64,000 nt of DNA, taken from contig NZ_CP013342.1 of the NCBI RefSeq assembly GCF_001610975.1, positions 248,001 through 312,000 of the forward strand, in the 5' to 3' direction. The first letter of the stretch is position 1. Every line of letters begins with the position of its first letter. Position numbers and translations under genes: made by a program. The notes under the pieces are model-generated. The model ran no database searches and had not been told where the DNA came from. It worked only from the letters and a program-made list of their open reading frames with translations. The DNA comes from Sphingopyxis terrae subsp. terrae NBRC 15098. Its GTDB lineage: Bacteria > Pseudomonadota > Alphaproteobacteria > Sphingomonadales > Sphingomonadaceae. This document shows, one piece after another, positions 1 to 64,000 of the stretch.

Positions 1-429
1 GGTGCCGACGCGTTTGATCGTGAGCCGGAAGGCATCACCGTCTTCGAACACGACATGAATATGCGCGGCATCGATCCTGGAGCTGGTCGCGATGCTTGCG
101 ATATAAGCCTGCGTGCCAAATGCCTCGGAGACGATGTGCGGCGGGCGCTCGTCCGGACCGCCCCCGGCGTTCTCGCATTTGTCGATATGCGTCTCGATCA
201 GTTCGGAAAGGAACGCGGCCATCGTCGAAAGGCGCGTCCTCGCGGAGCCCGCGTCGCCACTCTCGGGAGGGCCGAGGTCGCGCAAGATGGGCGCAAGAGC
301 ATCGTTGATCAGGTTCAGGAGATGCGATCTCCCCTCGGCATCCATTCCGGCGAGTAGCGAGGATGGGATCAAATTGTTGACCGCATGGGTCGCGTTGTCG
401 ACGAGATCGTCGAATTCGTCTTCCGCCAT
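1..429 (-). CDS. Hypothetical protein, 3' end cut by window edge
   Basis: The minus-strand frame is open from an ATG at 429 to the window edge, giving 143 residues without a stop. A Shine-Dalgarno GAGGAG sits about nine bases before the ATG. The visible part starts MAEDEFDDLVDNATHAV, is acidic, and has helical stretches (HLLNLINDALAPILRDL; TMAAFLSELIETHIDKC) followed by a more strand-like end (AAHIHVVFEDGDAFRLTIKRVG). I recognise no family. It is the most downstream visible member of the minus-strand backbone run, 73 bases after the GHKL ATPase gene. Function unknown. Confidence 0.7.
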   Translation of the reverse strand, partial: MAEDEFDDLVDNATHAVNNLIPSSLLAGMDAEGRSHLLNLINDALAPILRDLGPPESGDAGSARTRLSTMAAFLSELIETHIDKCENAGGGPDERPPHIVSEAFGTQAYIASIATSSRIDAAHIHVVFEDGDAFRLTIKRVGT

Positions 430-502
430 GGGAGTGACTCCTCGGGAATTGGGCCGGTCAGGTGACCACGGATCGCCCGCTCGGTTCAAGATTCCGGCAT
501 CG

Positions 503-2188
503 TCATGCCACAGTGGTTTCAGGGTCGGCGTCATTGGCCGCCAACGCGACCCGCACATTGCCGTGATAGGCCTCGAGCGTGAGCCGCCGCCCGATCGGGA
601 TCATCCATTGAACTTCTTCGGCGAAAACGGCGCGGATGTTCTCGGCGAGCGCTTCATCGGCTCCAAGAAGCAGTTCATTTGCAAATTTGCGGGCATCGCG
701 TTCAAAATCGCGGTGCTGGGTGTGCCAACTATCGCTGCTACAATCCTCGTCGTAGGCAAAGCAGCAATCCTCGATCATCTGCGCAAGCGCCGCCGGCGCG
801 ATAGTGGCTCCTTCGCGAACGAAGACATGGGTTTCATCAAGACCGCTTCCGCCATTCGCACAGACCAGCATGTCGACGGGAAAGTTCAACGTCGCGATCG
901 GCTCGTCGGACGCGGCGCAGCGGACGACTGGAACTTCGAGCGTGATCATAGGAACGCGGCCAGACAATGTGTCCGAGCAAATCACATCGCCGTCGGCGTA
1001 GTGAATCTGACGCCCGTCAATCTCGGTCGCAAAGGACAGGCCCGTGACGCGGGGAAGGTCATCATACCATTTGTAGCCCGCGAACGCGTCCTCGGCGCGG
1101 ACGGCACGAAAGCCGAGCCTCTCTTCGGTCAGCAGCGATGCCGCGCATTGCTCGATATCGGCGTCATGATCGGGAATCAGGATCATCGGGACGGCCTCGA
1201 TGCGGGCGCCCTCGGCGCCGCCACGATCGTCCGCCGTGCGTGGGCACCATTCGGAGAGCCAGGCACTGGCTTCGGGAAGTTCGATGCCGAGATCGGCTGC
1301 GCGCTGCCAGTTCTGGAATGAAAGTCGGTGGCTGCTCTCGGTTGCAATGGTTCGATAAATGGTGGCCTGAACGGCTACCCGCAGCGAAGCGAGCGCGGCA
1401 TTATCGACCATTTCCTTGCGCGCAGGGAGCACGAGCTGCAACGATGGCGCGTCGACGATGTCGATCCGGGCCGTCCAGGGATACGAACCATCGACCTCTT
1501 TGACCGACGGCAAGCGGCAGGCGACCTTGACCCCGTGAAAGTTGATCCGCGGTTCAGTCGCGAGATCATAATTCGCGCGGAAGATGCCGATCCGGCAACC
1601 GTTCCATTCCTCGACCCGATGGGCCCCTTCGAGGAAATCCTCACGCGGCAGCAGTGCGCCGTGGAAGTGGACAGGCAGGGGGAAATGCTTGGCAGCGGCC
1701 TCGATCTGGCCCCGAAGATTGCAGAGCCATTCCTTGGGCATGGCGATGATGATCTCTGTGCCCGCCCGGATGCGACAGTTTTCGACAGCCAGGGGCTGCG
1801 CTCCTTCCCAGCCGTCCGCGGGGATGGTCATTGTCCAGCCCTCGTCTGCGACCCGCGAGAAGGACCGCACGGTCACGGTCCTGCCGGCCAGGCTGAACAC
1901 ACCCATGCCGGCCGGGTCCTCGCGCTGCGCGATCTCGTCGCTCCAGCCAGAGCGCCCAAGCGTGACGAAGGAAGCAGGGTCGTCGATACCGCGGCCATCG
2001 TCGGCGATGTGAAGGCTCGAGCTGCCCTCGTGGTCGCCCAGATGAACGTCGATCCGTCCGGCGCCCGCGCGGCGGGCATTCTGGAACAGCTCGTTGAGAA
2101 CGTCGGTGATCGTCCCATTGAACAGGCGCGATACCTTCGTGATGAGTTCATCGCCGACCGATGGCCGAATCTCGCGGGGAAGCGTCAT
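503..2188 (-). CDS. GHKL (HSP90/histidine-kinase-like) ATPase domain protein
   Basis: 561 residues. The N-terminal 110 residues carry the Bergerat ATP-binding fold: an N box (NELFQNA, about 32-38), a G1 box (DDGRGI, about 63-68) and a G2-like GMGVFSL (about 94-100). No histidine-kinase dimerisation or receiver domain, HSP90 middle domain or MutL C-terminus is evident; the rest has no recognised family. The ATG has GGAG about eight bases upstream. Known members of this superfamily use ATP-driven conformational change (chaperones, topoisomerases, MutL, MORC and several phage-defence ATPases). Its place in the island backbone suggests element maintenance or defence, but that is inference. The C-terminal quarter is rich in acidic and Cys residues (EDCCFAYDEDCSSDSW). 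Confidence 0.8.
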   Translation of the reverse strand: MTLPREIRPSVGDELITKVSRLFNGTITDVLNELFQNARRAGAGRIDVHLGDHEGSSSLHIADDGRGIDDPASFVTLGRSGWSDEIAQREDPAGMGVFSLAGRTVTVRSFSRVADEGWTMTIPADGWEGAQPLAVENCRIRAGTEIIIAMPKEWLCNLRGQIEAAAKHFPLPVHFHGALLPREDFLEGAHRVEEWNGCRIGIFRANYDLATEPRINFHGVKVACRLPSVKEVDGSYPWTARIDIVDAPSLQLVLPARKEMVDNAALASLRVAVQATIYRTIATESSHRLSFQNWQRAADLGIELPEASAWLSEWCPRTADDRGGAEGARIEAVPMILIPDHDADIEQCAASLLTEERLGFRAVRAEDAFAGYKWYDDLPRVTGLSFATEIDGRQIHYADGDVICSDTLSGRVPMITLEVPVVRCAASDEPIATLNFPVDMLVCANGGSGLDETHVFVREGATIAPAALAQMIEDCCFAYDEDCSSDSWHTQHRDFERDARKFANELLLGADEALAENIRAVFAEEVQWMIPIGRRLTLEAYHGNVRVALAANDADPETTVA

Positions 2189-2230
2189 GACAGGATCTCC
2201 GGTTGCCGGGCAACATCATTGCTGCCGCAC

Positions 2231-2252
2231 CGCCCCGCTCCCCCTTTCCTCC
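2231..2252 (-). repeat. Purine-rich intergenic tract, copy 1
   Basis: In the minus (transcript) sense this reads GGAGGAAAGGGGGAGCGGGG plus CG. It lies between the gene ending at 2299 and the GHKL gene starting at 2188. A C-rich segment just upstream in the transcript (2260-2273, CGCCCGCTTCCCCT) could pair with it, leaving GGAGGA in the loop. One of eight similar tracts in the island. Confidence 0.6.
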
Positions 2253-2298
2253 TAGCCCAGGGGAAGCGGGCGCATGGGCCCGTCATCAGGGGCCCCGC

Positions 2299-2781
2299 TT
2301 ATCGGCTTCGGCGAATGGCTCGCTCAGCCTCGGTTTCGACATAGACCTGTTGTGAGCGACCGCGGCGGCGCTTGCGGATGCGGCCATCGACATGGGCCTC
2401 GGCCCAGCGCCGCGCCTCGGCGGCGCGCATGCCCATCGCGCATTCGTCGGCTTGCTCGAAGATCGTGTAGGCAAGCGCATATTGCTCGCGCTCGGGAAGA
2501 GCGAGCAGGGCCGAAGCGACCGGCAGAAGCCCCTCGTAGAATTCGAGAACATGGCGGCCGCCGCCATGGTGCATCAATATGGCGAGGCGGCCCTTCTTGC
2601 CGATGCCGGTCGGCCTTGCGATCATCACATTGTGCGAGGCATAGGTGACGCCGGCGCTGCAGCCGTCGGGTTCCGTCGGATAGTAGACGCGATCATCGCG
2701 CGCCGGCAGTGGGTGGGCGATGATATCGTAGCCGTCGAACGTTTCGACCTTTCGTATGTGATTATGTCCGATAACGCTCAT
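2299..2781 (-). CDS. Hypothetical island backbone protein
   Basis: 160 residues from an ATG at 2781 (MSVIGHNHIRKVETFDG), preceded by a purine-rich AAAGAAAGGG. A longer frame begins 23 codons upstream, but that start would lie next to the stop of the preceding gene and add a poorly structured leader. A central segment (GRLAILMHHGGGRHVLEFYEGLL) looks like a beta-strand followed by a Gly-rich turn. The C-terminus is very basic (GRIRKRRRGRSQQ), suggesting nucleic-acid contact. No family recognised. It is a member of the collinear minus-strand backbone run. Confidence 0.7.
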   Translation of the reverse strand: MSVIGHNHIRKVETFDGYDIIAHPLPARDDRVYYPTEPDGCSAGVTYASHNVMIARPTGIGKKGRLAILMHHGGGRHVLEFYEGLLPVASALLALPEREQYALAYTIFEQADECAMGMRAAEARRWAEAHVDGRIRKRRRGRSQQVYVETEAERAIRRSR

Positions 2782-2849
2782 TTCAGACCCTTTCTTTTTG
2801 GGTGGCTTCAGGACGAGGTTGCAGGTTTCGTGGACTCGGCCGACCGACA

Positions 2850-3311
2850 TCAGGCGGCGCGTAAATTGTCGCCCTGACGCAGACCGAGGTCGAAGGCCGT
2901 GAGAATGTCGAGGTTGGCCTCAAGGCGATCGAACGCGGCCGTGAGGTCCGCGATTTGGATCCAGACGCACGCATCGCCTGGGTCATGGTCGAGCTCGAAT
3001 ACGATCGGCACCGAGTCCGCTGTCATCTCGGGGAAGATCGAGCGGATGATCAGCAATTCGATCCTGCGGCTGAGCGCCCCGATGCGCGGCGCGAGGGCCG
3101 CACGTTCGACGGGGCTCATCATCAAATAGCGCTCGGGCGCTACGATGGGCGCCATGCGAACACATGCGATCCGCCCCGCAATCTTGGGCGCAGCGGACGC
3201 ACCGCCGATCATGCGTCGTTCTGCCGCGACGCCGTCGGCGGGGACCAGGACGCGGTAGATATAATGGGGCGGCGTCCCCGCGAGGCGGGAACGGGAGACA
3301 ATGATTTCCAT
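2850..3311 (-). CDS. Hypothetical island backbone protein
   Basis: 153 residues, starting MEIIVSRSRLAGTPPHYIYRVLV. The chosen ATG has a strong GAGGAG nine bases upstream and lies 11 bases after the stop of the preceding gene (3323), so the two are probably translated from one transcript. A longer frame reads upstream through the neighbour's coding sequence and is rejected as a shadow. The protein has an alternating hydrophobic N-terminal half and an acidic C-terminus (VFELDHDPGDACVWIQIADLTAAFDRLE). No signal peptide, membrane segment or known motif was seen. Function unknown. Confidence 0.72.
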   Translation of the reverse strand: MEIIVSRSRLAGTPPHYIYRVLVPADGVAAERRMIGGASAAPKIAGRIACVRMAPIVAPERYLMMSPVERAALAPRIGALSRRIELLIIRSIFPEMTADSVPIVFELDHDPGDACVWIQIADLTAAFDRLEANLDILTAFDLGLRQGDNLRAA

Positions 3312-3322
3312 CGATTTGCTCC

Positions 3323-3967
3323 TCAGGCAACGAGCCGCAGGGGCGGCGATCCGGGGTTGGGGAGATGGAGGTCGCGGCGGATGCGCGCCGCCAGGCGATC
3401 GGGCTCGAGCAGTTCGCCAATGGCGGCCCAATGATTGCGGTCGCCGCAATAGTCTCGTCGACCTGCGACACGGCGAAACATCACCTCGCGGCCGGACCCG
3501 ATGCCGAGGCCGAGCTGGACATAGATGCCTTCGCCATGAAGGACGATCTCGCCGCTGACCGCGATGCCGCCCTTGTTCGAGCGCAGGTCGTAGCTTCCGT
3601 CGGCGAGGCAAAGCGCGTCGGCGAGGCGCTTCAGCGCCTTCCGGCCATCGCTATGGAAGAGCTTCTTGGCCTGCTCGTCATAGCTGACGCCCTTTTGCGC
3701 GAGCACCGCGAGGGCGGATTTGCCTCGCATGTCGGCAATCCGGTCCATGCAGGCGCGGCGAAGCAGACTGTCACCCTCGCCCAAGTCTCTCGCGATGGCG
3801 CCGAGATGGCGTGCCAGCAAAATCACGGCGGGATCGAGATCGTCGGACTTGCCCGCGTTCCGGCAATCCGTGATCGCGGCGGTCAGCGCGTGGAGACAGG
3901 CGGGAAGCGTCGACAGCCCCGAGGGATCGAGCGCTTGCTGAAATCGGAACGCGATATCGTAAGCCAT
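3323..3967 (-). CDS. Hypothetical island backbone protein
   Basis: 214 residues from MAYDIAFRFQQALDPSGL. AGGAG lies about eight bases before this ATG; an in-frame ATG ten codons upstream is less well placed. The N-terminal half is helical with Cys residues (ACLHALTAAITDCRNAG; RRACMDRIADMRG). The C-terminal half is Gly-rich and strand-like (GIAVSGEIVLHGEGIYVQLGLG) and includes YCGDRNHW. No known domain identified. It is followed closely by the gene ending at 2850. Confidence 0.72.
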   Translation of the reverse strand: MAYDIAFRFQQALDPSGLSTLPACLHALTAAITDCRNAGKSDDLDPAVILLARHLGAIARDLGEGDSLLRRACMDRIADMRGKSALAVLAQKGVSYDEQAKKLFHSDGRKALKRLADALCLADGSYDLRSNKGGIAVSGEIVLHGEGIYVQLGLGIGSGREVMFRRVAGRRDYCGDRNHWAAIGELLEPDRLAARIRRDLHLPNPGSPPLRLVA

Positions 3968-4003
3968 GGGATAGGCTCCTGCCTTCGGGCGCCCCATCGC
4001 GCC

Positions 4004-4029
4004 CGCCCCTGCCCATCCCCCTCTCCTCC
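4004..4029 (-). repeat. Purine-rich intergenic tract, copy 2
   Basis: Minus-strand core GGAGGAGAGGGGGATGGGC followed by AGGGGCG. It fills the gap between the stop at 4034 and the start at 3967. The core differs from copy 1 at only one or two bases although the flanks are unrelated. Confidence 0.6.
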
Positions 4030-4033
4030 GGCT

Positions 4034-4303
4034 TCAGTCGGCCAGTTGCGGTTCGCAATTATCGATTAGCTCGGCACAGCAATCCTCGATCTGGACGCCC
4101 AGCGGGCTCGGGCCGGGATCGAAGATCATCTTGAGGCATGCGCAGATATCGGGCTGGCCCTGTGTCCCGCACATCAGTTCAAAATCGGACTGATCGGCGG
4201 TTCCGCTCGTCTGCGCATAGGCGGCAAAGGCCGATTGCCGCATGATTTGCTCGTCCCACACATCGACATAGAGCGTCACGCTCGCGCTGGTGATGCCGGT
4301 CAC
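4034..4303 (-). CDS. Small hypothetical protein translationally coupled to its upstream neighbour
   Basis: 89 residues from a GTG at 4303 that overlaps the stop codon of the preceding gene as GTGA, with TTGAGGA directly upstream as ribosome-binding site. A longer frame starting at 4444 lies wholly inside the neighbour and is not used. The product is acidic and Cys-rich, with several Cys in the last 50 residues (MCGTQGQPDICACL; EDCCAELIDNCEPQ), so metal binding or disulfides are conceivable. The family is not recognised. The overlap implies tightly linked expression of the two proteins. Confidence 0.65.
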   Translation of the reverse strand: MTGITSASVTLYVDVWDEQIMRQSAFAAYAQTSGTADQSDFELMCGTQGQPDICACLKMIFDPGPSPLGVQIEDCCAELIDNCEPQLAD

Positions 4304-4842
4304 GTCCTCAATCCCGGGCGGACCGATCGCAGCGTTTCGTCCATCATCTCGCGGGTCGAGGTGCCGAGAATCTCCGTGCCGGTGATGACGAAATATCCGC
4401 CGCCATGCTGGCCCGGCCTGAACTTGTCGCAGGTAGACGCCCACTCGAAACCGAAGGGAAGCGCGCTTTTGCAGACCTTTTGGATCAGCGATGCGAGCGC
4501 CTCAACATCGGCTTCATGTCCGCGAATGAACGCGACGCGGCCCGTATCGTCGCGATTGTCGTCGATCGTGATGTCCGCATCGAATGAGGGAATATCAGGA
4601 TAGGGCCAGAGTTCGAGGAAGGATGCGAACGGATCTTCTTCGTGATCTTGCTTGGGGAAGAATTTGCTGAAGGCATCGCTGCAGGCGGCGTAGAGCGACG
4701 CGAGCGCCGCCATCTCCCCGCTCGGTGTTCCCTCGAAATCGCCGGACAGTTTCTCGGCGACAAGAAAGCATTCCTCGAGCAGCGATGCTTCTTCGGGCGT
4801 GACGGGCACATTGAAGGCCGTCTCGACATAGTTGTTGGCCAT
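4300..4842 (-). CDS. Hypothetical acidic backbone protein
   Basis: 180 residues starting MANNYVETAFNVPVTPEEASLLEE. AAGGA lies eight bases upstream of this ATG; the frame opens 67 codons earlier, but that part overlaps the preceding gene. The N-terminal two thirds is acidic and helical. The C-terminal part (FGFEWASTCDKFRPGQHGGGYFVITG) looks like a compact beta region. It overlaps the start of the next gene by four bases (GTGA). No recognised family. Confidence 0.7.
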   Translation of the reverse strand: MANNYVETAFNVPVTPEEASLLEECFLVAEKLSGDFEGTPSGEMAALASLYAACSDAFSKFFPKQDHEEDPFASFLELWPYPDIPSFDADITIDDNRDDTGRVAFIRGHEADVEALASLIQKVCKSALPFGFEWASTCDKFRPGQHGGGYFVITGTEILGTSTREMMDETLRSVRPGLRT

Positions 4843-4873
4843 GTTCGGATTCCTTGGCGTTCGTGCTGGTCGC

Positions 4874-5350
4874 TCATTTCTGCGATAGGTGGATGTCCAG
4901 GGCCTGGCGGAGCAGGTCGTCGCGCGCGCCATTGACGATGATCGCATCGGGATTGGTCGCCAGGACCGCACTGATGATCGTGTCGGCCGGGCGCTTACGC
5001 AGCGGGTACTGGAAGATCTGACCACGCTCGATCGTAACGACAAAGGTGCGCATCAGCCGCTTCAATCGGCGGCGTTCGAGTTCGCGGGCAAGGAGATCGC
5101 CGACTTCGACCTCGAGGTCATGATCGTAGGTGAACTTGCCGAAGGACTGCTGCGGCCGGTTCGCGACCAGCCATTGGTTGACTTCCATCTCGGTCCAGCG
5201 GCCGACCTTATGGAAGAAGTCAGCGCCGCCCGTCCCTTGGTTGCGGGCATGGAAGGCCAGTTCGCCATCGATATAGACGTCGGCCGTGTAGGCGCTGGTT
5301 TCCTGCGACAGCGCAGCATTATAGGTGATGCGGCGAAGTTCGATTTTCAT
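4874..5350 (-). CDS. Hypothetical island backbone protein
   Basis: 158 residues, MKIELRRITYNAALSQETSAYTADVYIDGELAF, with a near-perfect AGGAGG ten bases before the ATG. The N-terminal 60 residues look like a beta sheet with a conserved-looking DVYIDGELAFHARNQGTGG turn. A basic helix follows (ARELERRRLKRLMR), and the end is helical (ARDDLLRQALDIHLSQ). No enzyme motif recognised. It is the first gene after purine tract copy 3 in the transcript direction. Confidence 0.7.
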   Translation of the reverse strand: MKIELRRITYNAALSQETSAYTADVYIDGELAFHARNQGTGGADFFHKVGRWTEMEVNQWLVANRPQQSFGKFTYDHDLEVEVGDLLARELERRRLKRLMRTFVVTIERGQIFQYPLRKRPADTIISAVLATNPDAIIVNGARDDLLRQALDIHLSQK

Positions 5351-5385
5351 GGGTAGTATACCTCCTGAGTTGGACGATCACCCGA

Positions 5386-5404
5386 GCCCCTCTCCCTCTT
5401 CTCC
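5386..5404 (-). repeat. Purine-rich intergenic tract, copy 3
   Basis: Minus-strand reading GGAGAAGAGGGAGAGGGGC, about 35 bases upstream of the start at 5350. It is the most diverged of the clear copies: the G5 run is split by an A. Confidence 0.45.
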
Positions 5405-5489
5405 ATGCAGCGACCACGATGGCTGCGCTGTCGGTCGCTGTTTGTCGGGAATTTCAGGCCGTGCTGGAGTATCGAGCCTGGGCTCAATT

Positions 5490-5726
5490 CTATGTGCGGA
5501 GAGTCGCTGTTCGATCGTACAGGTCGAGGAGAATTCCCAACCCCGCGGCTTCCGTATAGGTGAGATCGCGATGGCCATCCGCATCGAGGCCGCTTGCCAG
5601 CTCGATGACAGGGTGAACCGAGATAATTTGCCCTGAGGGAAGCCGAAACTGGTTCTCGATGCCGGGTGAGGGAGTGGTGCCGTCAGGCACGTCCATCCGA
5701 CCTTGAATCTGGAAAATGATGTGCAT
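5490..5726 (-). CDS. Small hypothetical protein
   Basis: 78 residues, MHIIFQIQGRMDVPDGTTPSPG, with GGAGA six bases before the ATG. A longer frame extends upstream into the neighbouring Mom-like gene and is rejected. The middle (FRLPSGQIISVHPVIELASG) looks like two beta strands. The C-terminal half is helical (LTYTEAAGLGILLDLYDRTATL). No family recognised. It lies 62 bases after the Mom-like gene in the same direction. Confidence 0.6.
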   Translation of the reverse strand: MHIIFQIQGRMDVPDGTTPSPGIENQFRLPSGQIISVHPVIELASGLDADGHRDLTYTEAAGLGILLDLYDRTATLRT

Positions 5727-5788
5727 GAGCTTTCTCCGTGAACGAGTAGATTTGGGCAGTCGTCGCCGCCGATCACTGAAAGGACCGC

Positions 5789-6637
5789 CTAGGCAGCGAG
5801 GTCGAGGAGCGGGAGCGCTGTGACGTCGCCTCCGGTCGCCGCCCGGTCTAGGATGGGATAAGGCAGGCTCGGCACCTTGCGCGCGGCGATCCGGACCGCC
5901 CTCGTCAAGGGAAAGAGATAGGCGTGGCAGCCAGGATGGCGGCGCCGTGTCAAAAAGCCGGTGTGTTCTAGGCTGGCGAGCCATTCGCCACGGTCCTCAC
6001 CGAGGCGCGGCGCGCGGGCACCGGCTCGGATCAAATCCTCCATCGCATATCTCTGACCGCATTCGGCATTGCGGATCTTGGATATTGCCCGCGACGATAT
6101 GGGGCGCCCATCGGGAAGGATGAGGTCAACGCGCGGGCTTGATCGGCCGGTGTAGCGACTTCCCATCACCGCGTAGAGGCCGCCGACATGGCCAGGAAGG
6201 AACACGTGTCCGTCTGCATCGACGCGCCTGACCGGGTCGGCATAGGATATGACCGACAGAATCTCGGGTTTCTGGCGGCGGAGCAGCCGGAACGCCCGTG
6301 CCGCCAGGAACGATTCCGAATTGGCGCCCTGACTGTCGAGTATGACGAGACGTCCAAGGTCGCACGCCGCGCGCGGATCGCCGAGGCCCGCCGTTTTCGG
6401 AGCGCTTGCATTATTGACCGGGTGCGAGAAGACGCAAACGCCCACGAGTTCCGATCGTCCGCCGCGGCCATTGGCGAAGAGGCCGACCGAGAGCCGTGCG
6501 ACCGGCATCGCCCCCGCATAATGATGTTCCCTGACGAACGGCGCGGCCTCACGCCGGGTATCGATTATATCGACGGACAGGGTTCCGGGGTCGATCTCCC
6601 AGTGCCCGGCACCCAGCGGCACCGGCGCTCGCGCCAC
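5789..6637 (-). CDS. Mom-like GNAT acyltransferase (putative DNA-adenine modification)
   Basis: About 282 residues from a GTG at 6637; this start is uncertain because no good Shine-Dalgarno is seen and the frame continues upstream inside the preceding gene. The order VREHHYAG, CDLGRLVILD, ESFLAARAFRLLRRQKP, ISYADP, GHVGGLYAVMGSRYTGRS, LPDGR and SKIRNAECGQ matches, from memory, the layout of phage Mu Mom and related proteins. Known: Mom is a GNAT-fold enzyme that converts adenine in DNA to a carbamoylmethyl derivative, protecting phage DNA from restriction. Inferred here: self-DNA modification or anti-restriction for the element. The C-terminal 80 residues (winged-helix-like GEWLASLEHTGFLTRRRHPGCHAYLF) fit the longer Mom-like proteins. 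Confidence 0.62.
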   Translation of the reverse strand: MARAPVPLGAGHWEIDPGTLSVDIIDTRREAAPFVREHHYAGAMPVARLSVGLFANGRGGRSELVGVCVFSHPVNNASAPKTAGLGDPRAACDLGRLVILDSQGANSESFLAARAFRLLRRQKPEILSVISYADPVRRVDADGHVFLPGHVGGLYAVMGSRYTGRSSPRVDLILPDGRPISSRAISKIRNAECGQRYAMEDLIRAGARAPRLGEDRGEWLASLEHTGFLTRRRHPGCHAYLFPLTRAVRIAARKVPSLPYPILDRAATGGDVTALPLLDLAA

Positions 6638-6656
6638 CGCTGGGTCCGGTCGGTGA

Positions 6657-7046
6657 TCATTCGGGATCGCCCGCGCCGTCGTCGGTGGATTTGACTGCGG
6701 CCGTCCGAGAAAGGTCGGGAATGCGCGGGTCGTTGTAGATGCTGTCGAGCGACAGCGAGAGCGCGCGGTGCTGGGCGCCTTCGGGCGTCGAAGCGTCGAT
6801 CGTGAAGACCTCGGTCGCGAAGCGGTCATCGCCGCTATAGAAATCGACGTCGACGACATAGGTGACGATATCTGCCGGAGCGGTCGGCGACAGTGACTTG
6901 TCGAGCAGGTCGATGACGGTGGATCGCAGACCGTCGATATCAGGATCGAAATCTTCCCACGTCACATGGTCGGGGCATTCATCGACGAGATAGTTGGACA
7001 TGAGATCCTGCATCGTCTCAAGCAGCGTGTGGCGTGCGTCGGCCAT
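6657..7046 (-). CDS. Hypothetical acidic backbone protein
   Basis: 129 residues, MADARHTLLETMQDLMSNYLVDECPDHVTWEDFDPD, with GGAGGA eight bases upstream. It is strongly acidic throughout. A central strand pattern (ADIVTYVVDVDFYSGDDRFATEVFTIDA) suggests an antiparallel sheet. No known family. Its stop lies near the likely start of the Mom-like gene. A strong hairpin separates it from the DUF932 gene upstream. Confidence 0.7.
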   Translation of the reverse strand: MADARHTLLETMQDLMSNYLVDECPDHVTWEDFDPDIDGLRSTVIDLLDKSLSPTAPADIVTYVVDVDFYSGDDRFATEVFTIDASTPEGAQHRALSLSLDSIYNDPRIPDLSRTAAVKSTDDGAGDPE

Positions 7047-7062
7047 GGTTTTCCTCCTTCGG

Positions 7063-7095
7063 AAAATTGGCCGCCGGACGATCGCGTCCGGCGGC
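7063..7095 (-). terminator. Hairpin with T-rich tail after DUF932 gene
   Basis: A perfect 10-base stem (GCCGCCGGAC/GTCCGGCGGC, 7070-7095) with a six-base loop begins 9 bases past the DUF932 stop. In the minus direction it is followed by CAATTTT. It fits an intrinsic or partial terminator, so the genes downstream may be only partly cotranscribed with DUF932. Confidence 0.6.
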
Positions 7096-7103
7096 GCAGA
7101 ATG

Positions 7104-8297
7104 TCAGTGGACGGCTTCGAGGAGCTTGCGGGCCTTGCTCTCGATATCGAGCCTGCTGTCCTGGTGGGTCTTGGTACGGGCGAAGGCGGTGATGCCCTGC
7201 ACGAAGTCGTAGATGCTCTCGGGCGGGCGGCCTTCCTCGCCCAGCACCGTCGCGACAATCTTGGCGGACTCGGCCTTCGAGAAGCCCCGCTTGCGCAGAA
7301 AGTCCTCGCGATCTTCGTCCTTCCGGGCGACGATGCGTTCACGCGCGGTTTTGACGCCACTGACGAAGCGCATCGGCGAGGAGTCCGCGAAACGCTCGAG
7401 CGCCGGCGCGGCTTCGTGCGCGAAGCGGTTGGCAGCGAATTTCGAGTGCCGGATCTTGACCTCCTCGAAATTCTCCACGCCCCAGAGGTTCCGGTTCATG
7501 CAGACGGCGCGGAGATAGAAGGTCGCCATGCCGAGCGTCTTCGCGCCGACCTCAGAGTTCCAGGTGTAGAAGCCGCGGAAGTAGAGATCGGGCTCGCCGT
7601 TCGGAAGCTTGCCCGCCTCGATCGGGTGCGTGTCATCGACCAGAAAAAGAAAGACATCGCGGTCCGAGGCATAAAGCGTGGTCGTGTCGCGGCTGACATC
7701 GACATAGGGATTATAGTACATGTTCGACCAGTCGAGCACGCCCGGAACCTTCCACCGCGTCTGCCCGACGCCGTCGCCGGCGATCTTCATCACCGCGGCG
7801 ACGAGTTCGTGATCGAATATCCGGCCATAGTCAGGACCGGTGGCAGCGCGTAATTCGTTCCGACCATCGTGGGTCTGGTAGAGTTTGACCTGCTCGGCCC
7901 GGTGCGCGACGAGCCCGTGCTGGAGGTTGATCCCCGCGAGCGCCGCAGGCAGTTCGCGCAGATAGGATGCGGGCGCACTGACAAGGCTGCAAAGCTGTCC
8001 GAACGACCAGTTGGTCGGGGCAACGGGCCGTTCTTCACCGGGAACGATGAGCGAGAGGCGTTCGGGGCTGTCGCTGCGCGCCTCGACGCGAATCTCCTTG
8101 CTATCCACGACGCGCGCCGTGGAGCGGTCGGCGCGGGTACGAACGGCCGCGTAAAGCTCGGTCAGCGAAAGATAGCGCTCATCGTCGGGCCGCGAGAACC
8201 ATTCAGAAGATACGCGCCCGATATTTCGGCCGCGGGAAATATCGACACGATAGGCGCCGGAAACGGGATGATCGGTCGTGGGTGCAAGCGTGGCCAT
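7104..8297 (-). CDS. DUF932 family phage/plasmid-like protein
   Basis: 397 residues. Strand-rich central region with LRAATGPDYGRIFDHELVAAVMKIAG, YASDRDVFLFLVDDTHPIEAG, GFYTWNSEVGAKTLGMATFYLRAVCMNRNLWG and a basic C-terminal helical part, which is the typical DUF932 (phage/plasmid-like protein) layout. The ATG has AGGAGA about eight bases upstream. Members are common on phages, plasmids and integrative elements beside ParB, helicase and primase genes; their biochemical role is not established. Here it ends the left backbone block and is followed by a strong hairpin. Confidence 0.85.
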   Translation of the reverse strand: MATLAPTTDHPVSGAYRVDISRGRNIGRVSSEWFSRPDDERYLSLTELYAAVRTRADRSTARVVDSKEIRVEARSDSPERLSLIVPGEERPVAPTNWSFGQLCSLVSAPASYLRELPAALAGINLQHGLVAHRAEQVKLYQTHDGRNELRAATGPDYGRIFDHELVAAVMKIAGDGVGQTRWKVPGVLDWSNMYYNPYVDVSRDTTTLYASDRDVFLFLVDDTHPIEAGKLPNGEPDLYFRGFYTWNSEVGAKTLGMATFYLRAVCMNRNLWGVENFEEVKIRHSKFAANRFAHEAAPALERFADSSPMRFVSGVKTARERIVARKDEDREDFLRKRGFSKAESAKIVATVLGEEGRPPESIYDFVQGITAFARTKTHQDSRLDIESKARKLLEAVH

Positions 8298-8605
8298 GGT
8301 GGCTCTCCTTGATTGGCTGGGTTACGCAGAAGGCCGATCAGCCTTCGGACGCACTCCGCCCTCACCCCCTTTCCACCTCTGAAGCAGGGAAGCCGACGAT
8401 CAGTCCAGACGGTCGAGATCGATCCGAATTCAGGATAGAGCGTCATTCGATGCCGGGGCGGTAAAGTGGCCGTTCCCGCTGCCACCGCCAAACGGTCAAG
8501 CTGGTCAATCGCTCACGGGGCTGCTTTTGAAGCAATTCTGACCGGTTGCGGTCGTGCAGCTTTTATCTAGCCAGCATCGAGAAGCAGACTTTCCGGGACT
8601 GAGCG
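8298..8605. other. Intergenic gap at the backbone/cargo junction
   Basis: 308 bases between the DUF932 start and the end of the LysR gene. The part nearest DUF932 carries its ribosome-binding site and a purine tract. The rest (8430-8605) is less GC-rich than the flanks and holds no convincing gene. I place the left border of the cargo here, without a visible direct repeat. Confidence 0.5.
8357..8378 (-). repeat. Purine-rich intergenic tract, copy 4
   Basis: Minus-strand core AGGTGGAAAGGGGGTGAGGG plus CG, in the leader of the DUF932 gene. A C-rich stretch just upstream in the transcript (GGCTTCCCTGCTTC, about 8381-8394) could pair with the G run, as at copy 1. Confidence 0.55.
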
Positions 8606-9538
8606 TTAACTACCCAAGCTACCCGCAAACCGTTCGGCCAGCCGCTCGCGTTTGAAAACATCGGCGACCCAATCGACGAACGCGCGCGTCTTGCCGGGAA
8701 GCAGCGTGCGCGACGCATAATAGACCGAGATCGCACCCGCGTCGGCGTACCAGCGTGGGACCAGCCGCACCAGCTTACCACTCTCGAGTTCCGGCAGCAC
8801 ATCGGGCATCGCGAGAAGCGCGACACCGAGCCCGAGCCGCGCGACTTCGCGCATCGCGGCGGGATCGTTGACGACGATATCCTCACGCAATGTCGCCGCG
8901 CTCTCGTTCCCGACCGCATCGCGCATCATCCAGTGGCGGATGCGCCCCGACTGGAGCGAGCGCATGACGATGCCTTCAAACTCGACCAGTCCGGCAGGAT
9001 CGCCCGGCGCGACGCGGCCCGCCATATAGGCGGGCGATGCGACCGCGACGATATGCGCGGGCGCCAGGGCCCGCGCCACGACTCCCGGCGACAGGTCGAA
9101 GCCGCCCCCGATCGCCGCATCATAACCCTCGGCAACAATGTCGACCGGCCGATTCTCGAAATGCCATTCGGGCCGGATGCGGGGATAACGCGCGAGGAAG
9201 GCGGGCAGCATCGGCAGCAGGTGCATAACGCCAAAGGTCGGCGCCATACTGACCTTCAGCACCCCCGCCGGTTCCCCGCTGTCCGAAGCAATCCCCGCGA
9301 TCGCCGCCTGGATGTCGTCGAGGCTTCCCGCAATCGCGAGGCGAAAGGCTTCCCCCGCCTCGGTCAGCGTCAACCTGCGCGTCGACCGGTGGAAGAGCCG
9401 CACCCCCAGATTGCGTTCGAGCATCGTGACGTTGCGGCTCACCGCCGCCGGGGTCAGCGCCAGCCGGCGCGCCGCTTCGGAAAAGCTGCCCAGCTCGGCG
9501 CTGCGCACAAAGGATATAAGATTGGCGAGCGTTTCCAT
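8606..9538 (-). CDS. LysR family transcriptional regulator
   Basis: 310 residues from the ATG at 9538 (METLANLISFVRSAELGSFSEAARRL); a TTG two codons earlier is less likely. The N-terminal winged helix-turn-helix (AAVSRNVTMLERNLGVRLFHRSTRRLTLTEAG) is classic for the family. The remaining 220 residues fit the periplasmic-binding-like effector domain. It is divergent from an SDR oxidoreductase gene across a roughly 100-base gap with a palindrome, the usual arrangement of a LysR regulator and its target. It probably controls the adjacent SDR/oxidoreductase pair; the inducer is unknown. Confidence 0.93.
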   Translation of the reverse strand: METLANLISFVRSAELGSFSEAARRLALTPAAVSRNVTMLERNLGVRLFHRSTRRLTLTEAGEAFRLAIAGSLDDIQAAIAGIASDSGEPAGVLKVSMAPTFGVMHLLPMLPAFLARYPRIRPEWHFENRPVDIVAEGYDAAIGGGFDLSPGVVARALAPAHIVAVASPAYMAGRVAPGDPAGLVEFEGIVMRSLQSGRIRHWMMRDAVGNESAATLREDIVVNDPAAMREVARLGLGVALLAMPDVLPELESGKLVRLVPRWYADAGAISVYYASRTLLPGKTRAFVDWVADVFKRERLAERFAGSLGS

Positions 9539-9539
9539 T

Positions 9540-9556
9540 TTCAATCAATGATTGAA
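9540..9556. promoter_or_regulatory. Palindrome at LysR start (candidate autoregulatory site)
   Basis: TTCAATC-AAT-GATTGAA, a perfect 7-base inverted repeat, lies one base upstream of the LysR start codon inside an AT-rich stretch facing the divergent SDR promoter. LysR proteins bind dyads of this kind between divergent genes; assignment to this regulator is inference. Confidence 0.5.
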
Positions 9557-9637
9557 TATATAGCAAATCATTACCGACTAATCGAGCCATAAACATTGCG
9601 CCATCTTGGTCTCACCCCACAACAAGGAGTGCAGACC

Positions 9638-10390
9638 ATGACCAAAGCTAGCCAGAACCTCACGGGCAAAACCGCCCTTGTCACCGGCGGCTCGCGCTCG
9701 ATCGGCGCCGCCATCGCGCGCCGCCTCGCCGCCGACGGCGCGGCGGTCGCCATCACCTACAGCGCGTCGCCCGACAGCGCGGCGAGCGTTGTCGCCGAGA
9801 TCGAAGCCGCGGGCGGGAAGGCCATCGCCATTGCCGCCGATGCGGGCGACCCCGACGCCGTTCGCGCCGCGGTCATCCAGACCGTCGAAGCCTTCGGCGG
9901 CATCGATATCCTCGTCAACAATGCCGGCGTCGCGGTCAACGCGCCGATCGAAGAGTTCCGGTTCGAGGATTATGAGCGCATGCTCGCGGTCAACGTCACC
10001 GGCGTCTTCGTCGCGACACAGGAAGCCGCGCGGCGCATGAAAGTGGGCGGCCGCATCATCCACATCGGTTCGTCGATGACGCGCTACGCCGCCTTTCCAA
10101 CCGCGTCGGTCTATACGCTGACCAAGGGCGCGATCACCGGCTTCAACCGCAGCCTCGCGCGCGATCTCGGGCCCAAGGGGATCACGGTCAACACCGTCCA
10201 CCCCGGCCCGACCGACACCGACATGAACCCCGCCGACGGCCCCGTCGCCGCGATCGTCGGTCCCGGCATGGCAATCGGCCGCTATGGCCAGCCGGCTGAA
10301 ATCGCCAGCATCGTCGCCTTCCTGGCCAGCGACGAAGCCGCCTTCGTCACCGGCGCCGACATCGTCGCCGACGGCGGCTTGACCGCCTGA
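9638..10390 (+). CDS. SDR family NAD(P)-dependent oxidoreductase
   Basis: 250 residues from the ATG at 9638, which has AAGGAG nine bases upstream; an in-frame start 14 codons earlier is not supported. Classical short-chain dehydrogenase features: cofactor motif TGGSRSIG near residue 15, NNAG near 90, a catalytic Ser region (HIGSS) and YTLTKGA giving the YxxxK pair, then HPGPTDTDMNP. It resembles 3-oxoacyl-ACP reductase-like oxidoreductases; the substrate cannot be read from sequence. It is divergent from the LysR gene and followed 23 bases later by an NADP-binding reductase, so the two probably form a LysR-controlled operon. Confidence 0.93.
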   Translation: MTKASQNLTGKTALVTGGSRSIGAAIARRLAADGAAVAITYSASPDSAASVVAEIEAAGGKAIAIAADAGDPDAVRAAVIQTVEAFGGIDILVNNAGVAVNAPIEEFRFEDYERMLAVNVTGVFVATQEAARRMKVGGRIIHIGSSMTRYAAFPTASVYTLTKGAITGFNRSLARDLGPKGITVNTVHPGPTDTDMNPADGPVAAIVGPGMAIGRYGQPAEIASIVAFLASDEAAFVTGADIVADGGLTA

Positions 10391-10413
10391 CCCGACCAGA
10401 AAGGACTATCGTC

Positions 10414-11016
10414 ATGCCCAGCATCGGCATCATCGGCGCCGGCAACATCGGCCGCGCCATCGCCACCGCGCTCGCGAACAAGGATATCCCGGCGACGCTC
10501 GCCAACCGCCGTGGCCCCGAGAGCCTCGCCGAGGTCGTCGCGGCCATCGGTCCGGCGATCACCGCCGGAACGCGCGAGGAAGCCGCCGCGAAGGATATCG
10601 TCTTCGTCGCGGTGAACTGGTCGAAGCTTCCGGCCGCGCTCGCCGACCTGCCCGACTTTGGCGGCCGCATCGTCGTCGACACCAACAACCCGATCGAAGC
10701 GCCGCTATTCAAGCCTTTCGACCTTGGAGGGCGTGCGTCATCAGAAGTGTTCGCCGACATGGTGCCGGGCGCCCGGGTGGTGAAGGCATTCAACCACCTT
10801 CAGCCGCATCTCGTCTCGCGCGATCCGGCCAGTGAAGGTGGCCATCGCGTGCTCTTCTACTCAGGCGACGATGCCCCGGCCAAGGCCAAGGTCGGCGCGC
10901 TGATCGACCGGCTCGGCTTTGCCGGGATCGATCTCGGCTCGCTCGCGACCGGCGGACGCCTCGTCCAGTTCCCGGGCGGACCGCTCCCTGCTCTGAATTT
11001 GGTCAAATTCGACTGA
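10414..11016 (+). CDS. NAD(P)-binding oxidoreductase of the F420-dependent NADP reductase type
   Basis: 200 residues. The N-terminus SIGIIGAGNIGRAIATAL is a GxGxxG Rossmann motif, followed by ANRRGPESL, where the basic residues favour NADP. DIVFVAVNWSKL and VVDTNNPI match the fold of F420-dependent NADP oxidoreductases and related proteins. Many bacterial members do not use F420; whether this host makes F420 cannot be judged. AAGGA lies upstream of the ATG. It is the second gene of the SDR operon and is followed by a strong hairpin. Confidence 0.85.
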   Translation: MPSIGIIGAGNIGRAIATALANKDIPATLANRRGPESLAEVVAAIGPAITAGTREEAAAKDIVFVAVNWSKLPAALADLPDFGGRIVVDTNNPIEAPLFKPFDLGGRASSEVFADMVPGARVVKAFNHLQPHLVSRDPASEGGHRVLFYSGDDAPAKAKVGALIDRLGFAGIDLGSLATGGRLVQFPGGPLPALNLVKFD

Positions 11017-11027
11017 TCAAACCGATC

Positions 11028-11056
11028 GGCGGCGGATTGAAGTGCAATCCGCCGCC
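11028..11056 (+). terminator. Hairpin after the SDR/reductase operon
   Basis: An 11-base perfect stem GGCGGCGGATT/AATCCGCCGCC with a seven-base loop begins 11 bases after the stop. There is no T run, so it may act as a weak intrinsic terminator or RNA 3' stabiliser. Confidence 0.5.
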
Positions 11057-11431
11057 ACTGGCCGGTGCACCGAAGACTTTCTGACGCCTGGCGGCGTCCG
11101 AAACTCTCAACGTTTGCGGTCAGGCCGCTTTCGGTCACGAATCTTTGAAAGCGGACGCGGAGAAATGCTGAGCGCAGTGCGGCCACCCCAATGCACCTTA
11201 CTTGCAGCCGTTTGGCGCGCGCGACCCGAGGTAGGCCCCGATGCAGGCGCATTCGCCTCCCCGCCATTCCGCACAGCCGGTGAAAGGAAGAAAACCCAAC
11301 GCATCCTTAGTCACAATTTGCACCCACGCGGATTGCTTGGTGCATTTGTTCCTTATTTGTTCTATTGCGACATTTGAATCGGAGACCGAATTCGAGGACG
11401 ACGCGTGCTCACCATTCCCAGGTTCCTGATT

Positions 11432-11479
11432 TCTGGATATCCAGATTTCTTGCAATCCACATTTGTGGATTGCAAGAAA
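11432..11479. promoter_or_regulatory. Two adjoining palindromes upstream of the RHH-methyltransferase-nuclease genes
   Basis: First, 11432-11445 is the perfect 14-base palindrome TCTGGATATCCAGA. It is followed without a gap by a perfect 15-base inverted repeat (TTTCTTGCAATCCAC / GTGGATTGCAAGAAA) around ATTT (11446-11479). They lie 70 bases before the small ribbon-helix-helix-like gene. Candidate operators, or a hairpin that shuts off readthrough; the dyads suit binding of a dimeric repressor such as the adjacent small protein (inference). Confidence 0.6.
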
Positions 11480-11548
11480 GGCCGATTTCTGTATTTCTCC
11501 ACCAGATGCGCACGGCCCACGGCGGTCCGCAGTGGGGAGGTTCGCCTG

Positions 11549-11728
11549 ATGGTCGACAAGCAGATCGTAGACGATGGTGCCACGGATGGCGAAAACAAAT
11601 CGCTCAATTTCAAGGTGAGCGCCGACTTCAAGAAGGACTTCAAAGGGTTCGCTGTCGCGCAAGGCATGACGATGACAGACCTTCTCAAGGAAGGCTTCGC
11701 GCTAACGAAGAAAAAGCGGCAGAAGTGA
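11549..11728 (+). CDS. Small ribbon-helix-helix-like protein
   Basis: 59 residues from the ATG at 11549, preceded by GGGAGG with eight-base spacing. The C-terminal 40 residues (NKSLNFKVSADFKKDFKGFA followed by VAQGMTMTDLLKEGFAL) read as a beta strand and two helices, the layout of Arc/MetJ/ParG-type ribbon-helix-helix proteins; the tail is Lys-rich. It lies 37 bases before the methyltransferase gene. Inferred role: DNA-binding regulator of the following module, possibly acting at the palindromes upstream. A ParG-like partition role or an orphan antitoxin is also possible. Confidence 0.65.
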   Translation: MVDKQIVDDGATDGENKSLNFKVSADFKKDFKGFAVAQGMTMTDLLKEGFALTKKKRQK

Positions 11729-11765
11729 TGCTGACGGCGCCGTCGCGGCTGACCGGACTCCGGCG

Positions 11766-14636
11766 ATGACAGTGCACGCGCCCGATGCGGCGTTCGCTGG
11801 CGCCGAATGGCTGTTTTCGATCGGCCGCGGGGACGTCCCGGCCGTCGAAGGATTGGTTCCGGTTGCCTCGTTCGATCGCGAAGGGCAGAATCCGGATGTC
11901 GTAGCCATGATCGAGCGTGCGGCCAGTTATGGGGCACGCGCGGTCTTCTTCGAGGCGCAGCGACAAGGACGGACCCCGGTCGCGCAGGCGTTCGTCTTCG
12001 ACACCAAGGATCATCCCGACGACACAAGATTTGCCGAACTCCACAAGCGACTATGGAGCTGGGGCGGCGTGCCGCTGGTCTATCGCGCAGGACCGGGCGT
12101 CATCCAGTTGTTTCGCTGCGCACACCAGCCGGATTTCGTCGGTACGGACGATCGTCCGATATGCAATCCGATCCGCACGCTGGAATTGGGCGCGGCGATC
12201 GCGGAGCAAGATGTCTGGTGGGACGCGCAGCGAATCCGCAATGGCGCGATCTGGGATGACCCCGACGCATGCCTGCTCATGCTGTCCGCGACCAAGTCGG
12301 CTCACCGCAAACTGGTCGCCGGGGTCCGCGCGCTCGCCATACAGCTTTCGGACAGCGAATTGCTTGACCCGGCGCTGCGCCGCCGGCTGCTCATCCTGTC
12401 ACTGCTGATCGCATATCTCGAAGAGCGACTGGTCTTGCTCCCCCATGATTTCGCGAGCGCCCTGCCCGGTGCCTCTCGCTTCTTCGAGGTCCTTGCCGAC
12501 GGTCCGGCGCTGATCAGGCTGCTCGAAGCGCTTGAGGCAAGATTCAACGGCCATGTCTTCCGACTTCGCGACAGCGAACGCGCCGCCTTGGCCAAAACTT
12601 CCGATCTCGCCCGCTATGCGCGATTGGTGCAGGGCTATGAAGATGAAACCGGCCAGCTCAGCTTCTGGCGCCTTTATTCGTTCCGAGACCTGCCGGTCGA
12701 GCTGATCAGCAACATCTACCAGCTCTTCGTGAAAGACGAGGCCAGCTCCATCTACACGCCGCCGGCGCTTGTTCGACTGATGCTCGAGGAGGTTCTCGAT
12801 TGGGATCGGATCGACGCGCTGATGGAAAGCGACGGAGTCATCCTCGATCCGGCATGCGGTTCGGGCGTTTTCCTCGTCGAGGCGTACAAGCGGCTCGTGC
12901 TCCATTGGCGTTCGCGCAACGGATGGGTGCATCCCGGCGTGGAAACTCTTCGCGGGCTGCTCCAGCGCATTCATGGCGTCGATCTCGAGGAAGGTGCGGT
13001 CGAGCTCGCAGCATTCAGCCTCTGCCTCAGCCTATGCGACGCCTTGAAGCCCGAGGATATTCGCGCCAGCGTGAAGCTCTTCCCACGCCTTGCCGGCGAG
13101 ACGCTCCATTGGAGCTGCTTTTTCGACGCAAAGAAAAATGGCCTTATCGCGCAGAAGGTCGCGATCATTGTCGGCAACCCGCCCTTCGCCTCGTCGCTGA
13201 CGACCAAGGGTGCTCGCGATTGCGCCGCGTCGTATACGAAGGAGTACGGCCCCCTCGCCGACAAGCAGCTCGCCTACCTGTTCCTCCACGAAGCCATGGC
13301 GATGGCGACTAAAGGCGGCATTCTCGCAATGATCGAGCCGTCGGGGTTCCTGTACAACCAGAATGCCCATTCGGTCCGCCAAGCGTTCTTCAAAACCTGG
13401 CGTGTCCGCGAGCTATTGGACTTTGTATCCGTCCGGGGACTGTTCAAAAAGGGAAACGCCGATCCGAAGATTGTCGTCGTAATCGCAGAGGCGGAAGATC
13501 CCGAAGTCGACGGCCGCCTCCTGCACGCAGCTTTCCGGCGCAACGGCCGGGCGACCGCAGAGCAGGGATTCGACATTGATTATTACGATCTTCACTGGAT
13601 CAGCAACATCGATGCTCAACAGTCGCGGGACATCTGGCGGGCCAATCTGCTGGGGGGCAGCCGGGCGCACGATCTGATCAAGCGGCTGCGCACCTATCCT
13701 ACGCTGCGACAATTCGCCGAACAGCGGCAATGGGATTTCGGCGAAGGCTATATTGCGGGACAGAAGGGTATCTCGCGCCCCGCCAACCATCTCATCGGCA
13801 AACCGCTCCTTCCCACCAGCGCGCTATCCAGCGCCGGTCTCGACACGAGCAATCTTGCCGTCGTGCCCAAGCAACCAATCAAGGATACGAAGACGGAGCG
13901 CCGATTTACGCCGCCGCTCCTGCTCATCAAAGAGCATGAAGATCTGCACCACGGGATGTGGACGGGTCACTATCTAACCTATAAACACGAGATCGTCGGC
14001 CTTGCGGCACCACGCGGTCAGCTCCCTCAACTCGCGGCGATTGGCGAATGGCTTGAACGGGAGTCGGTAGCCCTGCGAGCCTATATCGCGGGCATCAGCC
14101 CCCGCCTGTTTACGCAGCGTGCGACGGCGATCCTAAACGCAGACGTGCTTGCCCTACCCTATCCCGAAAGCGGGAATCTGGATCTCAGCGATAACGAAAG
14201 GATCATTGCTGAAGACATCGTCGAGCATCAGCGCGATTTCATTCGGCTTGGTACGGGTTCCGCCGTCATGCAGGCAGCCCCGCCAGCGGCCCTTGAAGCC
14301 TTCGACAAGGTGTTCACGCGGCAGTTGAATGCGATCTATTCGCGCACGCCGCTGCGCCCGCTTCCCGCACAAAAATGGTCCGGCGCTATTTGCCGGGCCT
14401 TTGCCTTCGGTGATGGCCAAGTCGATTGGACGGGTGCCGATGAACTACGCATCAAACTCGACAGCTTGTTGCGCGAGCGGCGGGGCTCGAGCCTGACGAT
14501 CACGCGGATTACGCGACTGTACGACAAGGAATTCGTTTTTCTGCTCAAACCCGACCGGCACCGTTTCTGGACCCGATCGGTCGCGCTCCGCGATGCCGAC
14601 GATGTTCTCGCCGATCTGCGAGGCCAGGGTTTCTGA
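11766..14636 (+). CDS. Eco57I-type adenine-specific DNA methyltransferase (restriction-modification)
   Basis: 956 residues. Residues about 320-370 carry the cofactor side of a gamma-class N6-adenine methyltransferase: SSIYTPPALVRLMLEEVL and ILDPACGSGVFL (motif I, DPACGSG at 361-367). The catalytic motif IV is IVGNPPFASS (NPPF at 471-474). The C-terminal 300 residues would be the target-recognition part. The N-terminal 300 residues (QAFVFDTKDHPDDTRFAEL, LWSWGGVPLVYRAGPG) resemble the N-terminal region of large type IIG-like enzymes, but I see no clear nuclease triad there. No strong ribosome-binding site precedes the ATG; it may be coupled to the small gene upstream. The next gene carries a nuclease signature, so the nuclease function may be split off. 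Confidence 0.85.
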   Translation: MTVHAPDAAFAGAEWLFSIGRGDVPAVEGLVPVASFDREGQNPDVVAMIERAASYGARAVFFEAQRQGRTPVAQAFVFDTKDHPDDTRFAELHKRLWSWGGVPLVYRAGPGVIQLFRCAHQPDFVGTDDRPICNPIRTLELGAAIAEQDVWWDAQRIRNGAIWDDPDACLLMLSATKSAHRKLVAGVRALAIQLSDSELLDPALRRRLLILSLLIAYLEERLVLLPHDFASALPGASRFFEVLADGPALIRLLEALEARFNGHVFRLRDSERAALAKTSDLARYARLVQGYEDETGQLSFWRLYSFRDLPVELISNIYQLFVKDEASSIYTPPALVRLMLEEVLDWDRIDALMESDGVILDPACGSGVFLVEAYKRLVLHWRSRNGWVHPGVETLRGLLQRIHGVDLEEGAVELAAFSLCLSLCDALKPEDIRASVKLFPRLAGETLHWSCFFDAKKNGLIAQKVAIIVGNPPFASSLTTKGARDCAASYTKEYGPLADKQLAYLFLHEAMAMATKGGILAMIEPSGFLYNQNAHSVRQAFFKTWRVRELLDFVSVRGLFKKGNADPKIVVVIAEAEDPEVDGRLLHAAFRRNGRATAEQGFDIDYYDLHWISNIDAQQSRDIWRANLLGGSRAHDLIKRLRTYPTLRQFAEQRQWDFGEGYIAGQKGISRPANHLIGKPLLPTSALSSAGLDTSNLAVVPKQPIKDTKTERRFTPPLLLIKEHEDLHHGMWTGHYLTYKHEIVGLAAPRGQLPQLAAIGEWLERESVALRAYIAGISPRLFTQRATAILNADVLALPYPESGNLDLSDNERIIAEDIVEHQRDFIRLGTGSAVMQAAPPAALEAFDKVFTRQLNAIYSRTPLRPLPAQKWSGAICRAFAFGDGQVDWTGADELRIKLDSLLRERRGSSLTITRITRLYDKEFVFLLKPDRHRFWTRSVALRDADDVLADLRGQGF

Positions 14637-14637
14637 T

Positions 14638-15354
14638 ATGCTGGCCGACGACGGTGAAAGCGTTGGTCATGCGGGTTCGCTTGACGCCGGCGTGCATCTT
14701 CCCGGCGAATGGTTCTCATCCCTGATCCGCTTCCTACGCGATGCCCTTCCGGGATGGCGCGACGATCCTGCGCGCGAAACGGCGACAGGGGAGACGAAGT
14801 TGACCGCGCAACTCTGCGCGCGCCTCGCCAGCCTGACACGGCACGCTCCGGGATGGGATTTTCTTCAGTTCCGGCGCGAGGAGCCCGACGAAACCAACGG
14901 CAATCGCGCAATCGATCTCGCCGTCGCGCCCTGCGGCGATGTCATATGGATCGAAGGGCGGGCGTACACCGAGTATCAGACCCTACTGCCCGTGGAATGC
15001 AAGCGCCTCCCCACGCCTCCTGGCTCTGACCGCGACGAGCGCGAATATCTGATCAGCCGTTTCAGCAGCGCGGGCGGAATCCAGCGTTTCAAGGCGGGCC
15101 ACCATGGGGCTGCACACAATCGCGCGGCGATGATCGGGTACTTGCAGGCCGAAGATTGTGTCTTCTGGCGAACGCAGCTCGACAGTTGGATCGACGGCAT
15201 TGTGGCGGAGCCGGTGGAAGGATGGTCCGAAAGCGACAAGATCACATTGCACGACCATGACGCCGGAGCGCGTCTTGCCGCTCTGCAGTCCAACCATGTC
15301 CGGAAGCCTGGCCTAGCGCCAATCCTCATCGATCACCTTTGGATCGAAATGTAG
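14638..15354 (+). CDS. Putative PD-(D/E)XK nuclease partner of the methyltransferase
   Basis: 238 residues from the ATG at 14638, one base after the methyltransferase stop. Nuclease-like pattern: GETKLTAQLCARL (Glu about 52), NRAIDLAVAPCG (Asp about 93) and LLPVECKRL (Glu 120, Lys 122). This is the E...D...ExK layout of the PD-(D/E)XK fold. After it come SSAGGIQRFKAGHHGAAHNRAAMIGYLQ and a Trp-rich C-terminal part. Known: restriction endonucleases are often encoded directly beside their methyltransferase. Inferred: this is the cleaving subunit of an R-M or related defence pair. It could instead be a non-cutting specificity or repair factor. No closer family recognised. Confidence 0.65.
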   Translation: MLADDGESVGHAGSLDAGVHLPGEWFSSLIRFLRDALPGWRDDPARETATGETKLTAQLCARLASLTRHAPGWDFLQFRREEPDETNGNRAIDLAVAPCGDVIWIEGRAYTEYQTLLPVECKRLPTPPGSDRDEREYLISRFSSAGGIQRFKAGHHGAAHNRAAMIGYLQAEDCVFWRTQLDSWIDGIVAEPVEGWSESDKITLHDHDAGARLAALQSNHVRKPGLAPILIDHLWIEM

Positions 15355-15491
15355 GTCACGCGTACCTGCCTGACCAATGCGCCGAAGGGAGGGAGCGAGG
15401 CCGATGCAGCGGACCGTGGAGATAGCCGATTTCGAGCTACCGCGCGGCGGCATTGCTATTTCCCAGCTGATGACGATGGACCGGGCGAAGA

Positions 15492-16112
15492 ATGATCGAC
15501 CGGACGCAGGAGCGCTTCGGCATCTGGCCGCATCGGCTTGTAGCGGACGCAGCCTATGGTTCCGCCGCGAACCTGGCGTGGCTGGTGGAAGAGAAAGGCA
15601 TCGAGCCGCATATCCCCGTGTTCGAAAAATCCGGTCGCAATGACAGCAGCTTCGAGCGCGTCGACTTCATCTATGATTATGACGACGACAGCTATATCTG
15701 CCCGGGTGGCAACCACTTGCGGCGGTCTAATCGCAACTTCAGTACACCGCGCACCGGGATCGATAAGGACGGCTCCATCCGCTACCGCGCGCGTCAGCAC
15801 GACTGCGAAGGCTGTGCTCTGAAGCCGCAATGCACGCCCAATGCGCCAGCCCGCAAGATCACGCGTTCAATCCACGAAGGCGCGCGCGACATGGCCCGCG
15901 ATATCGCGACAACCGACGCCTATCTTGTGTCGAGCAGAGAGCGGAAGAAGGTCGAAATGCTGTTCGCCCACCTCAAGCGCATCCTGAAACTGGACCGCTT
16001 GCGTCTGCGCGGCCCCAATGGTGCCCGTGACGAGTTCCACCTCGCCGCCGCGGCCCAAAACCTCCGGAAAATGGCAAAGATCTTCCCGATCCAGCACCTC
16101 GCCACCGCCTGA
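15492..16112 (+). pseudogene. IS1182-type transposase, 5'-truncated remnant
   Basis: 206 residues matching only the C-terminal half of an IS1182-family DDE transposase: LVADAAYGSAANLAWLVEEKGI, the Cys-rich DCEGCALKPQC segment, and KKVEMLFAHLKRILKLDRLR followed by LRGPNGARDEFHLAAAAQNLRKMAK. Full-length family members are around 450 residues. The frame is closed by a stop just upstream (15471), and no N-terminal part or terminal inverted repeats were seen. It therefore looks like a non-mobile remnant left beside the methyltransferase-nuclease module, consistent with this cargo having arrived by transposition. Confidence 0.85.
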
Positions 16113-16550
16113 TCAAGGTGGGGAGGCCGTTCGCCTCCCGTCCGCTTCCACCCTCCGCAGTCCGCCGGGCGACTTCTTCAACAGAATAGGGCGCTAAGCC
16201 GACAATCATTCGTCGCCTCTGAGGTCGATTCGGACGGGCGGATCGACATCTTCTCCTCGGCCAGGATAGTCGTCGAAGACCGTGACACTGTTGTCGGAAC
16301 AATTATCGCGCTGGGCGGTCAGCTTCGATGGTCGCCGCATTTTTTTGCGCTGTCTGGATCGAAGTCGATTGCCCGGCGAGCGCGATACGCCGGCGTGGTG
16401 AGGTTCCGGGAACAGGAATGAATTTGAAATGCTGGGTATCCGCCTCGAACGTCCGCGCTCGGCGGTTCATTTCCTGCGCGGTTTCTCGCAAAAGTGAAAA
16501 ATCCACTGCAAAATATGTAGCTCAACGCGCAACCGGGATCGACGGTGGAT
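16113..16550. other. Gap between IS remnant and toxin-antitoxin pair
   Basis: 438 bases. No convincing gene on either strand. A minus-strand GTG frame (16303-16506, 67 codons, VDFSLLRETAQEMNRRARTF) has protein-like composition and could be a decayed gene end, but it lacks a ribosome-binding site and a recognisable family. Base composition drops toward AT-rich around 16490-16530. Confidence 0.4.
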
Positions 16551-17138
16551 CTAGAATTCTATGAGTTCGAATCCACGCGGTTTGAGGATCTTGCGGACCC
16601 AGCCCTTGTCGATCTGCAGATTCTCACCGGTCAGGTCGATTGCGGGATCCGCTCGCTCGAACAATGCGATGCAAAGTTCGTCCGTGTCGAAGCGCGACCT
16701 ATACTGGATGCCATCGAACGCCGTCTCGGTATAAACGATCGCGGAAATCCGTTGCGTAATGTCGTAACCACCAGGATTGGTGACCGGATCGAAATCGGCC
16801 GCTACGCCGGCAGCGGTGGTCTGAAACCAGGCGAGACCGGGGCCATGCAGCTTGGCAAGGCGTAGTGTTCGTCTGGTCTTGAACGTAGCCGCGCGCTTCT
16901 GCTCGACACGGTCCCATAACAGGTCCCGGTCAGCGGGCTTCCGCAGCAGGCTTTCCGCGAACGGGCCAACCAGTGTTTTCCCAAGATAAAGAACGCCGAA
17001 TTGTCCGTCGGGATCGTCCCAGCGCCAGGACGCGTCCTTGCGGCCATACCAGCGCGCGTCGACGGATTTGCCATGAACACGGTGCAGCGTCCGTCCGGCA
17101 GCGATCGTCGCCACCGGCATCATCGATTTTGCCGCCAT
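16551..17138 (-). CDS. RES-domain toxin (NAD+-degrading family)
   Basis: 195 residues. The N-terminal half shows the RES family pattern: TLHRVHGKSVDARWYGRKDA (Arg and Tyr positions), SWRWDDPDGQFGVLYLGKTL, then PFAESLLRK with the conserved Glu. The C-terminal half has AFDGIQYRSRFDTDELCIALFE with the typical Ser. Known: RES toxins of RES-Xre modules deplete NAD+ (phosphorolysis or hydrolysis) and stop growth. The ATG lies two bases after the antitoxin stop, the usual antitoxin-first order. Likely role: stabilisation of the element or abortive defence. The start fits the family, which begins shortly before the first conserved Arg. Confidence 0.85.
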   Translation of the reverse strand: MAAKSMMPVATIAAGRTLHRVHGKSVDARWYGRKDASWRWDDPDGQFGVLYLGKTLVGPFAESLLRKPADRDLLWDRVEQKRAATFKTRRTLRLAKLHGPGLAWFQTTAAGVAADFDPVTNPGGYDITQRISAIVYTETAFDGIQYRSRFDTDELCIALFERADPAIDLTGENLQIDKGWVRKILKPRGFELIEF

Positions 17139-17140
17139 TG

Positions 17141-17722
17141 TCAGTCGTCGAGTGTTTGGGCGACACGCACGACACGATCGACATCGTCTTGATTGCCCCT
17201 TAGGAGGTCGATCGGCCGCGCGTCGCCCAGACCGTCGTCGCCGCTCACCAGATACTGGAGGACCGCCCAGCCGCTCGCCCCGGGTGCAGCACCGAGAACG
17301 CGGGGAATCGCCGGGAGGATGGCATTGCCATCGAACTGGAATGCCGGAAACAGCTTGGCACCATTGTCATCGATCATGAGGAGGCGACGGTCCCGGGCGG
17401 CCTTGTAGACGGCCTGCACTGTCTTGTGTCCGAGCAGATTGCGAACTGCTTCGGCATCGAAAGCTCCACCTGCGGCTTCGATCAGTCGCCGTTTGAAGGC
17501 GATGGCCCGGGTAATCTCTTCCGCCTGTTCCGGATCGCCGGCTTCGACCGACGGAATGCCGCGCGCGATATTCAGGACAAGCGCGGGGACGTCGATGCTG
17601 CCAATCGCCGCCGTCTTGGCGGCAGCTGGCATCATCTTGATGATCCGGTCGGCGCTTGCCAGGATGCGGTCACGCAGGATGCGATCTACATCGATAGCGG
17701 CCATACTGGCTGTGCGAGACAT
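17141..17722 (-). CDS. Xre/MbcA/ParS-type antitoxin
   Basis: 193 residues. The C-terminus (GASGWAVLQYLVSGDDGLGD, ARPIDLLRG, VDRVVRVAQTLDD) is the DUF2384-type toxin-binding region, which blocks the RES active site in known complexes. The middle (FDAEAVRNLLGHKTVQAVYKAARDRRLL) fits the helix-turn-helix portion. The N-terminal 80 residues are a helical extension. GGAG lies upstream of the ATG. It is cotranscribed with the RES gene and probably represses their common promoter in the AT-richer 17,723-17,806 gap. Confidence 0.85.
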   Translation of the reverse strand: MSRTASMAAIDVDRILRDRILASADRIIKMMPAAAKTAAIGSIDVPALVLNIARGIPSVEAGDPEQAEEITRAIAFKRRLIEAAGGAFDAEAVRNLLGHKTVQAVYKAARDRRLLMIDDNGAKLFPAFQFDGNAILPAIPRVLGAAPGASGWAVLQYLVSGDDGLGDARPIDLLRGNQDDVDRVVRVAQTLDD

Positions 17723-17806
17723 GTCGGCGCTCCTAGTTTAGTGAGTTTCATATAGGGCATATTGGGAACGCTTTCAACCATCCACAGACGCCGAAACGAT
17801 GAACCT

Positions 17807-18805
17807 TCAAACATGGACGTCGACGGACGTCGTGCCATCACGCTGGCTCCGTGGCCTTGGCGGCTGCCGCTTCAACTCGCTGGGAGTAGCAGTAAACACC
17901 GTCCAGTCGCCGTAGTAGACCCCGTCATGCTCGACATAATCGTTGAAGATGGTGAGGCGCCAATCGCACAGCGGGCCGACGACGTTCGACAATCCTCGCG
18001 CCCGCCAATCGGACATCACCGCCGGGAAGTAGCGGTCCATCACTTCAGGTGTGGCAGCAAATTTGACGTCACACATATAGGTGGTGTGGACATAAGCGAG
18101 CGGCCCGATGACGGGTCCATCACTGCCCCAGTCTTCGAGGTTCTCATCGGGATCTTTGCGACCATGATAGAGGTGGAGATAGAGTTGCGGAACATCCGGG
18201 GCGACGGCTTCGGCTCTTGGCATCGTATCACCGGTCTCATTCGCTTCGCGGGCGGCAATCCAGTCCAGATAGCCGAGACGCGTGTCATCGTTTGAGATCT
18301 CGTATTTCCAGTCGGCTAACGGATGACCGGCGCGGCGGCTCCACGGTCCCTGCTCTTCCGGCGCGGAAGCGATCGAAATCGGAGGCGGAACGAATGCGGC
18401 AATTTCGAACCAGGCGTCGGCCGCGGCTATGGATCCGAGCCCATTCAACTCGGTCCGGCTCATGAGAACATGGTCCGACCCGTTGGTGTCGAAATATAGC
18501 GGATCGCCCTCGCCGGTATAGACGGCACGCTGAGCGCTGAACGCGCCGACACACGGATCCGAATTGCGAACAAAAGGAATGCCGTGGTGGGTGCAGAAAT
18601 CCTCGACCTGATCGAATTGCCCGCCAACCAGGCCATGGGCGCAGATTTCGAGGGCTTGGCCATCGACAATGTGGGACGCATCGACGGTCGCTCCAACCCA
18701 GTCGAGCATTCCATGGTCGCACGCTATGGCGTCGATCAGCGGCTCGATCAGATCGCTCCTGATCGCCCCGCCGATCCGAATGATCGCGGATGCACGGTCT
18801 GTCAT
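17807..18805 (-). CDS. Hypothetical backbone protein
   Basis: 332 residues from the ATG at 18805 (MTDRASAIIRIGGAIRSDLIEPLIDAI), which has GGAGG ten bases upstream; an ATG four codons earlier overlaps that site. The N-terminal third contains strand-helix alternation with DASHIVDGQALEICAHGLVGG. The remainder is acidic and Trp/Tyr-rich (DWRARGLSNVVGPLCDWRLT; EHDGVYYGDWTVF). No catalytic motif or membrane segment seen and no family recognised. It is transcribed with the SNO2 block upstream and lies on the inner edge of the cargo. Confidence 0.7.
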   Translation of the reverse strand: MTDRASAIIRIGGAIRSDLIEPLIDAIACDHGMLDWVGATVDASHIVDGQALEICAHGLVGGQFDQVEDFCTHHGIPFVRNSDPCVGAFSAQRAVYTGEGDPLYFDTNGSDHVLMSRTELNGLGSIAAADAWFEIAAFVPPPISIASAPEEQGPWSRRAGHPLADWKYEISNDDTRLGYLDWIAAREANETGDTMPRAEAVAPDVPQLYLHLYHGRKDPDENLEDWGSDGPVIGPLAYVHTTYMCDVKFAATPEVMDRYFPAVMSDWRARGLSNVVGPLCDWRLTIFNDYVEHDGVYYGDWTVFTATPSELKRQPPRPRSQRDGTTSVDVHV

Positions 18806-18855
18806 GGGAACCTCCATCGTCTCGATGGCCCTGCGGACAATTCCGCCGCCACACC

Positions 18856-18885
18856 GAGCCCCCCCCCACTCCCCCCTTTTCGCCT
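18856..18885 (-). repeat. Purine-rich intergenic tract, copy 5
   Basis: Minus-strand core AGGCGAAAAGGGGGGAGTGG followed by a further run of Gs. It lies 50 bases upstream of the start at 18805. The G runs are the longest of the set. Confidence 0.55.
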
Positions 18886-18907
18886 GTAAATTGGCCCAGC
18901 ACGCAAA

Positions 18908-19225
18908 CTATGGCGGTGACTGGGGGCCGCATTCGGCAGCGCCGATGAGGCTGCGAAGCTTCGACCATGCGAGTGCTTCGCCGGCGCACCGCCCTTGCCG
19001 GACGCCTATTTCGTACAGGCGATAGGTCAGGCTGACGATTTCAGGTGTGGCGTTCGAGGGGACGAGGATCAGGAAATCGCTTTCGTCGTCCAGGAGCTCG
19101 AAGACCGTGCCGTCGGTCGGCAAGGTCGTGACTGCAATGCTGGCCGAGCTCCCGAGCGCGGTGAGAGCCGTGTTGAAGCGGTCGACAAAGTCCTGATCGA
19201 CCAGTGGATAGAAGTCGGACATCAT
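18908..19225 (-). CDS. Small hypothetical backbone protein
   Basis: 105 residues, MMSDFYPLVDQDFVDRFNTAL, from paired ATGs at 19225/19222 preceded by AAGGGGG. A longer frame runs back into the end of the SNO2 gene and is rejected. The middle (SIAVTTLPTDGTVFELLDDESDFLILVP) looks like a beta hairpin. The C-terminus is helical and ends GAAECGPQSPP. Unknown function. It lies 23 bases after the SNO2 gene stop, so it is likely in the same transcript. Confidence 0.65.
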   Translation of the reverse strand: MMSDFYPLVDQDFVDRFNTALTALGSSASIAVTTLPTDGTVFELLDDESDFLILVPSNATPEIVSLTYRLYEIGVRQGRCAGEALAWSKLRSLIGAAECGPQSPP

Positions 19226-19248
19226 GGCCCCCTTCGTGGATTCGGGAT

Positions 19249-22200
19249 TCACTGCGGCCGCTCGGCGATGATCGCGGCGAGGACCTCGTCGGCCTTCTCG
19301 ACAGGCAGGAAGAGCCGCGTCTTGTACTGGATCACCTCGCTGAACAGACCGCGCGCCTTCAGCCATTCGCGGTCCTGTGGCTGGAAATCCCGGACCTCGA
19401 AGCGCCGGCTACTGTTCACCATCGTGGAAACGAGGCGCGCGCCATGGAGGCCCGGGATCAGTGCGCCATCGCCGCCACGCGCCGCCTCGATCAGTTCATC
19501 GGGCGTGAGTTTGATCGAGGACTCAAGACCGAAGGCGGACTCCAGTTTCTCGAGCGCGGTGGGCATCACGATGCGTCCGAGGATGGACGTTCCCGCCGCG
19601 TCATCGATCCGCCAGACGCGGACATCGTCTTGCGGCAGCTTGTTCCAGACGGGCAAAAGGAGGCCGGTCGCGACGCTGATCGTGTCAATATCGACCTTAT
19701 CGAGCGCTTCGGACACCTCTGCTTCCCAGAAGCTTTTGAAGCTATCGTGATCGACCTCTTTCCAGAAGGTGTGCCAAAGTTCGGCGAGTTGGATACGATT
19801 GGAACCCGTCGGCCGGACAAGCTCCAGCATCTTGACGGGGCGCCCCTCGTCGTCGGTGATCGACCAGGATGGAACGCAAACGGCGACGCGCCCCGAACGG
19901 CTGTTCCGCAGATATCGCACGTCGTCGGAGCTTCCCCAGATCTTGTCGAGGCGCGTCCATCCGGTGACGTGCGGCTTCAGATGAAGCTCGAGGCGGAGCA
20001 AACGCGTTTCGGCGCCGGATACCGGGTCTTTCCTGAGCACGCGCTCCGAGATCTGAACGATACGCTCGGCCCGGATCGCTTCGACGCCGAGGTCGAGCGT
20101 TCCGGCTTCGCGCGCTGCGTCGACGCGGGCCTGTATGAGCCCCATATATTCCTCGAAAACCGCGTTCTGGGTCGCGATCCTGAGCGCGAGGATGCGGTTG
20201 AGCCAGCGCTGGATCGGCGGCAGCTTGTCGAGCAAGGTGCCATGCTCATCGACAAGCTTCAGGCCTGTGATGATCTGGAATTTCTCGAGGCTGACGCTCG
20301 CGAGCTTGCCGGCGTGGAGGAGGTGATACCACTGGGTCAGGGCCTCGCGGGCATAGCTGCTTTCGAGATTATCGGCGGGATCGAACAGGTTCTGGCCGCC
20401 TGTCTGGCGTTGGCCGCGCGTGAGCGCGCCCAGCGTGTCGAGACGGCGCGCGATCGTGCTGATAAAGCGGCGTTCACCCTTGCAGTTGGTCGTGACCGGG
20501 CGGAACACCGGCGGCATGGATTGGTAGGTGCGGTGGGTGCGACCGAGGCCCTGGATCGCGATGTCGGCGCGCCATCCGGGTTCGAGCAGGAAGTGGATGC
20601 GCCGCTTGCGCGCGGTCGGGCAGTCCAGGTCAGCGTGGTAGGACCGCCCCGTGCCACCCGCCTCGGAAAAGACGAGGATGGGCTTTCGCCCCGACATGAA
20701 GTTGTCGGTCTCGGCGATGTTGGAACTGGACGTGCGACGCTCGACCTTCTGCCGGCCCTGCCCATCAACGACAATCCGCCGCGTGCGCCCCGTGACCTCG
20801 GAAACCATGTCGGTGCCGAAATGTACGATGAGAAAGTCGAGCGCAGCCGGAACAGGCGGCATCGAGCAGAGCCGCTCGATCAAATCGTCGCGCGCGGCGA
20901 CCGCTTCCTGGCACAGGACACCGTTGCCGTCGTCATCGAGCATTGGCTCGGAGCGCATTGACCCATCGGTCGCGCGAAAGGCGCGCATTTGCCGGGTTGG
21001 GAAGGCGGTCTTCAGATAATCGACCATGGTGTCGAGTGGGGAGACATCGATCGAGAGGTTCGCCCGTTCTTCGGGTGACAGGTCAGCCAGGCGGCGGTCG
21101 AGTATTGCCTCGGCGGTACTGGTGAGCTGAACGACGGCGACATGGCCCGCGGCGAGTTCATCCTCGATCGCGCGAACGAGCGTCGGCATCTTCATCGCGA
21201 TCAGGACCTGCGAGAAGAACCGCTGCTTCGCGCTTTCGAACCGGCTCAGCGCCGATCCCTTGGCCTGGGCGTTCATCGTCTGCCCCGAAATGCGGTCGAC
21301 GATGTTCGACGCCTTCAGAACCTCGTCGAGGTTCTGGTGAATGATCGCCCATGCATCGGCATAGGCGTCGTAGATGTCGATCTGGTCCGGCGTGAGCTGA
21401 TGCTCGAGCGGGTCATATTCGACGCCGGCGAAACTGAGCGCCCGGGCGGTGTAGAGACCCATGGACTTGAGATCGCGGGCGACGATTTCCATCGCGGCGA
21501 TGCCGCCGTCGGTCATCGCGGCGAGAAAGCCGTCGCGATTGGCAAACGCCGTACCGGGACCCCAGAGCCCGAGCCGCGACGCGTAACTCAAATTTTCGGG
21601 CTTGGTGGCGCCGGTCGCCGATTCATAGACAACGCGGGCGCGCGGCAGCGCATTTTGCAGGCGGACCCCGGCGAGGCCCTGCTCGGATCCCTTGGCTTGC
21701 CGGTACTCGTCCTTGGTCCCGGCGGCGTTGCCCATCGAATGGGATTCATCGAAGAGGATCACGCCTTCGAACCCGGCGCCCGTCCACTCGAGAATCTGCT
21801 GCAGGCGCGAGCATTGGTCGTGGCGCTGGGACCGGAGCGTCGCATAGGTGAGGAAGAGGATGCCACTCGCCATGCCGATCGGCTGACCAAGCGGAAAGGC
21901 GTCGAGCGGCTGGACGTCGATTGGAAGCCCGCCGAGCGCGCTCCAGTCGCGCCGGGCATCTTCGAGGAGCGTCGCGCCCTTCGAGATCCACATGGCGCGC
22001 TGATTGCCGCAGTTCCATTGGTCCCGGATAATTGCGGCGCCTTCACGGCCCTTGCCGACGCCCGTCCCGTCCCCGATGAAGAAGCCCATGCGATAGGGGC
22101 GGCCTTCGGGGTCCTCGATCAGCAAGTCGCCTGCCGTGTTGGTGACGAACCGGCCCGAGAGGTCGCGCGAGAAGGCATCGCCTGCGTAAATGATCGCTTC

Positions 22201-23544
22201 GAGCTGGGCGTCTGACAGCGCCTCGCTTGCCCGCTTCTGGAAAAGCGGGCGATATTGGGGGATCGGGGGCAGAACCGACGCCATGGCGAGCGATTCCACG
22301 AGATCGTCGGGGTGGGGCTTCGCGCCTGGAATATCGATGCGGGCGAGCCGCCAAGGCGCATAGATACCGACCGGATCGCCGACAGGGAGCGGCGCGTCGC
22401 GGACCGAATAGGCGAGCGGCTGCGCTAGATCATCGGTCGCGGCGATCCGCGAGGGTGCGATGATCCTGGGGCCAGCGAGGCCGGAGAAGAGTGAGGACGA
22501 CGAAGGCCTCAGCGCGGGACGCATCGGGATTACCGCCGGGGACGCCGGGGGCGGTTCGTCGGATGGGTCAAGCCGCGCCGGAGCCGCGAGCACGATGGGC
22601 AGCGCCGCCGCGATGGTGTCGACCGTGTGGCGCTCGGTTTGGCCGATCCAGCCCTTGTCGAAGACGATCAGGCGGACGGCGACGCTGGTGCCATGCTTCG
22701 CATAGGGACGGCCGAGAATCGTGATCTCGACGCGCGGGCGGGCAATTTCGGCGACGGAGACATAGCCGCTCGCGCCGCTCGCATCGTGCGCGAAGGTCGG
22801 CGACATGATCGCGACGCAGCGTCCGCCCTCGGCAAGACGCAGCAGCGCGGAGCGAAGATGGCGCGCTCCGGCATGGCGATCTTGGCCGCGCCCCTCGCTG
22901 CGGCTGAAGGGCGGGTTGATCAGGACAATTGTCGGCCGAACATCCGTCGGCAGCCGGTCGTTGATGAACTCGGCGTCATGGGTCGTGACTGGGCGGCCCG
23001 TCACGAGGGAAAGCAGCGCCGCCCGGCAGGGATCGCGCTCGTTGAGCGAAGCGCTCGCGCCCGCGGCGATCGCGCGCGCCGCAAGCATGCCGGTACCTGC
23101 CGACGGTTCGAGCACATGATCGCCAGCAGTGACCGCCGCCGCTCGGGCCGCGAGCCAGGACAGCGCCGCCGGCGTGCTGAACTGCTGCATATCGACCTGG
23201 TGCTCGCTGCGATAGGTCTGGGTCGGCAGCGCCTTCTCGAACGCGAGGATATCCGCGAATTCGTCTTCGGGCCCCCAGTCCGGGTTCGGGTCATCATCGG
23301 GCACGAGCGTGTCCGATGCCTGCGCGGCTTCGAGCGCGTCATAGGCATCGCGCATCGACCAGCGCCCGTCGGCATCGGAGCCGCGGAACGCTTCCACCAT
23401 CAGGCGCTTGAGCAGCGAGCGGGTCACGGATTGCGGATCGGCGAGCCGGTCGCGCAGTGCGCGGGCGACGCCATAAAGGCGTTCGGCTTTTTCCCGGGCC
23501 TCGGTGCCCGGGGTTTCAGCGAGCTTCAGAAGCGGAAGGGTCAT
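19249..23544 (-). CDS. Strawberry-notch-like helicase fused to an N6-methyltransferase-like domain
   Basis: 1,431 residues from the ATG at 23544 (AGGAGA upstream); 11 extra codons upstream are unlikely. Residues about 120-330 hold a methyltransferase-like fold: HVLEPSAGTGMLAARA (motif I, about 146-160) and LINPPFSRSEG (NPPF about 210-213). The helicase part begins around residue 485 with GDGTGVGKGR as Walker A-like site and VILFDESHSMG (about residue 600) as DExH box. The C-terminal helicase segment contains GGTGRSYHADLDCPTARKRR and IQGLGRTHRTYQSMPP. Known: this architecture occurs widely on plasmids, phages and integrative elements, function unproven. Inferred: DNA remodelling with self-DNA marking, possibly in replication or anti-defence. 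Confidence 0.88.
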   Translation of the reverse strand: MTLPLLKLAETPGTEAREKAERLYGVARALRDRLADPQSVTRSLLKRLMVEAFRGSDADGRWSMRDAYDALEAAQASDTLVPDDDPNPDWGPEDEFADILAFEKALPTQTYRSEHQVDMQQFSTPAALSWLAARAAAVTAGDHVLEPSAGTGMLAARAIAAGASASLNERDPCRAALLSLVTGRPVTTHDAEFINDRLPTDVRPTIVLINPPFSRSEGRGQDRHAGARHLRSALLRLAEGGRCVAIMSPTFAHDASGASGYVSVAEIARPRVEITILGRPYAKHGTSVAVRLIVFDKGWIGQTERHTVDTIAAALPIVLAAPARLDPSDEPPPASPAVIPMRPALRPSSSSLFSGLAGPRIIAPSRIAATDDLAQPLAYSVRDAPLPVGDPVGIYAPWRLARIDIPGAKPHPDDLVESLAMASVLPPIPQYRPLFQKRASEALSDAQLEAIIYAGDAFSRDLSGRFVTNTAGDLLIEDPEGRPYRMGFFIGDGTGVGKGREGAAIIRDQWNCGNQRAMWISKGATLLEDARRDWSALGGLPIDVQPLDAFPLGQPIGMASGILFLTYATLRSQRHDQCSRLQQILEWTGAGFEGVILFDESHSMGNAAGTKDEYRQAKGSEQGLAGVRLQNALPRARVVYESATGATKPENLSYASRLGLWGPGTAFANRDGFLAAMTDGGIAAMEIVARDLKSMGLYTARALSFAGVEYDPLEHQLTPDQIDIYDAYADAWAIIHQNLDEVLKASNIVDRISGQTMNAQAKGSALSRFESAKQRFFSQVLIAMKMPTLVRAIEDELAAGHVAVVQLTSTAEAILDRRLADLSPEERANLSIDVSPLDTMVDYLKTAFPTRQMRAFRATDGSMRSEPMLDDDGNGVLCQEAVAARDDLIERLCSMPPVPAALDFLIVHFGTDMVSEVTGRTRRIVVDGQGRQKVERRTSSSNIAETDNFMSGRKPILVFSEAGGTGRSYHADLDCPTARKRRIHFLLEPGWRADIAIQGLGRTHRTYQSMPPVFRPVTTNCKGERRFISTIARRLDTLGALTRGQRQTGGQNLFDPADNLESSYAREALTQWYHLLHAGKLASVSLEKFQIITGLKLVDEHGTLLDKLPPIQRWLNRILALRIATQNAVFEEYMGLIQARVDAAREAGTLDLGVEAIRAERIVQISERVLRKDPVSGAETRLLRLELHLKPHVTGWTRLDKIWGSSDDVRYLRNSRSGRVAVCVPSWSITDDEGRPVKMLELVRPTGSNRIQLAELWHTFWKEVDHDSFKSFWEAEVSEALDKVDIDTISVATGLLLPVWNKLPQDDVRVWRIDDAAGTSILGRIVMPTALEKLESAFGLESSIKLTPDELIEAARGGDGALIPGLHGARLVSTMVNSSRRFEVRDFQPQDREWLKARGLFSEVIQYKTRLFLPVEKADEVLAAIIAERPQ

Positions 23545-23591
23545 GGCAATTCTCCTGAAGAGGTTCGGGAGCAACACGCCCCCGCTGCCAT

Positions 23592-23612
23592 CGCCCCTCC
23601 CCCTCTCCTCCC
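23592..23612 (-). repeat. Purine-rich intergenic tract, copy 6
   Basis: Minus-strand core GGGAGGAGAGGGGGAGGGGC plus G, about 50 bases upstream of the SNO2 start. A C-rich GCCCCCATTCC just before it in the transcript (23617-23627) can pair with the G runs, echoing copy 1. Confidence 0.6.
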
Positions 23613-23682
23613 GACTGGAATGGGGGCATAAGAAAAGGGGCCGCGGCGCAGGACCGCGACCCCATAAAATCGAAGAGCGAGA

Positions 23683-25701
23683 TTAGGCCGCGTCGGAGAG
23701 CGGCTCGTCCTCGTGGGTATCATCGGCGGGATCGCCCGCCGCCTCGGGTTCGACGGTGCCGCTCGTTTCGTCTTCGCCATCATCGTTCACCGGCTCGGCG
23801 ACCGGATGCTCGAAGCGCATGGCGTCAGGCAGCCAGGCAAGCGCCTTTTCCTTGACGTCCGCCTCGACGATGATGTTCCCGGCGAAGAGCTGTTCAGCCG
23901 AAGAGGCGAGCAGGTTCTTCTTCGACGCCCCGTAGCGCTGGCTGAGCTCGCTGCCGCCGATCTCCTGAAAGAGGTCGATGATGGAGCTCTTGGTGAGCCG
24001 CTTGAAATAATTCTTCGCGGTCGGGCGCCACCAGGCGGCGACATCGATCTTGAGCTTGCGACCGAGATGATCGACGAAACCGCTGGCGGAATCTTTCATG
24101 GGCACCGCATGGATCGTCCGGGCGATCGCCCAAGCGAGCCAAGCCGCACGCGCTTCTTCGCCGAGCGCGCAGAAGGCATCGTAGCGCCCGGCGACGCCGA
24201 TGTTCGGCTGGACCCAGCTTCGATCGAGCCCCTCTTCGAGCTTGGCCCATTCGTCAGCCGCGAGCGATCCGCTTTCGAAGCCAATGACACGCGACGGCGC
24301 GGCATCGGCGCGAAGGTCGCTGGCGAGATCGGAAGCGTAGCGCCGTAAAGCCGCATCGACCATCACGAAGGTTCCGAGATCGAGCGCAAAGCGGGGATCG
24401 CTTGCGACATGGACACGAAGCAGTTCCGCCTTCATCGTTGCGAGCTCGTCGATGAGTCGTTGGCTCATTGCCGGTTTCGCCGAGACAGAGCCGTCGGTCT
24501 CGGCGTCGCTATCATCGTCGCCATCGATGTCTTCGTCGGCCTCGGTCGGCACCATGTAGGCCTGATGGTGCACACGCGGCTGGCCATCTTCGCCGATGAC
24601 GAGGAAGGCAAGTGCCGCGGCCTTTTGGTCGTCGGTCAAGACCGCCGGTCGATTCTGGATGCCGCTCAGTTCGGATTCAAGTTCGCGATACCGCTGTTCC
24701 TCGTCCTCGGTGATGCCGTCATCACTCTCGTCGGCAGATTCGGCGATCATGTTCATCTCAGCTTCGATTTCGGCGCAGCGCGCTACCTCCTCTGCGGTCG
24801 GTTCAGGAATCTCGCCGCGGACCGGGCGGAGGCCATCATAATCCGCGAACGAGATGCGCGTCATCGGGACCGCGCGAATTTCCGCGAAGCCCTCGCGCGC
24901 CCGGATCGCTTCGGCTTCCGCAGCCAGCTTCTCATCAGCGAGGCGGTCGAGGACGTCGCCATCGATCCAGTTCTCGGATGCACTGTCGGAAAAGAGGTCA
25001 GAGTCGATCCGCCCGCCCGCCTCGACATAGGCATCGCGGCCGACGAGCAGCGCTTTCGGGTCGCCGCCCCGGTAGCTGCCGGCGGCGAGCTCACGCCGGA
25101 TGGTGTACGGGTCGTTGCGGTAATAGCTGTCGCGATATTGCTCGAAGACGCGGGATTGGCGAGCCGTATCCGAGGTGCTGCCATAGGCCTTTGCAATTTC
25201 GAGGGTGATTTCGCCCTTGCGCAGCGCATCGAAGATCGTCTCGTGGAGATCGGCGAGACGGACGCGGCCGAGCACGAAGCGCTCGGTTTTGCCGAAGCGC
25301 GCCGCGACCTGGGCCGCAGTCTTGTCCTCCTTCTCGATCATGTTCTTGAACGCCATGCACTCGTCCGCGGCGGTCATCGGGAGCTTGTTATTCTCGGCGT
25401 AGCTGAACTCGATGGCACGCTTCGCGTCCGGCATCACCATGACCGGAATCTTGAAGTCGTCCGGGAGCCGCCCCTTTTCGATCAGGACGTGCACGCGCTC
25501 GAGGCGCCGACCGCCGCCGAAGATGCTGTAGTGGTCCTTCTTGCGCTTGACTGCCGTACCAATCAAATTCTGGAGCACGAAGCCGGCCTCGCCGATCATC
25601 GCCTCCAGTTCTGCGTCGGCATCGGGATCGCTTTCGGTCCTGACGTTGAGCGGCGAAGGGACGCAGTTGCGCGCAGGCGCGTATACGATGGGAAATGACA
25701 T
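23683..25701 (-). CDS. ParB/RepB/Spo0J-like partition or regulatory protein
   Basis: 672 residues from the ATG at 25701 (AGGAG upstream). The N-terminal 200 residues match the ParB/Srx domain and following helix-turn-helix: LVQNLIGTAVKRKK-like strand (LQNLIGTAVKRKKDHYSIFG), GGGRRLERVHVLIEKG, IEFSYAENNKLPMTAADEC, then TAAQVAARFGKTERFVLGRVRLADL. The central part has a strongly acidic linker (EADEDIDGDDDSDAETD) and the C-terminus is acidic. It is about twice the length of chromosomal ParB, typical of the large ParB-like proteins beside SNO2 helicases on mobile elements. No ParA partner is visible, so a role in replication or regulation is as likely as segregation. Confidence 0.85.
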   Translation of the reverse strand: MSFPIVYAPARNCVPSPLNVRTESDPDADAELEAMIGEAGFVLQNLIGTAVKRKKDHYSIFGGGRRLERVHVLIEKGRLPDDFKIPVMVMPDAKRAIEFSYAENNKLPMTAADECMAFKNMIEKEDKTAAQVAARFGKTERFVLGRVRLADLHETIFDALRKGEITLEIAKAYGSTSDTARQSRVFEQYRDSYYRNDPYTIRRELAAGSYRGGDPKALLVGRDAYVEAGGRIDSDLFSDSASENWIDGDVLDRLADEKLAAEAEAIRAREGFAEIRAVPMTRISFADYDGLRPVRGEIPEPTAEEVARCAEIEAEMNMIAESADESDDGITEDEEQRYRELESELSGIQNRPAVLTDDQKAAALAFLVIGEDGQPRVHHQAYMVPTEADEDIDGDDDSDAETDGSVSAKPAMSQRLIDELATMKAELLRVHVASDPRFALDLGTFVMVDAALRRYASDLASDLRADAAPSRVIGFESGSLAADEWAKLEEGLDRSWVQPNIGVAGRYDAFCALGEEARAAWLAWAIARTIHAVPMKDSASGFVDHLGRKLKIDVAAWWRPTAKNYFKRLTKSSIIDLFQEIGGSELSQRYGASKKNLLASSAEQLFAGNIIVEADVKEKALAWLPDAMRFEHPVAEPVNDDGEDETSGTVEPEAAGDPADDTHEDEPLSDAA

Positions 25702-25733
25702 AATCAGTCTCCTGGCGGCGGAAGCCCGACCAT

Positions 25734-26666
25734 TCAGGCCGCTCGGCGCCGCCAGTCCCCCACTCCCTTCCCTCCTTGCCTGAGGACATCGTTCCAGTCG
25801 TTTCGGCCGTTCCATGGCCAGATCGTATCGATGCGTCGTCCGGGCACCGCGTGCGCCTTCACGGCGAGCGGCACGGCGAGGCGGCCGGCACGGTCGTTGT
25901 CGGGCAACAGGATGAGACGCGACACCGATTCTGGAATAGTAATTTGTGGGATGCGCTCATTGCCGAGTGCGGCCCAGACCGGGATGCCGAGGAGGATCAT
26001 CGCCGAGATCGCTGTCTCGACGCCCTCGGCAATTCCGAGTGTATAAGCGGCCGGCGCGAGTCGAACCGCACCTGTGCGGGGGTGACCGAGCAATCTGCGA
26101 GGGTGCCGGAGGTCGCGCGCGCGTCGGCCCCTGCCATCAAGGAAGGTCCGTTGGACGGCCAACAATCCCGAGTCATCGGTTACCGCGGCGAGCATCGCCG
26201 GTCGAAACACGGCCAGTCGGCCCTTGCCGAGAGGCGTTCGGGGAGCGAACCGCAGGCAGTTAGGTGCAATATCGATCGACCTGTTCCGCAAATAGGTCTC
26301 CGCGATTGTCCAGTTTATTGGCCGACCAATGCCCCACAGGTCACGGGCACGCTGCTGTAGCCATTCTTTAGGGAGGGAGGATGGCGCCCCCCTGCCGTCA
26401 CGTGCGTCGAGGGCGTTCAGACCGTCGCGGCGAAGCGCCCGGAGCACATCGGAAATATCGCAGCCGGCAAAGCATTTGAACAAAAGTCGTGTTTCGCCAA
26501 TCCTGACCGACAGGCTCGGGGTTTTATCCTCATGAGCAGGGCAGCGGCACATGCCAGAATCGCCAGACCAAGTCCCGCCGAAGCGGCGCACAAGAACGGC
26601 CCCGGCGACTTCGAGTTCTGGCTTGCGAGACGTTGAAAACCCTGCAGGCATGGCGAGCCTCTTCAT
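25734..26666 (-). CDS. Zinc-finger/Toprim primase-like protein
   Basis: About 310 residues from an ATG at 26666; a second ATG six codons downstream with AGAGG before it is also possible. CRCPAHEDKTPSL with KCFAGC forms a CHC2-type zinc ribbon near the N-terminus. TLGIAEGVETAISA and LILLPDNDRAG supply the Toprim Glu and Asp-x-Asp. The central part (RNRSIDIAPNCLRFAPRTPLG) is typical of the Toprim proteins of mobile elements. Expected role: primer synthesis for element replication. The last residues (GGKGVGDWRRRAA) are encoded by purine tract copy 7. It lies 32 bases upstream of the ParB-like gene. Confidence 0.85.
   Translation of the reverse strand: MKRLAMPAGFSTSRKPELEVAGAVLVRRFGGTWSGDSGMCRCPAHEDKTPSLSVRIGETRLLFKCFAGCDISDVLRALRRDGLNALDARDGRGAPSSLPKEWLQQRARDLWGIGRPINWTIAETYLRNRSIDIAPNCLRFAPRTPLGKGRLAVFRPAMLAAVTDDSGLLAVQRTFLDGRGRRARDLRHPRRLLGHPRTGAVRLAPAAYTLGIAEGVETAISAMILLGIPVWAALGNERIPQITIPESVSRLILLPDNDRAGRLAVPLAVKAHAVPGRRIDTIWPWNGRNDWNDVLRQGGKGVGDWRRRAA
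25755..25777 (-). repeat. Purine-rich tract, copy 7, inside the primase 3' end
   Basis: Minus-strand core AAGGAGGGAAGGGAGTGGGG plus GAC, 55 bases upstream of the ParB-like start. Unlike the others it lies in the last codons of the upstream gene, yet sits at a similar distance from the next start. Confidence 0.5.
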
Positions 26667-26683
26667 CAGGACGGATACGCAAT

Positions 26684-26703
26684 AACCCCCTCTTTTCCTC
26701 CTC
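26684..26703 (-). repeat. Purine-rich intergenic tract, copy 8
   Basis: Minus-strand core GAGGAGGAAAAGAGGGGGTT, about 20 bases upstream of the primase start. It is the first copy in the backbone transcript direction. Confidence 0.5.
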
Positions 26704-26871
26704 GCTCCGCTTGGCTGCGGCATTAGTCTGTGGCCCCGCGGCGCGGGAATGCCGCCGACCGGTAGCTACGTGCCCTCCTCCTTGTGAAAATCGTGCCGCC
26801 GACCATGCTTGAGCGGGCGAAAGCTGCGTTGGAACCGCGCGCAAAAATGTCTCGTTGCGAGGACATGAAAG

Positions 26872-27072
26872 ATGCGGGATTCCGATGACACTCCGGTTGA
26901 GATCGTATTTATCGAGCCCCTTACGGTACGGATTTCCACTGCCGTCAAGCTCACCGGAATCAGTCGATCCAGGATTTACGAACTCATCGAGTCCGGCGAC
27001 CTTGAAACCGTCAAGGTCGGCCGATCTACGCTGATCCCATATAAAAGTCTGAAAGCCCTAACCAGCGCATAA
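26872..27072 (+). CDS. Excisionase-type helix-turn-helix protein
   Basis: 66 residues. The core STAVKLTGISRSRIYELIESGDLETVKVGRSTLIPYKSL is the winged helix-turn-helix of the MerR-like excisionase/AlpA family (DNA-binding domain, excisionase type). It is on the plus strand, opposite to the backbone and the integrase, and followed by 115 bases without a gene. Known relatives assist excision by bending attachment-site DNA or activate integrase genes. Inferred: recombination directionality factor of this element, or regulator of the backbone promoter that must lie between it and the primase gene. Confidence 0.8.
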   Translation: MRDSDDTPVEIVFIEPLTVRISTAVKLTGISRSRIYELIESGDLETVKVGRSTLIPYKSLKALTSA

Positions 27073-27187
27073 TCGGTTGCGCCACCGCTCGAAAAGAGGG
27101 TCCCAAATTTTCGTTCCCACCGTGTAGCTCGCGTCGGAGCAGCTATTGATCGCTTGGTCCATGCGGAGTCACATGCTGGCTATCTAG

Positions 27188-27778
27188 CTATGATCGTGCA
27201 AAGAGCAACAATGGCCCGATATCATGGCTATCGGCTACTTTAAGTGCGGCAACATAAGCTGCTCTCGTTTCGCTGGCATTGACCAGGCCAACGCTTCCCC
27301 ATGTAAACGGTGTACATCCGAGTTGGACCGCCAGCATGTCGCCGACCATACGCGAAAAACGGCCATTGCCGTTCGGGAAAGGATGGATGGCAACGAGCCG
27401 GTGGCTGAATCGGACGGCAATTTCATCGGGTGGGTAGGTTCCATGCTCGACCCAATATCGCGTGTCGTCGATCAGTTGACGAAGGTCCATGGGGATTCTG
27501 TAAGCATCGACGCCAATGTTGCGCGGCGTGGTGCGATACTGCCCGGCCCAACGCCACACGTCTCCGAACATGCGTTTGTGAAGCTGGTTCATGAAATCCT
27601 GATCGAGAATATCCCGCTTCCGGCTCATCACCCATCGTAAAGCTTGCCTGATATTGATCTGTTCGGCTTCATTCAGCTCATGCCGCATGGTGATATAGGA
27701 CGGGATGAGTTGTTCGCGCTCCTCGGCGGTCAGCGGCGTGTTGGCGTCGTCGTCATCGTTAAACAGCTTATCTGTCAT
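27188..27778 (-). CDS. Mobile mystery protein B (Fic domain)
   Basis: 196 residues. The Fic core is HPFPNGNGRFSR (about residues 130-141), preceded by ITMRHELNEAEQINIRQAL, GDVWRWAGQYRTTPRNIGVD and the DEIAVRFSHRLVAI helix. The position usually held by Asp/Glu in the Fic motif (HxFx[D/E]GNGR) is Asn. Known: Fic proteins usually transfer AMP to target proteins, and this subfamily (mobile mystery protein B) is always found with protein A on mobile elements. Its ATG overlaps the upstream gene's stop (ATGA). Inferred: toxin-like or regulatory effector of a two-gene module. Confidence 0.88.
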   Translation of the reverse strand: MTDKLFNDDDDANTPLTAEEREQLIPSYITMRHELNEAEQINIRQALRWVMSRKRDILDQDFMNQLHKRMFGDVWRWAGQYRTTPRNIGVDAYRIPMDLRQLIDDTRYWVEHGTYPPDEIAVRFSHRLVAIHPFPNGNGRFSRMVGDMLAVQLGCTPFTWGSVGLVNASETRAAYVAALKVADSHDIGPLLLFARS

Positions 27779-28239
27779 TCATCATCCCACAGGCCGCGCA
27801 AGGAGCCGGATAGAATGAGTTCGATCATGCGCCGCTGTTCTTCGTCGAGATCGGCTTTGAGCAGGGCCTGATTTTCCAGCCGCATGGTATGGTCCAGCCG
27901 CGCAATATCCTTGCTCGCTTTCTGCTTCGCGCGGTCGCGCAGGATATCATCAAGCGGCTTCGTCGGTACGAAGGCATAAACGAAAGTGCAGTTCATTGCC
28001 TCAGCCGCCTGACGCAGCGTCTTAATCGTGGTGGATCCGCTGACTTCGGCCTTCTCAATCACGGGAATGCGCGAAATCGATGTTCCCATACGAGCGGCAA
28101 GCTGGCGGACCGTCATGCCCAGAGCTTCGCGTATTGCCTTTATCCAGCCTCTTGGGGGCACGGCAAAAGACGTTTCGCGCAAGGGCGCGAAACGTCTTTC
28201 GAGTTGCTTGCGGGCAAGGGCGGCCTGATCTTCGTTCAT
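27775..28239 (-). CDS. Mobile mystery protein A (HTH regulator)
   Basis: 154 residues. The region WIKAIREALGMTVRQLAARMGTSISRIPVIEKAEVSGSTTIKTLRQAAEAMN is an Xre-type helix-turn-helix. The N-terminal QLERRFAPLRETSFAVPPRGWIKAIR and the C-terminal DIARLDHTMRLENQALLKADLDEEQRRMIE are the family's usual flanks. It overlaps the Fic gene by four bases. It probably represses its own promoter in the AT-rich region just upstream and may act as antitoxin or regulator for the Fic partner. Confidence 0.88.
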   Translation of the reverse strand: MNEDQAALARKQLERRFAPLRETSFAVPPRGWIKAIREALGMTVRQLAARMGTSISRIPVIEKAEVSGSTTIKTLRQAAEAMNCTFVYAFVPTKPLDDILRDRAKQKASKDIARLDHTMRLENQALLKADLDEEQRRMIELILSGSLRGLWDDE

Positions 28240-28374
28240 ATATATATGTCCTGATGAGCCGAAGATGTATATATAAATATGAACATATCAAGATATTTTG
28301 ATCGTAAATTTATGATCGTTACCTCATAAAATATACATAAATATATGAACGTACTACCGCAAAACCTGAGCGCG
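28240..28374. promoter_or_regulatory. AT-rich regulatory region with repeated GTTCATAT-type sites
   Basis: About 135 bases of very AT-rich DNA between the mobile mystery A start and the integrase stop. It contains ATATGAAC at about 28278 and 28343, the reverse form GTTCATAT overlapping the protein A start, and the near-palindrome GATCGTAAATTTATGATC at 28300-28317. Candidate operators for the Xre-type protein A. The composition contrasts sharply with the GC-rich window. Confidence 0.5.
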
Positions 28375-29610
28375 CTAGGCAGTCATTCGGCCGCCCCTCT
28401 GAAAAGATGGCCGCACAATCTGTGCGCCATCGCGGAGCTGGTCGAGATAGTCCGACCAGTGCTGCATCATGCGCACACGCTCATCCCAATATTCGCCGCG
28501 CGTGTAGATTCGCCGCGTCGCGTTTGCATCCAGATGCGCGAGCTGCCTCTCGATCGCATCGGGATGCCACATGCCCATCTGGTTGAGAAGAGTCGCGGCT
28601 GTCGAACGGAAGCCATGCGCCGTCATCTCCTCGCGGCTATAGCCGAGACGCCGAAGGGCCGCGCTCACCGTATTCTCGGACATGCACCGCCGGGAAGTTC
28701 GAAATGAGGGGAACAGAAATTGCCCATGGCCCGTGAGGCCGTGCAGCGCTTCAAGCATTTCGAGAACCTGCCTGGACAGCGGGACACAATGCTGACGGCG
28801 CATTTTCATCTTGTCGGCCGGGATCGTCCACACCGCGTCCTCGACATCGATCTCCGTCCATTCCGCCTGTCGCAGTTCGCCCGGCCTCACGAAGACATGC
28901 GGCGTCAGTCGCAGCGCAATTGCCGTGATTTCGTGACCAGCATATCCTTCGATAGCGCGCAGGAGCGCCCCTGTTTCCTTGCGGGTCGTGATCGCGGCGT
29001 GGTGCTTTACCTTCGGAGCCGTGAGCGCGCCGCGCAAGTCAGCCGCAAGATCACGGTCCGCCCTTGCGGTGGCGATCGCGTATCGGAAGACCCTGCTGAT
29101 CACGCTGCGCATCCGACGCGCACTTTCATACCGTCCATTGGCCTCGACCTTACGGAGTACGGCCAGAACCTCCTGGGGCGTGATTTTCGAGATCGGACGG
29201 CTGCCGATCAGTGGATTGGCGATATCGAGGAGCCAGCGAATTTTGCGAAGCGTGACGGCCGCGCGCTCTTCCCGTTCGTTTTTCGCCAGCCATTCCTCTG
29301 CGATCGTCTTGAACGTGTTGTCCTCGGCGATCTTTCGGGTGATCCGTTCGACCTTCTTTTCCGCGGCCGGATCGAGCCCTGCAAGAAGCAGCTTTCGCGC
29401 TGCGTCGCGCAGTTCCCGAGCGGAAGCAATTCCAATATCAGGCCACGAACCGAAGTAGAGAGTCTTTTGTCGGCCCAGGTGACGATAGTTCATTCGCCAG
29501 ACCTTTGCTCCGCTCGGTCTGACCACGAGATATAGGGCATCGCTATCGGCCATTTTATAGGCCTTTTCTGCGGGCTTGGCGTTCGAAATCTGGATGTGGG
29601 TAAGCGTCAT
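28375..29610 (-). CDS. P4-type tyrosine integrase
   Basis: 411 residues. The N-terminal DUF4102-type arm-binding domain (LTHIQISNAKPAEKAYKMAD, DALYLVVRPSGAKVWRMNYR) is followed by a SAM-like core-binding part and the catalytic domain with RPGELRQAEW (first Arg), HGFRSTAATLLNQMG (HxxR), HLDANATRRIYTRGEYWDER (nucleophilic Tyr) and MMQHWSDYLDQL. Length is standard for the P4 integrase family. It lies with its start toward the tRNA-Leu gene, 173 bases from it, so the attachment site and its own promoter share that gap. Expected reaction: site-specific integration and excision at the tRNA-Leu 3' end. Confidence 0.95.
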   Translation of the reverse strand: MTLTHIQISNAKPAEKAYKMADSDALYLVVRPSGAKVWRMNYRHLGRQKTLYFGSWPDIGIASARELRDAARKLLLAGLDPAAEKKVERITRKIAEDNTFKTIAEEWLAKNEREERAAVTLRKIRWLLDIANPLIGSRPISKITPQEVLAVLRKVEANGRYESARRMRSVISRVFRYAIATARADRDLAADLRGALTAPKVKHHAAITTRKETGALLRAIEGYAGHEITAIALRLTPHVFVRPGELRQAEWTEIDVEDAVWTIPADKMKMRRQHCVPLSRQVLEMLEALHGLTGHGQFLFPSFRTSRRCMSENTVSAALRRLGYSREEMTAHGFRSTAATLLNQMGMWHPDAIERQLAHLDANATRRIYTRGEYWDERVRMMQHWSDYLDQLRDGAQIVRPSFQRGGRMTA

Positions 29611-29686
29611 GATGGTTTCACCTGCAAGAGGCTGACCGGAACCATCAAAAACACCATCAAAGCTGATGGTACGCTGATGGTTCCGG
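29610..29686. repeat. TGATGGT/ACCATCA repeats between integrase and attachment site
   Basis: Five copies of the heptamer occur in 77 bases, in both orientations, at about 29610, 29641, 29653, 29664 and 29675. The last four form nested inverted repeats: an outer 12-base pair CCGGAACCATCA/TGATGGTTCCGG (29636-29686) and an inner ACCATCA/TGATGGT (29653-29670). Position and spacing suit arm-type integrase or excisionase binding sites, and the dyads overlap the integrase leader, so they could also autoregulate it. Confidence 0.6.
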
Positions 29687-29782
29687 CTGGATCAGCCTGG
29701 ATTCCATTCAGCGATTCTCATCGAAAAACGGTGGAAAACCAGCCGCTTGCTGGACGTTCCCGGACGTTGCCGGAAAGGTCAC

Positions 29783-29869
29783 TGGTGCCCAGAAGAGGAC
29801 TCGAACCTCCACGACCTTGCGATCGCCAGCACCTGAAGCTGGTGCGTCTACCAATTCCGCCATCTGGGC
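29783..29869 (-). tRNA. tRNA-Leu(CAG), probable attB/attachment site
   Basis: The minus strand reads GCCCAGA...TCTGGGC as acceptor stem with discriminator A and an encoded CCA (29783-29785). It has an anticodon stem CCAGC/GCTGG around the loop TTCAGGT (anticodon CAG at 29833-29835), a long variable arm, and the T-arm GGTTCGAGTCC. 84 bases plus CCA, class II as expected for leucine. The 3' end faces the integrase, so the island restored the tRNA end on integration. Confidence 0.95.
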
Positions 29870-30081
29870 ACGGGGTAGGAGCGGGCGCTTAGCGGCGGGG
29901 CGGCGGGCTTGTCAACCGCGTCGGCCCGCCCCGCGGCAAATTTTATTTCAAGGGCGCGGATTTGTTGCCCTCGCGCGCCCTGCCCCGCCCTTCGCGCTTG
30001 CCCCTTCGGGCGCTTCGCGGCATGGGGACGCGAGGGACGCTGCGGCGTCCGGCTTCGAGAATCGGCAAGACAGGCAAGGTG

Positions 30082-31008
30082 ATGCAGAATCTGAGCGGGC
30101 AATTGATCACGGTGTTCGGCGGCGGCGGCTTTCTGGGCCGCTATGTCGTCCAGCGGCTGCTGGCACGCGGCGCGCGCGTGCGGATTGCGCAGCGCGACCC
30201 GCGCCAGGCGGTGTTTCTGAAGCCGCTCGGCGGGCTGGGCCAGACGCAGTTCGTCGCCGCCGATGTGCGCGATGCCCGCAGCGTCGCCCGCGCCGCGACG
30301 GGCAGCGACGCCGTGATTAACCTCGTCGGCAGCTTTGCCGATATGGCGGCGGTCCAGGCCGCCGGCGCCGGCCATGTCGCGGCCGCAGCAAAGGCGGCGG
30401 GTGCGAAAGCGCTCGTCCATATCTCGGCGATTGGCGCCGATCCGGCCAGCGCGTCGGGCTATGGCCGCAGCAAGGGCGACGGTGAAGCCGCCGTGCGCGC
30501 CGCTTTCGCTGGCGCAGCGATCCTGCGTCCGTCGATCGTCTTCGGCCGCGAGGACAAGTTCATCAACCGCTTCGCGGGCCTCATCCGCGCGCTGCCTGCG
30601 GTGCCGGTCATCGCGCCGAAGGCGAAATTCCAGCCGGTCTATGTCGGCGACGTCGCCGATGCGGTGGTCGCGGCACTCGATACCCCCGGCCAGACGCTCG
30701 AGCTCGGCGGTCCGCAGCAGTTCACCATGCTGGAGCTACAGCAGTGGATTGCGAAAGCGATCGGTCGGAACCGCCTGTTCGTCGAGATTCCCGATACCGT
30801 GTCGGGCTTTCTGGCGCGCGGCTTCGGCTGGGCGCCGGGCGCTCCGATCACCAAGGATCAATGGCTGATGCTGCAGCACGACAATATCGTCAGCGGAACT
30901 AACGGCCTTGCCGCGCTGGGCATCGCCCCCACCGCGCTGGCCGACGTCGCCGACGGCTGGCTCGTCCAGTATCGCCGCCATGGCCGCTTCGCAGCGATGG
31001 CCCGCTGA
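30082..31008 (+). CDS. NDUFA9-like NAD(P)-binding protein (atypical SDR)
   Basis: 308 residues from the ATG at 30082; an in-frame start 40 codons upstream gives an Arg/Pro-rich non-coding leader. The N-terminus QLITVFGGGGFLGRYVVQRLL is a Rossmann motif. SDAVINLVGSF, ALVHISAIGADPASASGYGRSKGDGE (YxxxK-like) and ILRPSIVFGREDKFINRFAGLIRALP match the complex I NDUFA9 subunit-like family of atypical short-chain dehydrogenases. Known relatives bind NADPH and associate with complex I or act on quinone or sterol substrates; in bacteria the role is mostly unassigned. First core gene right of the island. Confidence 0.88.
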   Translation: MQNLSGQLITVFGGGGFLGRYVVQRLLARGARVRIAQRDPRQAVFLKPLGGLGQTQFVAADVRDARSVARAATGSDAVINLVGSFADMAAVQAAGAGHVAAAAKAAGAKALVHISAIGADPASASGYGRSKGDGEAAVRAAFAGAAILRPSIVFGREDKFINRFAGLIRALPAVPVIAPKAKFQPVYVGDVADAVVAALDTPGQTLELGGPQQFTMLELQQWIAKAIGRNRLFVEIPDTVSGFLARGFGWAPGAPITKDQWLMLQHDNIVSGTNGLAALGIAPTALADVADGWLVQYRRHGRFAAMAR

Positions 31009-31202
31009 GCCGCGCGCGCGACGAAAGGCGCAATAAGCGGCTGGATAAATCCGTCCGCGCTGCGTAGGTCTCAACATCAGGACAGGGGCGTCCGGCACCG
31101 CGCGGGCGCCCCTTCGCTTGTCATCTCCAGCTTCGGGAAGTCCATGATCCAGTTTGCCGCATCGCCCCGCCCCGCCCTTCTCCTGCGCGTGGAGGCCGGA
31201 CG

Positions 31203-32003
31203 ATGAGCCTGTGGCTGACCGCGATCATCCTCGGCATCGTCGAGGGGCTGACCGAATTCCTGCCCGTCTCGTCCACCGGGCATCTGATCCTCGCCACCGA
31301 ATTGCTCGGCTATGACGCGTCGAAATGGGCGATCTTCAATATCGCTATCCAGCCCGGGGCGATCCTTGCGATCGTCGTCCTCTATCGCAAATTATTCTGG
31401 GACATGTTCATCGGCTTTTTCCGGCGTGATCCGGTGGCGATCGCCTTTGTGCGCAATCTGCTCGTCGCCTTCATTCCGGCGGTGGTTCTGGGGCTCGCGT
31501 TCGGCGACTATATCGAGACGTTGCTGGAAAGTGCCGTCGTCGTCGCCTGGGCGCTGGTGATCGGCGGCTTCGCGATCCTGCTGGTCGAAAAGCTCGCCAA
31601 GCCGAAGGAGAGTGGCGGGGTCGCCAAGCTGACGCTGCGCCAGTCGATCATGGTCGGGCTGGTCCAGTGCCTCGCGATGATCCCCGGCGTCAGCCGCTCG
31701 GGCGCGACGATCATGGGGGCGATGGCGATGGGCGTAGACCGCAAGACCGCCGCCGAATTCAGCTTCTTCCTCGCGCTGCCGACGCTGACCGGTGCGACGG
31801 TGCTGCAGCTCGCCAAGCATCGTGATGCGATCACCTCGAACGATATGGGCCTGATCGCGCTCGGCGCCGCGGTTTCGTTCGTCGTTGCGTGGGCGGTCAT
31901 CAAGGCGTTTCTGGCCGTGGTAACGCGCTATGGCTTCGCGCCGTTCGCCTGGTATCGAATCATCGTCGGCGGCGCCGCGCTTATCTGGCTCACCATGAGA
32001 TAG
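31203..32003 (+). CDS. uppP: Undecaprenyl-diphosphatase UppP (BacA)
   Basis: 266 residues, an integral membrane protein with about eight hydrophobic segments. The two signature regions are present: GIVEGLTEFLPVSSTGHLIL near the N-terminus (Glu and Ser of the active site) and MIPGVSRSGATIMGAMAMG in the middle. It dephosphorylates undecaprenyl diphosphate to recycle the lipid carrier for peptidoglycan and polysaccharide synthesis and is linked to bacitracin resistance. The ATG lies downstream of a GGAGGCCGG stretch. It stands alone between the NDUFA9-like gene and gltD. Confidence 0.96.
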   Translation: MSLWLTAIILGIVEGLTEFLPVSSTGHLILATELLGYDASKWAIFNIAIQPGAILAIVVLYRKLFWDMFIGFFRRDPVAIAFVRNLLVAFIPAVVLGLAFGDYIETLLESAVVVAWALVIGGFAILLVEKLAKPKESGGVAKLTLRQSIMVGLVQCLAMIPGVSRSGATIMGAMAMGVDRKTAAEFSFFLALPTLTGATVLQLAKHRDAITSNDMGLIALGAAVSFVVAWAVIKAFLAVVTRYGFAPFAWYRIIVGGAALIWLTMR

Positions 32004-32161
32004 GTCCGATATTTTACTAATTGCGAAACTTAGTTGCGTGTCCGCGCATCCGCCAACTGAAACCCCTAATTTTTAGGTCAGCATAACTGTCTTACTCCAC
32101 AAAATGTCCGTGACAGCGGCGCTCCCGCCATGCATCCGCGCTTCAACGAAGGGGATTTTGC

Positions 32162-33604
32162 ATGGCTTCCGAACGCATGCTCCAATTTGTGGGGCGCGAA
32201 CAACATTATCCGGACAAGCGCTCGGCCGACGAACGTGCGCGCGATTTTAACGAAATCGCGGCCCGCTACGCGCAGCCGGAAGCCGACGATCAGGCGTCGC
32301 GCTGCTCGCAGTGCGGCGTACCCTATTGCTCGGTCCACTGCCCGCTCCACAATCATATCCCCGACTGGTTGCGCCTGACCGCCGAGGGACGGCTGCGCGA
32401 AGCCTACGAACTGTCGAACGCAACGTCGACCATGCCCGAAATCTGCGGCCGCATCTGCCCGCAGGACCGCCTTTGCGAAGGCAATTGCGTGATCGAATTT
32501 TCGGGTCACGGGGCGGTGACGATCGGCAGCGTCGAGAAATATATCACCGACACCGCCTGGGCCGAGGGATGGGTCGAACCCGTCCATGTCGGCCCCGCAA
32601 CGGGCCAGTCGGTCGCCATTGTCGGCGCGGGGCCCGCGGGCCTGACCGCCGCCGAATATCTGCGCGCAGAGGGGCATGAGGTGCATGTCTACGATCGGCA
32701 CGACCGCGCCGGCGGCCTGCTGACCTATGGCATCCCCGGCTTCAAGCTGGAAAAGGATGTGGTGATGCGCCGCGTCGATCGGCTCGCGGAAAGCGGCATC
32801 CATTTCCATCAGGGCTTCGAGGTCGGGCGTGATGCGACGCTGGAGGAGCTGCGCCGGCGCCACGATGCGGTGCTGATCGCCACCGGCGTCTACAAGGCGC
32901 GCGAGATCAACGTCCCTGGCAACGGCGCCGAGGGGGTGATCGCGGCGCTCGATTATCTGGTCGCGTCGAACCGCAAAGGGTTTGGCGATGCGGTCCCGGC
33001 CTTCGACGATGGCAGCCTGAATGCCGAAGGCAAGCATGTCGTCGTCATCGGCGGCGGCGATACCGCGATGGACTGCGTCCGCACCGCGATCCGCCAAGGC
33101 GCCAAATCGGTGAAATGCCTCTATCGCCGCGACCGCGAGAATATGCCGGGATCGCAGCGCGAAGTCGCCAATGCCGAAGAGGAAGGCGTCGAGTTCGTCT
33201 GGCTGTCCGCCCCCGAAAGCTTTGCCGCCGACAAGCATGTGAAGGAGGTCGCGGTTGCCGGGATGCGCCTTGGCGCGCCCGACGCAAGCGGCCGGCGCAG
33301 CCCCGAACCCGATCCGGGCCGCACCTTCGACCTGCCCGCCGACATGGTGATCAAGGCGCTGGGTTTCGATCCGGAGGAATTGCCGCACCTGTTCGGTTCG
33401 CCCGATCTGTCGGTCACGCGCTGGGGCACGCTGCGCGTCGATCATCAGACGATGATGACCAGCCTTCCCGGCGTTTTTGCCGCCGGCGACATTGTCCGCG
33501 GCGCCAGCCTGGTCGTCTGGGGCATTCGCGACGGCCGCGATGTCAGCGAACAGATGTCGAAATGGTTGAAGGCGAAAGCGAAAAGCGAAAAGAAGGCAGC
33601 CTGA
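32162..33604 (+). CDS. gltD: Glutamate synthase small (beta) subunit
   Basis: 480 residues. The N-terminal ferredoxin-like part has the cysteines of two 4Fe-4S clusters (CSQCGVPYCSVHCPLHNHIPDW; MPEICGRICPQDRLCEGNC). An FAD-binding GAGPAGLTAAEYL motif follows, then the NADPH-binding GGGDTAMDCVRTA, and the closing FAD segment GVFAAGDIVRGASLVVWGIRDGR. It supplies electrons from NADPH to GltB for converting glutamine plus 2-oxoglutarate to two glutamates. AAGGGG lies about nine bases before the ATG. gltB follows in the same direction but separated by another gene. Confidence 0.97.
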   Translation: MASERMLQFVGREQHYPDKRSADERARDFNEIAARYAQPEADDQASRCSQCGVPYCSVHCPLHNHIPDWLRLTAEGRLREAYELSNATSTMPEICGRICPQDRLCEGNCVIEFSGHGAVTIGSVEKYITDTAWAEGWVEPVHVGPATGQSVAIVGAGPAGLTAAEYLRAEGHEVHVYDRHDRAGGLLTYGIPGFKLEKDVVMRRVDRLAESGIHFHQGFEVGRDATLEELRRRHDAVLIATGVYKAREINVPGNGAEGVIAALDYLVASNRKGFGDAVPAFDDGSLNAEGKHVVVIGGGDTAMDCVRTAIRQGAKSVKCLYRRDRENMPGSQREVANAEEEGVEFVWLSAPESFAADKHVKEVAVAGMRLGAPDASGRRSPEPDPGRTFDLPADMVIKALGFDPEELPHLFGSPDLSVTRWGTLRVDHQTMMTSLPGVFAAGDIVRGASLVVWGIRDGRDVSEQMSKWLKAKAKSEKKAA

Positions 33605-33627
33605 CCAACAGGGGAAGGGATTTCAAA

Positions 33628-34785
33628 ATGTCGACGTTCAAAAATCTGCTGCTCGCTGGCGCCGTGGTGCTGACGCCTGCCCACGCCTATGCCGCGCCCA
33701 AGGAAGCGCCGATCGCCGAGGCAGTCACCGTTGCAATGCCCGCAGAGAGTGAAAGCGAGCCCGACAGCGAGCAGTCGCTCGCTAACGCCAAGGCGAAGAT
33801 GCAGAAGGAAATCGATCAGGCGATCGCGCTGATCGAAAAAATCTTCGAGGTCGACAAGCTGCCGCCGGTCGATCCGGCGCAGCTCGCGCTCGCGCAGCAG
33901 ACGACGAACGCGCTGATCCCGGCGGGAAGCATCGAGAAGATGCTCGACAATATGTACGGCAAGCTGTTTCGCGCCTTCATGGATCAGACGAGCAGCATGT
34001 CCGACCTGATGCTCTCGATCAAGACGGGCGTCGATAGCGAGAAGATTGCCGCGCTTGATGCGACGAGCAAGACCGCGATCGCCGATATGTTCGACCCGCA
34101 CCGCAAGGAACGCGAGGATCAGATCAACAAGGTGATCAAGCCGCTGATCAGCGAGGCGCTCGGCGATCTCGAGCCGCCGATGCGCGACGGCCTCGCCCGC
34201 GCTTACGCCCGCAAGTTCAGCGCGCAGCAGCTCGGCGACCTCAACGCCTTTCTCGCCACCCCGACGGGCCAGGCCTATGGCGCCGAATGGATGTCGCTGC
34301 AGGCCGATCCCGAAGTAATGATCGCGATGGTCAAGGCCGTGCCGCCGCTGATCAACAAGTTCATCGACCGCGGCCCCGAGCTTGAAGGCCAGCTCAAGGA
34401 TCTGCCCAAGGAAAAGGCGATGAGCGACCTCACCGACGCCGAGCTGGCGAAGCTTGCCAAGCTGATGAAAGTCGACGTCAAGACGCTCAAGGAGAACCGC
34501 GACATGTGGAACGACGACATGACCACGGACGCTACCGCGGTCGATGCCGTCGATGCAGCGGGCGATGCCGCAGACGCGGCCGCTGACGCCGCGGATGCAG
34601 CCGCGGCGACGGCCGACGCGGCCGGCGACTATGACGAGGCTTACGATCGCAGCAACTGGTCGGCCGCCGATCTGCAGAAGGTAGAAGATCTGGAGGCCGA
34701 GGCCGACAAGGCATCCTCAGCCGCCTATGACGCCGAACAGGAAGCCGTCGCCAACGCGCGCAAGCGGCTCAAGCCTTCGACCTGA
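33628..34785 (+). CDS. Secreted DUF2059-like protein with Ala/Asp-rich tail
   Basis: 385 residues from the ATG at 33628 (AGGGA upstream), 23 bases after gltD. A signal peptide is evident (MSTFKNLLLAGAVVLTPAHAYA, cleavage after AYA). The central region contains GSIEKMLDNMYGKLFRAFMD and ARAYARKFSAQQLGDLNAFLATPTGQAYGAEWMSLQADPEV, matching the DUF2059 pattern. The end is low-complexity, with repeated DAADAAADAADAAAA-like blocks (about residues 300-335) and an acidic coiled-coil-like tail. Known: DUF2059 function is not established; members are periplasmic. Its location between gltD and gltB is unusual for an unrelated periplasmic protein. Confidence 0.8.
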   Translation: MSTFKNLLLAGAVVLTPAHAYAAPKEAPIAEAVTVAMPAESESEPDSEQSLANAKAKMQKEIDQAIALIEKIFEVDKLPPVDPAQLALAQQTTNALIPAGSIEKMLDNMYGKLFRAFMDQTSSMSDLMLSIKTGVDSEKIAALDATSKTAIADMFDPHRKEREDQINKVIKPLISEALGDLEPPMRDGLARAYARKFSAQQLGDLNAFLATPTGQAYGAEWMSLQADPEVMIAMVKAVPPLINKFIDRGPELEGQLKDLPKEKAMSDLTDAELAKLAKLMKVDVKTLKENRDMWNDDMTTDATAVDAVDAAGDAADAAADAADAAAATADAAGDYDEAYDRSNWSAADLQKVEDLEAEADKASSAAYDAEQEAVANARKRLKPST

Positions 34786-34814
34786 CCCACGCCCATTCCG
34801 GCAGGAACCACGAC

Positions 34815-37800
34815 ATGACCCATTACCCGACCCCCGATCACCAGCGGCTTGCCGAAGACGGCATGTATCGCCCCGACCTCGAGTCCGATGCCTGCGGCGT
34901 CGGCATGGTCGCGGCGACCGACGGCAAGGCCTCGCGCCGCGTCGTCGAGGCGGCGATCGAGGCGCTGCGCGCCGTCTGGCACCGCGGCGCCGTCGATGCC
35001 GACGGCAAGACGGGCGATGGTGCGGGTATCCATGTCGACCTGCCGGAGCGCTTTTTCGACGATGCGATCGCGGCATCGGGGCACAAGGTGCTGCCGAACC
35101 GCCTCGCCGTCGGCATGATCTTCCTGCCGCGCACCGACTTGGGCGCGCAGGAAGCATGCCGCACGATCGTCGAATCCGAAATCATCGACGCGGGCTACAC
35201 CATCTATGGCTGGCGCCAGGTTCCGGTCGACGTGTCGGTGATCGGCGACAAGGCGCAGCGCACGCGCCCCGAAATCGAACAGATCATGATTGCCGGCCCC
35301 CTTCCCGAGGAGCAGTCGATCGACGAATTCGAAAAGCAGCTCTATCTCGTCCGCCGCCGCATCGAAAAGAAGGTGATTGCGGCGCAGATCGCCGATTTCT
35401 ACATCTGCAGCCTGTCTGCGCGATCGATCATCTACAAAGGACTGTTCCTCGCCGAGAGCCTGGCGGATTTCTATCCCGACCTTGCGAACAAGCTGTTCGA
35501 AAGCCGGGTTGCGATATTCCACCAGCGCTATTCGACCAACACCTTCCCGCAATGGTGGCTCGCCCAGCCGTTTCGCACCCTCGCCCATAATGGCGAGATC
35601 AATACGATCCGCGGCAACAAGAACTGGATGAAAAGCCACGAGATCAAAATGGCGAGCCTCGCCTTCGGCGAACATTCGGAAGACATCAAGCCGGTGATCC
35701 CGGCTGGCGCCAGCGATACGGCAGCGCTCGACGCAGTGTTCGAGACGCTATGCCGCGCGGGCCGCGATGCGCCGACCGCAAAGCTGATTCTGGTCCCCGA
35801 AGCCTGGGCCACCGATGAAGAAATGCCCGCCGCGCACAAGGCGATGTACAACTTTCTCGCAAGCGTGATGGAGCCGTGGGACGGCCCAGCCGCGCTCGCG
35901 ATGACCGACGGCCGCTGGGCAGTCGCGGGGATGGACCGCAACGCACTTCGTCCGCTGCGCTACACGCTGACGGCCGACAATCTGCTCGTCGTTGGCTCTG
36001 AAAGCGGCATGGTGCTGCTGCCCGAGGCGAGCATCCGCAAGAAGGGTCGCCTCGGCCCCGGCCAGATGATCGCCGTCGATCTCGACGAAGGCACTCTCTA
36101 CGAAGACCGCGCGATCAAGGACAAGATCGCGGGAACGCACGATTATGCGGCGCGCGTGAAGGGTTTCCGCACGATGGCCGACCTGCCCAAGGGCGGCAAG
36201 TCGAGCCTGCCGGGCTTTGACCGCGCCGAACTGCTGCGCCGCCAGGTCGCCGCCGGCTTCACGATGGAAGATATGGAACTCATCCTTTCGCCGATGGTCG
36301 AGGATGCGAAGGAAGCGATCGGCTCGATGGGCGACGACACGCCGCTCGCGGTCATTTCCGACAAGCCGCGCCATGTCGCGCAATTCTTCCGCCAGAACTT
36401 CAGCCAGGTCACCAACCCGCCCATCGACAGCCTGCGCGAACGGCATGTGATGAGCCTGAAGACGCGCTTTTCCAACCTTGCCAATATTCTCGACGAAAAA
36501 GGCCAGAGCCCGCACGTGCTCGTCATCGATTCGCCGGTGCTCGTCGGCGACGATTGGGACCGGCTGCGCGCCTATTTCGGCGATGCAGTGGCCGAGATCG
36601 ATTGCACTTTCCCAACCGGCGGCGACGCCTCGACGCTGCGCGACGCGATCGCGCGCATCCGGCGCGAGGCAGAGGACGCCGTGCGCGCGGGGCGGAGCGA
36701 GCTATTCCTTTCCGACCAGACTATCGGCGAAGATCGCGTCGGGGTCGCAATGGTGCTCGCCGCTGCGGCGGTCCACACGCACCTCGTGCGCAAGGGGTTG
36801 CGCAGCTACGCCTCGATCAACGTCCGCTCGGCCGAGATACTCGACACGCACGGCTTTGCGGTGCTCATCGGCGTCGGCGCGACCACGGTCCACGCCTATC
36901 TCGCCGAAGCGGCGATCGCCGACCGTCTGTCGCGCGGCCTGTTCGGCGACCTAGCGCTCGCCGACGCGCTGCAGCGTTTCCGCAAGGCAATCGACGACGG
37001 CCTCTTGAAGATCATGGCCAAGATGGGGATCGCGGTGATCTCCTCCTATCGCGGCGGCTATAATTTCGAGGCGGTCGGCCTTAGCCGCGCGCTCGTAAAC
37101 GATCTCTTCCCCGGCATGCCGGCCAAGATTTCGGGCGAAGGCTATCAGTCGCTCTTCATCAACGCGACCGAGAAGCATGAGGCGGCGTTCGACGCGCGCG
37201 TCACGACGCTCCCCATCGGCGGCTTCTATCGCCAGCGCGCGGGCGGCGAAGCGCACGCCTATTCGGCGCAGCTCATGCACTTGCTGCAGACCGCCGTCGC
37301 GACCGACAGCTATTCGACCTATCTGCAATTCGCGCGCGGGGTCGCCGACCTGCCGCCCATCTATCTGCGCGACCTGATGGAATTCAACTTCCCAGCGCAG
37401 GGCATAGCGCTCGACAGCGTCGAGGCGATCACCGAAATCCGCAAGCGCTTCGTCACCCCGGGCATGTCGTTGGGCGCACTATCCCCCGAAGCGCATGAAA
37501 CGCTGGCGATTGCGATGAACCGCATCGGCGCGAAGGCGGTGTCGGGCGAAGGCGGCGAAGCAAGCGAGCGCTACAAGCCTTATGCCAATGGCGACAATGC
37601 CAATAGCAACATCAAGCAGATCGCGTCGGGCCGCTTCGGCGTCACGGCCGAATATCTCGGCGCCTGCGACGAGATCGAAATCAAGGTCGCACAGGGTGCC
37701 AAGCCGGGCGAAGGCGGCCAGCTTCCGGGCTTCAAGGTCACCGAATTCATCGCGCGCCTGCGCCATTCGACGCCGGGCGTGATGCTGATCTCGCCGCCGC

Positions 37801-39341
37801 CGCACCACGACATCTATTCGATCGAGGATCTTGCACAGCTCATCTACGATTTGAAGCAGATCAATCCGAAGGCGCGCGTCTGCGTGAAGCTCGTCAGTTC
37901 GGCGGGCATCGGCACCGTCGCGGCGGGCGTTGCCAAGGCGCACGCCGACGTGATCCTTGTCTCGGGCAATACCGGCGGCACGGGCGCTTCGCCCCAGACG
38001 AGCATCAAATATGCCGGCACCCCGTGGGAAATGGGCCTCAGCGAAGTCAACCAGGTCCTGACGCTCAACGGCCTTCGGCACCGCATCCGCCTGCGCACCG
38101 ACGGCGGGCTTAAGACCGGGCGCGACATCGTCATCGCCGCCATCCTGGGCGCCGAGGAATATGGCATAGGGACGCTGAGCCTTGTCGCCATGGGTTGCAT
38201 CATGGTGCGCCAGTGCCATTCGAACACCTGCCCCGTCGGGGTCTGCACGCAGGACGAGAAGCTGCGGCAGAAGTTTACGGGGTCGCCCGAAAAGGTCATC
38301 AACCTGATGACCTTCATCGCCGAGGAAGTGCGCGAAATCCTCGCCAAGCTCGGCTGCCGCAGCCTCGACGAGGTGATCGGCCGCACCGAGCTTCTCCGCC
38401 AGGTCAGCCGCGGTGCCGAGCATCTCGACGACCTCGACCTCAATCCGATCCTCGCCAAGGTTGATGCGCCCGACGAGCAGCGCCGCTCGCAGGGACCGAA
38501 TTTCCGCAACCCGGTGCCCGACAGCCTCGACGCGCAGATCTTGAACGATGCGAAACCTCTGTTTGATCGCGGCGAGCGGATGCAGCTCACTTATAACGTC
38601 CGCAACACCCACCGTGCCGTCGGCACGCGCCTCTCGGCCGAAGTTACGGCGCGTTTCGGGATGACCGGGCTTGCCGACGACCATGTGCAGGTGCGTCTGC
38701 GCGGAACCGCCGGGCAGTCGCTCGGCGCCTTCCTCTGCCAGGGCATCACGCTCGAAGTGTTCGGCGATGCGAACGACTATGTCGGCAAGGGCCTGTCGGG
38801 TGGGCGCATCATCGTGCGGCCGACCGTGTCGAGCCCGCTGGTCAGCCAGCATAACAGCATCGTCGGCAACACCGTCCTCTACGGCGCGACCGCAGGCACC
38901 TTGCTCGCGGCGGGCCAGGCGGGCGAACGCTTTGCGGTCCGCAACTCGGGCGCGAAAGTCGTGATCGAAGGCTGCGGTGCCAATGGCTGCGAATATATGA
39001 CCGGCGGCACGGCGGTGATCCTGGGTGCGGTAGGGTCGAATTTCGGCGCCGGCATGACCGGCGGCATGGCCTTCGTCCTCGACGTCGATGAAAGCTTCGA
39101 AAGCCGCGCCAATCCCGAATCGATCGTCTGGCAACGGCTCGACAGCGCACATTGGGAAGGCGCCTTGCGCGCACTTGTCGAGGAGCATGCGGCGGCAACC
39201 GGCAGCAAATGGTCGGCCGAGGTGCTTGCGGACTGGGATCGCTGGCGCACGCGTTTCTGGCAGGTGTGTCCCAAGGAAATGATCGGGCGACTCGCGCATC
39301 CGCTCAGCGACCGGCCTGCACAGGCGGTCGCCGCCGAATAG
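34815..39341 (+). CDS. gltB: Glutamate synthase large (alpha) subunit
   Basis: 1,508 residues. A 26-residue propeptide precedes Cys27 (DACGVGMVAATDG), the N-terminal nucleophile of the class II glutamine amidotransferase exposed on maturation; TGDGAGIHVDLP and FHQRYSTNTFPQWWLAQPFRTLAHNGEINTIRGN complete that domain. The FMN-binding synthase domain contains SGEGGEASERYKPYANGD and VILVSGNTGGTGASPQTS, followed by MRQCHSNTCPVGVCTQDEKLR with the 3Fe-4S cysteines. The C-terminal beta-helix shows repeated Gly-rich turns (GGRIIVRP, GATAGTLLAAG, GGTAVILG). Cytosolic partner of GltD in ammonia assimilation. Confidence 0.97.
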   Translation: MTHYPTPDHQRLAEDGMYRPDLESDACGVGMVAATDGKASRRVVEAAIEALRAVWHRGAVDADGKTGDGAGIHVDLPERFFDDAIAASGHKVLPNRLAVGMIFLPRTDLGAQEACRTIVESEIIDAGYTIYGWRQVPVDVSVIGDKAQRTRPEIEQIMIAGPLPEEQSIDEFEKQLYLVRRRIEKKVIAAQIADFYICSLSARSIIYKGLFLAESLADFYPDLANKLFESRVAIFHQRYSTNTFPQWWLAQPFRTLAHNGEINTIRGNKNWMKSHEIKMASLAFGEHSEDIKPVIPAGASDTAALDAVFETLCRAGRDAPTAKLILVPEAWATDEEMPAAHKAMYNFLASVMEPWDGPAALAMTDGRWAVAGMDRNALRPLRYTLTADNLLVVGSESGMVLLPEASIRKKGRLGPGQMIAVDLDEGTLYEDRAIKDKIAGTHDYAARVKGFRTMADLPKGGKSSLPGFDRAELLRRQVAAGFTMEDMELILSPMVEDAKEAIGSMGDDTPLAVISDKPRHVAQFFRQNFSQVTNPPIDSLRERHVMSLKTRFSNLANILDEKGQSPHVLVIDSPVLVGDDWDRLRAYFGDAVAEIDCTFPTGGDASTLRDAIARIRREAEDAVRAGRSELFLSDQTIGEDRVGVAMVLAAAAVHTHLVRKGLRSYASINVRSAEILDTHGFAVLIGVGATTVHAYLAEAAIADRLSRGLFGDLALADALQRFRKAIDDGLLKIMAKMGIAVISSYRGGYNFEAVGLSRALVNDLFPGMPAKISGEGYQSLFINATEKHEAAFDARVTTLPIGGFYRQRAGGEAHAYSAQLMHLLQTAVATDSYSTYLQFARGVADLPPIYLRDLMEFNFPAQGIALDSVEAITEIRKRFVTPGMSLGALSPEAHETLAIAMNRIGAKAVSGEGGEASERYKPYANGDNANSNIKQIASGRFGVTAEYLGACDEIEIKVAQGAKPGEGGQLPGFKVTEFIARLRHSTPGVMLISPPPHHDIYSIEDLAQLIYDLKQINPKARVCVKLVSSAGIGTVAAGVAKAHADVILVSGNTGGTGASPQTSIKYAGTPWEMGLSEVNQVLTLNGLRHRIRLRTDGGLKTGRDIVIAAILGAEEYGIGTLSLVAMGCIMVRQCHSNTCPVGVCTQDEKLRQKFTGSPEKVINLMTFIAEEVREILAKLGCRSLDEVIGRTELLRQVSRGAEHLDDLDLNPILAKVDAPDEQRRSQGPNFRNPVPDSLDAQILNDAKPLFDRGERMQLTYNVRNTHRAVGTRLSAEVTARFGMTGLADDHVQVRLRGTAGQSLGAFLCQGITLEVFGDANDYVGKGLSGGRIIVRPTVSSPLVSQHNSIVGNTVLYGATAGTLLAAGQAGERFAVRNSGAKVVIEGCGANGCEYMTGGTAVILGAVGSNFGAGMTGGMAFVLDVDESFESRANPESIVWQRLDSAHWEGALRALVEEHAAATGSKWSAEVLADWDRWRTRFWQVCPKEMIGRLAHPLSDRPAQAVAAE

Positions 39342-39346
39342 CCGGT

Positions 39347-39368
39347 GTCCCCGGCCCTCGCCGGGGAC
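39347..39368 (+). terminator. Hairpin just after gltB
   Basis: GTCCCCGG/CCGGGGAC, an 8-base perfect stem with a six-base loop, begins six bases after the gltB stop. No T run follows; it may be a weak terminator or one half of a palindromic intergenic repeat like the one at 62 kb. Confidence 0.4.
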
Positions 39369-39482
39369 GTCTGCCGCATCAAGGCCCCAGTCTGCCGCAA
39401 GACGATAGGTTATTCAGCCGCGCGAAAGCGTCGGGCCGCTATGTGCGGCGCTGATGTTTCGCGCTTCCGAAAGGATGATTCC

Positions 39483-39905
39483 ATGCGCCCGATCCGCGCC
39501 GCCCTTCCGCTTCTCGCAATCCTCGCCCCCGTGCCGGCGTCGGCGGCGGATGCGCGCGACGCTGCCGCCGTGCTGAACGATCCGGCGACGCAGGACCGGA
39601 TGGCCGACACGATCACGGCGCTGGTCGGTGCAATGATGCAGATGCCCGTCGGTCCGCTCGCCGAAGCCGTCGCGCGGATCGATCCGTCGTCCGATGCCGC
39701 CCGCATACCCGCCGACGCAACCATCGGTGACATCGCGGGGCGCGACCCCGGCTATGCCGAGCGTATGGGCGGCGACGTTCGCGCAAGCGCGCGCATGGCC
39801 GGCCATGCCGCTTCTGCCGTCGCCGCTTATGCTCCGGTTATCAAGGATATGGCGCGTGATCTTCTGGCGCAATGGGAAGCTGAACGCACCACTGCGCGGC
39901 AATAG
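39483..39905 (+). CDS. Small secreted hypothetical protein
   Basis: 140 residues from the ATG at 39483 (GAAAGGA upstream), with a clear signal peptide (MRPIRAALPLLAILAPVPASA). The mature part is Ala-rich and helical (ADARDAAAVLNDPATQDRMADTITALVGAMMQMPVGPLAEAV). It ends in an amphipathic helix (KDMARDLLAQWEAERTTARQ). No family named with confidence. It lies 142 bases after gltB and may be read from the same transcript. It is the second exported unknown protein associated with the glutamate synthase genes. Confidence 0.7.
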   Translation: MRPIRAALPLLAILAPVPASAADARDAAAVLNDPATQDRMADTITALVGAMMQMPVGPLAEAVARIDPSSDAARIPADATIGDIAGRDPGYAERMGGDVRASARMAGHAASAVAAYAPVIKDMARDLLAQWEAERTTARQ

Positions 39906-39997
39906 CGCACCGCTTGCGTGCTGACCCGAACCGACCCGGTTGATAAGTCCGCCATAGCCATTGGACGCGCCGCCTCGCTGACGCTATGCGGATGATC

Positions 39998-40669
39998 ATG
40001 TGGCAACTCTATCAATTCCCTCTCTGTCCCTTCTCGCGCAAGGTCCGGCTGCTGCTCGGCGAAAAGGGCGTTGGTTATGAATTGGTGCGCGAATCACCGT
40101 GGGAACGCCGTGACGAATTCGTCGACCTGAACCCCGCCGGGCGTACCCCGGTGATGGTGGACGAGGGGCGCGGACAAGTGCTCATCGACAGCAACGCCAT
40201 CGCCGAATATTTCGAGGAGACGGTCGAGGGCAAGGCAATGATCAACGGCACCGCCGCCAATCGCGCCGAGATCCGCCGCCTGGTCGCCTGGTTCGACCAG
40301 GAATTCTATTTCGAAGTCACCGGCCCGCTGCTTTTCGAACGGATGCAGAAGCGCATCGTCCACCGCCAGCCACCCGACGGCGGCGCGCTGCGCGAAGCGA
40401 TGAAGGCGGCGAACCAGCACCTCGACTATATCGACTATCTCATCGACCATCGCACCTGGCTTGCCGGTGCGACGATGAGCCTCGCCGATCTCGCCGCCGC
40501 GGCGCACATCTCGGTCGCCGACTATCTGGGCGGCATCGACTGGACCGGGCACGATCAGACTAAGGGCTGGTATTCAGGCCTCAAGTCGCGCCCGAGTTTC
40601 CGGCCGCTGCTGGCCGAACGGATGGAAATCGTGACGCCGCCCAAATATTATGAAGACGTCGATTTCTAG
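39998..40669 (+). CDS. Glutathione S-transferase family protein
   Basis: 223 residues from the ATG at 39998 (MWQLYQFPLCPFSRKVRLLLGEKG); an ATG four codons earlier is an alternative and neither has a strong ribosome-binding site. The N-terminal thioredoxin-like domain has CPFSRK at the active-site position and NPAGRTPVMVDE with the cis-Pro loop, then LIDSNAIAEYFEE with the conserved Glu-Ser/Asp-Ser type glutathione contact. The C-terminal helical domain includes WLAGATMSLADLAAAAHISVADYLG. Substrate unknown; a detoxification or glutathione-linked maintenance role is inferred. It converges with katG. Confidence 0.9.
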   Translation: MWQLYQFPLCPFSRKVRLLLGEKGVGYELVRESPWERRDEFVDLNPAGRTPVMVDEGRGQVLIDSNAIAEYFEETVEGKAMINGTAANRAEIRRLVAWFDQEFYFEVTGPLLFERMQKRIVHRQPPDGGALREAMKAANQHLDYIDYLIDHRTWLAGATMSLADLAAAAHISVADYLGGIDWTGHDQTKGWYSGLKSRPSFRPLLAERMEIVTPPKYYEDVDF

Positions 40670-40735
40670 TAAGTTCGCCGCCGGGCAAATGAACGACCGT
40701 TCGAAGCTTTCGGCATTGACCCCCTCATAAAATAT

Positions 40736-40773
40736 GACCCGCCTCCCGAGCCCATGTCCCCGGAAGGCGGGTC
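40736..40773 (+). terminator. Stem-loop downstream of the GST gene
   Basis: GACCCGCCT/AGGCGGGTC, a 9-base stem with a 20-base loop, overlapping GGGTCGCGACCC, about 65 bases past the GST stop. No T run; a tentative transcription end. Confidence 0.3.
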
Positions 40774-40799
40774 GCGACCCGTCGCCATGAGGGTTGGCG

Positions 40800-40828
40800 G
40801 CCGGTCCCGAGGCATGTTCGGGACCGGC
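40800..40828. terminator. Strong hairpin between convergent GST and katG
   Basis: GCCGGTCCCGA/TCGGGACCGGC is an 11-base perfect stem with a seven-base loop, 10 bases beyond the katG stop. It probably ends or stabilises the katG message; no T run on either side. Confidence 0.5.
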
Positions 40829-40838
40829 GCCTGCCCGG

Positions 40839-43383
<2,545 letters not shown>

Positions 43384-43533
43384 GTGGCTAATACCCCCAA
43401 CCAGAACCAGCAGAAGCCGCAGGCGGATCGCGAAGAAGAACAGCGCCGTCAGCAGCAACAGCAGGACGGCCAGAACCGCCAGCCGGGCGAACAGCGCCGC
43501 GAAGAAGAGCGCAATCCCGGCCAGCAGCGCTAA
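43384..43533 (+). CDS. Tiny Gln/Arg/Glu-rich protein
   Basis: 49 residues from a GTG with AAGGAG nine bases upstream (VANTPNQNQQKPQADREEEQ...), ending NPGQQR and TAA. The composition is almost entirely Gln, Arg, Glu, Asn and Pro, so it should be disordered and highly charged. A strong intrinsic terminator follows directly, which supports a real short transcript. An overlapping plus-strand frame starting at 43337 has no such signals. I know of similar small hydrophilic stress-associated proteins in this group only in general terms; function unknown. Confidence 0.65.
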   Translation: MANTPNQNQQKPQADREEEQRRQQQQQDGQNRQPGEQRREEERNPGQQR

Positions 43534-43548
43534 CGCCGCCGGCCTGTG

Positions 43549-43578
43549 AAAGGGGCCGCCCATCGGGCGGCCCCTTTT
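43549..43578. terminator. Bidirectional intrinsic terminator
   Basis: A-rich start, GGGGCCGCCC/GGGCGGCCCC stem with the three-base loop ATC, then TTTT; AAA on the left gives a T run on the other strand as well. It serves the tiny gene (plus) and the TonB receptor (minus). Confidence 0.85.
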
Positions 43579-43604
43579 CCGTCGGCCTTGCGCTCCCGCC
43601 CCGG

Positions 43605-46028
43605 TCAGAAGCCGAATTTGATCGTCCCGCCCCACGTGCGGGGATCGCCTGGAAGCCCGGTGATCAGGCCGGTATTGCCCGGACCGACAAAAAGCTGATC
43701 GATATAATCGCGATCGAACGCGTTGCGGACCCAGGCAAAGACATCGAGGCGGCGTTCTGCCCGGAAGCCGACGCGGATATTCGACAGCGAATAGCCGTCG
43801 ACCCAGGTGTAGATTGACGGGCTCGCGTTCGACGAGAAGTTCGAACGATAGCTGCCGTCATAGCCCAGATAGACCTGTCCCTCCTGACCGAACAGCGATG
43901 CCGGCACATTGGCTTCGGCGCCGAAAGACAGCGCCCATTTCGACACGCCCGGCAGCCGCGCGCCCGATATGTCGCAGTTCGCGGGGCTGTTCGCACCGCC
44001 CGACAATTCGGGCGGGCATGGCGCATCGACGAAGCGCCGGTATTTGGCGTCGGTGTAGGCGCCGTTGACATAGGCATTGAAGCGTTCGCTCGGGCGGATC
44101 GCGACGTCGGCCTCAATCCCCTGTGTGCGGACCTTATCGGCATTGGCGAGATAGCCGCGCAACACCCCGAACTGTCCGTTGTTCACATTGGCCTGATAAT
44201 CACCGATGTCGGTGCGGAAGACTGCCAGGTTGACCGTCCCCTTCCCGTTCCAATAGTCGGTCTTCAACCCCGCCTCGTAATGATCGACCGCTTCGGGCTT
44301 GATCGTCGCGGCGCCGAGCAGCGGGTTGCCGGCTGCATCGGTCGGCACACCATTCTGATTGATACCGCCCGATTTGAACGTCCTGGCATAGGTTGCATAG
44401 ACCAGCACACCGCGCGCCGCCTTGTAAGTCGCGGTCAGGTCGTAACTGAAGTTCCAGTCGCTGAAGCTCGGCGCATATTCCTGCGGCGCAAACACACCCA
44501 GCCGCGCCACCGACACCGGGTCGTTCAGCGCCCGCGTCACCGGTGACCCGTCGCCCGCGAACACCAGCCGCTGATAATAGCCCTCCTTCTTGTCATAGTT
44601 GATCCGCGCGCCGGGCTGGACCGTCAGCCGATCGGTGATCTTCCAGCTCAGCTGCCCGAACAGCGCGAGGCTGGTGTTCTTGAGATATTGCGTATTGCGC
44701 GCCGTCAGCCCGTCGAGCACGGTCGGATCATTGGCGAGCGCGCTCGCCGGATTGAGCGTCCAGCGGCTCGAGGCCGCGCCATGCGCCTCGGTCCCTTGCG
44801 TGTCGATGCGCTGGTGAAACGCAAAGCCGCCAAGCACGAAATCGAAGCGGTCGCCCGAAACATTGTAGCGCAATTCCTGCGTATATTGATTCTGCTGCGA
44901 CGGGTTCTGCGACTTGGTGACGATCGGCAAGCCGGTGAAGTCGCGGTCGTTCTCGGGCTGCCAGTCCCAATAGCGCCACGCGGTGATCGAGGTGAGCGTG
45001 CCGGGACCGACATCCCATTTGGCGCGCAGCGCCACGCCGCCGATCTCGTTCCCGGCATTGAGATTGGCATCGAGGTCGGTCAGCCGGTCAAAGGGATTGG
45101 TGCTCGGCACCGTATAGCCCTGCGCCACCGCGAGCGCGGCATATTGGCGGGCGAGCGGCCGCTGCGTCGCGCCGGTGCGCACGAACACCGAACCGCAGCA
45201 TACAGCGTCCTGCTTGTTCCAGTCGCCGACGAGCGTGACGCTGAGCGTGTCGGTGGGTTTCCACAGCAATTGCCCGCGCAGGCCGATATTGTCCTGGCTC
45301 TGTATCCAGCGGTCGGTCGTGACATTGTAGATGGTGCCGCGGCGGCTCGTCGCCGACACCGCGAAGCGCGCCGCCAGCCGGTCGGACAGCGGCCCCGAAA
45401 TCGCCGCCTTCGCCTGCTTGAAATTGAGGTCGCCGATGCTGAGTTCGGCCTTGCCCTCGAAATCGAAGGTCGGCTGGTTCGTTGTGATATTGATCGCCCC
45501 GGCGGTCGTGTTCTTGCCATAGAGCGTGCCCTGAGGACCGCGCAGCACTTCGATCTGCGCGACATCGAGGAAGTCAAAGGTCGCGGAGGCGACGCGCGCA
45601 TAATAGACGTCGTCGACATAGATGCCGACGCCCTGTTCGATACCGTCGTTGGTCAGGCCGAACGGCGCACCGATCCCGCGGATATTGACCGCCGAGTTGC
45701 GCGGATTGCTCGTGTAGAATTGCAGCGTCGGCGCGAGTTGCTGGAGGCGGCCGACGTTGAAACTGCCGGTGCTGTCGATCTGATCACCGCCGACCACCGA
45801 AATGGCGATCGGGACGTCCTGTGCGGTTTCGCTGCGGCGTCGGGCGGTGACGACGATTTCATTGCCATAGGCGGCCTGCGGGCCTTCGCCCGCGACGGTG
45901 TCTGCCGCTGCGGTTTCGTCAGCGGCATTTTCGGCTGCAAAGGCGGGATCGTCGCCAAGAAGCAGCAGAAGGGTAAGCGGGATGGCGGCCGGAGCGACCC
46001 GGCGGCGAGACGATGACTTTGGGATCAT
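43605..46028 (-). CDS. TonB-dependent outer-membrane receptor
   Basis: 807 residues from the ATG at 46028 (AGGA upstream). It has a signal peptide (RRRVAPAAIPLTLLLLLGDDPAFA), a TonB-box-like NEIVVTARR, and a plug domain (DVPIAISVVGGDQIDSTGSF, VEVLRGPQGTLYGKN-like VLRGPQGTLYGKNTTAGAIN). A 22-strand barrel region follows, ending in the terminal aromatic signal (GGTIKFGF). It imports a substrate across the outer membrane using TonB/ExbBD energy. The substrate (siderophore, vitamin, sugar, sulfur compound) cannot be told. It lies 87 bases downstream of a YezD-like gene in the same direction. Confidence 0.95.
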   Translation of the reverse strand: MIPKSSSRRRVAPAAIPLTLLLLLGDDPAFAAENAADETAAADTVAGEGPQAAYGNEIVVTARRRSETAQDVPIAISVVGGDQIDSTGSFNVGRLQQLAPTLQFYTSNPRNSAVNIRGIGAPFGLTNDGIEQGVGIYVDDVYYARVASATFDFLDVAQIEVLRGPQGTLYGKNTTAGAINITTNQPTFDFEGKAELSIGDLNFKQAKAAISGPLSDRLAARFAVSATSRRGTIYNVTTDRWIQSQDNIGLRGQLLWKPTDTLSVTLVGDWNKQDAVCCGSVFVRTGATQRPLARQYAALAVAQGYTVPSTNPFDRLTDLDANLNAGNEIGGVALRAKWDVGPGTLTSITAWRYWDWQPENDRDFTGLPIVTKSQNPSQQNQYTQELRYNVSGDRFDFVLGGFAFHQRIDTQGTEAHGAASSRWTLNPASALANDPTVLDGLTARNTQYLKNTSLALFGQLSWKITDRLTVQPGARINYDKKEGYYQRLVFAGDGSPVTRALNDPVSVARLGVFAPQEYAPSFSDWNFSYDLTATYKAARGVLVYATYARTFKSGGINQNGVPTDAAGNPLLGAATIKPEAVDHYEAGLKTDYWNGKGTVNLAVFRTDIGDYQANVNNGQFGVLRGYLANADKVRTQGIEADVAIRPSERFNAYVNGAYTDAKYRRFVDAPCPPELSGGANSPANCDISGARLPGVSKWALSFGAEANVPASLFGQEGQVYLGYDGSYRSNFSSNASPSIYTWVDGYSLSNIRVGFRAERRLDVFAWVRNAFDRDYIDQLFVGPGNTGLITGLPGDPRTWGGTIKFGF

Positions 46029-46115
46029 GACAATTTCCTGTTGCAAGAAATTGCCACATCCGGTTGTCCGGTCTGCGGCAGGTGGCGGGGAGTATCCCCG
46101 TCGGGAGCTTGAGTA

Positions 46116-46286
46116 TCAGTTGGGGTAGCGGTGCCGTTCGGTCACATCGACCTGCACCAGCCGCCCTTCATGGACAGTTAGTTGGATGGCGCCGAAGCGG
46201 AGCTTTTCAAGCGCATCGAGCACGGCTTGAACCGCGCGCGAGGGCGGCTCGCGCTCGCCGGGCGATGGGTCTTGGGACGACGTCAT
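46116..46286 (-). CDS. YezD-like DUF2292 small protein
   Basis: 56 residues from the ATG at 46286 (AAAGGA upstream), MTSSQDPSPGEREPPSRAVQ. The C-terminal AVLDALEKLRFGAIQLTVHE followed by GRLVQVDVTERHRYPN is the DUF2292 pattern (helix, then a two-strand unit ending in ...QVDVTERHR). Known: YezD-type proteins are small and of unproven function; I recall them often near sulfur-nutrient genes. It precedes the TonB receptor by 87 bases and is probably cotranscribed with it, which hints at nutrient-responsive expression of the receptor (inference). Confidence 0.75.
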   Translation of the reverse strand: MTSSQDPSPGEREPPSRAVQAVLDALEKLRFGAIQLTVHEGRLVQVDVTERHRYPN

Positions 46287-46320
46287 GGCATTTCCTTTCC
46301 CCTTTGGTGGATTCGGCGCC

Positions 46321-46360
46321 AAGACTATCCCAATTGTTTTAGTTGACAATGATTGTTTTG
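46321..46360. promoter_or_regulatory. Candidate divergent promoter region with ACAATGATTGT dyad
   Basis: AT-rich block between the YezD-like gene (minus) and the nitronate monooxygenase-like gene (plus). It contains ACAAT-G-ATTGT (46346-46356) and, on the minus strand, TTGTCA followed about 16 bases later by TAGTCT as a possible -35/-10. It could be a Fur-type or other operator; the match is not decisive. Confidence 0.4.
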
Positions 46361-46479
46361 CTTTGGGCGCCGAAAGGAGAGTTTCCCGCGCCCAGCCGAA
46401 CGGCGAAATCCGTTCCGCCTTCGGGGCTGTGCTCGGCAATGGATTGCGCGCGCGCGCGGCTGCTGGCAAAGGCGCAGCA

Positions 46480-47484
46480 ATGAGCAAATTGAACGAACTC
46501 ATGGCGCGCGGTACGGCTCTGCTGGGCAGCGACTACGCCATTCTCTGCGGCGCGATGAGCTGGGTGTCCGAGCGCCATCTGGTCAGCGCCATCAGCAATG
46601 CCGGCGGCTTTGGCGTGATCGCCTGCGGTGCGATGACGCCCGAGCTGCTGGATGCCGAGATCGCGGCGACAAAGGCGCTGGCGACCCGCAATTTCGGCGT
46701 CAACCTGATTACCATGCACCCGCAGCTTTTCGAGCTGATCGAGGTGTGCGCCAAACATGGCGTCGGCCATGTCGTGCTGGCGGGCGGACTGCCTCCGAAA
46801 GGCAGCCTCGAGGCGATCAAGGCGTCGGGCGCCAAGGTGATATGCTTCGCGCCGACGCTGGCGCTCGCAAAGAAGCTGGTCCGTTCGGGCGTCGATGCGC
46901 TGGTAATCGAAGGGATGGAAGCGGGAGGTCATATCGGCCCCGTGTCGACGAGCGTACTCGCGCAGGAAATCCTGCCCGCGCTCGCTTCCGAGGTGCCGAT
47001 CTTCGTCGCCGGCGGCATCGGCCGCGGCGAGGCGATCGCCGGCTATCTTGAAATGGGCGCGGCGGGCGTCCAGCTCGGCACGCGCTTCGTCTGCGCCACC
47101 GAAAGCATCGCGCATCCCAATTTCAAAAAGGCGTTCATTCGCGCCTCCGCGCGCGACGCCATCGCCAGCGTCCAGATCGATCCGCGCCTGCCCGTCATCC
47201 CGGTCCGTGCGCTAAAGAATGCGGGCACCGAAGCCTTTACCGCCAAGCAGCGCGAGGTTGCCAATCTGCTCGACGGGGGCACCGTCGACATGGCGGCGGC
47301 GCAGCTCGAAATCGAACATTATTGGGCCGGCGCGCTGCGCCGCGCGGTGATCGACGGCGACGTCGAAAACGGCTCGTTAATGGCAGGGCAATCTGTCGGT
47401 ATGGTAACGCAGGAAGAGAGCGTTGCCGAGATCATCGCATCTTTGGTGCAACAGGCCGAAACGGCCTTGCACGCACGGGGTTGA
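46480..47484 (+). CDS. Nitronate monooxygenase / FabK-like FMN oxidoreductase
   Basis: 334 residues from the ATG at 46480 (MSKLNELMARGTALLGSDYA). TIM-barrel FMN protein: LVSAISNAGGFGVIACGAM near the N-terminus, VLAGGLPPKGSLEAIKASGAKVI, EGMEAGGHIGPVSTS (phosphate-binding Gly-rich loop), FVAGGIGRGEAIAGYLEMGAAGVQLGTRFV. This is the 2-nitropropane dioxygenase family, which includes nitronate monooxygenase and the enoyl-ACP reductase FabK; the motif set does not separate them. An upstream in-frame extension to 46285 lies over the promoter region. Downstream is a lipoprotein gene 33 bases away. Confidence 0.9.
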   Translation: MSKLNELMARGTALLGSDYAILCGAMSWVSERHLVSAISNAGGFGVIACGAMTPELLDAEIAATKALATRNFGVNLITMHPQLFELIEVCAKHGVGHVVLAGGLPPKGSLEAIKASGAKVICFAPTLALAKKLVRSGVDALVIEGMEAGGHIGPVSTSVLAQEILPALASEVPIFVAGGIGRGEAIAGYLEMGAAGVQLGTRFVCATESIAHPNFKKAFIRASARDAIASVQIDPRLPVIPVRALKNAGTEAFTAKQREVANLLDGGTVDMAAAQLEIEHYWAGALRRAVIDGDVENGSLMAGQSVGMVTQEESVAEIIASLVQQAETALHARG

Positions 47485-47517
47485 CGCCGCATGAAGCATG
47501 CGGCTGGGGAGAAGGTC

Positions 47518-48237
47518 ATGAATTTGTCGCGTAAAATCATCGTTGCCGGCCTGCTGGCAAGCGTCGCCGCCTGTGCGCCGAAACCCCCGCCCCCGCCCCC
47601 GCCGCCGCCGCCCCCGCCGCCGGTGGCCGTGGTCATCCCGCCGCGCCCCCTGCCCCCCGGCAATGCCTCTCTTACGCAAATCCTCCCCGCGCGCGGCCTT
47701 GACGGCCGGTTCATGACCGCGAACAGCGGCATCAGCGGCGACCGCGCCTTCTGGCAGCTCAAGATTGCGCTCAACGTCGCGGCGATCGGTTGCCGCGGCG
47801 CCGAAGAAGCGACGCTGGTGTCGGCGTACAACAATATCATCAAGGCGCATGCCAAGCAGATCCGGTCTACCGAAAAGACGGTCATCGCCGATCTTGGCAA
47901 GGAAACGCGCACCAACGGCATCGCCGCGCGCGACAAGCTGTCGACGCAGCTTTTCAACTATTTCGCGCAGCCCCCGGCGCAGCGCGCCTTCTGCGCTCGC
48001 GCCAACGAAGTCGCCCAGCTCGTCTCATCGACCCCGTCGGCACAGGTCATTCCGCAGGCTCCGGCCCAGCTTGCGCAGCTCGACCAGCCCTTCGTCGATT
48101 TCTATGAAGCCTATGCCAAATATCGGGCCGATGTCGCCGCGTGGGACGCGAAATATGCCCCGCCCCCGCCGGTGATGACCGCACCCGCCACGACGGCGGT
48201 TTCGGGACCGTCCGGGGCGCCCGTCGGCGGCAACTGA
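47518..48237 (+). CDS. Polyproline lipoprotein
   Basis: 239 residues from the ATG at 47518 (GGGGAGAAGG upstream). A lipoprotein signal is evident: MNLSRKIIVAGLLASVAAC with VAAC as lipobox. Immediately after the lipidated Cys comes APK and then 13 consecutive prolines. The globular part contains FWQLKIALNVAAIGCRGAEEATLVSAYNNIIKAHAKQI and LFNYFAQPPAQRAFCARANEV, mostly helical with two Cys. The family is not identified; it is an envelope-anchored protein of unknown role. Ribosomes should need EF-P to pass the proline run. The 13-codon CCG/CCC tract is a possible slippage site. Confidence 0.75.
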   Translation: MNLSRKIIVAGLLASVAACAPKPPPPPPPPPPPPPVAVVIPPRPLPPGNASLTQILPARGLDGRFMTANSGISGDRAFWQLKIALNVAAIGCRGAEEATLVSAYNNIIKAHAKQIRSTEKTVIADLGKETRTNGIAARDKLSTQLFNYFAQPPAQRAFCARANEVAQLVSSTPSAQVIPQAPAQLAQLDQPFVDFYEAYAKYRADVAAWDAKYAPPPPVMTAPATTAVSGPSGAPVGGN

Positions 48238-48313
48238 AACCGCCAGAATAGCGGGATAAAAGTCGCGCCGGGCAATGGCGTTGGCGCCGTGCATCTGTTA
48301 GCAGGATTGCACG

Positions 48314-50611
48314 ATGACCAACGCCCCGCCCCCGCCGACATCCGCCGCCCAGTCGGCCCGCACGATCCTGACGCGGCTGCACGAGGTGATGGCAGCGCGC
48401 ACCAACGCGCAGTCGAAGCTCAACCAGGTTGTCGGCATCATCGGCGAATGCCTCGATAGCGAGGTCTGTTCCATCTATCTGCTGCGCGAAGGCGCGCTCG
48501 AACTTTATGCCACGCGCGGGTTGAAGCAGGAGGCGGTGCACGTCACACGGCTGGGCCTCGGCGAAGGTCTGGTCGGCACGATTGCCGAGCAGATCGAAAC
48601 GCTGAACCTCGACGAAGCGGCGGCGCATCCCGACTTTTCCTACCGTCCTGAAACGGGCGAGGAGCTGTTCCACAGCTTTGCCGGCGTGCCGATCATCCGG
48701 CGTGAGCGCGCGGTCGGCGTCCTGTGCGTCCAGCATGCCGAACCGCGCCGATATGAAGAGATCGAGATCGAAACGCTGCAGACGGTCGCGATGGTGCTGT
48801 CCGAACTGATCGCCAACGCCGACCTGGTCGATACCGCAGCGCGGATCGATGCGGGCGAAACCGACCAGTCGATGCAGCGCCTGTCGGGCCAGAAACTGGT
48901 CGACGGCATGGGCGCCGGGATCGCGGTTTTCCATCAGCCGCGCGTGCATATCGAACATACGGTCGCCGACGATATCGAGGCCGAACGCCACCGCGTCTAC
49001 GCCGCGTTCGACAAGATGCGCGAACAGATCGACCGCATGGCGAGCCAGGCCGAATTCGGCGTCGGTGGCGAGCATGAGGAGGTGCTCGAAACCTACAAGA
49101 TGTTCGCCTATGACGAGGGCTGGTCGCGGCGGATCAACGAAGCGATCGACAGCGGGCTGACCGCCGAAGCGGCCATCGAACGCGTCCAGCAACGCACCCG
49201 GATGCGGATGCGCCAGATCGACGACGCGCTGCTGCGCGACCGCATGCACGACCTGGAAGACCTGTCGAACCGGCTGATCCGGATCGTGTCGGGGCAGATG
49301 GGGACGGCGGCGCAAGTCGGGCTGCGGCAGGATTCGATCCTCGTCGCCCGCAACCTCGGCCCCGCCGAGCTGCTCGAATATGATCGCCGCCGTCTCAAGG
49401 GCGTGATCCTGGAAGAAGGGTCGCTGACCGCGCACGTCATTATCGTCGCGCGTGCGATGGGCGTCCCCGTGCTGGGCCGGGTCCGCGACGTCCGGACCTC
49501 GATCCGCGAGGGCGACATGCTGCTCCTCGATGCCGCCGCCGGAACGCTGCACGTGCGCCCGACGCAGGCGGTGCAGGACGCCTTCGATGCCAAGCTCGTT
49601 ATCTCGCAAAAGCGCCGCGCGAGCCTCGCGTCGCTGCGCGATCTGCCCGCCATTACCAAGGATGGGGTCCCGATCGAGCTGATGATCAACGCCGGGCTGC
49701 GCGAGGATGTCGCGGCGCTCGACCTCACCGGCGCACGCGGCATCGGCCTCTTCCGGACCGAATTCCAGTTTCTCGTGTCGGCGACGCTGCCGCAGCGCGA
49801 GCGGCAGCAGCGGCTCTACCGCGACGTGCTCGACGCGGCGGGCGACCGTCCCGTCATCTTCCGCACCGTCGACATCGGGGGCGACAAGGCGCTGCCCTAT
49901 ATGAATGTCGACGAAAATGCGCTGGAGGAAAATCCGGCGATGGGGTGGCGCGCGCTGCGCCTCGCGCTCGAACGCGAAGGCCTGTTGAAAGTCCAGGCGC
50001 GGGCGCTGATGGAAGCGGCCGCGGGACGCACGCTGAACGTGATGTTTCCGATGGTGTCCGAACCCTGGGAATATGAGGCGGCGCGCCAGTTGTTCATCAA
50101 CCAGCGCGCCTGGCTGAAACAGCATAACAAGAAGCTGCCCTCGGCGATCCGCTATGGCGCGATGCTCGAGGTGCCGGGTCTGATCGAGACGCTCGATCTG
50201 ATGCTGCCGCACCTCGACTTCCTGTCGATCGGCACCAATGACCTGACCCAGTTCCTCTTCGCCGCCGACCGCGCGCACCCGCGGCTCGCCGAGCGCTATG
50301 ACTGGCTATCGCCGACGGTGATGCGCTATCTGGCGCGGGTCGTGAAAATGGTGTCGGGATCGAAGGTCACGCTTGGCGTCTGCGGCGAAATGGGCGGCCG
50401 CCCGCTCGAAGCGATGGCGCTGCTCGGCATCGGGATCGAACGCCTGTCGATTACGCCGGCCGGGGTCGGTCCGGTAAAGGCGATGATCCGCTCGCTCGAC
50501 CTTGGCGCGCTGCGCCGCGACGTCCCGGCGATCCTCGCCCACCCGGCCGCCAACCCGCGCGGACAATATCTCGACTGGGCCCAGAAGCACCACGTCGATC
50601 TGGGCGAGTAA
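48314..50611 (+). CDS. ptsP: PEP-protein phosphotransferase of PTS-Ntr (EI-Ntr)
   Basis: 765 residues. The N-terminal GAF domain (LHEVMAARTNAQSKLNQVVGIIGECLDSEVCSIYLLREG through about residue 170) is followed by the phosphotransfer domain with the active His in SLTAHVIIVARAMGVPVLG (about residue 374). The PEP-binding TIM barrel has RGIGLFRTEFQFL, IFRTVDIGGDKALPYM, LSIGTNDLTQFLFAADR and GVCGEMGGRPLEAM with the proton-donor Cys. It passes phosphate from PEP to NPr in the nitrogen PTS, coupling carbon, nitrogen and potassium regulation. No ptsN or ptsO gene is adjacent. Confidence 0.96.
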   Translation: MTNAPPPPTSAAQSARTILTRLHEVMAARTNAQSKLNQVVGIIGECLDSEVCSIYLLREGALELYATRGLKQEAVHVTRLGLGEGLVGTIAEQIETLNLDEAAAHPDFSYRPETGEELFHSFAGVPIIRRERAVGVLCVQHAEPRRYEEIEIETLQTVAMVLSELIANADLVDTAARIDAGETDQSMQRLSGQKLVDGMGAGIAVFHQPRVHIEHTVADDIEAERHRVYAAFDKMREQIDRMASQAEFGVGGEHEEVLETYKMFAYDEGWSRRINEAIDSGLTAEAAIERVQQRTRMRMRQIDDALLRDRMHDLEDLSNRLIRIVSGQMGTAAQVGLRQDSILVARNLGPAELLEYDRRRLKGVILEEGSLTAHVIIVARAMGVPVLGRVRDVRTSIREGDMLLLDAAAGTLHVRPTQAVQDAFDAKLVISQKRRASLASLRDLPAITKDGVPIELMINAGLREDVAALDLTGARGIGLFRTEFQFLVSATLPQRERQQRLYRDVLDAAGDRPVIFRTVDIGGDKALPYMNVDENALEENPAMGWRALRLALEREGLLKVQARALMEAAAGRTLNVMFPMVSEPWEYEAARQLFINQRAWLKQHNKKLPSAIRYGAMLEVPGLIETLDLMLPHLDFLSIGTNDLTQFLFAADRAHPRLAERYDWLSPTVMRYLARVVKMVSGSKVTLGVCGEMGGRPLEAMALLGIGIERLSITPAGVGPVKAMIRSLDLGALRRDVPAILAHPAANPRGQYLDWAQKHHVDLGE

Positions 50612-50690
50612 CCGCGCGGCTTGACCGCCGACGTAATTGCCTTTGAGAAAATGTTTATGGTATGTTCTCCTCCCAGCCAAGGAGAGAGAC

Positions 50691-51107
50691 ATGACCGATT
50701 CCCCTGCCCGCGCTTCCGGCCAGTGCCATTGCGGTGCGATCCGATATTCGATGCCGACAGCGGTAGAACATCACGCCCTGTGTCATTGCAGTGATTGCCG
50801 CCGCCACGCCGGCGCGCCGATGGTCGGCTGGGCGCTGGTCGCACAGGCCGATCTGGAGCTCAGCGGCACGCCGAAAGTCTACGCCTCCTCGGAGCATGGG
50901 CGGCGCCATTTCTGCGGCGATTGCGGTACCGGCCTCTTCTATACCAACGACCAGATTTTCCCCGGCAAGATCGACGTGCAGTCGGGGACGCTCGACGATC
51001 CCGACCTGATCCCCGCGGGCGCGCAGATCCAGGTCGCCGAACGGATCGGCTGGATGGAAAAGCTGGATGAGATGCCCAGCTTCGTGCGCTACCCTGGCCA
51101 GGAGTGA
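50691..51107 (+). CDS. GFA family (glutathione-dependent formaldehyde-activating-like) zinc protein
   Basis: 138 residues from the ATG at 50691 (AAGGAGAGAG upstream). Zinc ligands of the Mss4-like GFA fold are visible: GQCHCGAIRY, ALCHCSDCRRHAGAP and HFCGDCGTGLFY. The C-terminal part (PGKIDVQSGTLDDPDLIPAGAQI) is typical. Most family members are not true formaldehyde-activating enzymes, so the reaction is open. It converges with the serine hydrolase gene, the stops being four bases apart. Confidence 0.92.
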   Translation: MTDSPARASGQCHCGAIRYSMPTAVEHHALCHCSDCRRHAGAPMVGWALVAQADLELSGTPKVYASSEHGRRHFCGDCGTGLFYTNDQIFPGKIDVQSGTLDDPDLIPAGAQIQVAERIGWMEKLDEMPSFVRYPGQE

Positions 51108-51111
51108 GGCC

Positions 51112-52485
51112 TTATTTCCGGGTGCCGGTCTTGTCGTCGCCGGCGACGACGGCGGCGGTGAGTTTGGCAATATCGAGCCGCTGCGCCGAGTCGTCATAGC
51201 CCTGCCGGACGATGACCAGCCGCCGCGACGGAATGACGATCACATATTGGCCGCGATTGCCGAAAGCGCCGAAAGCATCGGACGGCACGCCCGCCGATTT
51301 GTCGAGCAGCCAGAAACCGGCACCATAACCGAATGGCCCGTCCGGCTGCGGGCCGCTCGGCGTCGAAACGAAGCGCCGCCAGTCGGCGGGCAGAATGCGC
51401 TCACCGTCCGCGACGCCATCGTTGAGATAGAGGAGGCCGAGCCGGGCAAGATCGCGCGCGGTCGTCCACACCTGGCTCGACAGAATGAAATCGCCATCCT
51501 TGTCATGTTCGACGAAGGTGCGCGTCATGCCCAGCCGGTCGAAAAAGGCCGCAGGATCGAGCGCCTCGCCCTCCTTCGTCAGCGCGGCCTTCAGCGACAG
51601 CGTCGCGAGCAGCGTGTCGTTGTTGGCGTAGCGATAGCGGCTGCCCGGCGGGTTGAGCAGCGGCCACTGCGTCGTCCACGCGCGCACCGATGCGCCGCCC
51701 ATATAGATGGCATCGGTGCGATTGCCGGCGCTGTCGCTCGTCAGACCGCTCGCCATCCGCATGAGCTGTTCGGTGGTGATGAGCGCGCGCGGATCGCCAG
51801 CCGATTGCCATTCGGCGATCGCCGCGGGCGCGGCCACGTCGAGCTTGCCGCGCAGCACCGCATTGCCGATCAGCGTCGCCGCCAGCGACTTTGCAACCGA
51901 AAAGGTGCGCTGCGCGGTATGGACGTCGTGCCCGGCTTGATAGTGCTCGACGACGATCCGGCCGTCCTTGACGATCACCAGCGCGCTGGTCCGCCCGCCG
52001 AAACCGGCAATGTTCATCACCGCCGCTTCATAGCGCGTCAGACCGCGCGGGATCGGCGCGCGTGCGCCCTGGTCGCCGAGCGGCCATGGCCGGGCGTCAA
52101 GGTCGGCGCGCTTCTGCGGCGAAACTCCGGGCCCCGACGCGGGATCGGCGCCAATCGGCAGCGCCACGCAGCCGTCCCGCCCGGTCCACTGCGCGATGCG
52201 CGGCGGCATGTCGCCGCGATAGCGGACAAGGACGCGGCGTGCCGTCTGGTCGACATCGGCGGTCAACGCGCGGACGTCGGCCTCGATTTCGGGATAGATG
52301 CCCGTCAGCTCGTCGCGTTCGATATCGGCCATCGCCTTGCCCGCGCCGTCCCAAAGCGCCGAGCAGGTGAAGGCGGCGCGATAGCCCGCCGCCCAGGCGC
52401 GATTGAGATCGGCCCCCGCGTCCGCGGCCTGCGCCGGCATCGCCGTGAGCGCCATGGCTGCGACGAGAAACGCGCGCCCGCGCAC
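51112..52485 (-). CDS. Serine hydrolase, beta-lactamase class C / penicillin-binding-like
   Basis: 457 residues from a GTG at 52485, one base after the stop of the preceding gene. A longer frame would run through that gene and is rejected. It has a signal peptide (RGRAFLVAAMALTAMPAQA). The nucleophile motif SVAK (Ser about 196, TFSVAKSLAATLIG) and YRYANND (YxN) mark the serine hydrolase/class C beta-lactamase fold. A preceding GFGGRTSALVIVKDGRIVVEHYQAG is the usual N-terminal strand of such hydrolases. Expected in the periplasm; substrate unknown (peptide, ester or beta-lactam). Last gene of the minus-strand run ending at the GFA gene. Confidence 0.88.
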   Translation of the reverse strand: MRGRAFLVAAMALTAMPAQAADAGADLNRAWAAGYRAAFTCSALWDGAGKAMADIERDELTGIYPEIEADVRALTADVDQTARRVLVRYRGDMPPRIAQWTGRDGCVALPIGADPASGPGVSPQKRADLDARPWPLGDQGARAPIPRGLTRYEAAVMNIAGFGGRTSALVIVKDGRIVVEHYQAGHDVHTAQRTFSVAKSLAATLIGNAVLRGKLDVAAPAAIAEWQSAGDPRALITTEQLMRMASGLTSDSAGNRTDAIYMGGASVRAWTTQWPLLNPPGSRYRYANNDTLLATLSLKAALTKEGEALDPAAFFDRLGMTRTFVEHDKDGDFILSSQVWTTARDLARLGLLYLNDGVADGERILPADWRRFVSTPSGPQPDGPFGYGAGFWLLDKSAGVPSDAFGAFGNRGQYVIVIPSRRLVIVRQGYDDSAQRLDIAKLTAAVVAGDDKTGTRK

Positions 52486-52486
52486 G

Positions 52487-52843
52487 TCAGGGCCGCGGGC
52501 CGAACGCCGCGCGCTGGGCCTTTTTGGCGCGATCCCACCAGGCGCGGCGGATGACGTCGGCGACCCGGCCGGGATCGGCGGGCGCGAAGCGAACGAGCAG
52601 GCCGGGCCAGCCTTCATAATGCGGGGTTTGCCAGAAGATACCGGGGTCGGTTTCAAGCAACAGCTCCTTTTCCTCGATCGGGCACATGACGTGAAAACTG
52701 CCGGCCTCGCGGCCCGGCGAAACGAAGGCCTTGCCGTTCACTTTCGGGCAAGGAGTGCCATAGAAGAGCGCCATTTCGACATCGGGCAGTGCGCAGGCAA
52801 AGGCGACGACATCGTCCCAGTCAACGAAACGGAAGGCGCTCAC
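52487..52843 (-). CDS. MmcQ/YjbR family protein
   Basis: 118 residues from a GTG at 52843 that overlaps the rarA stop as GTGA, with GGAGGA upstream inside the end of rarA. The family pattern is present: VDWDDVVAFACALPDVEMALFYG, PCPKVNGKAFVS, EEKELLLETDPGIFWQTPHYEGWPGLLVRF. Known: a small fold with a cyclin-like/double-wing arrangement, DNA binding suggested for some members, function unsettled. The start four codons into the family's usual N-terminus and the overlap with rarA support translational coupling. Confidence 0.85.
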   Translation of the reverse strand: MSAFRFVDWDDVVAFACALPDVEMALFYGTPCPKVNGKAFVSPGREAGSFHVMCPIEEKELLLETDPGIFWQTPHYEGWPGLLVRFAPADPGRVADVIRRAWWDRAKKAQRAAFGPRP

Positions 52844-54165
52844 TGCTCCTCCCGCGCGGCGCGGCGGCGCTCGTCCCACCAGGCGATGCGCTCGGCGACG
52901 CGCTTTTCGAAACCGCGATCGACGGGCCGATAGAAGGTCGCGGGCGCCATGGTATCGGGCCAGTAATTGTCGCCCGAAAAGCCGTCGGGGGCATCATGGT
53001 CATAGGCATAGCCTGCGCCATAGCCTAGATCCTTCATCAGCTTGGTCGGCGCATTGAGAATGTTCGCGGGGGGCGCAAGCGAGCCGGTTTCGCGCGCCGC
53101 GGCCCACGCCGCCTTTTGCGCAGCATAGGCGGCGTTCGATTTGGGCGCGGTCGCGAGATAGAGACACGCCTGCACGATCGCGAGCTCGCCCTCGGGCGAG
53201 CCGAGAAACTGATAGGCGTCCTTGGCGGCAAGGCATTGGGTCAGCGCCTGCGGATCGGCGAGCCCGATATCCTCGCTCGCAAAGCGGACGAGGCGGCGCA
53301 GGACATAAAGTGGTTCCTCCCCCGCGACGAGCATGCGCGCAAGCCAATAGAGCGCCGCTTGCGGATCCGATCCGCGCAGCGATTTGTGCAGCGCCGAGAT
53401 CAGATTGTAATGACCGTCACGGTCCTTGTCGTAGACCGGCATGCGGCGGTGCAGGAATTGCGCAAGCTGGACCGCGTCGAGCGGATCGGCGATCGCTGCC
53501 GCGAACAGGGTTTCGACCTGGTTGAGCAGGAAGCGCCCGTCACCGTCCGCGCTGGCGATCAGCGCCGCCCGCGCGTCCGCGGTCACCGGCAGGCTCCGCC
53601 CGACATCCGCTTCTGCGCGTTCGACAAGCAGCGCGAGCGCCGCTTCATCGAGCCGGTGCAGCACCAGCACCTGCGCGCGGCTGAGCAATGCGGCGTTCAG
53701 CGCAAAACTTGGGTTCTCGGTTGTCGCGCCGACGAGCACGACCGTCCCGCGCTCGACAAAAGGCAGGAAGCCGTCCTGCTGCGCGCGGTTGAAGCGGTGA
53801 ATCTCGTCGACGAAAAGCAGCGTGCGCTTGCCCGCAGCCGCCATCTTCTCGGCTTCGGCAAACGCCTTTTTAAGGTCGGCGACGCCCGAAAACACCGCCG
53901 ACAACGGCGCGAAGCGCATCCCCACAGCTTCGGCCAGCAGCCGCGCGATCGTCGTCTTGCCCGTGCCCGGCGGCCCCCACAGGATGATCGACGACAATTG
54001 CCCCGCCGCAACCATGCGCCCGATCGCGCCCTCGGCGCCGGTCAGATGCTCCTGTCCGACGACATCGGCGAGGCTGCGCGGGCGCAACCGTTCGGCGAGC
54101 GGAACCGGCCCGGTGGCATCGGCTGCCCCGACCGGCGCATCGTTGCCGAACAGATCCCCGGCCAT
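52840..54165 (-). CDS. rarA: Replication-associated recombination protein RarA (MgsA)
   Basis: 441 residues. AAA+ ATPase: Walker A GPPGTGKTT (about 64-72), Walker B LLFVDEIHRFNR (Asp120-Glu121), sensor region VLVGATTENPSFALNAALLSR. The C-terminal tetramerisation part contains YNLISALHKSLRGSDPQAALYWLARMLVAGE and ASEDIGLADPQAL, diagnostic of RarA/MgsA/WRNIP1. It acts at stalled replication forks with SSB. GGAGG precedes the ATG and overlaps the end of the glycosyltransferase gene, six bases away, so translation is probably coupled. Confidence 0.96.
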   Translation of the reverse strand: MAGDLFGNDAPVGAADATGPVPLAERLRPRSLADVVGQEHLTGAEGAIGRMVAAGQLSSIILWGPPGTGKTTIARLLAEAVGMRFAPLSAVFSGVADLKKAFAEAEKMAAAGKRTLLFVDEIHRFNRAQQDGFLPFVERGTVVLVGATTENPSFALNAALLSRAQVLVLHRLDEAALALLVERAEADVGRSLPVTADARAALIASADGDGRFLLNQVETLFAAAIADPLDAVQLAQFLHRRMPVYDKDRDGHYNLISALHKSLRGSDPQAALYWLARMLVAGEEPLYVLRRLVRFASEDIGLADPQALTQCLAAKDAYQFLGSPEGELAIVQACLYLATAPKSNAAYAAQKAAWAAARETGSLAPPANILNAPTKLMKDLGYGAGYAYDHDAPDGFSGDNYWPDTMAPATFYRPVDRGFEKRVAERIAWWDERRRAAREEQ

Positions 54166-54171
54166 GCCGCG

Positions 54172-55329
54172 CTACCTCCGCTGCCGCTGCTTCTGGCGGA
54201 TCAGCCGCAAATAGGTGTCGGCAACCGACTGATTGATCGCGTCCCATTCATAGGCCATGCTTTCGGCCAGCGCCGCCGCACCATGCGCCGCGCGCAGCCC
54301 GGCATCGGTGCAATAGCGCTCAAGGTCGTCGGCAAAGCCGGTGATCGACCCCGGATCGACGAGATAGCCCGTCTGGCCATGCTTGACGATGCTGGCGCTG
54401 CCCGTCGCGCGCGCTGCGACCACCGGCAGGCCGCACGCCATCGCTTCCAGCGTCACATTGCCGAAGGTTTCGGTGACGGACGGGTTGAACAGCATATCGC
54501 ACGACGCGATTGCCCGTGCGAGATTGGGACCGCCCTGAAAGCCGACGAATTTCGCCTGCGGGAGCCGCGATTCGAACCAGTCGCCCGCGGGGCCTTCGCC
54601 GATCACGACGACCTGATGGCGGACCTTGCGGCGTTCGAGCACGTCGATCGTGTCGGCGAAAACGTCGAGCCCCTTTTCCATGACCAGCCGTCCGAGGAAA
54701 GCGATGACGGGCATGTCGTCGGCGAGGCCCCATGACTGGCGCCAGCTCGCCTCGCGCCTGTCGGGCCGGAAAATGTCGCGCTCGACGCCGCGCGTCCAGA
54801 TGCCGATGTCATAGTTCATCCGCTGTTCGCGCAGCACCTGCGCAAAGCTTTCCGACGGCGCGATCAGCGCGTCGCAGCGCCGGTAGAGCCGGCGCAGCCA
54901 CGCGACCATAATCGGTTCGAGGAAGGACAGGTTGTAATATCGGAAATAGGTTTCGAAGCGTGTGTGCACCGAACAGGCGACTGGGATATTGCGCCGCCGA
55001 GCCCACGCCGCCACTTGCCGCGAAACGCGGTCGGGGCTGGAGATATGCAGGATATTGGGCGCGAATTTCGCGATATCCTCGCGCACGCGGGCCGAGAAAT
55101 GAAGCGGAATGCGATATTCGGGGCGGTTCGGGATCGCCATCGACGGCACGCTGACAAGATCGCCGGTCGGTTCGAAATCGGGTTCGGCAACCGTCGGCGA
55201 ATAGACGCGCACCGATGCGCCCTGGCGTAGCAGATAGCCTACAAGGCGGTTGAGCGCCTTGTTCGCGCCATCGACCGTCATATTGTAATTTCCGCTGAAC
55301 AGCGCGATGCGAAGGTCCGAAACGTCCAT
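54172..55329 (-). CDS. GT4-family glycosyltransferase
   Basis: 385 residues from the ATG at 55329 (MDVSDLRIALFSGNYNMTVDGANKAL). The GT-B fold shows an N-terminal Gly-rich acceptor side (VDGANKALNRLVGYLLRQG), the inter-domain AFLGRLVMEKGLDVFADTI, and the C-terminal donor-binding EX7E motif SVTETFGNVTLEAMACGLPVV with a conserved following Arg/Ala stretch. Likely a hexosyl- or mannosyltransferase using a nucleotide-sugar donor and a lipid acceptor, but the acceptor cannot be read. A longer upstream frame overlaps the corC-like gene and is rejected. Confidence 0.9.
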   Translation of the reverse strand: MDVSDLRIALFSGNYNMTVDGANKALNRLVGYLLRQGASVRVYSPTVAEPDFEPTGDLVSVPSMAIPNRPEYRIPLHFSARVREDIAKFAPNILHISSPDRVSRQVAAWARRRNIPVACSVHTRFETYFRYYNLSFLEPIMVAWLRRLYRRCDALIAPSESFAQVLREQRMNYDIGIWTRGVERDIFRPDRREASWRQSWGLADDMPVIAFLGRLVMEKGLDVFADTIDVLERRKVRHQVVVIGEGPAGDWFESRLPQAKFVGFQGGPNLARAIASCDMLFNPSVTETFGNVTLEAMACGLPVVAARATGSASIVKHGQTGYLVDPGSITGFADDLERYCTDAGLRAAHGAAALAESMAYEWDAINQSVADTYLRLIRQKQRQRR

Positions 55330-55369
55330 CCGGTTTGCGCTAGTCCTTTGCCCCGTCAAAGGCAATTCG

Positions 55370-56311
55370 TCAGAAGTCGGCGCCGCGGTCGGCCGAGGCT
55401 TCCAGGTCGACAACCACCGGCGGATGCAGGCGCAGACGATGGACGCGCTTTTCATCGGCCTCAGTGATTTCGATGCGCCACCCGCTCGAGTGGTGCAGCA
55501 CCTCGCCGACCGCCGGGACATGCCCCGCGAGCACCGCAGCGAGGCCGCCGAGCGTGTCGACATCTTCGTCGACTTCGGCAAGGCGCGGGTCGATTACTTC
55601 GCCAATATCGTCGAGTTCGGCGCGCGCATCGGCGTCCCAGCAGCCGTCGGCGCCGGGCACGAACAGCGCGGTCGGCTCGTCGTCATGCTCATCCTCGATC
55701 TCACCGACGATTTCCTCGACCAGATCTTCGATCGTGACCAGGCCGTCGGTGCCCGAATATTCGTCGATGACGATCGCGAGGTGCGTGCGCTTCGCGCGCA
55801 TTTCAGCGAGCAGGTCGAGCACGCCCATCGATTGCGGCACATAGAGCGGCTGACGCAACAGGTCGAGCAGCGGCGGCGGCGTGCGCCCTTCGGCCAGGAC
55901 CGCGAACACGTCCTTGACGTGGATCATCCCGACGACCTCGTCGAGCGTTTCGCGATAGACCGGCAGGCGGCTGTGCCCCGCATCGGCAAAGATCGCGACG
56001 ATTTCCTCGAAGCTGGCGCTTTCCGAAATCGCGATGATCTCGCCGCGCGGCACCGCCACATCGTCGACCGTCTGTTCGCCGAAATGCAGCAGGTTGCGCA
56101 GCATCTTGCGTTCGATGGGCGACAGATCGCCGACGATGCTGCTGCCGCGGCGCTCGGCGCCCTCTTCCTCGGCCTCGTCGATGACCTCTTCGATCTGCTC
56201 GCGCAGCGACGGTTCGCTGTTACCGCCGAACAGCAACGTCCGTATTCCGGCCCACAGGCCGGACCTACTGTCCTCTTCCGATCGGGTCGAAGACCCCTGC
56301 TCGTCGGGCAT
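55370..56311 (-). CDS. CorC/HlyC-type CBS-domain protein
   Basis: 313 residues. Two CBS domains (FGEQTVDDVAVPRGEIIAISESASFEEIVAIF and GHSRLPVYRETLDEVVGMIHVKDVF, then MRAKRTHLAIVIDEYSGTDGLVTIEDLVEEIVGEI) are followed by the C-terminal CorC_HlyC transporter-associated domain (LPAVLAGHVPAVGEVLHHSSGWRIEITEADEKRVHRLRL-like end). No membrane segment, so a cytosolic regulator of ion homeostasis (Mg/Co efflux in known cases). It lies 17 bases after ybeY, the usual ybeY-corC arrangement. The gene ends at a CBS-linker acidic stretch (EDEHDDEP). Confidence 0.93.
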   Translation of the reverse strand: MPDEQGSSTRSEEDSRSGLWAGIRTLLFGGNSEPSLREQIEEVIDEAEEEGAERRGSSIVGDLSPIERKMLRNLLHFGEQTVDDVAVPRGEIIAISESASFEEIVAIFADAGHSRLPVYRETLDEVVGMIHVKDVFAVLAEGRTPPPLLDLLRQPLYVPQSMGVLDLLAEMRAKRTHLAIVIDEYSGTDGLVTIEDLVEEIVGEIEDEHDDEPTALFVPGADGCWDADARAELDDIGEVIDPRLAEVDEDVDTLGGLAAVLAGHVPAVGEVLHHSSGWRIEITEADEKRVHRLRLHPPVVVDLEASADRGADF

Positions 56312-56328
56312 GTCTCTCGCTTTTGCCG

Positions 56329-56835
56329 TTAATCCTGCACCGCATATGGATTGGCGATGCCCAGCGATGCAAGGGCTTTCACTTCCAAAGCCTCCATCGC
56401 CTCGGCGCCATGATCGTCGACATGGTCATAACCGACCAGATGCAGCATCCCGTGCACGATCAGATGAGTCGCATGATCGGCGACCGAAACCCCCTTCTCC
56501 GCGGCCTCCCGCACGCAGGTTTCGCGCGCCAGCACGATGTCGCCGAGCAATATCTCGCCATCGTCGCTGTTGCTCATCGTTTCGAGAAGATCGGGCTGGA
56601 CCTGCGGGAAGGACAGGACGTTGGTCGGCTTGTCCTTCCCGCGGAAATCGCGGTTGAGCGCGTGAACTTCATCATCGTTGGTCAGGCGGATCGCCACCTC
56701 GACAAGCGGCGCGGCATCGGCCAGCGCGGCGTAAGGCGTCAGCGCGAGCGCGGCCGCGGCCGCCTCACCGGCGCGCACCTGCCAATCGAGATCGTCGGGC
56801 CAGGGGCTGGCCTCGTGCGTTTCGACGCTCAGCAT
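56329..56835 (-). CDS. ybeY: Endoribonuclease YbeY (rRNA maturation)
   Basis: 168 residues. The zinc-binding HxxxHxxxxxH motif is present as HLIVHGMLHLVGYDH near the C-terminus. RDFRGKDKPTNVLSFPQ is the family's conserved upstream segment. A long N-terminal region precedes it. YbeY is a single-strand endoribonuclease needed for 16S rRNA 3'-end processing and ribosome quality control. phoH normally lies next to it; here about 5 kb of other genes intervenes. Confidence 0.95.
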   Translation of the reverse strand: MLSVETHEASPWPDDLDWQVRAGEAAAAALALTPYAALADAAPLVEVAIRLTNDDEVHALNRDFRGKDKPTNVLSFPQVQPDLLETMSNSDDGEILLGDIVLARETCVREAAEKGVSVADHATHLIVHGMLHLVGYDHVDDHGAEAMEALEVKALASLGIANPYAVQD

Positions 56836-56953
56836 GGCCGGATCGCGGCCGCGGGCCGGCTGCGCTTGTCAACGGAGAGAATCGGCGTGATCATTGCCCC
56901 TCGCTACTGCCGCACCGCGCCATGCGCCATGCGAAACTGCTTGCCCACGCCTG

Positions 56954-59038
56954 TTACGGCGGCGGGGCCGGTGCCGGCTGGGGCTGCGCCGACGGAGTTG
57001 CCGGTGTCGGGGGCGGCCCTTGCCTCGAGGGTGGCTGACGGTCACCGATCGGGAGGCGCAGATCGACGCGTGTGCCGCCGATTTCGGTGCTGATGACCGC
57101 ATTGCCGTCCTCGACCCCGATGCTCGTCTTGTCCCCGACCGGGATCGTCCCGATGTCGGGCACGTCAAGCGGCTGGACCGGTCCCGCAGGATCGGCAGCC
57201 GGCGGCGGCTTCTTCGGTTCGGCGCCGCGGCCGCTGGCCTGCACCATGAAATCGCGCCAGATTCGCGCCGGCACGCCGCCGCCGGTCACACCTTGCAGCG
57301 GCGAATTATCGTCGTTGCCCACCCACACGCCGACGACCAGCCCATCGGTATAGCCGATGAAATAGGCGTCGCGATTGTCCTGGCTCGTCCCCGTCTTGCC
57401 AAAGCCGGCGATCGGCAGCCGCGCCGCGCGCCCGGTACCGCGATTGACGACGGCGCCCAGCATATCCTCTATCCCGTCATGCTCGCGCGCCGAAAAATGG
57501 CTGGCCCCCCAGACCATATTTTCGAACCAGCCCTTGTCCTCGCTCTTGAAGGCGTGCGGCACGACCGGATAGGCGTTCGCCGCCACCGCAGCATAGGCGG
57601 CGGTCAGTTCCATCAACGTCATCGTCGAGGTACCGAGCGCCAGGCTCGGATCATCCTTGGCCAGCGGCGCGGTCACGCCCAGATCGCGCGCCATCGCGAT
57701 GACGCGGTCATCGCCCACCTCCTGCAGCAGTCGCACCGCCGCGACGTTGCTCGAGGTCGCGAAGGCGTCTTCCAGCGTGATGCTCGGCGAATAGATGCCG
57801 CTGGCGTTTTTCGGCCGATAGGTGCCGGTTTCGATCGGCCCGTTGGCGATGCGGTCGTCGGGGCGCCAGCCCTTGCGCAGCGCCGCGAGATAGACGAACA
57901 GCTTGAAGGTCGATCCGGGCTGGCGCCGTGCCTGCGTAGCACGGTTGAACGGCGATGCGGCATAGTCGCGCCCGCCGATCATCGCGACGACCTCGCCATC
58001 GGGGCGCATCGCGACCAGCGCCACCTGCGATTTGCCGAGCGCGGCGCGATTGACCGCACGCCGCGCCGCCGCCTGCAAACGGGCGTCGAGCGTCGTCGTG
58101 ATCGTCTGGCGCGCATAGCCGATGTCGCTTAGCTTGCGGGCCTGCGGCAGCGCCCAGTCGGCGAAATAGGTGCCGGTGGGCAGGTCGTCGCGCTCGCGCA
58201 CGTCGATACGCGGCGGCCGCATCGCTTTCGCCTCGGCTGCGGTCAGATAACCCTCGCGCGCCATCGCCTGCACGACCAGCCGCATCCGCTTTTCAGCCAG
58301 ATCGGGGTTCTTGGTCGGGGCGAGCCGCGACGGCGCCTGCACCAGCCCCGCCAGCATCGCCGCCTGCGCCGGGGTCAGCTTTTCGGGCTGGCGATAGAAA
58401 TAATGGAGCGACGCGGCGCGCAAACCATAGGTGTTATCGCCGAAATAGGCGTTCGACAGATAGCGTTCGAGGATCTCGTCCTTGGTCAGCCAGGCTTCGA
58501 GCCAGAAGGCGATCAGCGCCTCGCGCGCCTTGCGGCCCAGCGTACGCTTGGGCGTCAGGAAGGTGAATTTGGCGAGCTGCTGCGTGATCGTGCTGCCGCC
58601 CTGCGTGCGGCCGCCGGTAACATTGCTCCACACCGCCCGCGCGACGCTGCGCGGATCGACGCCCCAATGATTGTAGAAACGGCGGTCCTCGATCGCGATG
58701 AAGGCCTGCGTGACATGATCGGGCAGGTCGGCGACCTTCACTGGCTTGTCGACTACCGCACCGATGCGCGCGATCGGGGTGCCGTTCGATGCGAGCAGGG
58801 TAATCTGCGGCGGCGCAATCGGTTCGAGCGATTTCGACAGCGGCGCCGTAATCGCCAGCCAGCCGACGAGCAGGATGAAGAGGACCGCAAAGGCCGCAAT
58901 GCCGCGCGACAGCCAGCGCAGCCATCGTGGCCGCGGCTTCTTCGCGCCCGCCGGCGTCGCAGGCGTTTCGGCAAGCGGAAACAGCGGTTCTTCAATCGCC
59001 GGAGGCGGAGGATCATCGGAAAACGGGAAAGCGGTCAT
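56954..59038 (-). CDS. Class A penicillin-binding protein (PBP1A family)
   Basis: 694 residues from the ATG at 59038 (a TTG start 13 codons upstream is less likely). One N-terminal membrane anchor (GIAAFAVLFILLVGWLAITAPL). The GT51 glycosyltransferase domain has EDRRFYNHWGVDPR, GGSTITQQLAKF and ARKAREALIAFWLEAWLTKDEILERYLSNAYFG. The transpeptidase domain has STFK (QPGSTFKLFVYL), SSN (TSSNVAAVRLLQ) and KTGTSQD. The C-terminus is a Pro/Pro-Ala-rich tail (PPTPATPSAQPQPAPAPPP). It makes and crosslinks peptidoglycan at the inner membrane; it is the first gene of the minus-strand block leading into ybeY. Confidence 0.95.
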   Translation of the reverse strand: MTAFPFSDDPPPPAIEEPLFPLAETPATPAGAKKPRPRWLRWLSRGIAAFAVLFILLVGWLAITAPLSKSLEPIAPPQITLLASNGTPIARIGAVVDKPVKVADLPDHVTQAFIAIEDRRFYNHWGVDPRSVARAVWSNVTGGRTQGGSTITQQLAKFTFLTPKRTLGRKAREALIAFWLEAWLTKDEILERYLSNAYFGDNTYGLRAASLHYFYRQPEKLTPAQAAMLAGLVQAPSRLAPTKNPDLAEKRMRLVVQAMAREGYLTAAEAKAMRPPRIDVRERDDLPTGTYFADWALPQARKLSDIGYARQTITTTLDARLQAAARRAVNRAALGKSQVALVAMRPDGEVVAMIGGRDYAASPFNRATQARRQPGSTFKLFVYLAALRKGWRPDDRIANGPIETGTYRPKNASGIYSPSITLEDAFATSSNVAAVRLLQEVGDDRVIAMARDLGVTAPLAKDDPSLALGTSTMTLMELTAAYAAVAANAYPVVPHAFKSEDKGWFENMVWGASHFSAREHDGIEDMLGAVVNRGTGRAARLPIAGFGKTGTSQDNRDAYFIGYTDGLVVGVWVGNDDNSPLQGVTGGGVPARIWRDFMVQASGRGAEPKKPPPAADPAGPVQPLDVPDIGTIPVGDKTSIGVEDGNAVISTEIGGTRVDLRLPIGDRQPPSRQGPPPTPATPSAQPQPAPAPPP

Positions 59039-59048
59039 TCTTCGCGCC

Positions 59049-59077
59049 GTATTACACGCCCAATACAGAGCGCGCAA
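59049..59077 (-). promoter_or_regulatory. Candidate promoter close to the PBP1A start
   Basis: TTGCGC, 17 bases, TAATAC. If used, the transcript would begin only a few bases before the ATG, implying an almost leaderless message, so this is tentative. Confidence 0.25.
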
Positions 59078-59111
59078 TCGCTCCTGCGGCGAAGCGCAAT
59101 CGGGCGGCGCT

Positions 59112-59984
59112 TCAGTGCATGTGGCGCAGCTTGTCGGGGTTACGCACGATATAGATGCCGACGACCAGCCCGTCCTCGATTTCCAGCGCGGTCGTCTGAT
59201 ATTCGCCGTCGGCCTCGCGCGTCACGAAGCCGGGCAGTCCGTTGATCGTCCCGACCTCGACCAGCATTGAGGCATGTTTTCCGAACAGGACCGCCAGGCT
59301 GCGATGCACGCGCATGACGAGGTTGAAGCCGAGTACCGGCTGCATCGCCGCGGGCCGCTTGCCGCCGCCGTCGGACCACATGCCGACATCGGCCGCGAGC
59401 AGGCTGCCGAGCGCGCTCATGTCACCGCTCCGCGACGCCGCGAAGAAGGCGCTCGCGATTTCGAGTCCGCGCTCGCGCTCGAGCCGATAGCGCGGGCGCG
59501 CGTCGCGGACGTGGGCGCGGGCACGGGTCGCGAGCTGGCGCGTCGCCGCCGCATCGCGGCCAATCGTCGCCGCGACTTCGTCGAACCCGACGCCGAAGAC
59601 GTCATGGAGCAGAAAGGCTGCACGTTCGAGCGGCGACAGCCGTTCGAGCGCAAGCATCAGCGGCAGCGTAACATCGTCGTCGGGTTCCTCGCCGACGATC
59701 GGATCGGGGAGCCACGGCCCGACATAGGTTTCGCGCCGCGCCCGCGCCGATTTGAGCTGGTCGAGGCAGAGCCGCGTCACGGTACGCCGCAGAAAGGCAG
59801 CAGGCTCATGCACCGCCGCACGATCGGCGCCGAGCCAGCGGATGAAGGCGTCCTGCACCACATCCTCGGCATCGGCGACCGACCCGAGCATGCGATAGGC
59901 GACGCGCGTCAGCAGCGGACGCAGCGGGTCGAAACTCGCCGCCGCATCCGCCGCGTCCGCGTGCGAAGGTGCCGTCCCCGTCAC
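59112..59984 (-). CDS. ECF41-type RNA polymerase sigma factor with SnoaL-like tail
   Basis: 290 residues from a GTG at 59984 overlapping the stop of the AhpD-like gene (GTGA). Sigma regions 2 and 4 are present (YRMLGSVADAEDVVQDAFIRWL; LERLSPLERAAFLLHDVFGVGFDEVAATIGRD). The linker carries the ECF41-type WLPDP, and the C-terminal SnoaL-like domain carries DGGGKRPAAM, both signatures of the ECF41 group. Known: these sigma factors lack a separate anti-sigma; the C-terminal domain controls activity, and the gene is usually next to a carboxymuconolactone decarboxylase or oxidoreductase, which fits exactly here. The signal sensed is unknown. Confidence 0.92.
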   Translation of the reverse strand: MTGTAPSHADAADAAASFDPLRPLLTRVAYRMLGSVADAEDVVQDAFIRWLGADRAAVHEPAAFLRRTVTRLCLDQLKSARARRETYVGPWLPDPIVGEEPDDDVTLPLMLALERLSPLERAAFLLHDVFGVGFDEVAATIGRDAAATRQLATRARAHVRDARPRYRLERERGLEIASAFFAASRSGDMSALGSLLAADVGMWSDGGGKRPAAMQPVLGFNLVMRVHRSLAVLFGKHASMLVEVGTINGLPGFVTREADGEYQTTALEIEDGLVVGIYIVRNPDKLRHMH

Positions 59985-60433
59985 GCGGCGCGGGCCGGCT
60001 GTTCGTACCAAAGGTCGAAACCGACCGCGATGCGGTTCCATCCGTTGATGATGTTGATCATCAGCGTCAGCTTCACCTGTTCCTCCGGTGTGAATTCGGC
60101 CTCGAGCGCCGCCTTGGCTTCGCCCTGTGTGTGCCCCTGCGACAGGCGCGTCAAGGCGTCGGTCCAGGCGAGCGCCGCGCGTTCGCGAGGCGTATAGCAG
60201 GGCGCCTCGCGCCATGCCGCCAGCAGATAGATGCGCTGCTCGCTCTCGCCGCCGGCGCGCGCTTCGGCGGTGTGCATGTTGATGCAATTGGCGCAGCCGT
60301 TGACGATCGAGGCGCGGATCTTGACGAGTTCGATCAGGCTTTTCTCGAGGCTGTCCTGCACCGCGAGCGAAACCGCCATCCACTGCTTCATCAACTGCGG
60401 CGCTGCGGCGAAGGGGTCGGTTACCTTGGTCAT
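59981..60433 (-). CDS. Carboxymuconolactone decarboxylase/AhpD-like protein
   Basis: 150 residues from the ATG at 60433 (AAAGGAG upstream); a longer upstream frame is not supported. The AhpD-type redox motif is IVNGCANCINMH (Cys47, Cys50, His54), preceded by ELVKIRASIVNG. Then EARAGGESEQRIYLLAAWREAPCYTPRERAALAWTDALT, the usual AhpD-like helix order. Likely an alkylhydroperoxidase-type reductase. It is the expected partner and presumed target of the overlapping ECF41 sigma gene. Confidence 0.92.
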   Translation of the reverse strand: MTKVTDPFAAAPQLMKQWMAVSLAVQDSLEKSLIELVKIRASIVNGCANCINMHTAEARAGGESEQRIYLLAAWREAPCYTPRERAALAWTDALTRLSQGHTQGEAKAALEAEFTPEEQVKLTLMINIINGWNRIAVGFDLWYEQPARAA

Positions 60434-60571
60434 GTCATCACTCCTTTGTTCGGGTTGTGCCGACATGACGAGGCAGCGCCGGTCGATTGTGACATGGCGC
60501 GCGAATAAATTTCGCGGCGACGGCTTTTTGCGATAGCTTCGCCCATCGACAACGACCGAAGGGGGCGTGTG

Positions 60572-60955
60572 ATGAAGTTTCTCGATGGATATCGTGAACA
60601 GGCCTATGCGCTGCTGCGCATTGTCGCCGGCTTGCTGTTCCTCGCGCACGGAGTGCAGAAATTCTTCAATTTCCCGACCGATTTTCCGATGCCGCTCAAC
60701 CCGATGCTCTATGCCGCCGGAACGATCGAACTCGTCGCGGGCGCACTGATCATCATCGGCCTGTTCACGCGGCCCGCGGCCTTCATCGCCAGTGGAATGT
60801 CGGCGGTCGGTTATTGGGTCGCCCACGCGCCGAACGGGCTCTATCCGATCGTCAACGGCGGCGAGACGATCATCCTCTACACCTTCATCTTCCTGTTCAT
60901 CGCGACGCGCGGCGCCGGGATATGGAGCATCGACGCCAGCCGCTCCAAAGGCTGA
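60572..60955 (+). CDS. DoxX family membrane protein
   Basis: 127 residues from the ATG at 60572 (a GTG one codon earlier is an alternative). Four hydrophobic segments match DoxX: ALLRIVAGLLFLAHGVQKFF, AAGTIELVAGALIIIGLF, AAFIASGMSAVGYWVAHAP, TIILYTFIFLFIATRGAG. It is divergent from the AhpD-like gene across 138 bases. Known: DoxX proteins sit in the membrane and are linked to oxidative or sulfur stress in various bacteria, with no single proven reaction. With the ECF41 and AhpD-like genes it may form one stress-responsive unit (inference). Confidence 0.9.
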   Translation: MKFLDGYREQAYALLRIVAGLLFLAHGVQKFFNFPTDFPMPLNPMLYAAGTIELVAGALIIIGLFTRPAAFIASGMSAVGYWVAHAPNGLYPIVNGGETIILYTFIFLFIATRGAGIWSIDASRSKG

Positions 60956-60984
60956 ACGGCCTTGGCGTCAGGGCGCCGTAGCGC

Positions 60985-61992
60985 TCAGCTTCCCGGCCCC
61001 TCATAGGCTTCGACGATCCGCCCGACGATGGGGTGACGCACGACGTCGGCGCTCGTGAAGCGGCTGACGTTGATGCCTTCGAGACCTTCGAGCCGCGCGA
61101 CCGCATCGGCGAGGCCCGATGTCGCGGGCAGCGGCAGGTCGACCTGCTTCGGGTCGCCGCAGATCACCATGCGGCTGTTCATGCCGAAGCGGGTGAGGAA
61201 CATCTTCATCTGCGGGATCGTCGTATTCTGCGCTTCGTCGAGGATGATGAAGGCATCGGCGAGCGTGCGCCCACGCATGAAGGCAAGCGGGGCAATCTCG
61301 ATCTCGCCGCTCGCGATGCGACGTTCGACCTGCTCGGCGGGCAGGCAATCGTGCAGCGCGTCGTAGAGCGGGCGCAGATAGGGATCGACCTTTTCCTTCA
61401 TGTCGCCAGGCAGGAAGCCGAGCTTCTCGCCCGCCTCGACCGCCGGGCGCGACAGGATCAGGCGCTGGACGCTGCCGGTGATGAGCTGGGCTACGGCCTG
61501 CGCGACCGCAAGATAAGTCTTGCCCGTGCCCGCGGGACCGAGCGCGAATATCACGTCGTCGCGCGCCAGCGCCTGCATATAGGGGATTTGCGACGGCGCG
61601 CGCGGGACGATCGTCTTTTTGCGCGTGCGGATCATCACCGGCGGCGCGTCGCTGGTTTCGTGGCGGATGATGCCGTCGAGCGTCGGCTGCGCCGTCATCG
61701 CGATCACCGCATCGACCAGCCCGCTGTCAATCTCTTCCCCGCGTTCGATCCGCGTATAAATTTCGGTCAGCACATCGCGCGCGCGCGCCGCGGCCTCGGC
61801 CTCCCCTTCGATCTGCACGCGGTTGCCGCGCGCCGAAATATAGACGCCGAGCCTGTTCTCGATCGCCACCAGATTACGGTCGAACTCGCCGAACAATATG
61901 CCCAGAAGCTGGGTTCGCTCGAACTCCACCGACAATCGGACGCGGTCGCCGGGTTCGGCGGGCAATGCGGCGGTCAGCGGGCGTTTCGACAC
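60985..61992 (-). CDS. phoH: PhoH family ATPase
   Basis: 335 residues from a GTG at 61992 with AAGGAG upstream; a longer reading would cross the repeat between phoH and miaB. N-terminal KH-like RNA-binding stretch, then the ATPase with Walker A ALGPAGTGKTYLAVAQAVAQLI (about 152-159) and Walker B IILDEAQNTTIPQMKMFLTRFGMNSRMVICGDPKQVDLP. Family members act in RNA metabolism and ribosome-linked stress responses with ybeY. Here phoH follows miaB and is separated from ybeY by other genes. Confidence 0.94.
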   Translation of the reverse strand: MSKRPLTAALPAEPGDRVRLSVEFERTQLLGILFGEFDRNLVAIENRLGVYISARGNRVQIEGEAEAAARARDVLTEIYTRIERGEEIDSGLVDAVIAMTAQPTLDGIIRHETSDAPPVMIRTRKKTIVPRAPSQIPYMQALARDDVIFALGPAGTGKTYLAVAQAVAQLITGSVQRLILSRPAVEAGEKLGFLPGDMKEKVDPYLRPLYDALHDCLPAEQVERRIASGEIEIAPLAFMRGRTLADAFIILDEAQNTTIPQMKMFLTRFGMNSRMVICGDPKQVDLPLPATSGLADAVARLEGLEGINVSRFTSADVVRHPIVGRIVEAYEGPGS

Positions 61993-62022
61993 GTGGGCAG
62001 GGCTCCTTCTTTCAGCAACAAC

Positions 62023-62111
62023 CTGTGTACTCCCGCGAAGGCGGGAGTCCATCTCCCGTGGCACCCGAATGCGGCGAAAGGAGATGGGTCCCCGCCTTCG
62101 CAGGAACACCC
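62023..62111. repeat. REP-pair (REPIN-like) element between miaB and phoH
   Basis: Two similar palindromic units face each other: left ACTCCCGC-GAAG-GCGGGAGT followed by CCATCTCC, right GGAGATGGG followed by the reverse of a related GGGGACCC/CCTTCGC unit. They are separated by about 23 bases. The whole is an imperfect inverted repeat of about 89 bases, in the leader between two cotranscribed genes. Inward pairs of REP hairpins of this type are common in sphingomonads, as I recall; mobilised by a REP-associated transposase in known cases. Confidence 0.7.
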
Positions 62112-62127
62112 AAACTCAAAGCCGGCA

Positions 62128-63480
62128 CTAGGCCACCGCTTCCATCAACGGCTCGGCCCCGAGGCTGTTGGGCCCGGCCGATGCAATGCGCACATCGACC
62201 ATGTCGCCGATCGCCAGCCCCGGCGCCGTCACATGCACCGATTGCAGCCAGGGCGACTTGCCGATCAACTGGCCGTCATGCTTGCCCTTGCGCTCGAGCA
62301 GCAGGCGCGTCGCGCGCCCGACCGTCGCTTCGTTGAATGCCTGCTGCTGCTGATTGAGCAGCGCCTGCAGCCGCTGGAGGCGGTCGTTCATCACCGCTTC
62401 GTCAATCTGCTCGTCCATCGTCGCCGCGGGCGTGCCGGGGCGGCGCGAATATTTGAAGCTGTACGCCATCGCGTAATTGGTCGCGCGCACGATATCGAGC
62501 GTCGCCTCGAAATCGGCCTCATCCTCGCCCGGAAAGCCGACGATGAAGTCACCCGAGATCGCAATGTCGGGGCGCGCCGCGCGAACGCGTTCGATGACGC
62601 GCAAATAGCTGTCGACGCTATGGCTGCGGTTCATCGCCGCGAGGATGCGGTCGCTGCCCGCCTGCACCGGCAGGTGAAGGAATGGCATCAGCTTGTCGAC
62701 CTCGCCATGCGCCGCGATCAGCCCGTCGGTCATGTCGTTCGGGTGGCTCGTGGTATAGCGGATGCGCTCCAGCCCGCCCTCCCGCGCAAGCTCGCGGATC
62801 AGGCCGTCAAGGCCGATCGCCCGGCCCTTGTCATCCTCGCCGTCCCACGCGTTCACATTCTGCCCGAGCAGGGTGATTTCGCGCACCCCGCCCGCGATGA
62901 GCGCGCGCGCCTCGGTGATCAGGTCGGCGAACGGCCGGCTGATCTCGGCGCCGCGCGTATAGGGCACGACGCAGTAGGTACAGAATTTGTCGCAGCCTTC
63001 CTGCACGGTCAAAAAGGCCGTCGGGCGCTGACCGCCCGCGCGCTTTGGCAGCGCGCCGAACTTGCTTTCGAGCGGCATGTCGAGGTCGATCGCCTTTTCG
63101 CCGCGTTCGGCGCGCGCGATCAGGTCGGGCAACCGGTGATAGGCCTGCGGGCCGACGACGACATCGACGCTCGGCGCGCGGCGCGCGATTTCGGCGCCCT
63201 CGGCCTGCGCGACGCAGCCCGCGACCGCGATCGTCGGCGTACTGCCGTCCTCGCGCTTCAGCCGGCCGATGTCCGAATAGACCTTCTCGGCCGCCTTTTC
63301 GCGGATGTGGCAGGTGTTGAGCACGACCAGATCGGCATCGGCGCCGTCCGCGGCGGGAACATAACCCTGCGCGCCCAGCATCTCCGACATGCGTTCGCCG
63401 TCATAGACGTTCATCTGGCAGCCGAAGGATTTGACGTGGAAGGTCTTGGCGGGATTTTTGGCGGGGGAGTCGGATGTCAT
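62128..63480 (-). CDS. miaB: tRNA-2-methylthio-N6-dimethylallyladenosine synthase MiaB
   Basis: 450 residues from the ATG at 63480, seven bases after the acyltransferase gene. The N-terminal MTTase cluster cysteines are Cys21, Cys57 (VLNTCHIR) and Cys89 (AVAGC). The radical-SAM CxxxCxxC is CDKFCTYC (Cys163/167/170), and the TRAM domain lies in the C-terminal 65 residues ([19 protein letters not shown]). It adds the 2-methylthio group to i6A37 in tRNAs. The usual partner phoH follows on the same strand. Confidence 0.96.
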
Positions 63481-63487
63481 CGGCGCC

Positions 63488-64000
63488 CTATAGGCGATGG
63501 CGGCTGATCGCGGAAGGGTTTGGCGTCTGCGCCATCGCGCCGGCGATCGCGGCGCGCGCGGCCTCGGCCAATAGCTTGCGGTCCGCCTCGGCATCGTTGG
63601 GCAGCGGATCGAGATAATGGATGGTCAATGTGATCGGCCGCTTGCGCGCGAGCAGACGCTTGAAATTGTCGAGGCCCGATTCGGGATCGAGCCACGCAAT
63701 ATCGGGAGCCTCGACCCCATAGTCGAGAAACACCGGCTGCACCTGGAGCGTTGGCGGCGTCGGAATCACCGCCTGCAACAGCGACGGCCGGAATGGCAGC
63801 AAGCCGTCGCCGGGCCCCGTCGTCCCTTCAGGAAACAGCGTCACCGGGCGCCCGCGCGCAAGCGCATTGCGCAGATCGTTCGTCTGATTGTGAATCTCGC
63901 GCTTCGCCTCACGCTGGACATAGATGGTGTGATTCTGGTCGGCGAGCCAGCCGACGAGCGGCGTCGTGCCGACCTCGGCCTTGGACACGAAGGCCGATCG
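63488..64000 (-). CDS. 1-acyl-sn-glycerol-3-phosphate acyltransferase-like protein, 5' part outside window
   Basis: 170 residues visible, open to the right edge. The PlsC-type motif III/IV is present: [27 protein letters not shown], then [25 protein letters not shown]. The preceding HX4D catalytic motif should lie beyond the window. Members acylate lysophosphatidic acid or related lysolipids at the inner membrane. It is read into miaB, with a gap of only seven bases. Confidence 0.88.

Follow-up and report, generated by a model that had tools for sequence, protein, structure and literature searches.

The 64,000-nucleotide stretch of the Sphingopyxis terrae genome analysed here (the window) raises the question of why eight similar purine-rich tracts stand in front of different genes of one island. 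The original prediction offered three readings, i.e., a dispersed RNA element, a G-quadruplex-prone element, or a DNA site used in partition or replication. Our proposal, with a probability of about 0.55 for the explanation as a whole, is that each tract marks the 5′ part of a cis-acting leader RNA that occurs dispersed in conjugative elements of Alphaproteobacteria. That the tracts mark a leader family at the RNA level is highly probable, and regulated translation is, judging from the sequence, the likeliest function of the leader, with the odds leaning slightly in its favour.

All eight tracts were found where they had been predicted, on the minus strand, which is the coding strand of the next gene. 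Leaders of this kind here precede SNO2, ParB, toprim, DUF932 and DUF736 genes, among others. A spacing of 20–70 bases before the next start had been claimed and was borne out, the start codons lying 32–59 bases after the tracts, where start codons were chosen by us and nearer in-frame starts are available at 4004 and 26684. The features are listed below, with ranks by weight matrix among 57 window gene leaders and with matches of the covariance model R3.

2231–2252, minus strand: purine tract, 42 bases before the HATPase-like gene 503–2188; matrix rank 3; R3 match 2186–2253.
3986–4005, minus strand: hairpin CGGGCGC/GCGCCCG in the interval from tract to Shine-Dalgarno (SD); leader fold z-score −3.78.
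4004–4029, minus strand: purine tract, 36 bases before the 214-aa gene 3323–3967; matrix rank 1; R3 rank 27 of 30.
5386–5404, minus strand: purine tract, 35 bases before the 158-aa gene 4874–5350; matrix rank 4; R3 match 5348–5400.
8324–8353, minus strand: DUF932-leader hairpin in the interval from tract to SD; leader fold z-score −1.95.
8357–8378, minus strand: diverged purine tract, 59 bases before the DUF932-like gene 7104–8297; matrix rank 9; R3 match 8295–8371.
18856–18885, minus strand: diverged, G-rich purine tract, 38 bases before the 336-aa gene 17807–18817; matrix rank 6.
23567–23583, minus strand: possible hairpin GGGGGCGTGTTGCTCCC before the SNO2 SD, seen in one fold; leader fold z-score −1.11.
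23592–23612, minus strand: purine tract, 47 bases before the SNO2 helicase gene 19249–23544; matrix rank 2; R3 rank 2.
25712–25755, minus strand: two-part hairpin, outer stem CTGGCGGCG/CGCCGCCAG touching the ParB SD GAG; from folds and covariation.
25755–25777, minus strand: purine tract, 53 bases before the ParB-HTH gene 23683–25701; matrix rank 5; R3 rank 1, 19.8 bits.
26684–26703, minus strand: purine tract, 32 bases before the Toprim/DUF7146 gene 25734–26651; matrix rank 7; R3 rank 6.

The weight matrix, for which the training set was 49 leaders from distant relatives alone (loci L018–L044), places the eight tract leaders at ranks 1–7 and 9 (Mann–Whitney p = 3.9e-6), and the remaining 14 minus-strand genes under position 28,300 score below zero. 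Within the 3.98-Mb genome, the exact 14-base consensus RGAGGRRAGRGGGM occurs five times, all in or near SNO2 islands, vs. once for its reversed control; three copies are inside the window, a fourth belongs to the same island but lies about 3 kb beyond the window, and the fifth is at the contig 1 end, with a different SNO2 gene about 6 kb away. The looser pattern GGAGGARAGGGGG, allowing one mismatch, is unspecific (11 matches vs. 9 for the reversed control), and the weaker copies at 8357, 18856 and 26684 therefore depend on their position and on relatives. Two additional leader matches were found just outside the window: one, at C1:244,875, stands 56 bases ahead of a DUF736 gene, and the other, near C1:247,722, stands 104 bases ahead of a 325-aa gene. 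One short blastn search for a repeated tRNA end, run to find the outer end of the island, gave no match.

Tract leaders are found again before the homologues of these genes in plasmids and in divergent islands, and elsewhere they precede SNO2, ParB, ArdC, DUF932, antirestriction and radC genes. For motif learning, 57 of 77 leaders were kept after redundancy removal, and the motif is present in 56 of these 57 (a training figure). Matches in 1.09 Mb number 127, of which 94 are intergenic and have a start on the same strand no more than 130 bases downstream (64 of these being training genes), as compared with 27 of 67 matches of the reversed motif. The orientation of the tracts relative to the SNO2 gene is 28 to 0, vs. 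632:330 for other genes, and the distance from tract to start ranges from 27 to 104 bases across 67 leaders. Of 27 toprim leaders, 17 have a GAACN7GAAC (LexA-like) box upstream of the tract, and 15 of the 47 tracts with an upstream same-strand gene begin no more than 10 bases from its stop codon, both of which place the tracts within the transcript.

Homologous islands lacking the tracts, which would speak against the original prediction, were found in part. In a survey of 74 leaders from window-type relatives, with start codons set by rule and with L049 and L053 representing one locus, 54 reach at least 10 bits and 20 do not, the latter including the SNO2 leaders of S. laterariae, N. humi and pSA2 and several toprim leaders; for the 214-aa gene, all eight homologous leaders reach at least 10 bits. 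The gene tables of the relatives include neither genes truncated at the ends of a stretch nor one overlapping L096 gene.

One alternative is that the tracts are G-quadruplexes or arise by chance from the composition of GC-rich intergenic DNA. The loose pattern is indeed no rarer than its reversed control, purine-rich reversed motifs also match leaders (27/67), and four GG runs are present in 31 of 67 non-redundant tract leaders (15 of 44 type II leaders). However, four GGG runs occur in only 1 of the 67, so that a G-quadruplex, as had been suggested, is not the conserved property. Moreover, A is nearly invariant at motif positions 3 (98%) and 8 (95%), and the out-of-sample ranking, the orientation and the covariation described below speak otherwise, making this explanation extremely unlikely.

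A hairpin formed by a C-rich partner just upstream of the tract had been predicted at three sites; it is clear at 2231, where the tract doubles as its 3′ arm, moderate at 23592, and weak at 8357. As a conserved structure it was rejected, since relatives, judged by eye, have not kept it in their DUF932 and HATPase leaders. The predicted conserved paired columns with compensatory changes were found instead in a hairpin downstream of the tract. In Rhizobiales-type leaders, the main hairpin abuts the SD, and 44 ParB/ArdC/DUF932-type leaders show two-sided changes in 11 of 16 pairs (0 of 500 shuffles); these 44 (alignment A3, one row trimmed) were chosen by eye for the GUGACGGG form from 87 matches of the covariance model R2, leaving out the SNO2-type rows and several others (for example, both non-SNO2 L096 rows and the L094 antirestriction row). 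Seven of 17 ParB leaders, those nearest the form in the window (alignment A4), show two-sided changes in 5 of 12 pairs (0 of 500 shuffles). A covarying stem fixed to gene starts, as structured cis-regulatory leader RNAs have, was thus found for the Rhizobiales type and, among window-type leaders, for ParB only.

In the SNO2-type leaders (n = 16), covariation was found in 12 of 24 pairs of a stem whose pairing had been taken from folds of these 16 rows one by one. The sole interaction returned by RNAalifold for these leaders is GAGAG/CUCUC, and the pairs of this putative pseudoknot, between an apical GAGAG and CUCUC before the SD, are invariant and show no covariation. In the window, three of the eight leaders fold no better than shuffles, namely those of the 158-aa gene (5386, z +0.99), the toprim gene (26684, z +1.75) and the 336-aa gene, the first two showing no hairpin support. 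The SNO2 hairpin GGGGGCGTGTTGCTCCC differs when a slightly different stretch is folded.

The covarying stems contain 119 G·U combinations (133.5 expected) and 15 A·C combinations (37 expected); tolerance of G·U and rarity of A·C fit folding of the coding strand as RNA. Taken together, recurrence before the same genes, sense orientation, and covariation in the Rhizobiales-type and window-type ParB leaders argue for an RNA leader family, and the dispersed RNA element is, of the three original readings, the one supported by recurrence before homologous genes and by covarying hairpins between tract and SD.

An ORF follows each of the 87 R2 matches, and for 86 of them the match ends exactly in the start codon of that ORF, the model itself including the SD and AUG; R2 also matches the SNO2 leader at 23592 (E 0.027). 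The six best matches of R3, a Rhizobiales-type model without window-type sequence, in window positions 1–30000 are six of the eight tract leaders (10.9–19.8 bits), and the 18856 leader is absent among its 30 matches. The scores of both models in the window are low, with the tract and start site contributing most. When R3 was run over the whole S. terrae genome, with a first pass that scored 150 of 3004 candidates, the one match reported was chromosomal (E 6.8) and none of the island leaders was recovered. R3 recovers strong members in other Rhodobacterales elements. Rhodobacterales SNO2 leaders (of the AAAGNGAAAGNGGGC type) and a common TGAGCC segment are alike by eye only.

A DNA-level element has also to be weighed, be it a single-stranded-DNA promoter of the Frpo kind, a signal for primase or transfer that is read on the strand as it enters, or an array resembling partition sites. 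The strict co-orientation (28 to 0) on an element that encodes a TrwC relaxase and a coupling protein is consistent with such an element, and the tagged genes resemble leading-region genes, which Frpo promoters serve in other plasmids according to PMC11541004. Frpo/ssi elements, as that paper presents them, are dispersed hairpins for leading-region and anti-defence genes of conjugative plasmids, and our leaders likewise combine dispersed hairpins with leading-region-type genes of conjugative elements. However, whereas the Frpo so presented carries −35/−10 elements in a DNA hairpin, our leader is linked to the SD and start codon, and the strand that folds is the coding one. With G·U common and A·C rare in the covarying stems, the template strand would hold many mismatches. 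In addition, the tract lies 27–104 bases from the starts in 67 leaders and, in toprim leaders, downstream of the LexA-like box, and a motif search (16-position motifs, eight seeds) yielded no −35/−10-like box. The partition or replication site originally considered fares no better, since the tie to start codons and the rarity of A·C relative to G·U favour RNA, and nothing like a ParB parS-type array was seen, the motif being non-palindromic and 94 of 127 matches being leaders. We therefore regard a DNA-level element as improbable.

At the RNA level, the tract could act simply as an extended SD or passive ribosome standby site that needs no dedicated regulator, base-pairing to the 16S rRNA 3′ end and thereby loading 30S subunits onto a start site that is structured. 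The 67 sphingomonad tracts pair with the 16S tail at −14.8 kcal/mol vs. −11.8 kcal/mol for shuffles (0 of 50 shuffle sets as low), and tract-gene leaders are more structured than other leaders. However, the 44 Rhizobiales-type tracts pair no better than shuffles (−10.3 vs. −10.6), G at motif positions 4 (98%) and 5 (81%) would give G·U against the tail in our alignment, and the restriction to a mobile gene set is left unexplained. SD mimicry holds for the sphingomonad tracts only and was rejected as a family-wide property; passive standby thus appears possible yet doubtful.

Predicted SD accessibility is not lower in the 67 tract leaders (0.422) than in 548 others (0.400, p 0.26), so that hiding of the SD is unsupported; predicted start-site accessibility is 0.464 vs. 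0.415 (p 0.07). With the tract replaced by A's in silico, predicted accessibility falls from 0.440 to 0.396 at the SD and rises from 0.470 to 0.531 at the start. Tracts pair with their own start regions at −13.96 vs. −13.14 for swapped pairs (p 0.002; 67 leaders from related families).

Alphaproteobacterial small RNAs of the anti-SD type carry CUCC-rich loops, and such an antisense RNA might target the tract. Sphingomonad tracts pair with CCUCCUCCC at −12.8 vs. −11.6 for shuffles, whereas Rhizobiales-type tracts pair worse than shuffles. The pairing advantage being limited to sphingomonad tracts, this target was rejected as very unlikely, a candidate antisense RNA having been looked for by eye only.

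Translational operators and ribosome standby sites have a hairpin beside the ribosome-binding site and a single-stranded stretch upstream, as the leaders do; unlike them, the leader is copied before many genes of one mobile set and has a conserved tract. CsrA-type targets have GGA in a hairpin loop and near the SD. The radC RNA motif is a proteobacterial leader-type RNA before radC and other mobile-element genes, and one SNO2-type leader (L193) likewise precedes a RadC gene. Unlike that motif, the leaders are not matched by its model RF01754, which gave no match up to E 10 in L193, L196 and L190 and none in 60 relatives, where the same search was also silent in every control genome. No Rfam 15 family reached its gathering cut-off over any leader searched; tRNA alone was found in the window, the ZTP riboswitch alone in L094, L095 and L097, and nothing in L190, L194, L200, L086, L083, L080 and L084. 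In permissive searches every match fell below its cut-off, among them mir-207 over SNO2 leaders (25–26 bits vs. a cut-off of 88) and ncS54 near window positions 23630–23685 (23.8 vs. 43). The motif table of PMC2864571 has an entry for the radC motif (RF01754), and the same paper describes the STAXI motif as tandem pseudoknots near SSB, topoisomerase, antirestriction and integrase genes, possibly acting as structured single-stranded DNA. The leaders share the antirestriction gene neighbourhood with STAXI so described, but have one copy per gene, stem wobbles that favour RNA, and no Rfam match.

For the leader RNA that we prefer, the anatomy from 5′ to 3′ would be a purine tract (RGAGGRRAGGGGGC in sphingomonads and GAGAGNGAGAGG in the Rhizobiales type), a linker or mini-hairpin that varies, the main hairpin with its outer stem ending at or near the SD, the SD, and AUG. 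The leader would act in the mRNA on translation initiation, the tract being a putative engagement site for the ribosome or a common RNA-binding factor and the hairpin bordering the ribosome-binding site. The tagged genes (anti-restriction, SNO2, ParB and primase-like) may in this way be tuned together. The factor, the sign of its effect and the trigger are guesses, the trigger perhaps being arrival in a new host.

We tentatively suggest that one leader before establishment genes (anti-restriction, SNO2/DarB-like, ParB, primase-like, DUF932 and DUF736) in at least three alphaproteobacterial orders might constitute a regulon controlled at translation, in which an RNA-binding factor encoded by the element or by the host reads the leader and these proteins are produced together at entry. 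No description of leading-region control in Alphaproteobacteria was found in the open-access literature searched. If true, such a regulon would be the RNA-level counterpart of the enterobacterial leading-region single-stranded-DNA promoters, and would render the switching-on of establishment genes at entry testable in Alphaproteobacteria. The 158-, 214- and 336-aa genes and the HATPase-like gene would become candidate establishment or counter-defence genes. The leader looks like a new kind of common handle on the genes that help elements settle in a new cell, and would supply a searchable RNA signature for establishment and anti-restriction genes in alphaproteobacterial plasmids and integrative elements.

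All eight purine-rich tracts lie on the minus strand at the coordinates of the original prediction, as a direct sequence check confirmed, and each stands 32–59 bases ahead of an island gene's start codon, in keeping with its claim that they shortly precede starts. The genes with tract leaders, and the fold z-scores of those leaders, are as follows.

503-2188, minus strand, HATPase-like gene, z −0.9
3323-3967, minus strand, 214-aa gene, z −3.8
4874-5350, minus strand, 158-aa gene, z +1.0
7104-8297, minus strand, DUF932 gene (below the Pfam cut-off), z −1.95
17807-18817, minus strand, 336-aa gene, z −0.2
19249-23544, minus strand, SNO2 gene, z −1.1
23683-25701, minus strand, ParB-HTH gene, z −1.7
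25734-26651, minus strand, Toprim/DUF7146 gene, z +1.75

Chance was assessed without circularity by training a 16-position matrix on 49 non-redundant SNO2, ParB and toprim leaders from distant relatives only and scoring the window's 57 usable gene leaders. The tract leaders took ranks 1–7 and 9, rank 8 going to a gene on the right, in the window's chromosomal half. Of the five whole-genome occurrences of the exact consensus, four are in the window's island and the fifth lies where contig 1 ends, ~6 kb away from a different SNO2 gene; a looser pattern is not commoner than its reverse genome-wide. The tract leaders thus form a real class, in which the weak copies rest on context. An intrinsic-terminator-like GC hairpin followed by TTTTCTT is also seen at ~23,620-23,680 (minus strand), between ParB and SNO2 and directly preceding the SNO2 tract; comparable T-run hairpins can be seen in the relatives' loci L046, L025/L063 and L049.

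Among 149 genomes from the family, 57 gave an SNO2 match, and in the leaders of these relatives the same tract recurs ahead of SNO2, ParB and toprim homologues (~37–65% identity). EM training on 57 non-redundant leaders out of 77 gave the motif RGAGGRRAGGGGGC, with A3, G4, A8 and G9 at 95–98% and a presence of 56/57, a training figure. Its 127 matches in 48 sphingomonad loci (1.09 Mb) comprise 64 intergenic ones in training-gene leaders, three more there that overlap a preceding gene, 30 in other genes' leaders and 30 elsewhere, several of which precede toprim genes whose starts the gene caller set too far downstream; the reversed motif has 67 matches, 27 of them in leaders. Where an SNO2 gene was called, all 28 non-training leader matches lie on its strand, with other genes split 632:330. 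Retention at homologous gaps was partial, the tract scoring at least 10 bits in 54 of 74 homologous leaders of window-type relatives and below this in 20. Two more SNO2 islands in the own genome (contig 1, 6006-10184 and 3,863,334-3,867,509) have leaders with tracts of the other sphingomonad type.

Rhizobiales-type SNO2 leaders share a long element that consists of GAGAGNGAGAGG, a stem in two parts with a GAGAGAG loop at its apex, CUCUC, the Shine-Dalgarno sequence (SD) and AUG. When 16 of them were aligned with plain MAFFT and given a structure taken from their individual folds, two-sided changes appeared in 12 of 24 pairs, the covariation score was reached by 0/500 shuffles, and sliding the partner lowered pairing from 82% to 46–56%. 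R1, a covariance model built from these 16 leaders, detects further copies before other genes, sphingomonad loci included, and 51 R1 matches were the source of a second model, R2, which gave 87 matches across 34 loci totalling 0.73 Mb, many of them R2's own sources. In all 87 cases an ORF of 60 aa or more opens no further than 25 bases from where the match ends, and 86 matches end exactly in its start codon, the model itself containing SD and AUG. By Pfam or sequence likeness, these genes are SNO2, ParB-like, ArdC, DUF932, Antirestrict, RadC, DUF6878 and unknowns.

From the 87 matches, 44 ParB/ArdC/DUF932-type copies were selected and their consensus derived without structure input. The compensatory changes anticipated in leaders of homologous genes are found in these copies, with double changes in 11 of 16 consensus pairs and in 49 cells vs. 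12.5 in shuffles (0/500), and 94.7% of cells pair vs. 35–48% after sliding. The outer stem directly abuts the SD GGAG. Because G·U is common in the stems and A·C rare (119 vs. 15; expected, 133.5 and 37), the fold appears to be kept on the coding strand. Such covarying stems, before homologous genes in relatives, support the dispersed RNA element that was among the explanations first offered. In SNO2-type leaders (e.g., L104, L105, L112), the pre-SD CGCUCUC is complementary to apical GAGAGCG as well as to GAGAG of the 5′ tract, and these may form either a pseudoknot or two exclusive folds. In Rhodobacterales SNO2 leaders (L100, L139, L140, L143, L144, L149), the purine segment supplies the 3′ arm of a hairpin that resembles a terminator and has a T run. 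A second hairpin after it seems to pair with the SD (TCCTTT/AAAGGA), and L146, L148 and L151 show changes that match by eye.

A third model, R3, built from the 44 copies, was searched against window positions 1-30000 (filters off, both strands), giving 30 matches at E up to 10. The six best fall on six of the eight tract leaders, and each ends at the start codon; of the other two, the 214-aa leader ranks 27th and the 336-aa leader is absent from the 30. With default filters over the 64 kb, tract leaders are five of the top six, the remaining match sitting within a called chromosomal gene, and R2 gives the same picture, but weaker. The R3 scores of the six leaders are low (10.9–19.8 bits, mainly from tract and start site), the alignment runs through the helices for the ParB leader only and partly for DUF932, and an R3 search over the whole own genome did not recover the island leaders. 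The window-type ParB hairpin has support independent of R3: in seven homologous leaders 5 of 12 pairs show double changes, and shuffles did as well in 0/500 cases by covariation score and in 11/500 by pair types. pNL1 is a bridge between the two forms: its ArdC leader matches R3 strongly (63 bits), and its SNO2 and ParB leaders have window-type tracts and are weak R2 matches (25.4 bits, E 0.07, for SNO2; 26.8 bits, E 0.04, for ParB). A common architecture is likely; strict homology of every copy is unproven.

As to the level of action, 17 of 27 toprim leaders (L020, L022-L024, L026-L031, L035, L037-L039, L042-L044) carry a GAACN7GAAC box 84–107 bases before the start, with the tract-bearing start region downstream of it. 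This box resembles the alphaproteobacterial LexA consensus, and SOS control of the first gene is possible. Of 47 tracts preceded by a same-strand gene, 15 begin within 10 bases of that gene's stop codon; this and the upstream toprim box both place the tract inside the transcript. SD pairing is stronger in tract genes (−9.1 vs. −7.7), their leaders are more structured than others, and their start region is C-rich and G-poor: across positions −7 to +20 of 67 tract leaders C is preferred and G avoided, position −2 having 1% G and 73% C vs. 20% and 42% in other leaders. These features point to a putative action on translation initiation. A simple off-switch is disfavored, since the predicted SD accessibility of tract genes is not lower than that of other genes. 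A simple standby role, in which the tract pairs with the 16S tail, would suit the sphingomonad tract, which pairs better than shuffles, but does not explain the family because the Rhizobiales-type tract does not.

The element also carries a TrwC-type relaxase and a type IV coupling protein (contig 1, 233,017-238,022, minus strand; 4017-9022 of L014, the stretch left of the window), 10–15 kb past the window's left edge, which makes the island a probable integrative conjugative element; its integrase adjoins tRNA-Leu. Tagged window genes are oriented towards the transfer genes, as are most in pNL1 (12 sense and two antisense pattern matches in its record, one sense match beyond the relaxase), which is how a candidate leading region should look. 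The window further holds, in the same island, a gene (5789-6859, minus strand; Pfam E 2.7e-20) of the Mom family, a DNA-modification anti-restriction family, whose leader showed no tract in matrix scoring; a RES-domain gene (16551-17722, minus strand), probably a toxin-antitoxin pair with its upstream neighbor; and Fic and helix-turn-helix genes (27188-28239). In the cargo block, a Type IIG-like restriction enzyme-methyltransferase gene (11766-14636, plus strand) adjoins oxidoreductase, LysR-type and transposase genes.

In the sequence searched, leaders gave no match to an Rfam 15 family at or above its gathering score, permissive searches included. No description of the family was found in a library of open-access papers, which is weak evidence of absence. 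The nearest known things are the radC and STAXI motifs, alike in gene context, and Frpo promoters, alike in setting. R3 members (E up to 0.001) occur in 24 of 299 phylum-drawn genomes, all labelled as the same class or the same family, the sample's class make-up not being given. We call the element a candidate structured leader RNA family, spread through one mobile gene set in the manner of a regulon tag.
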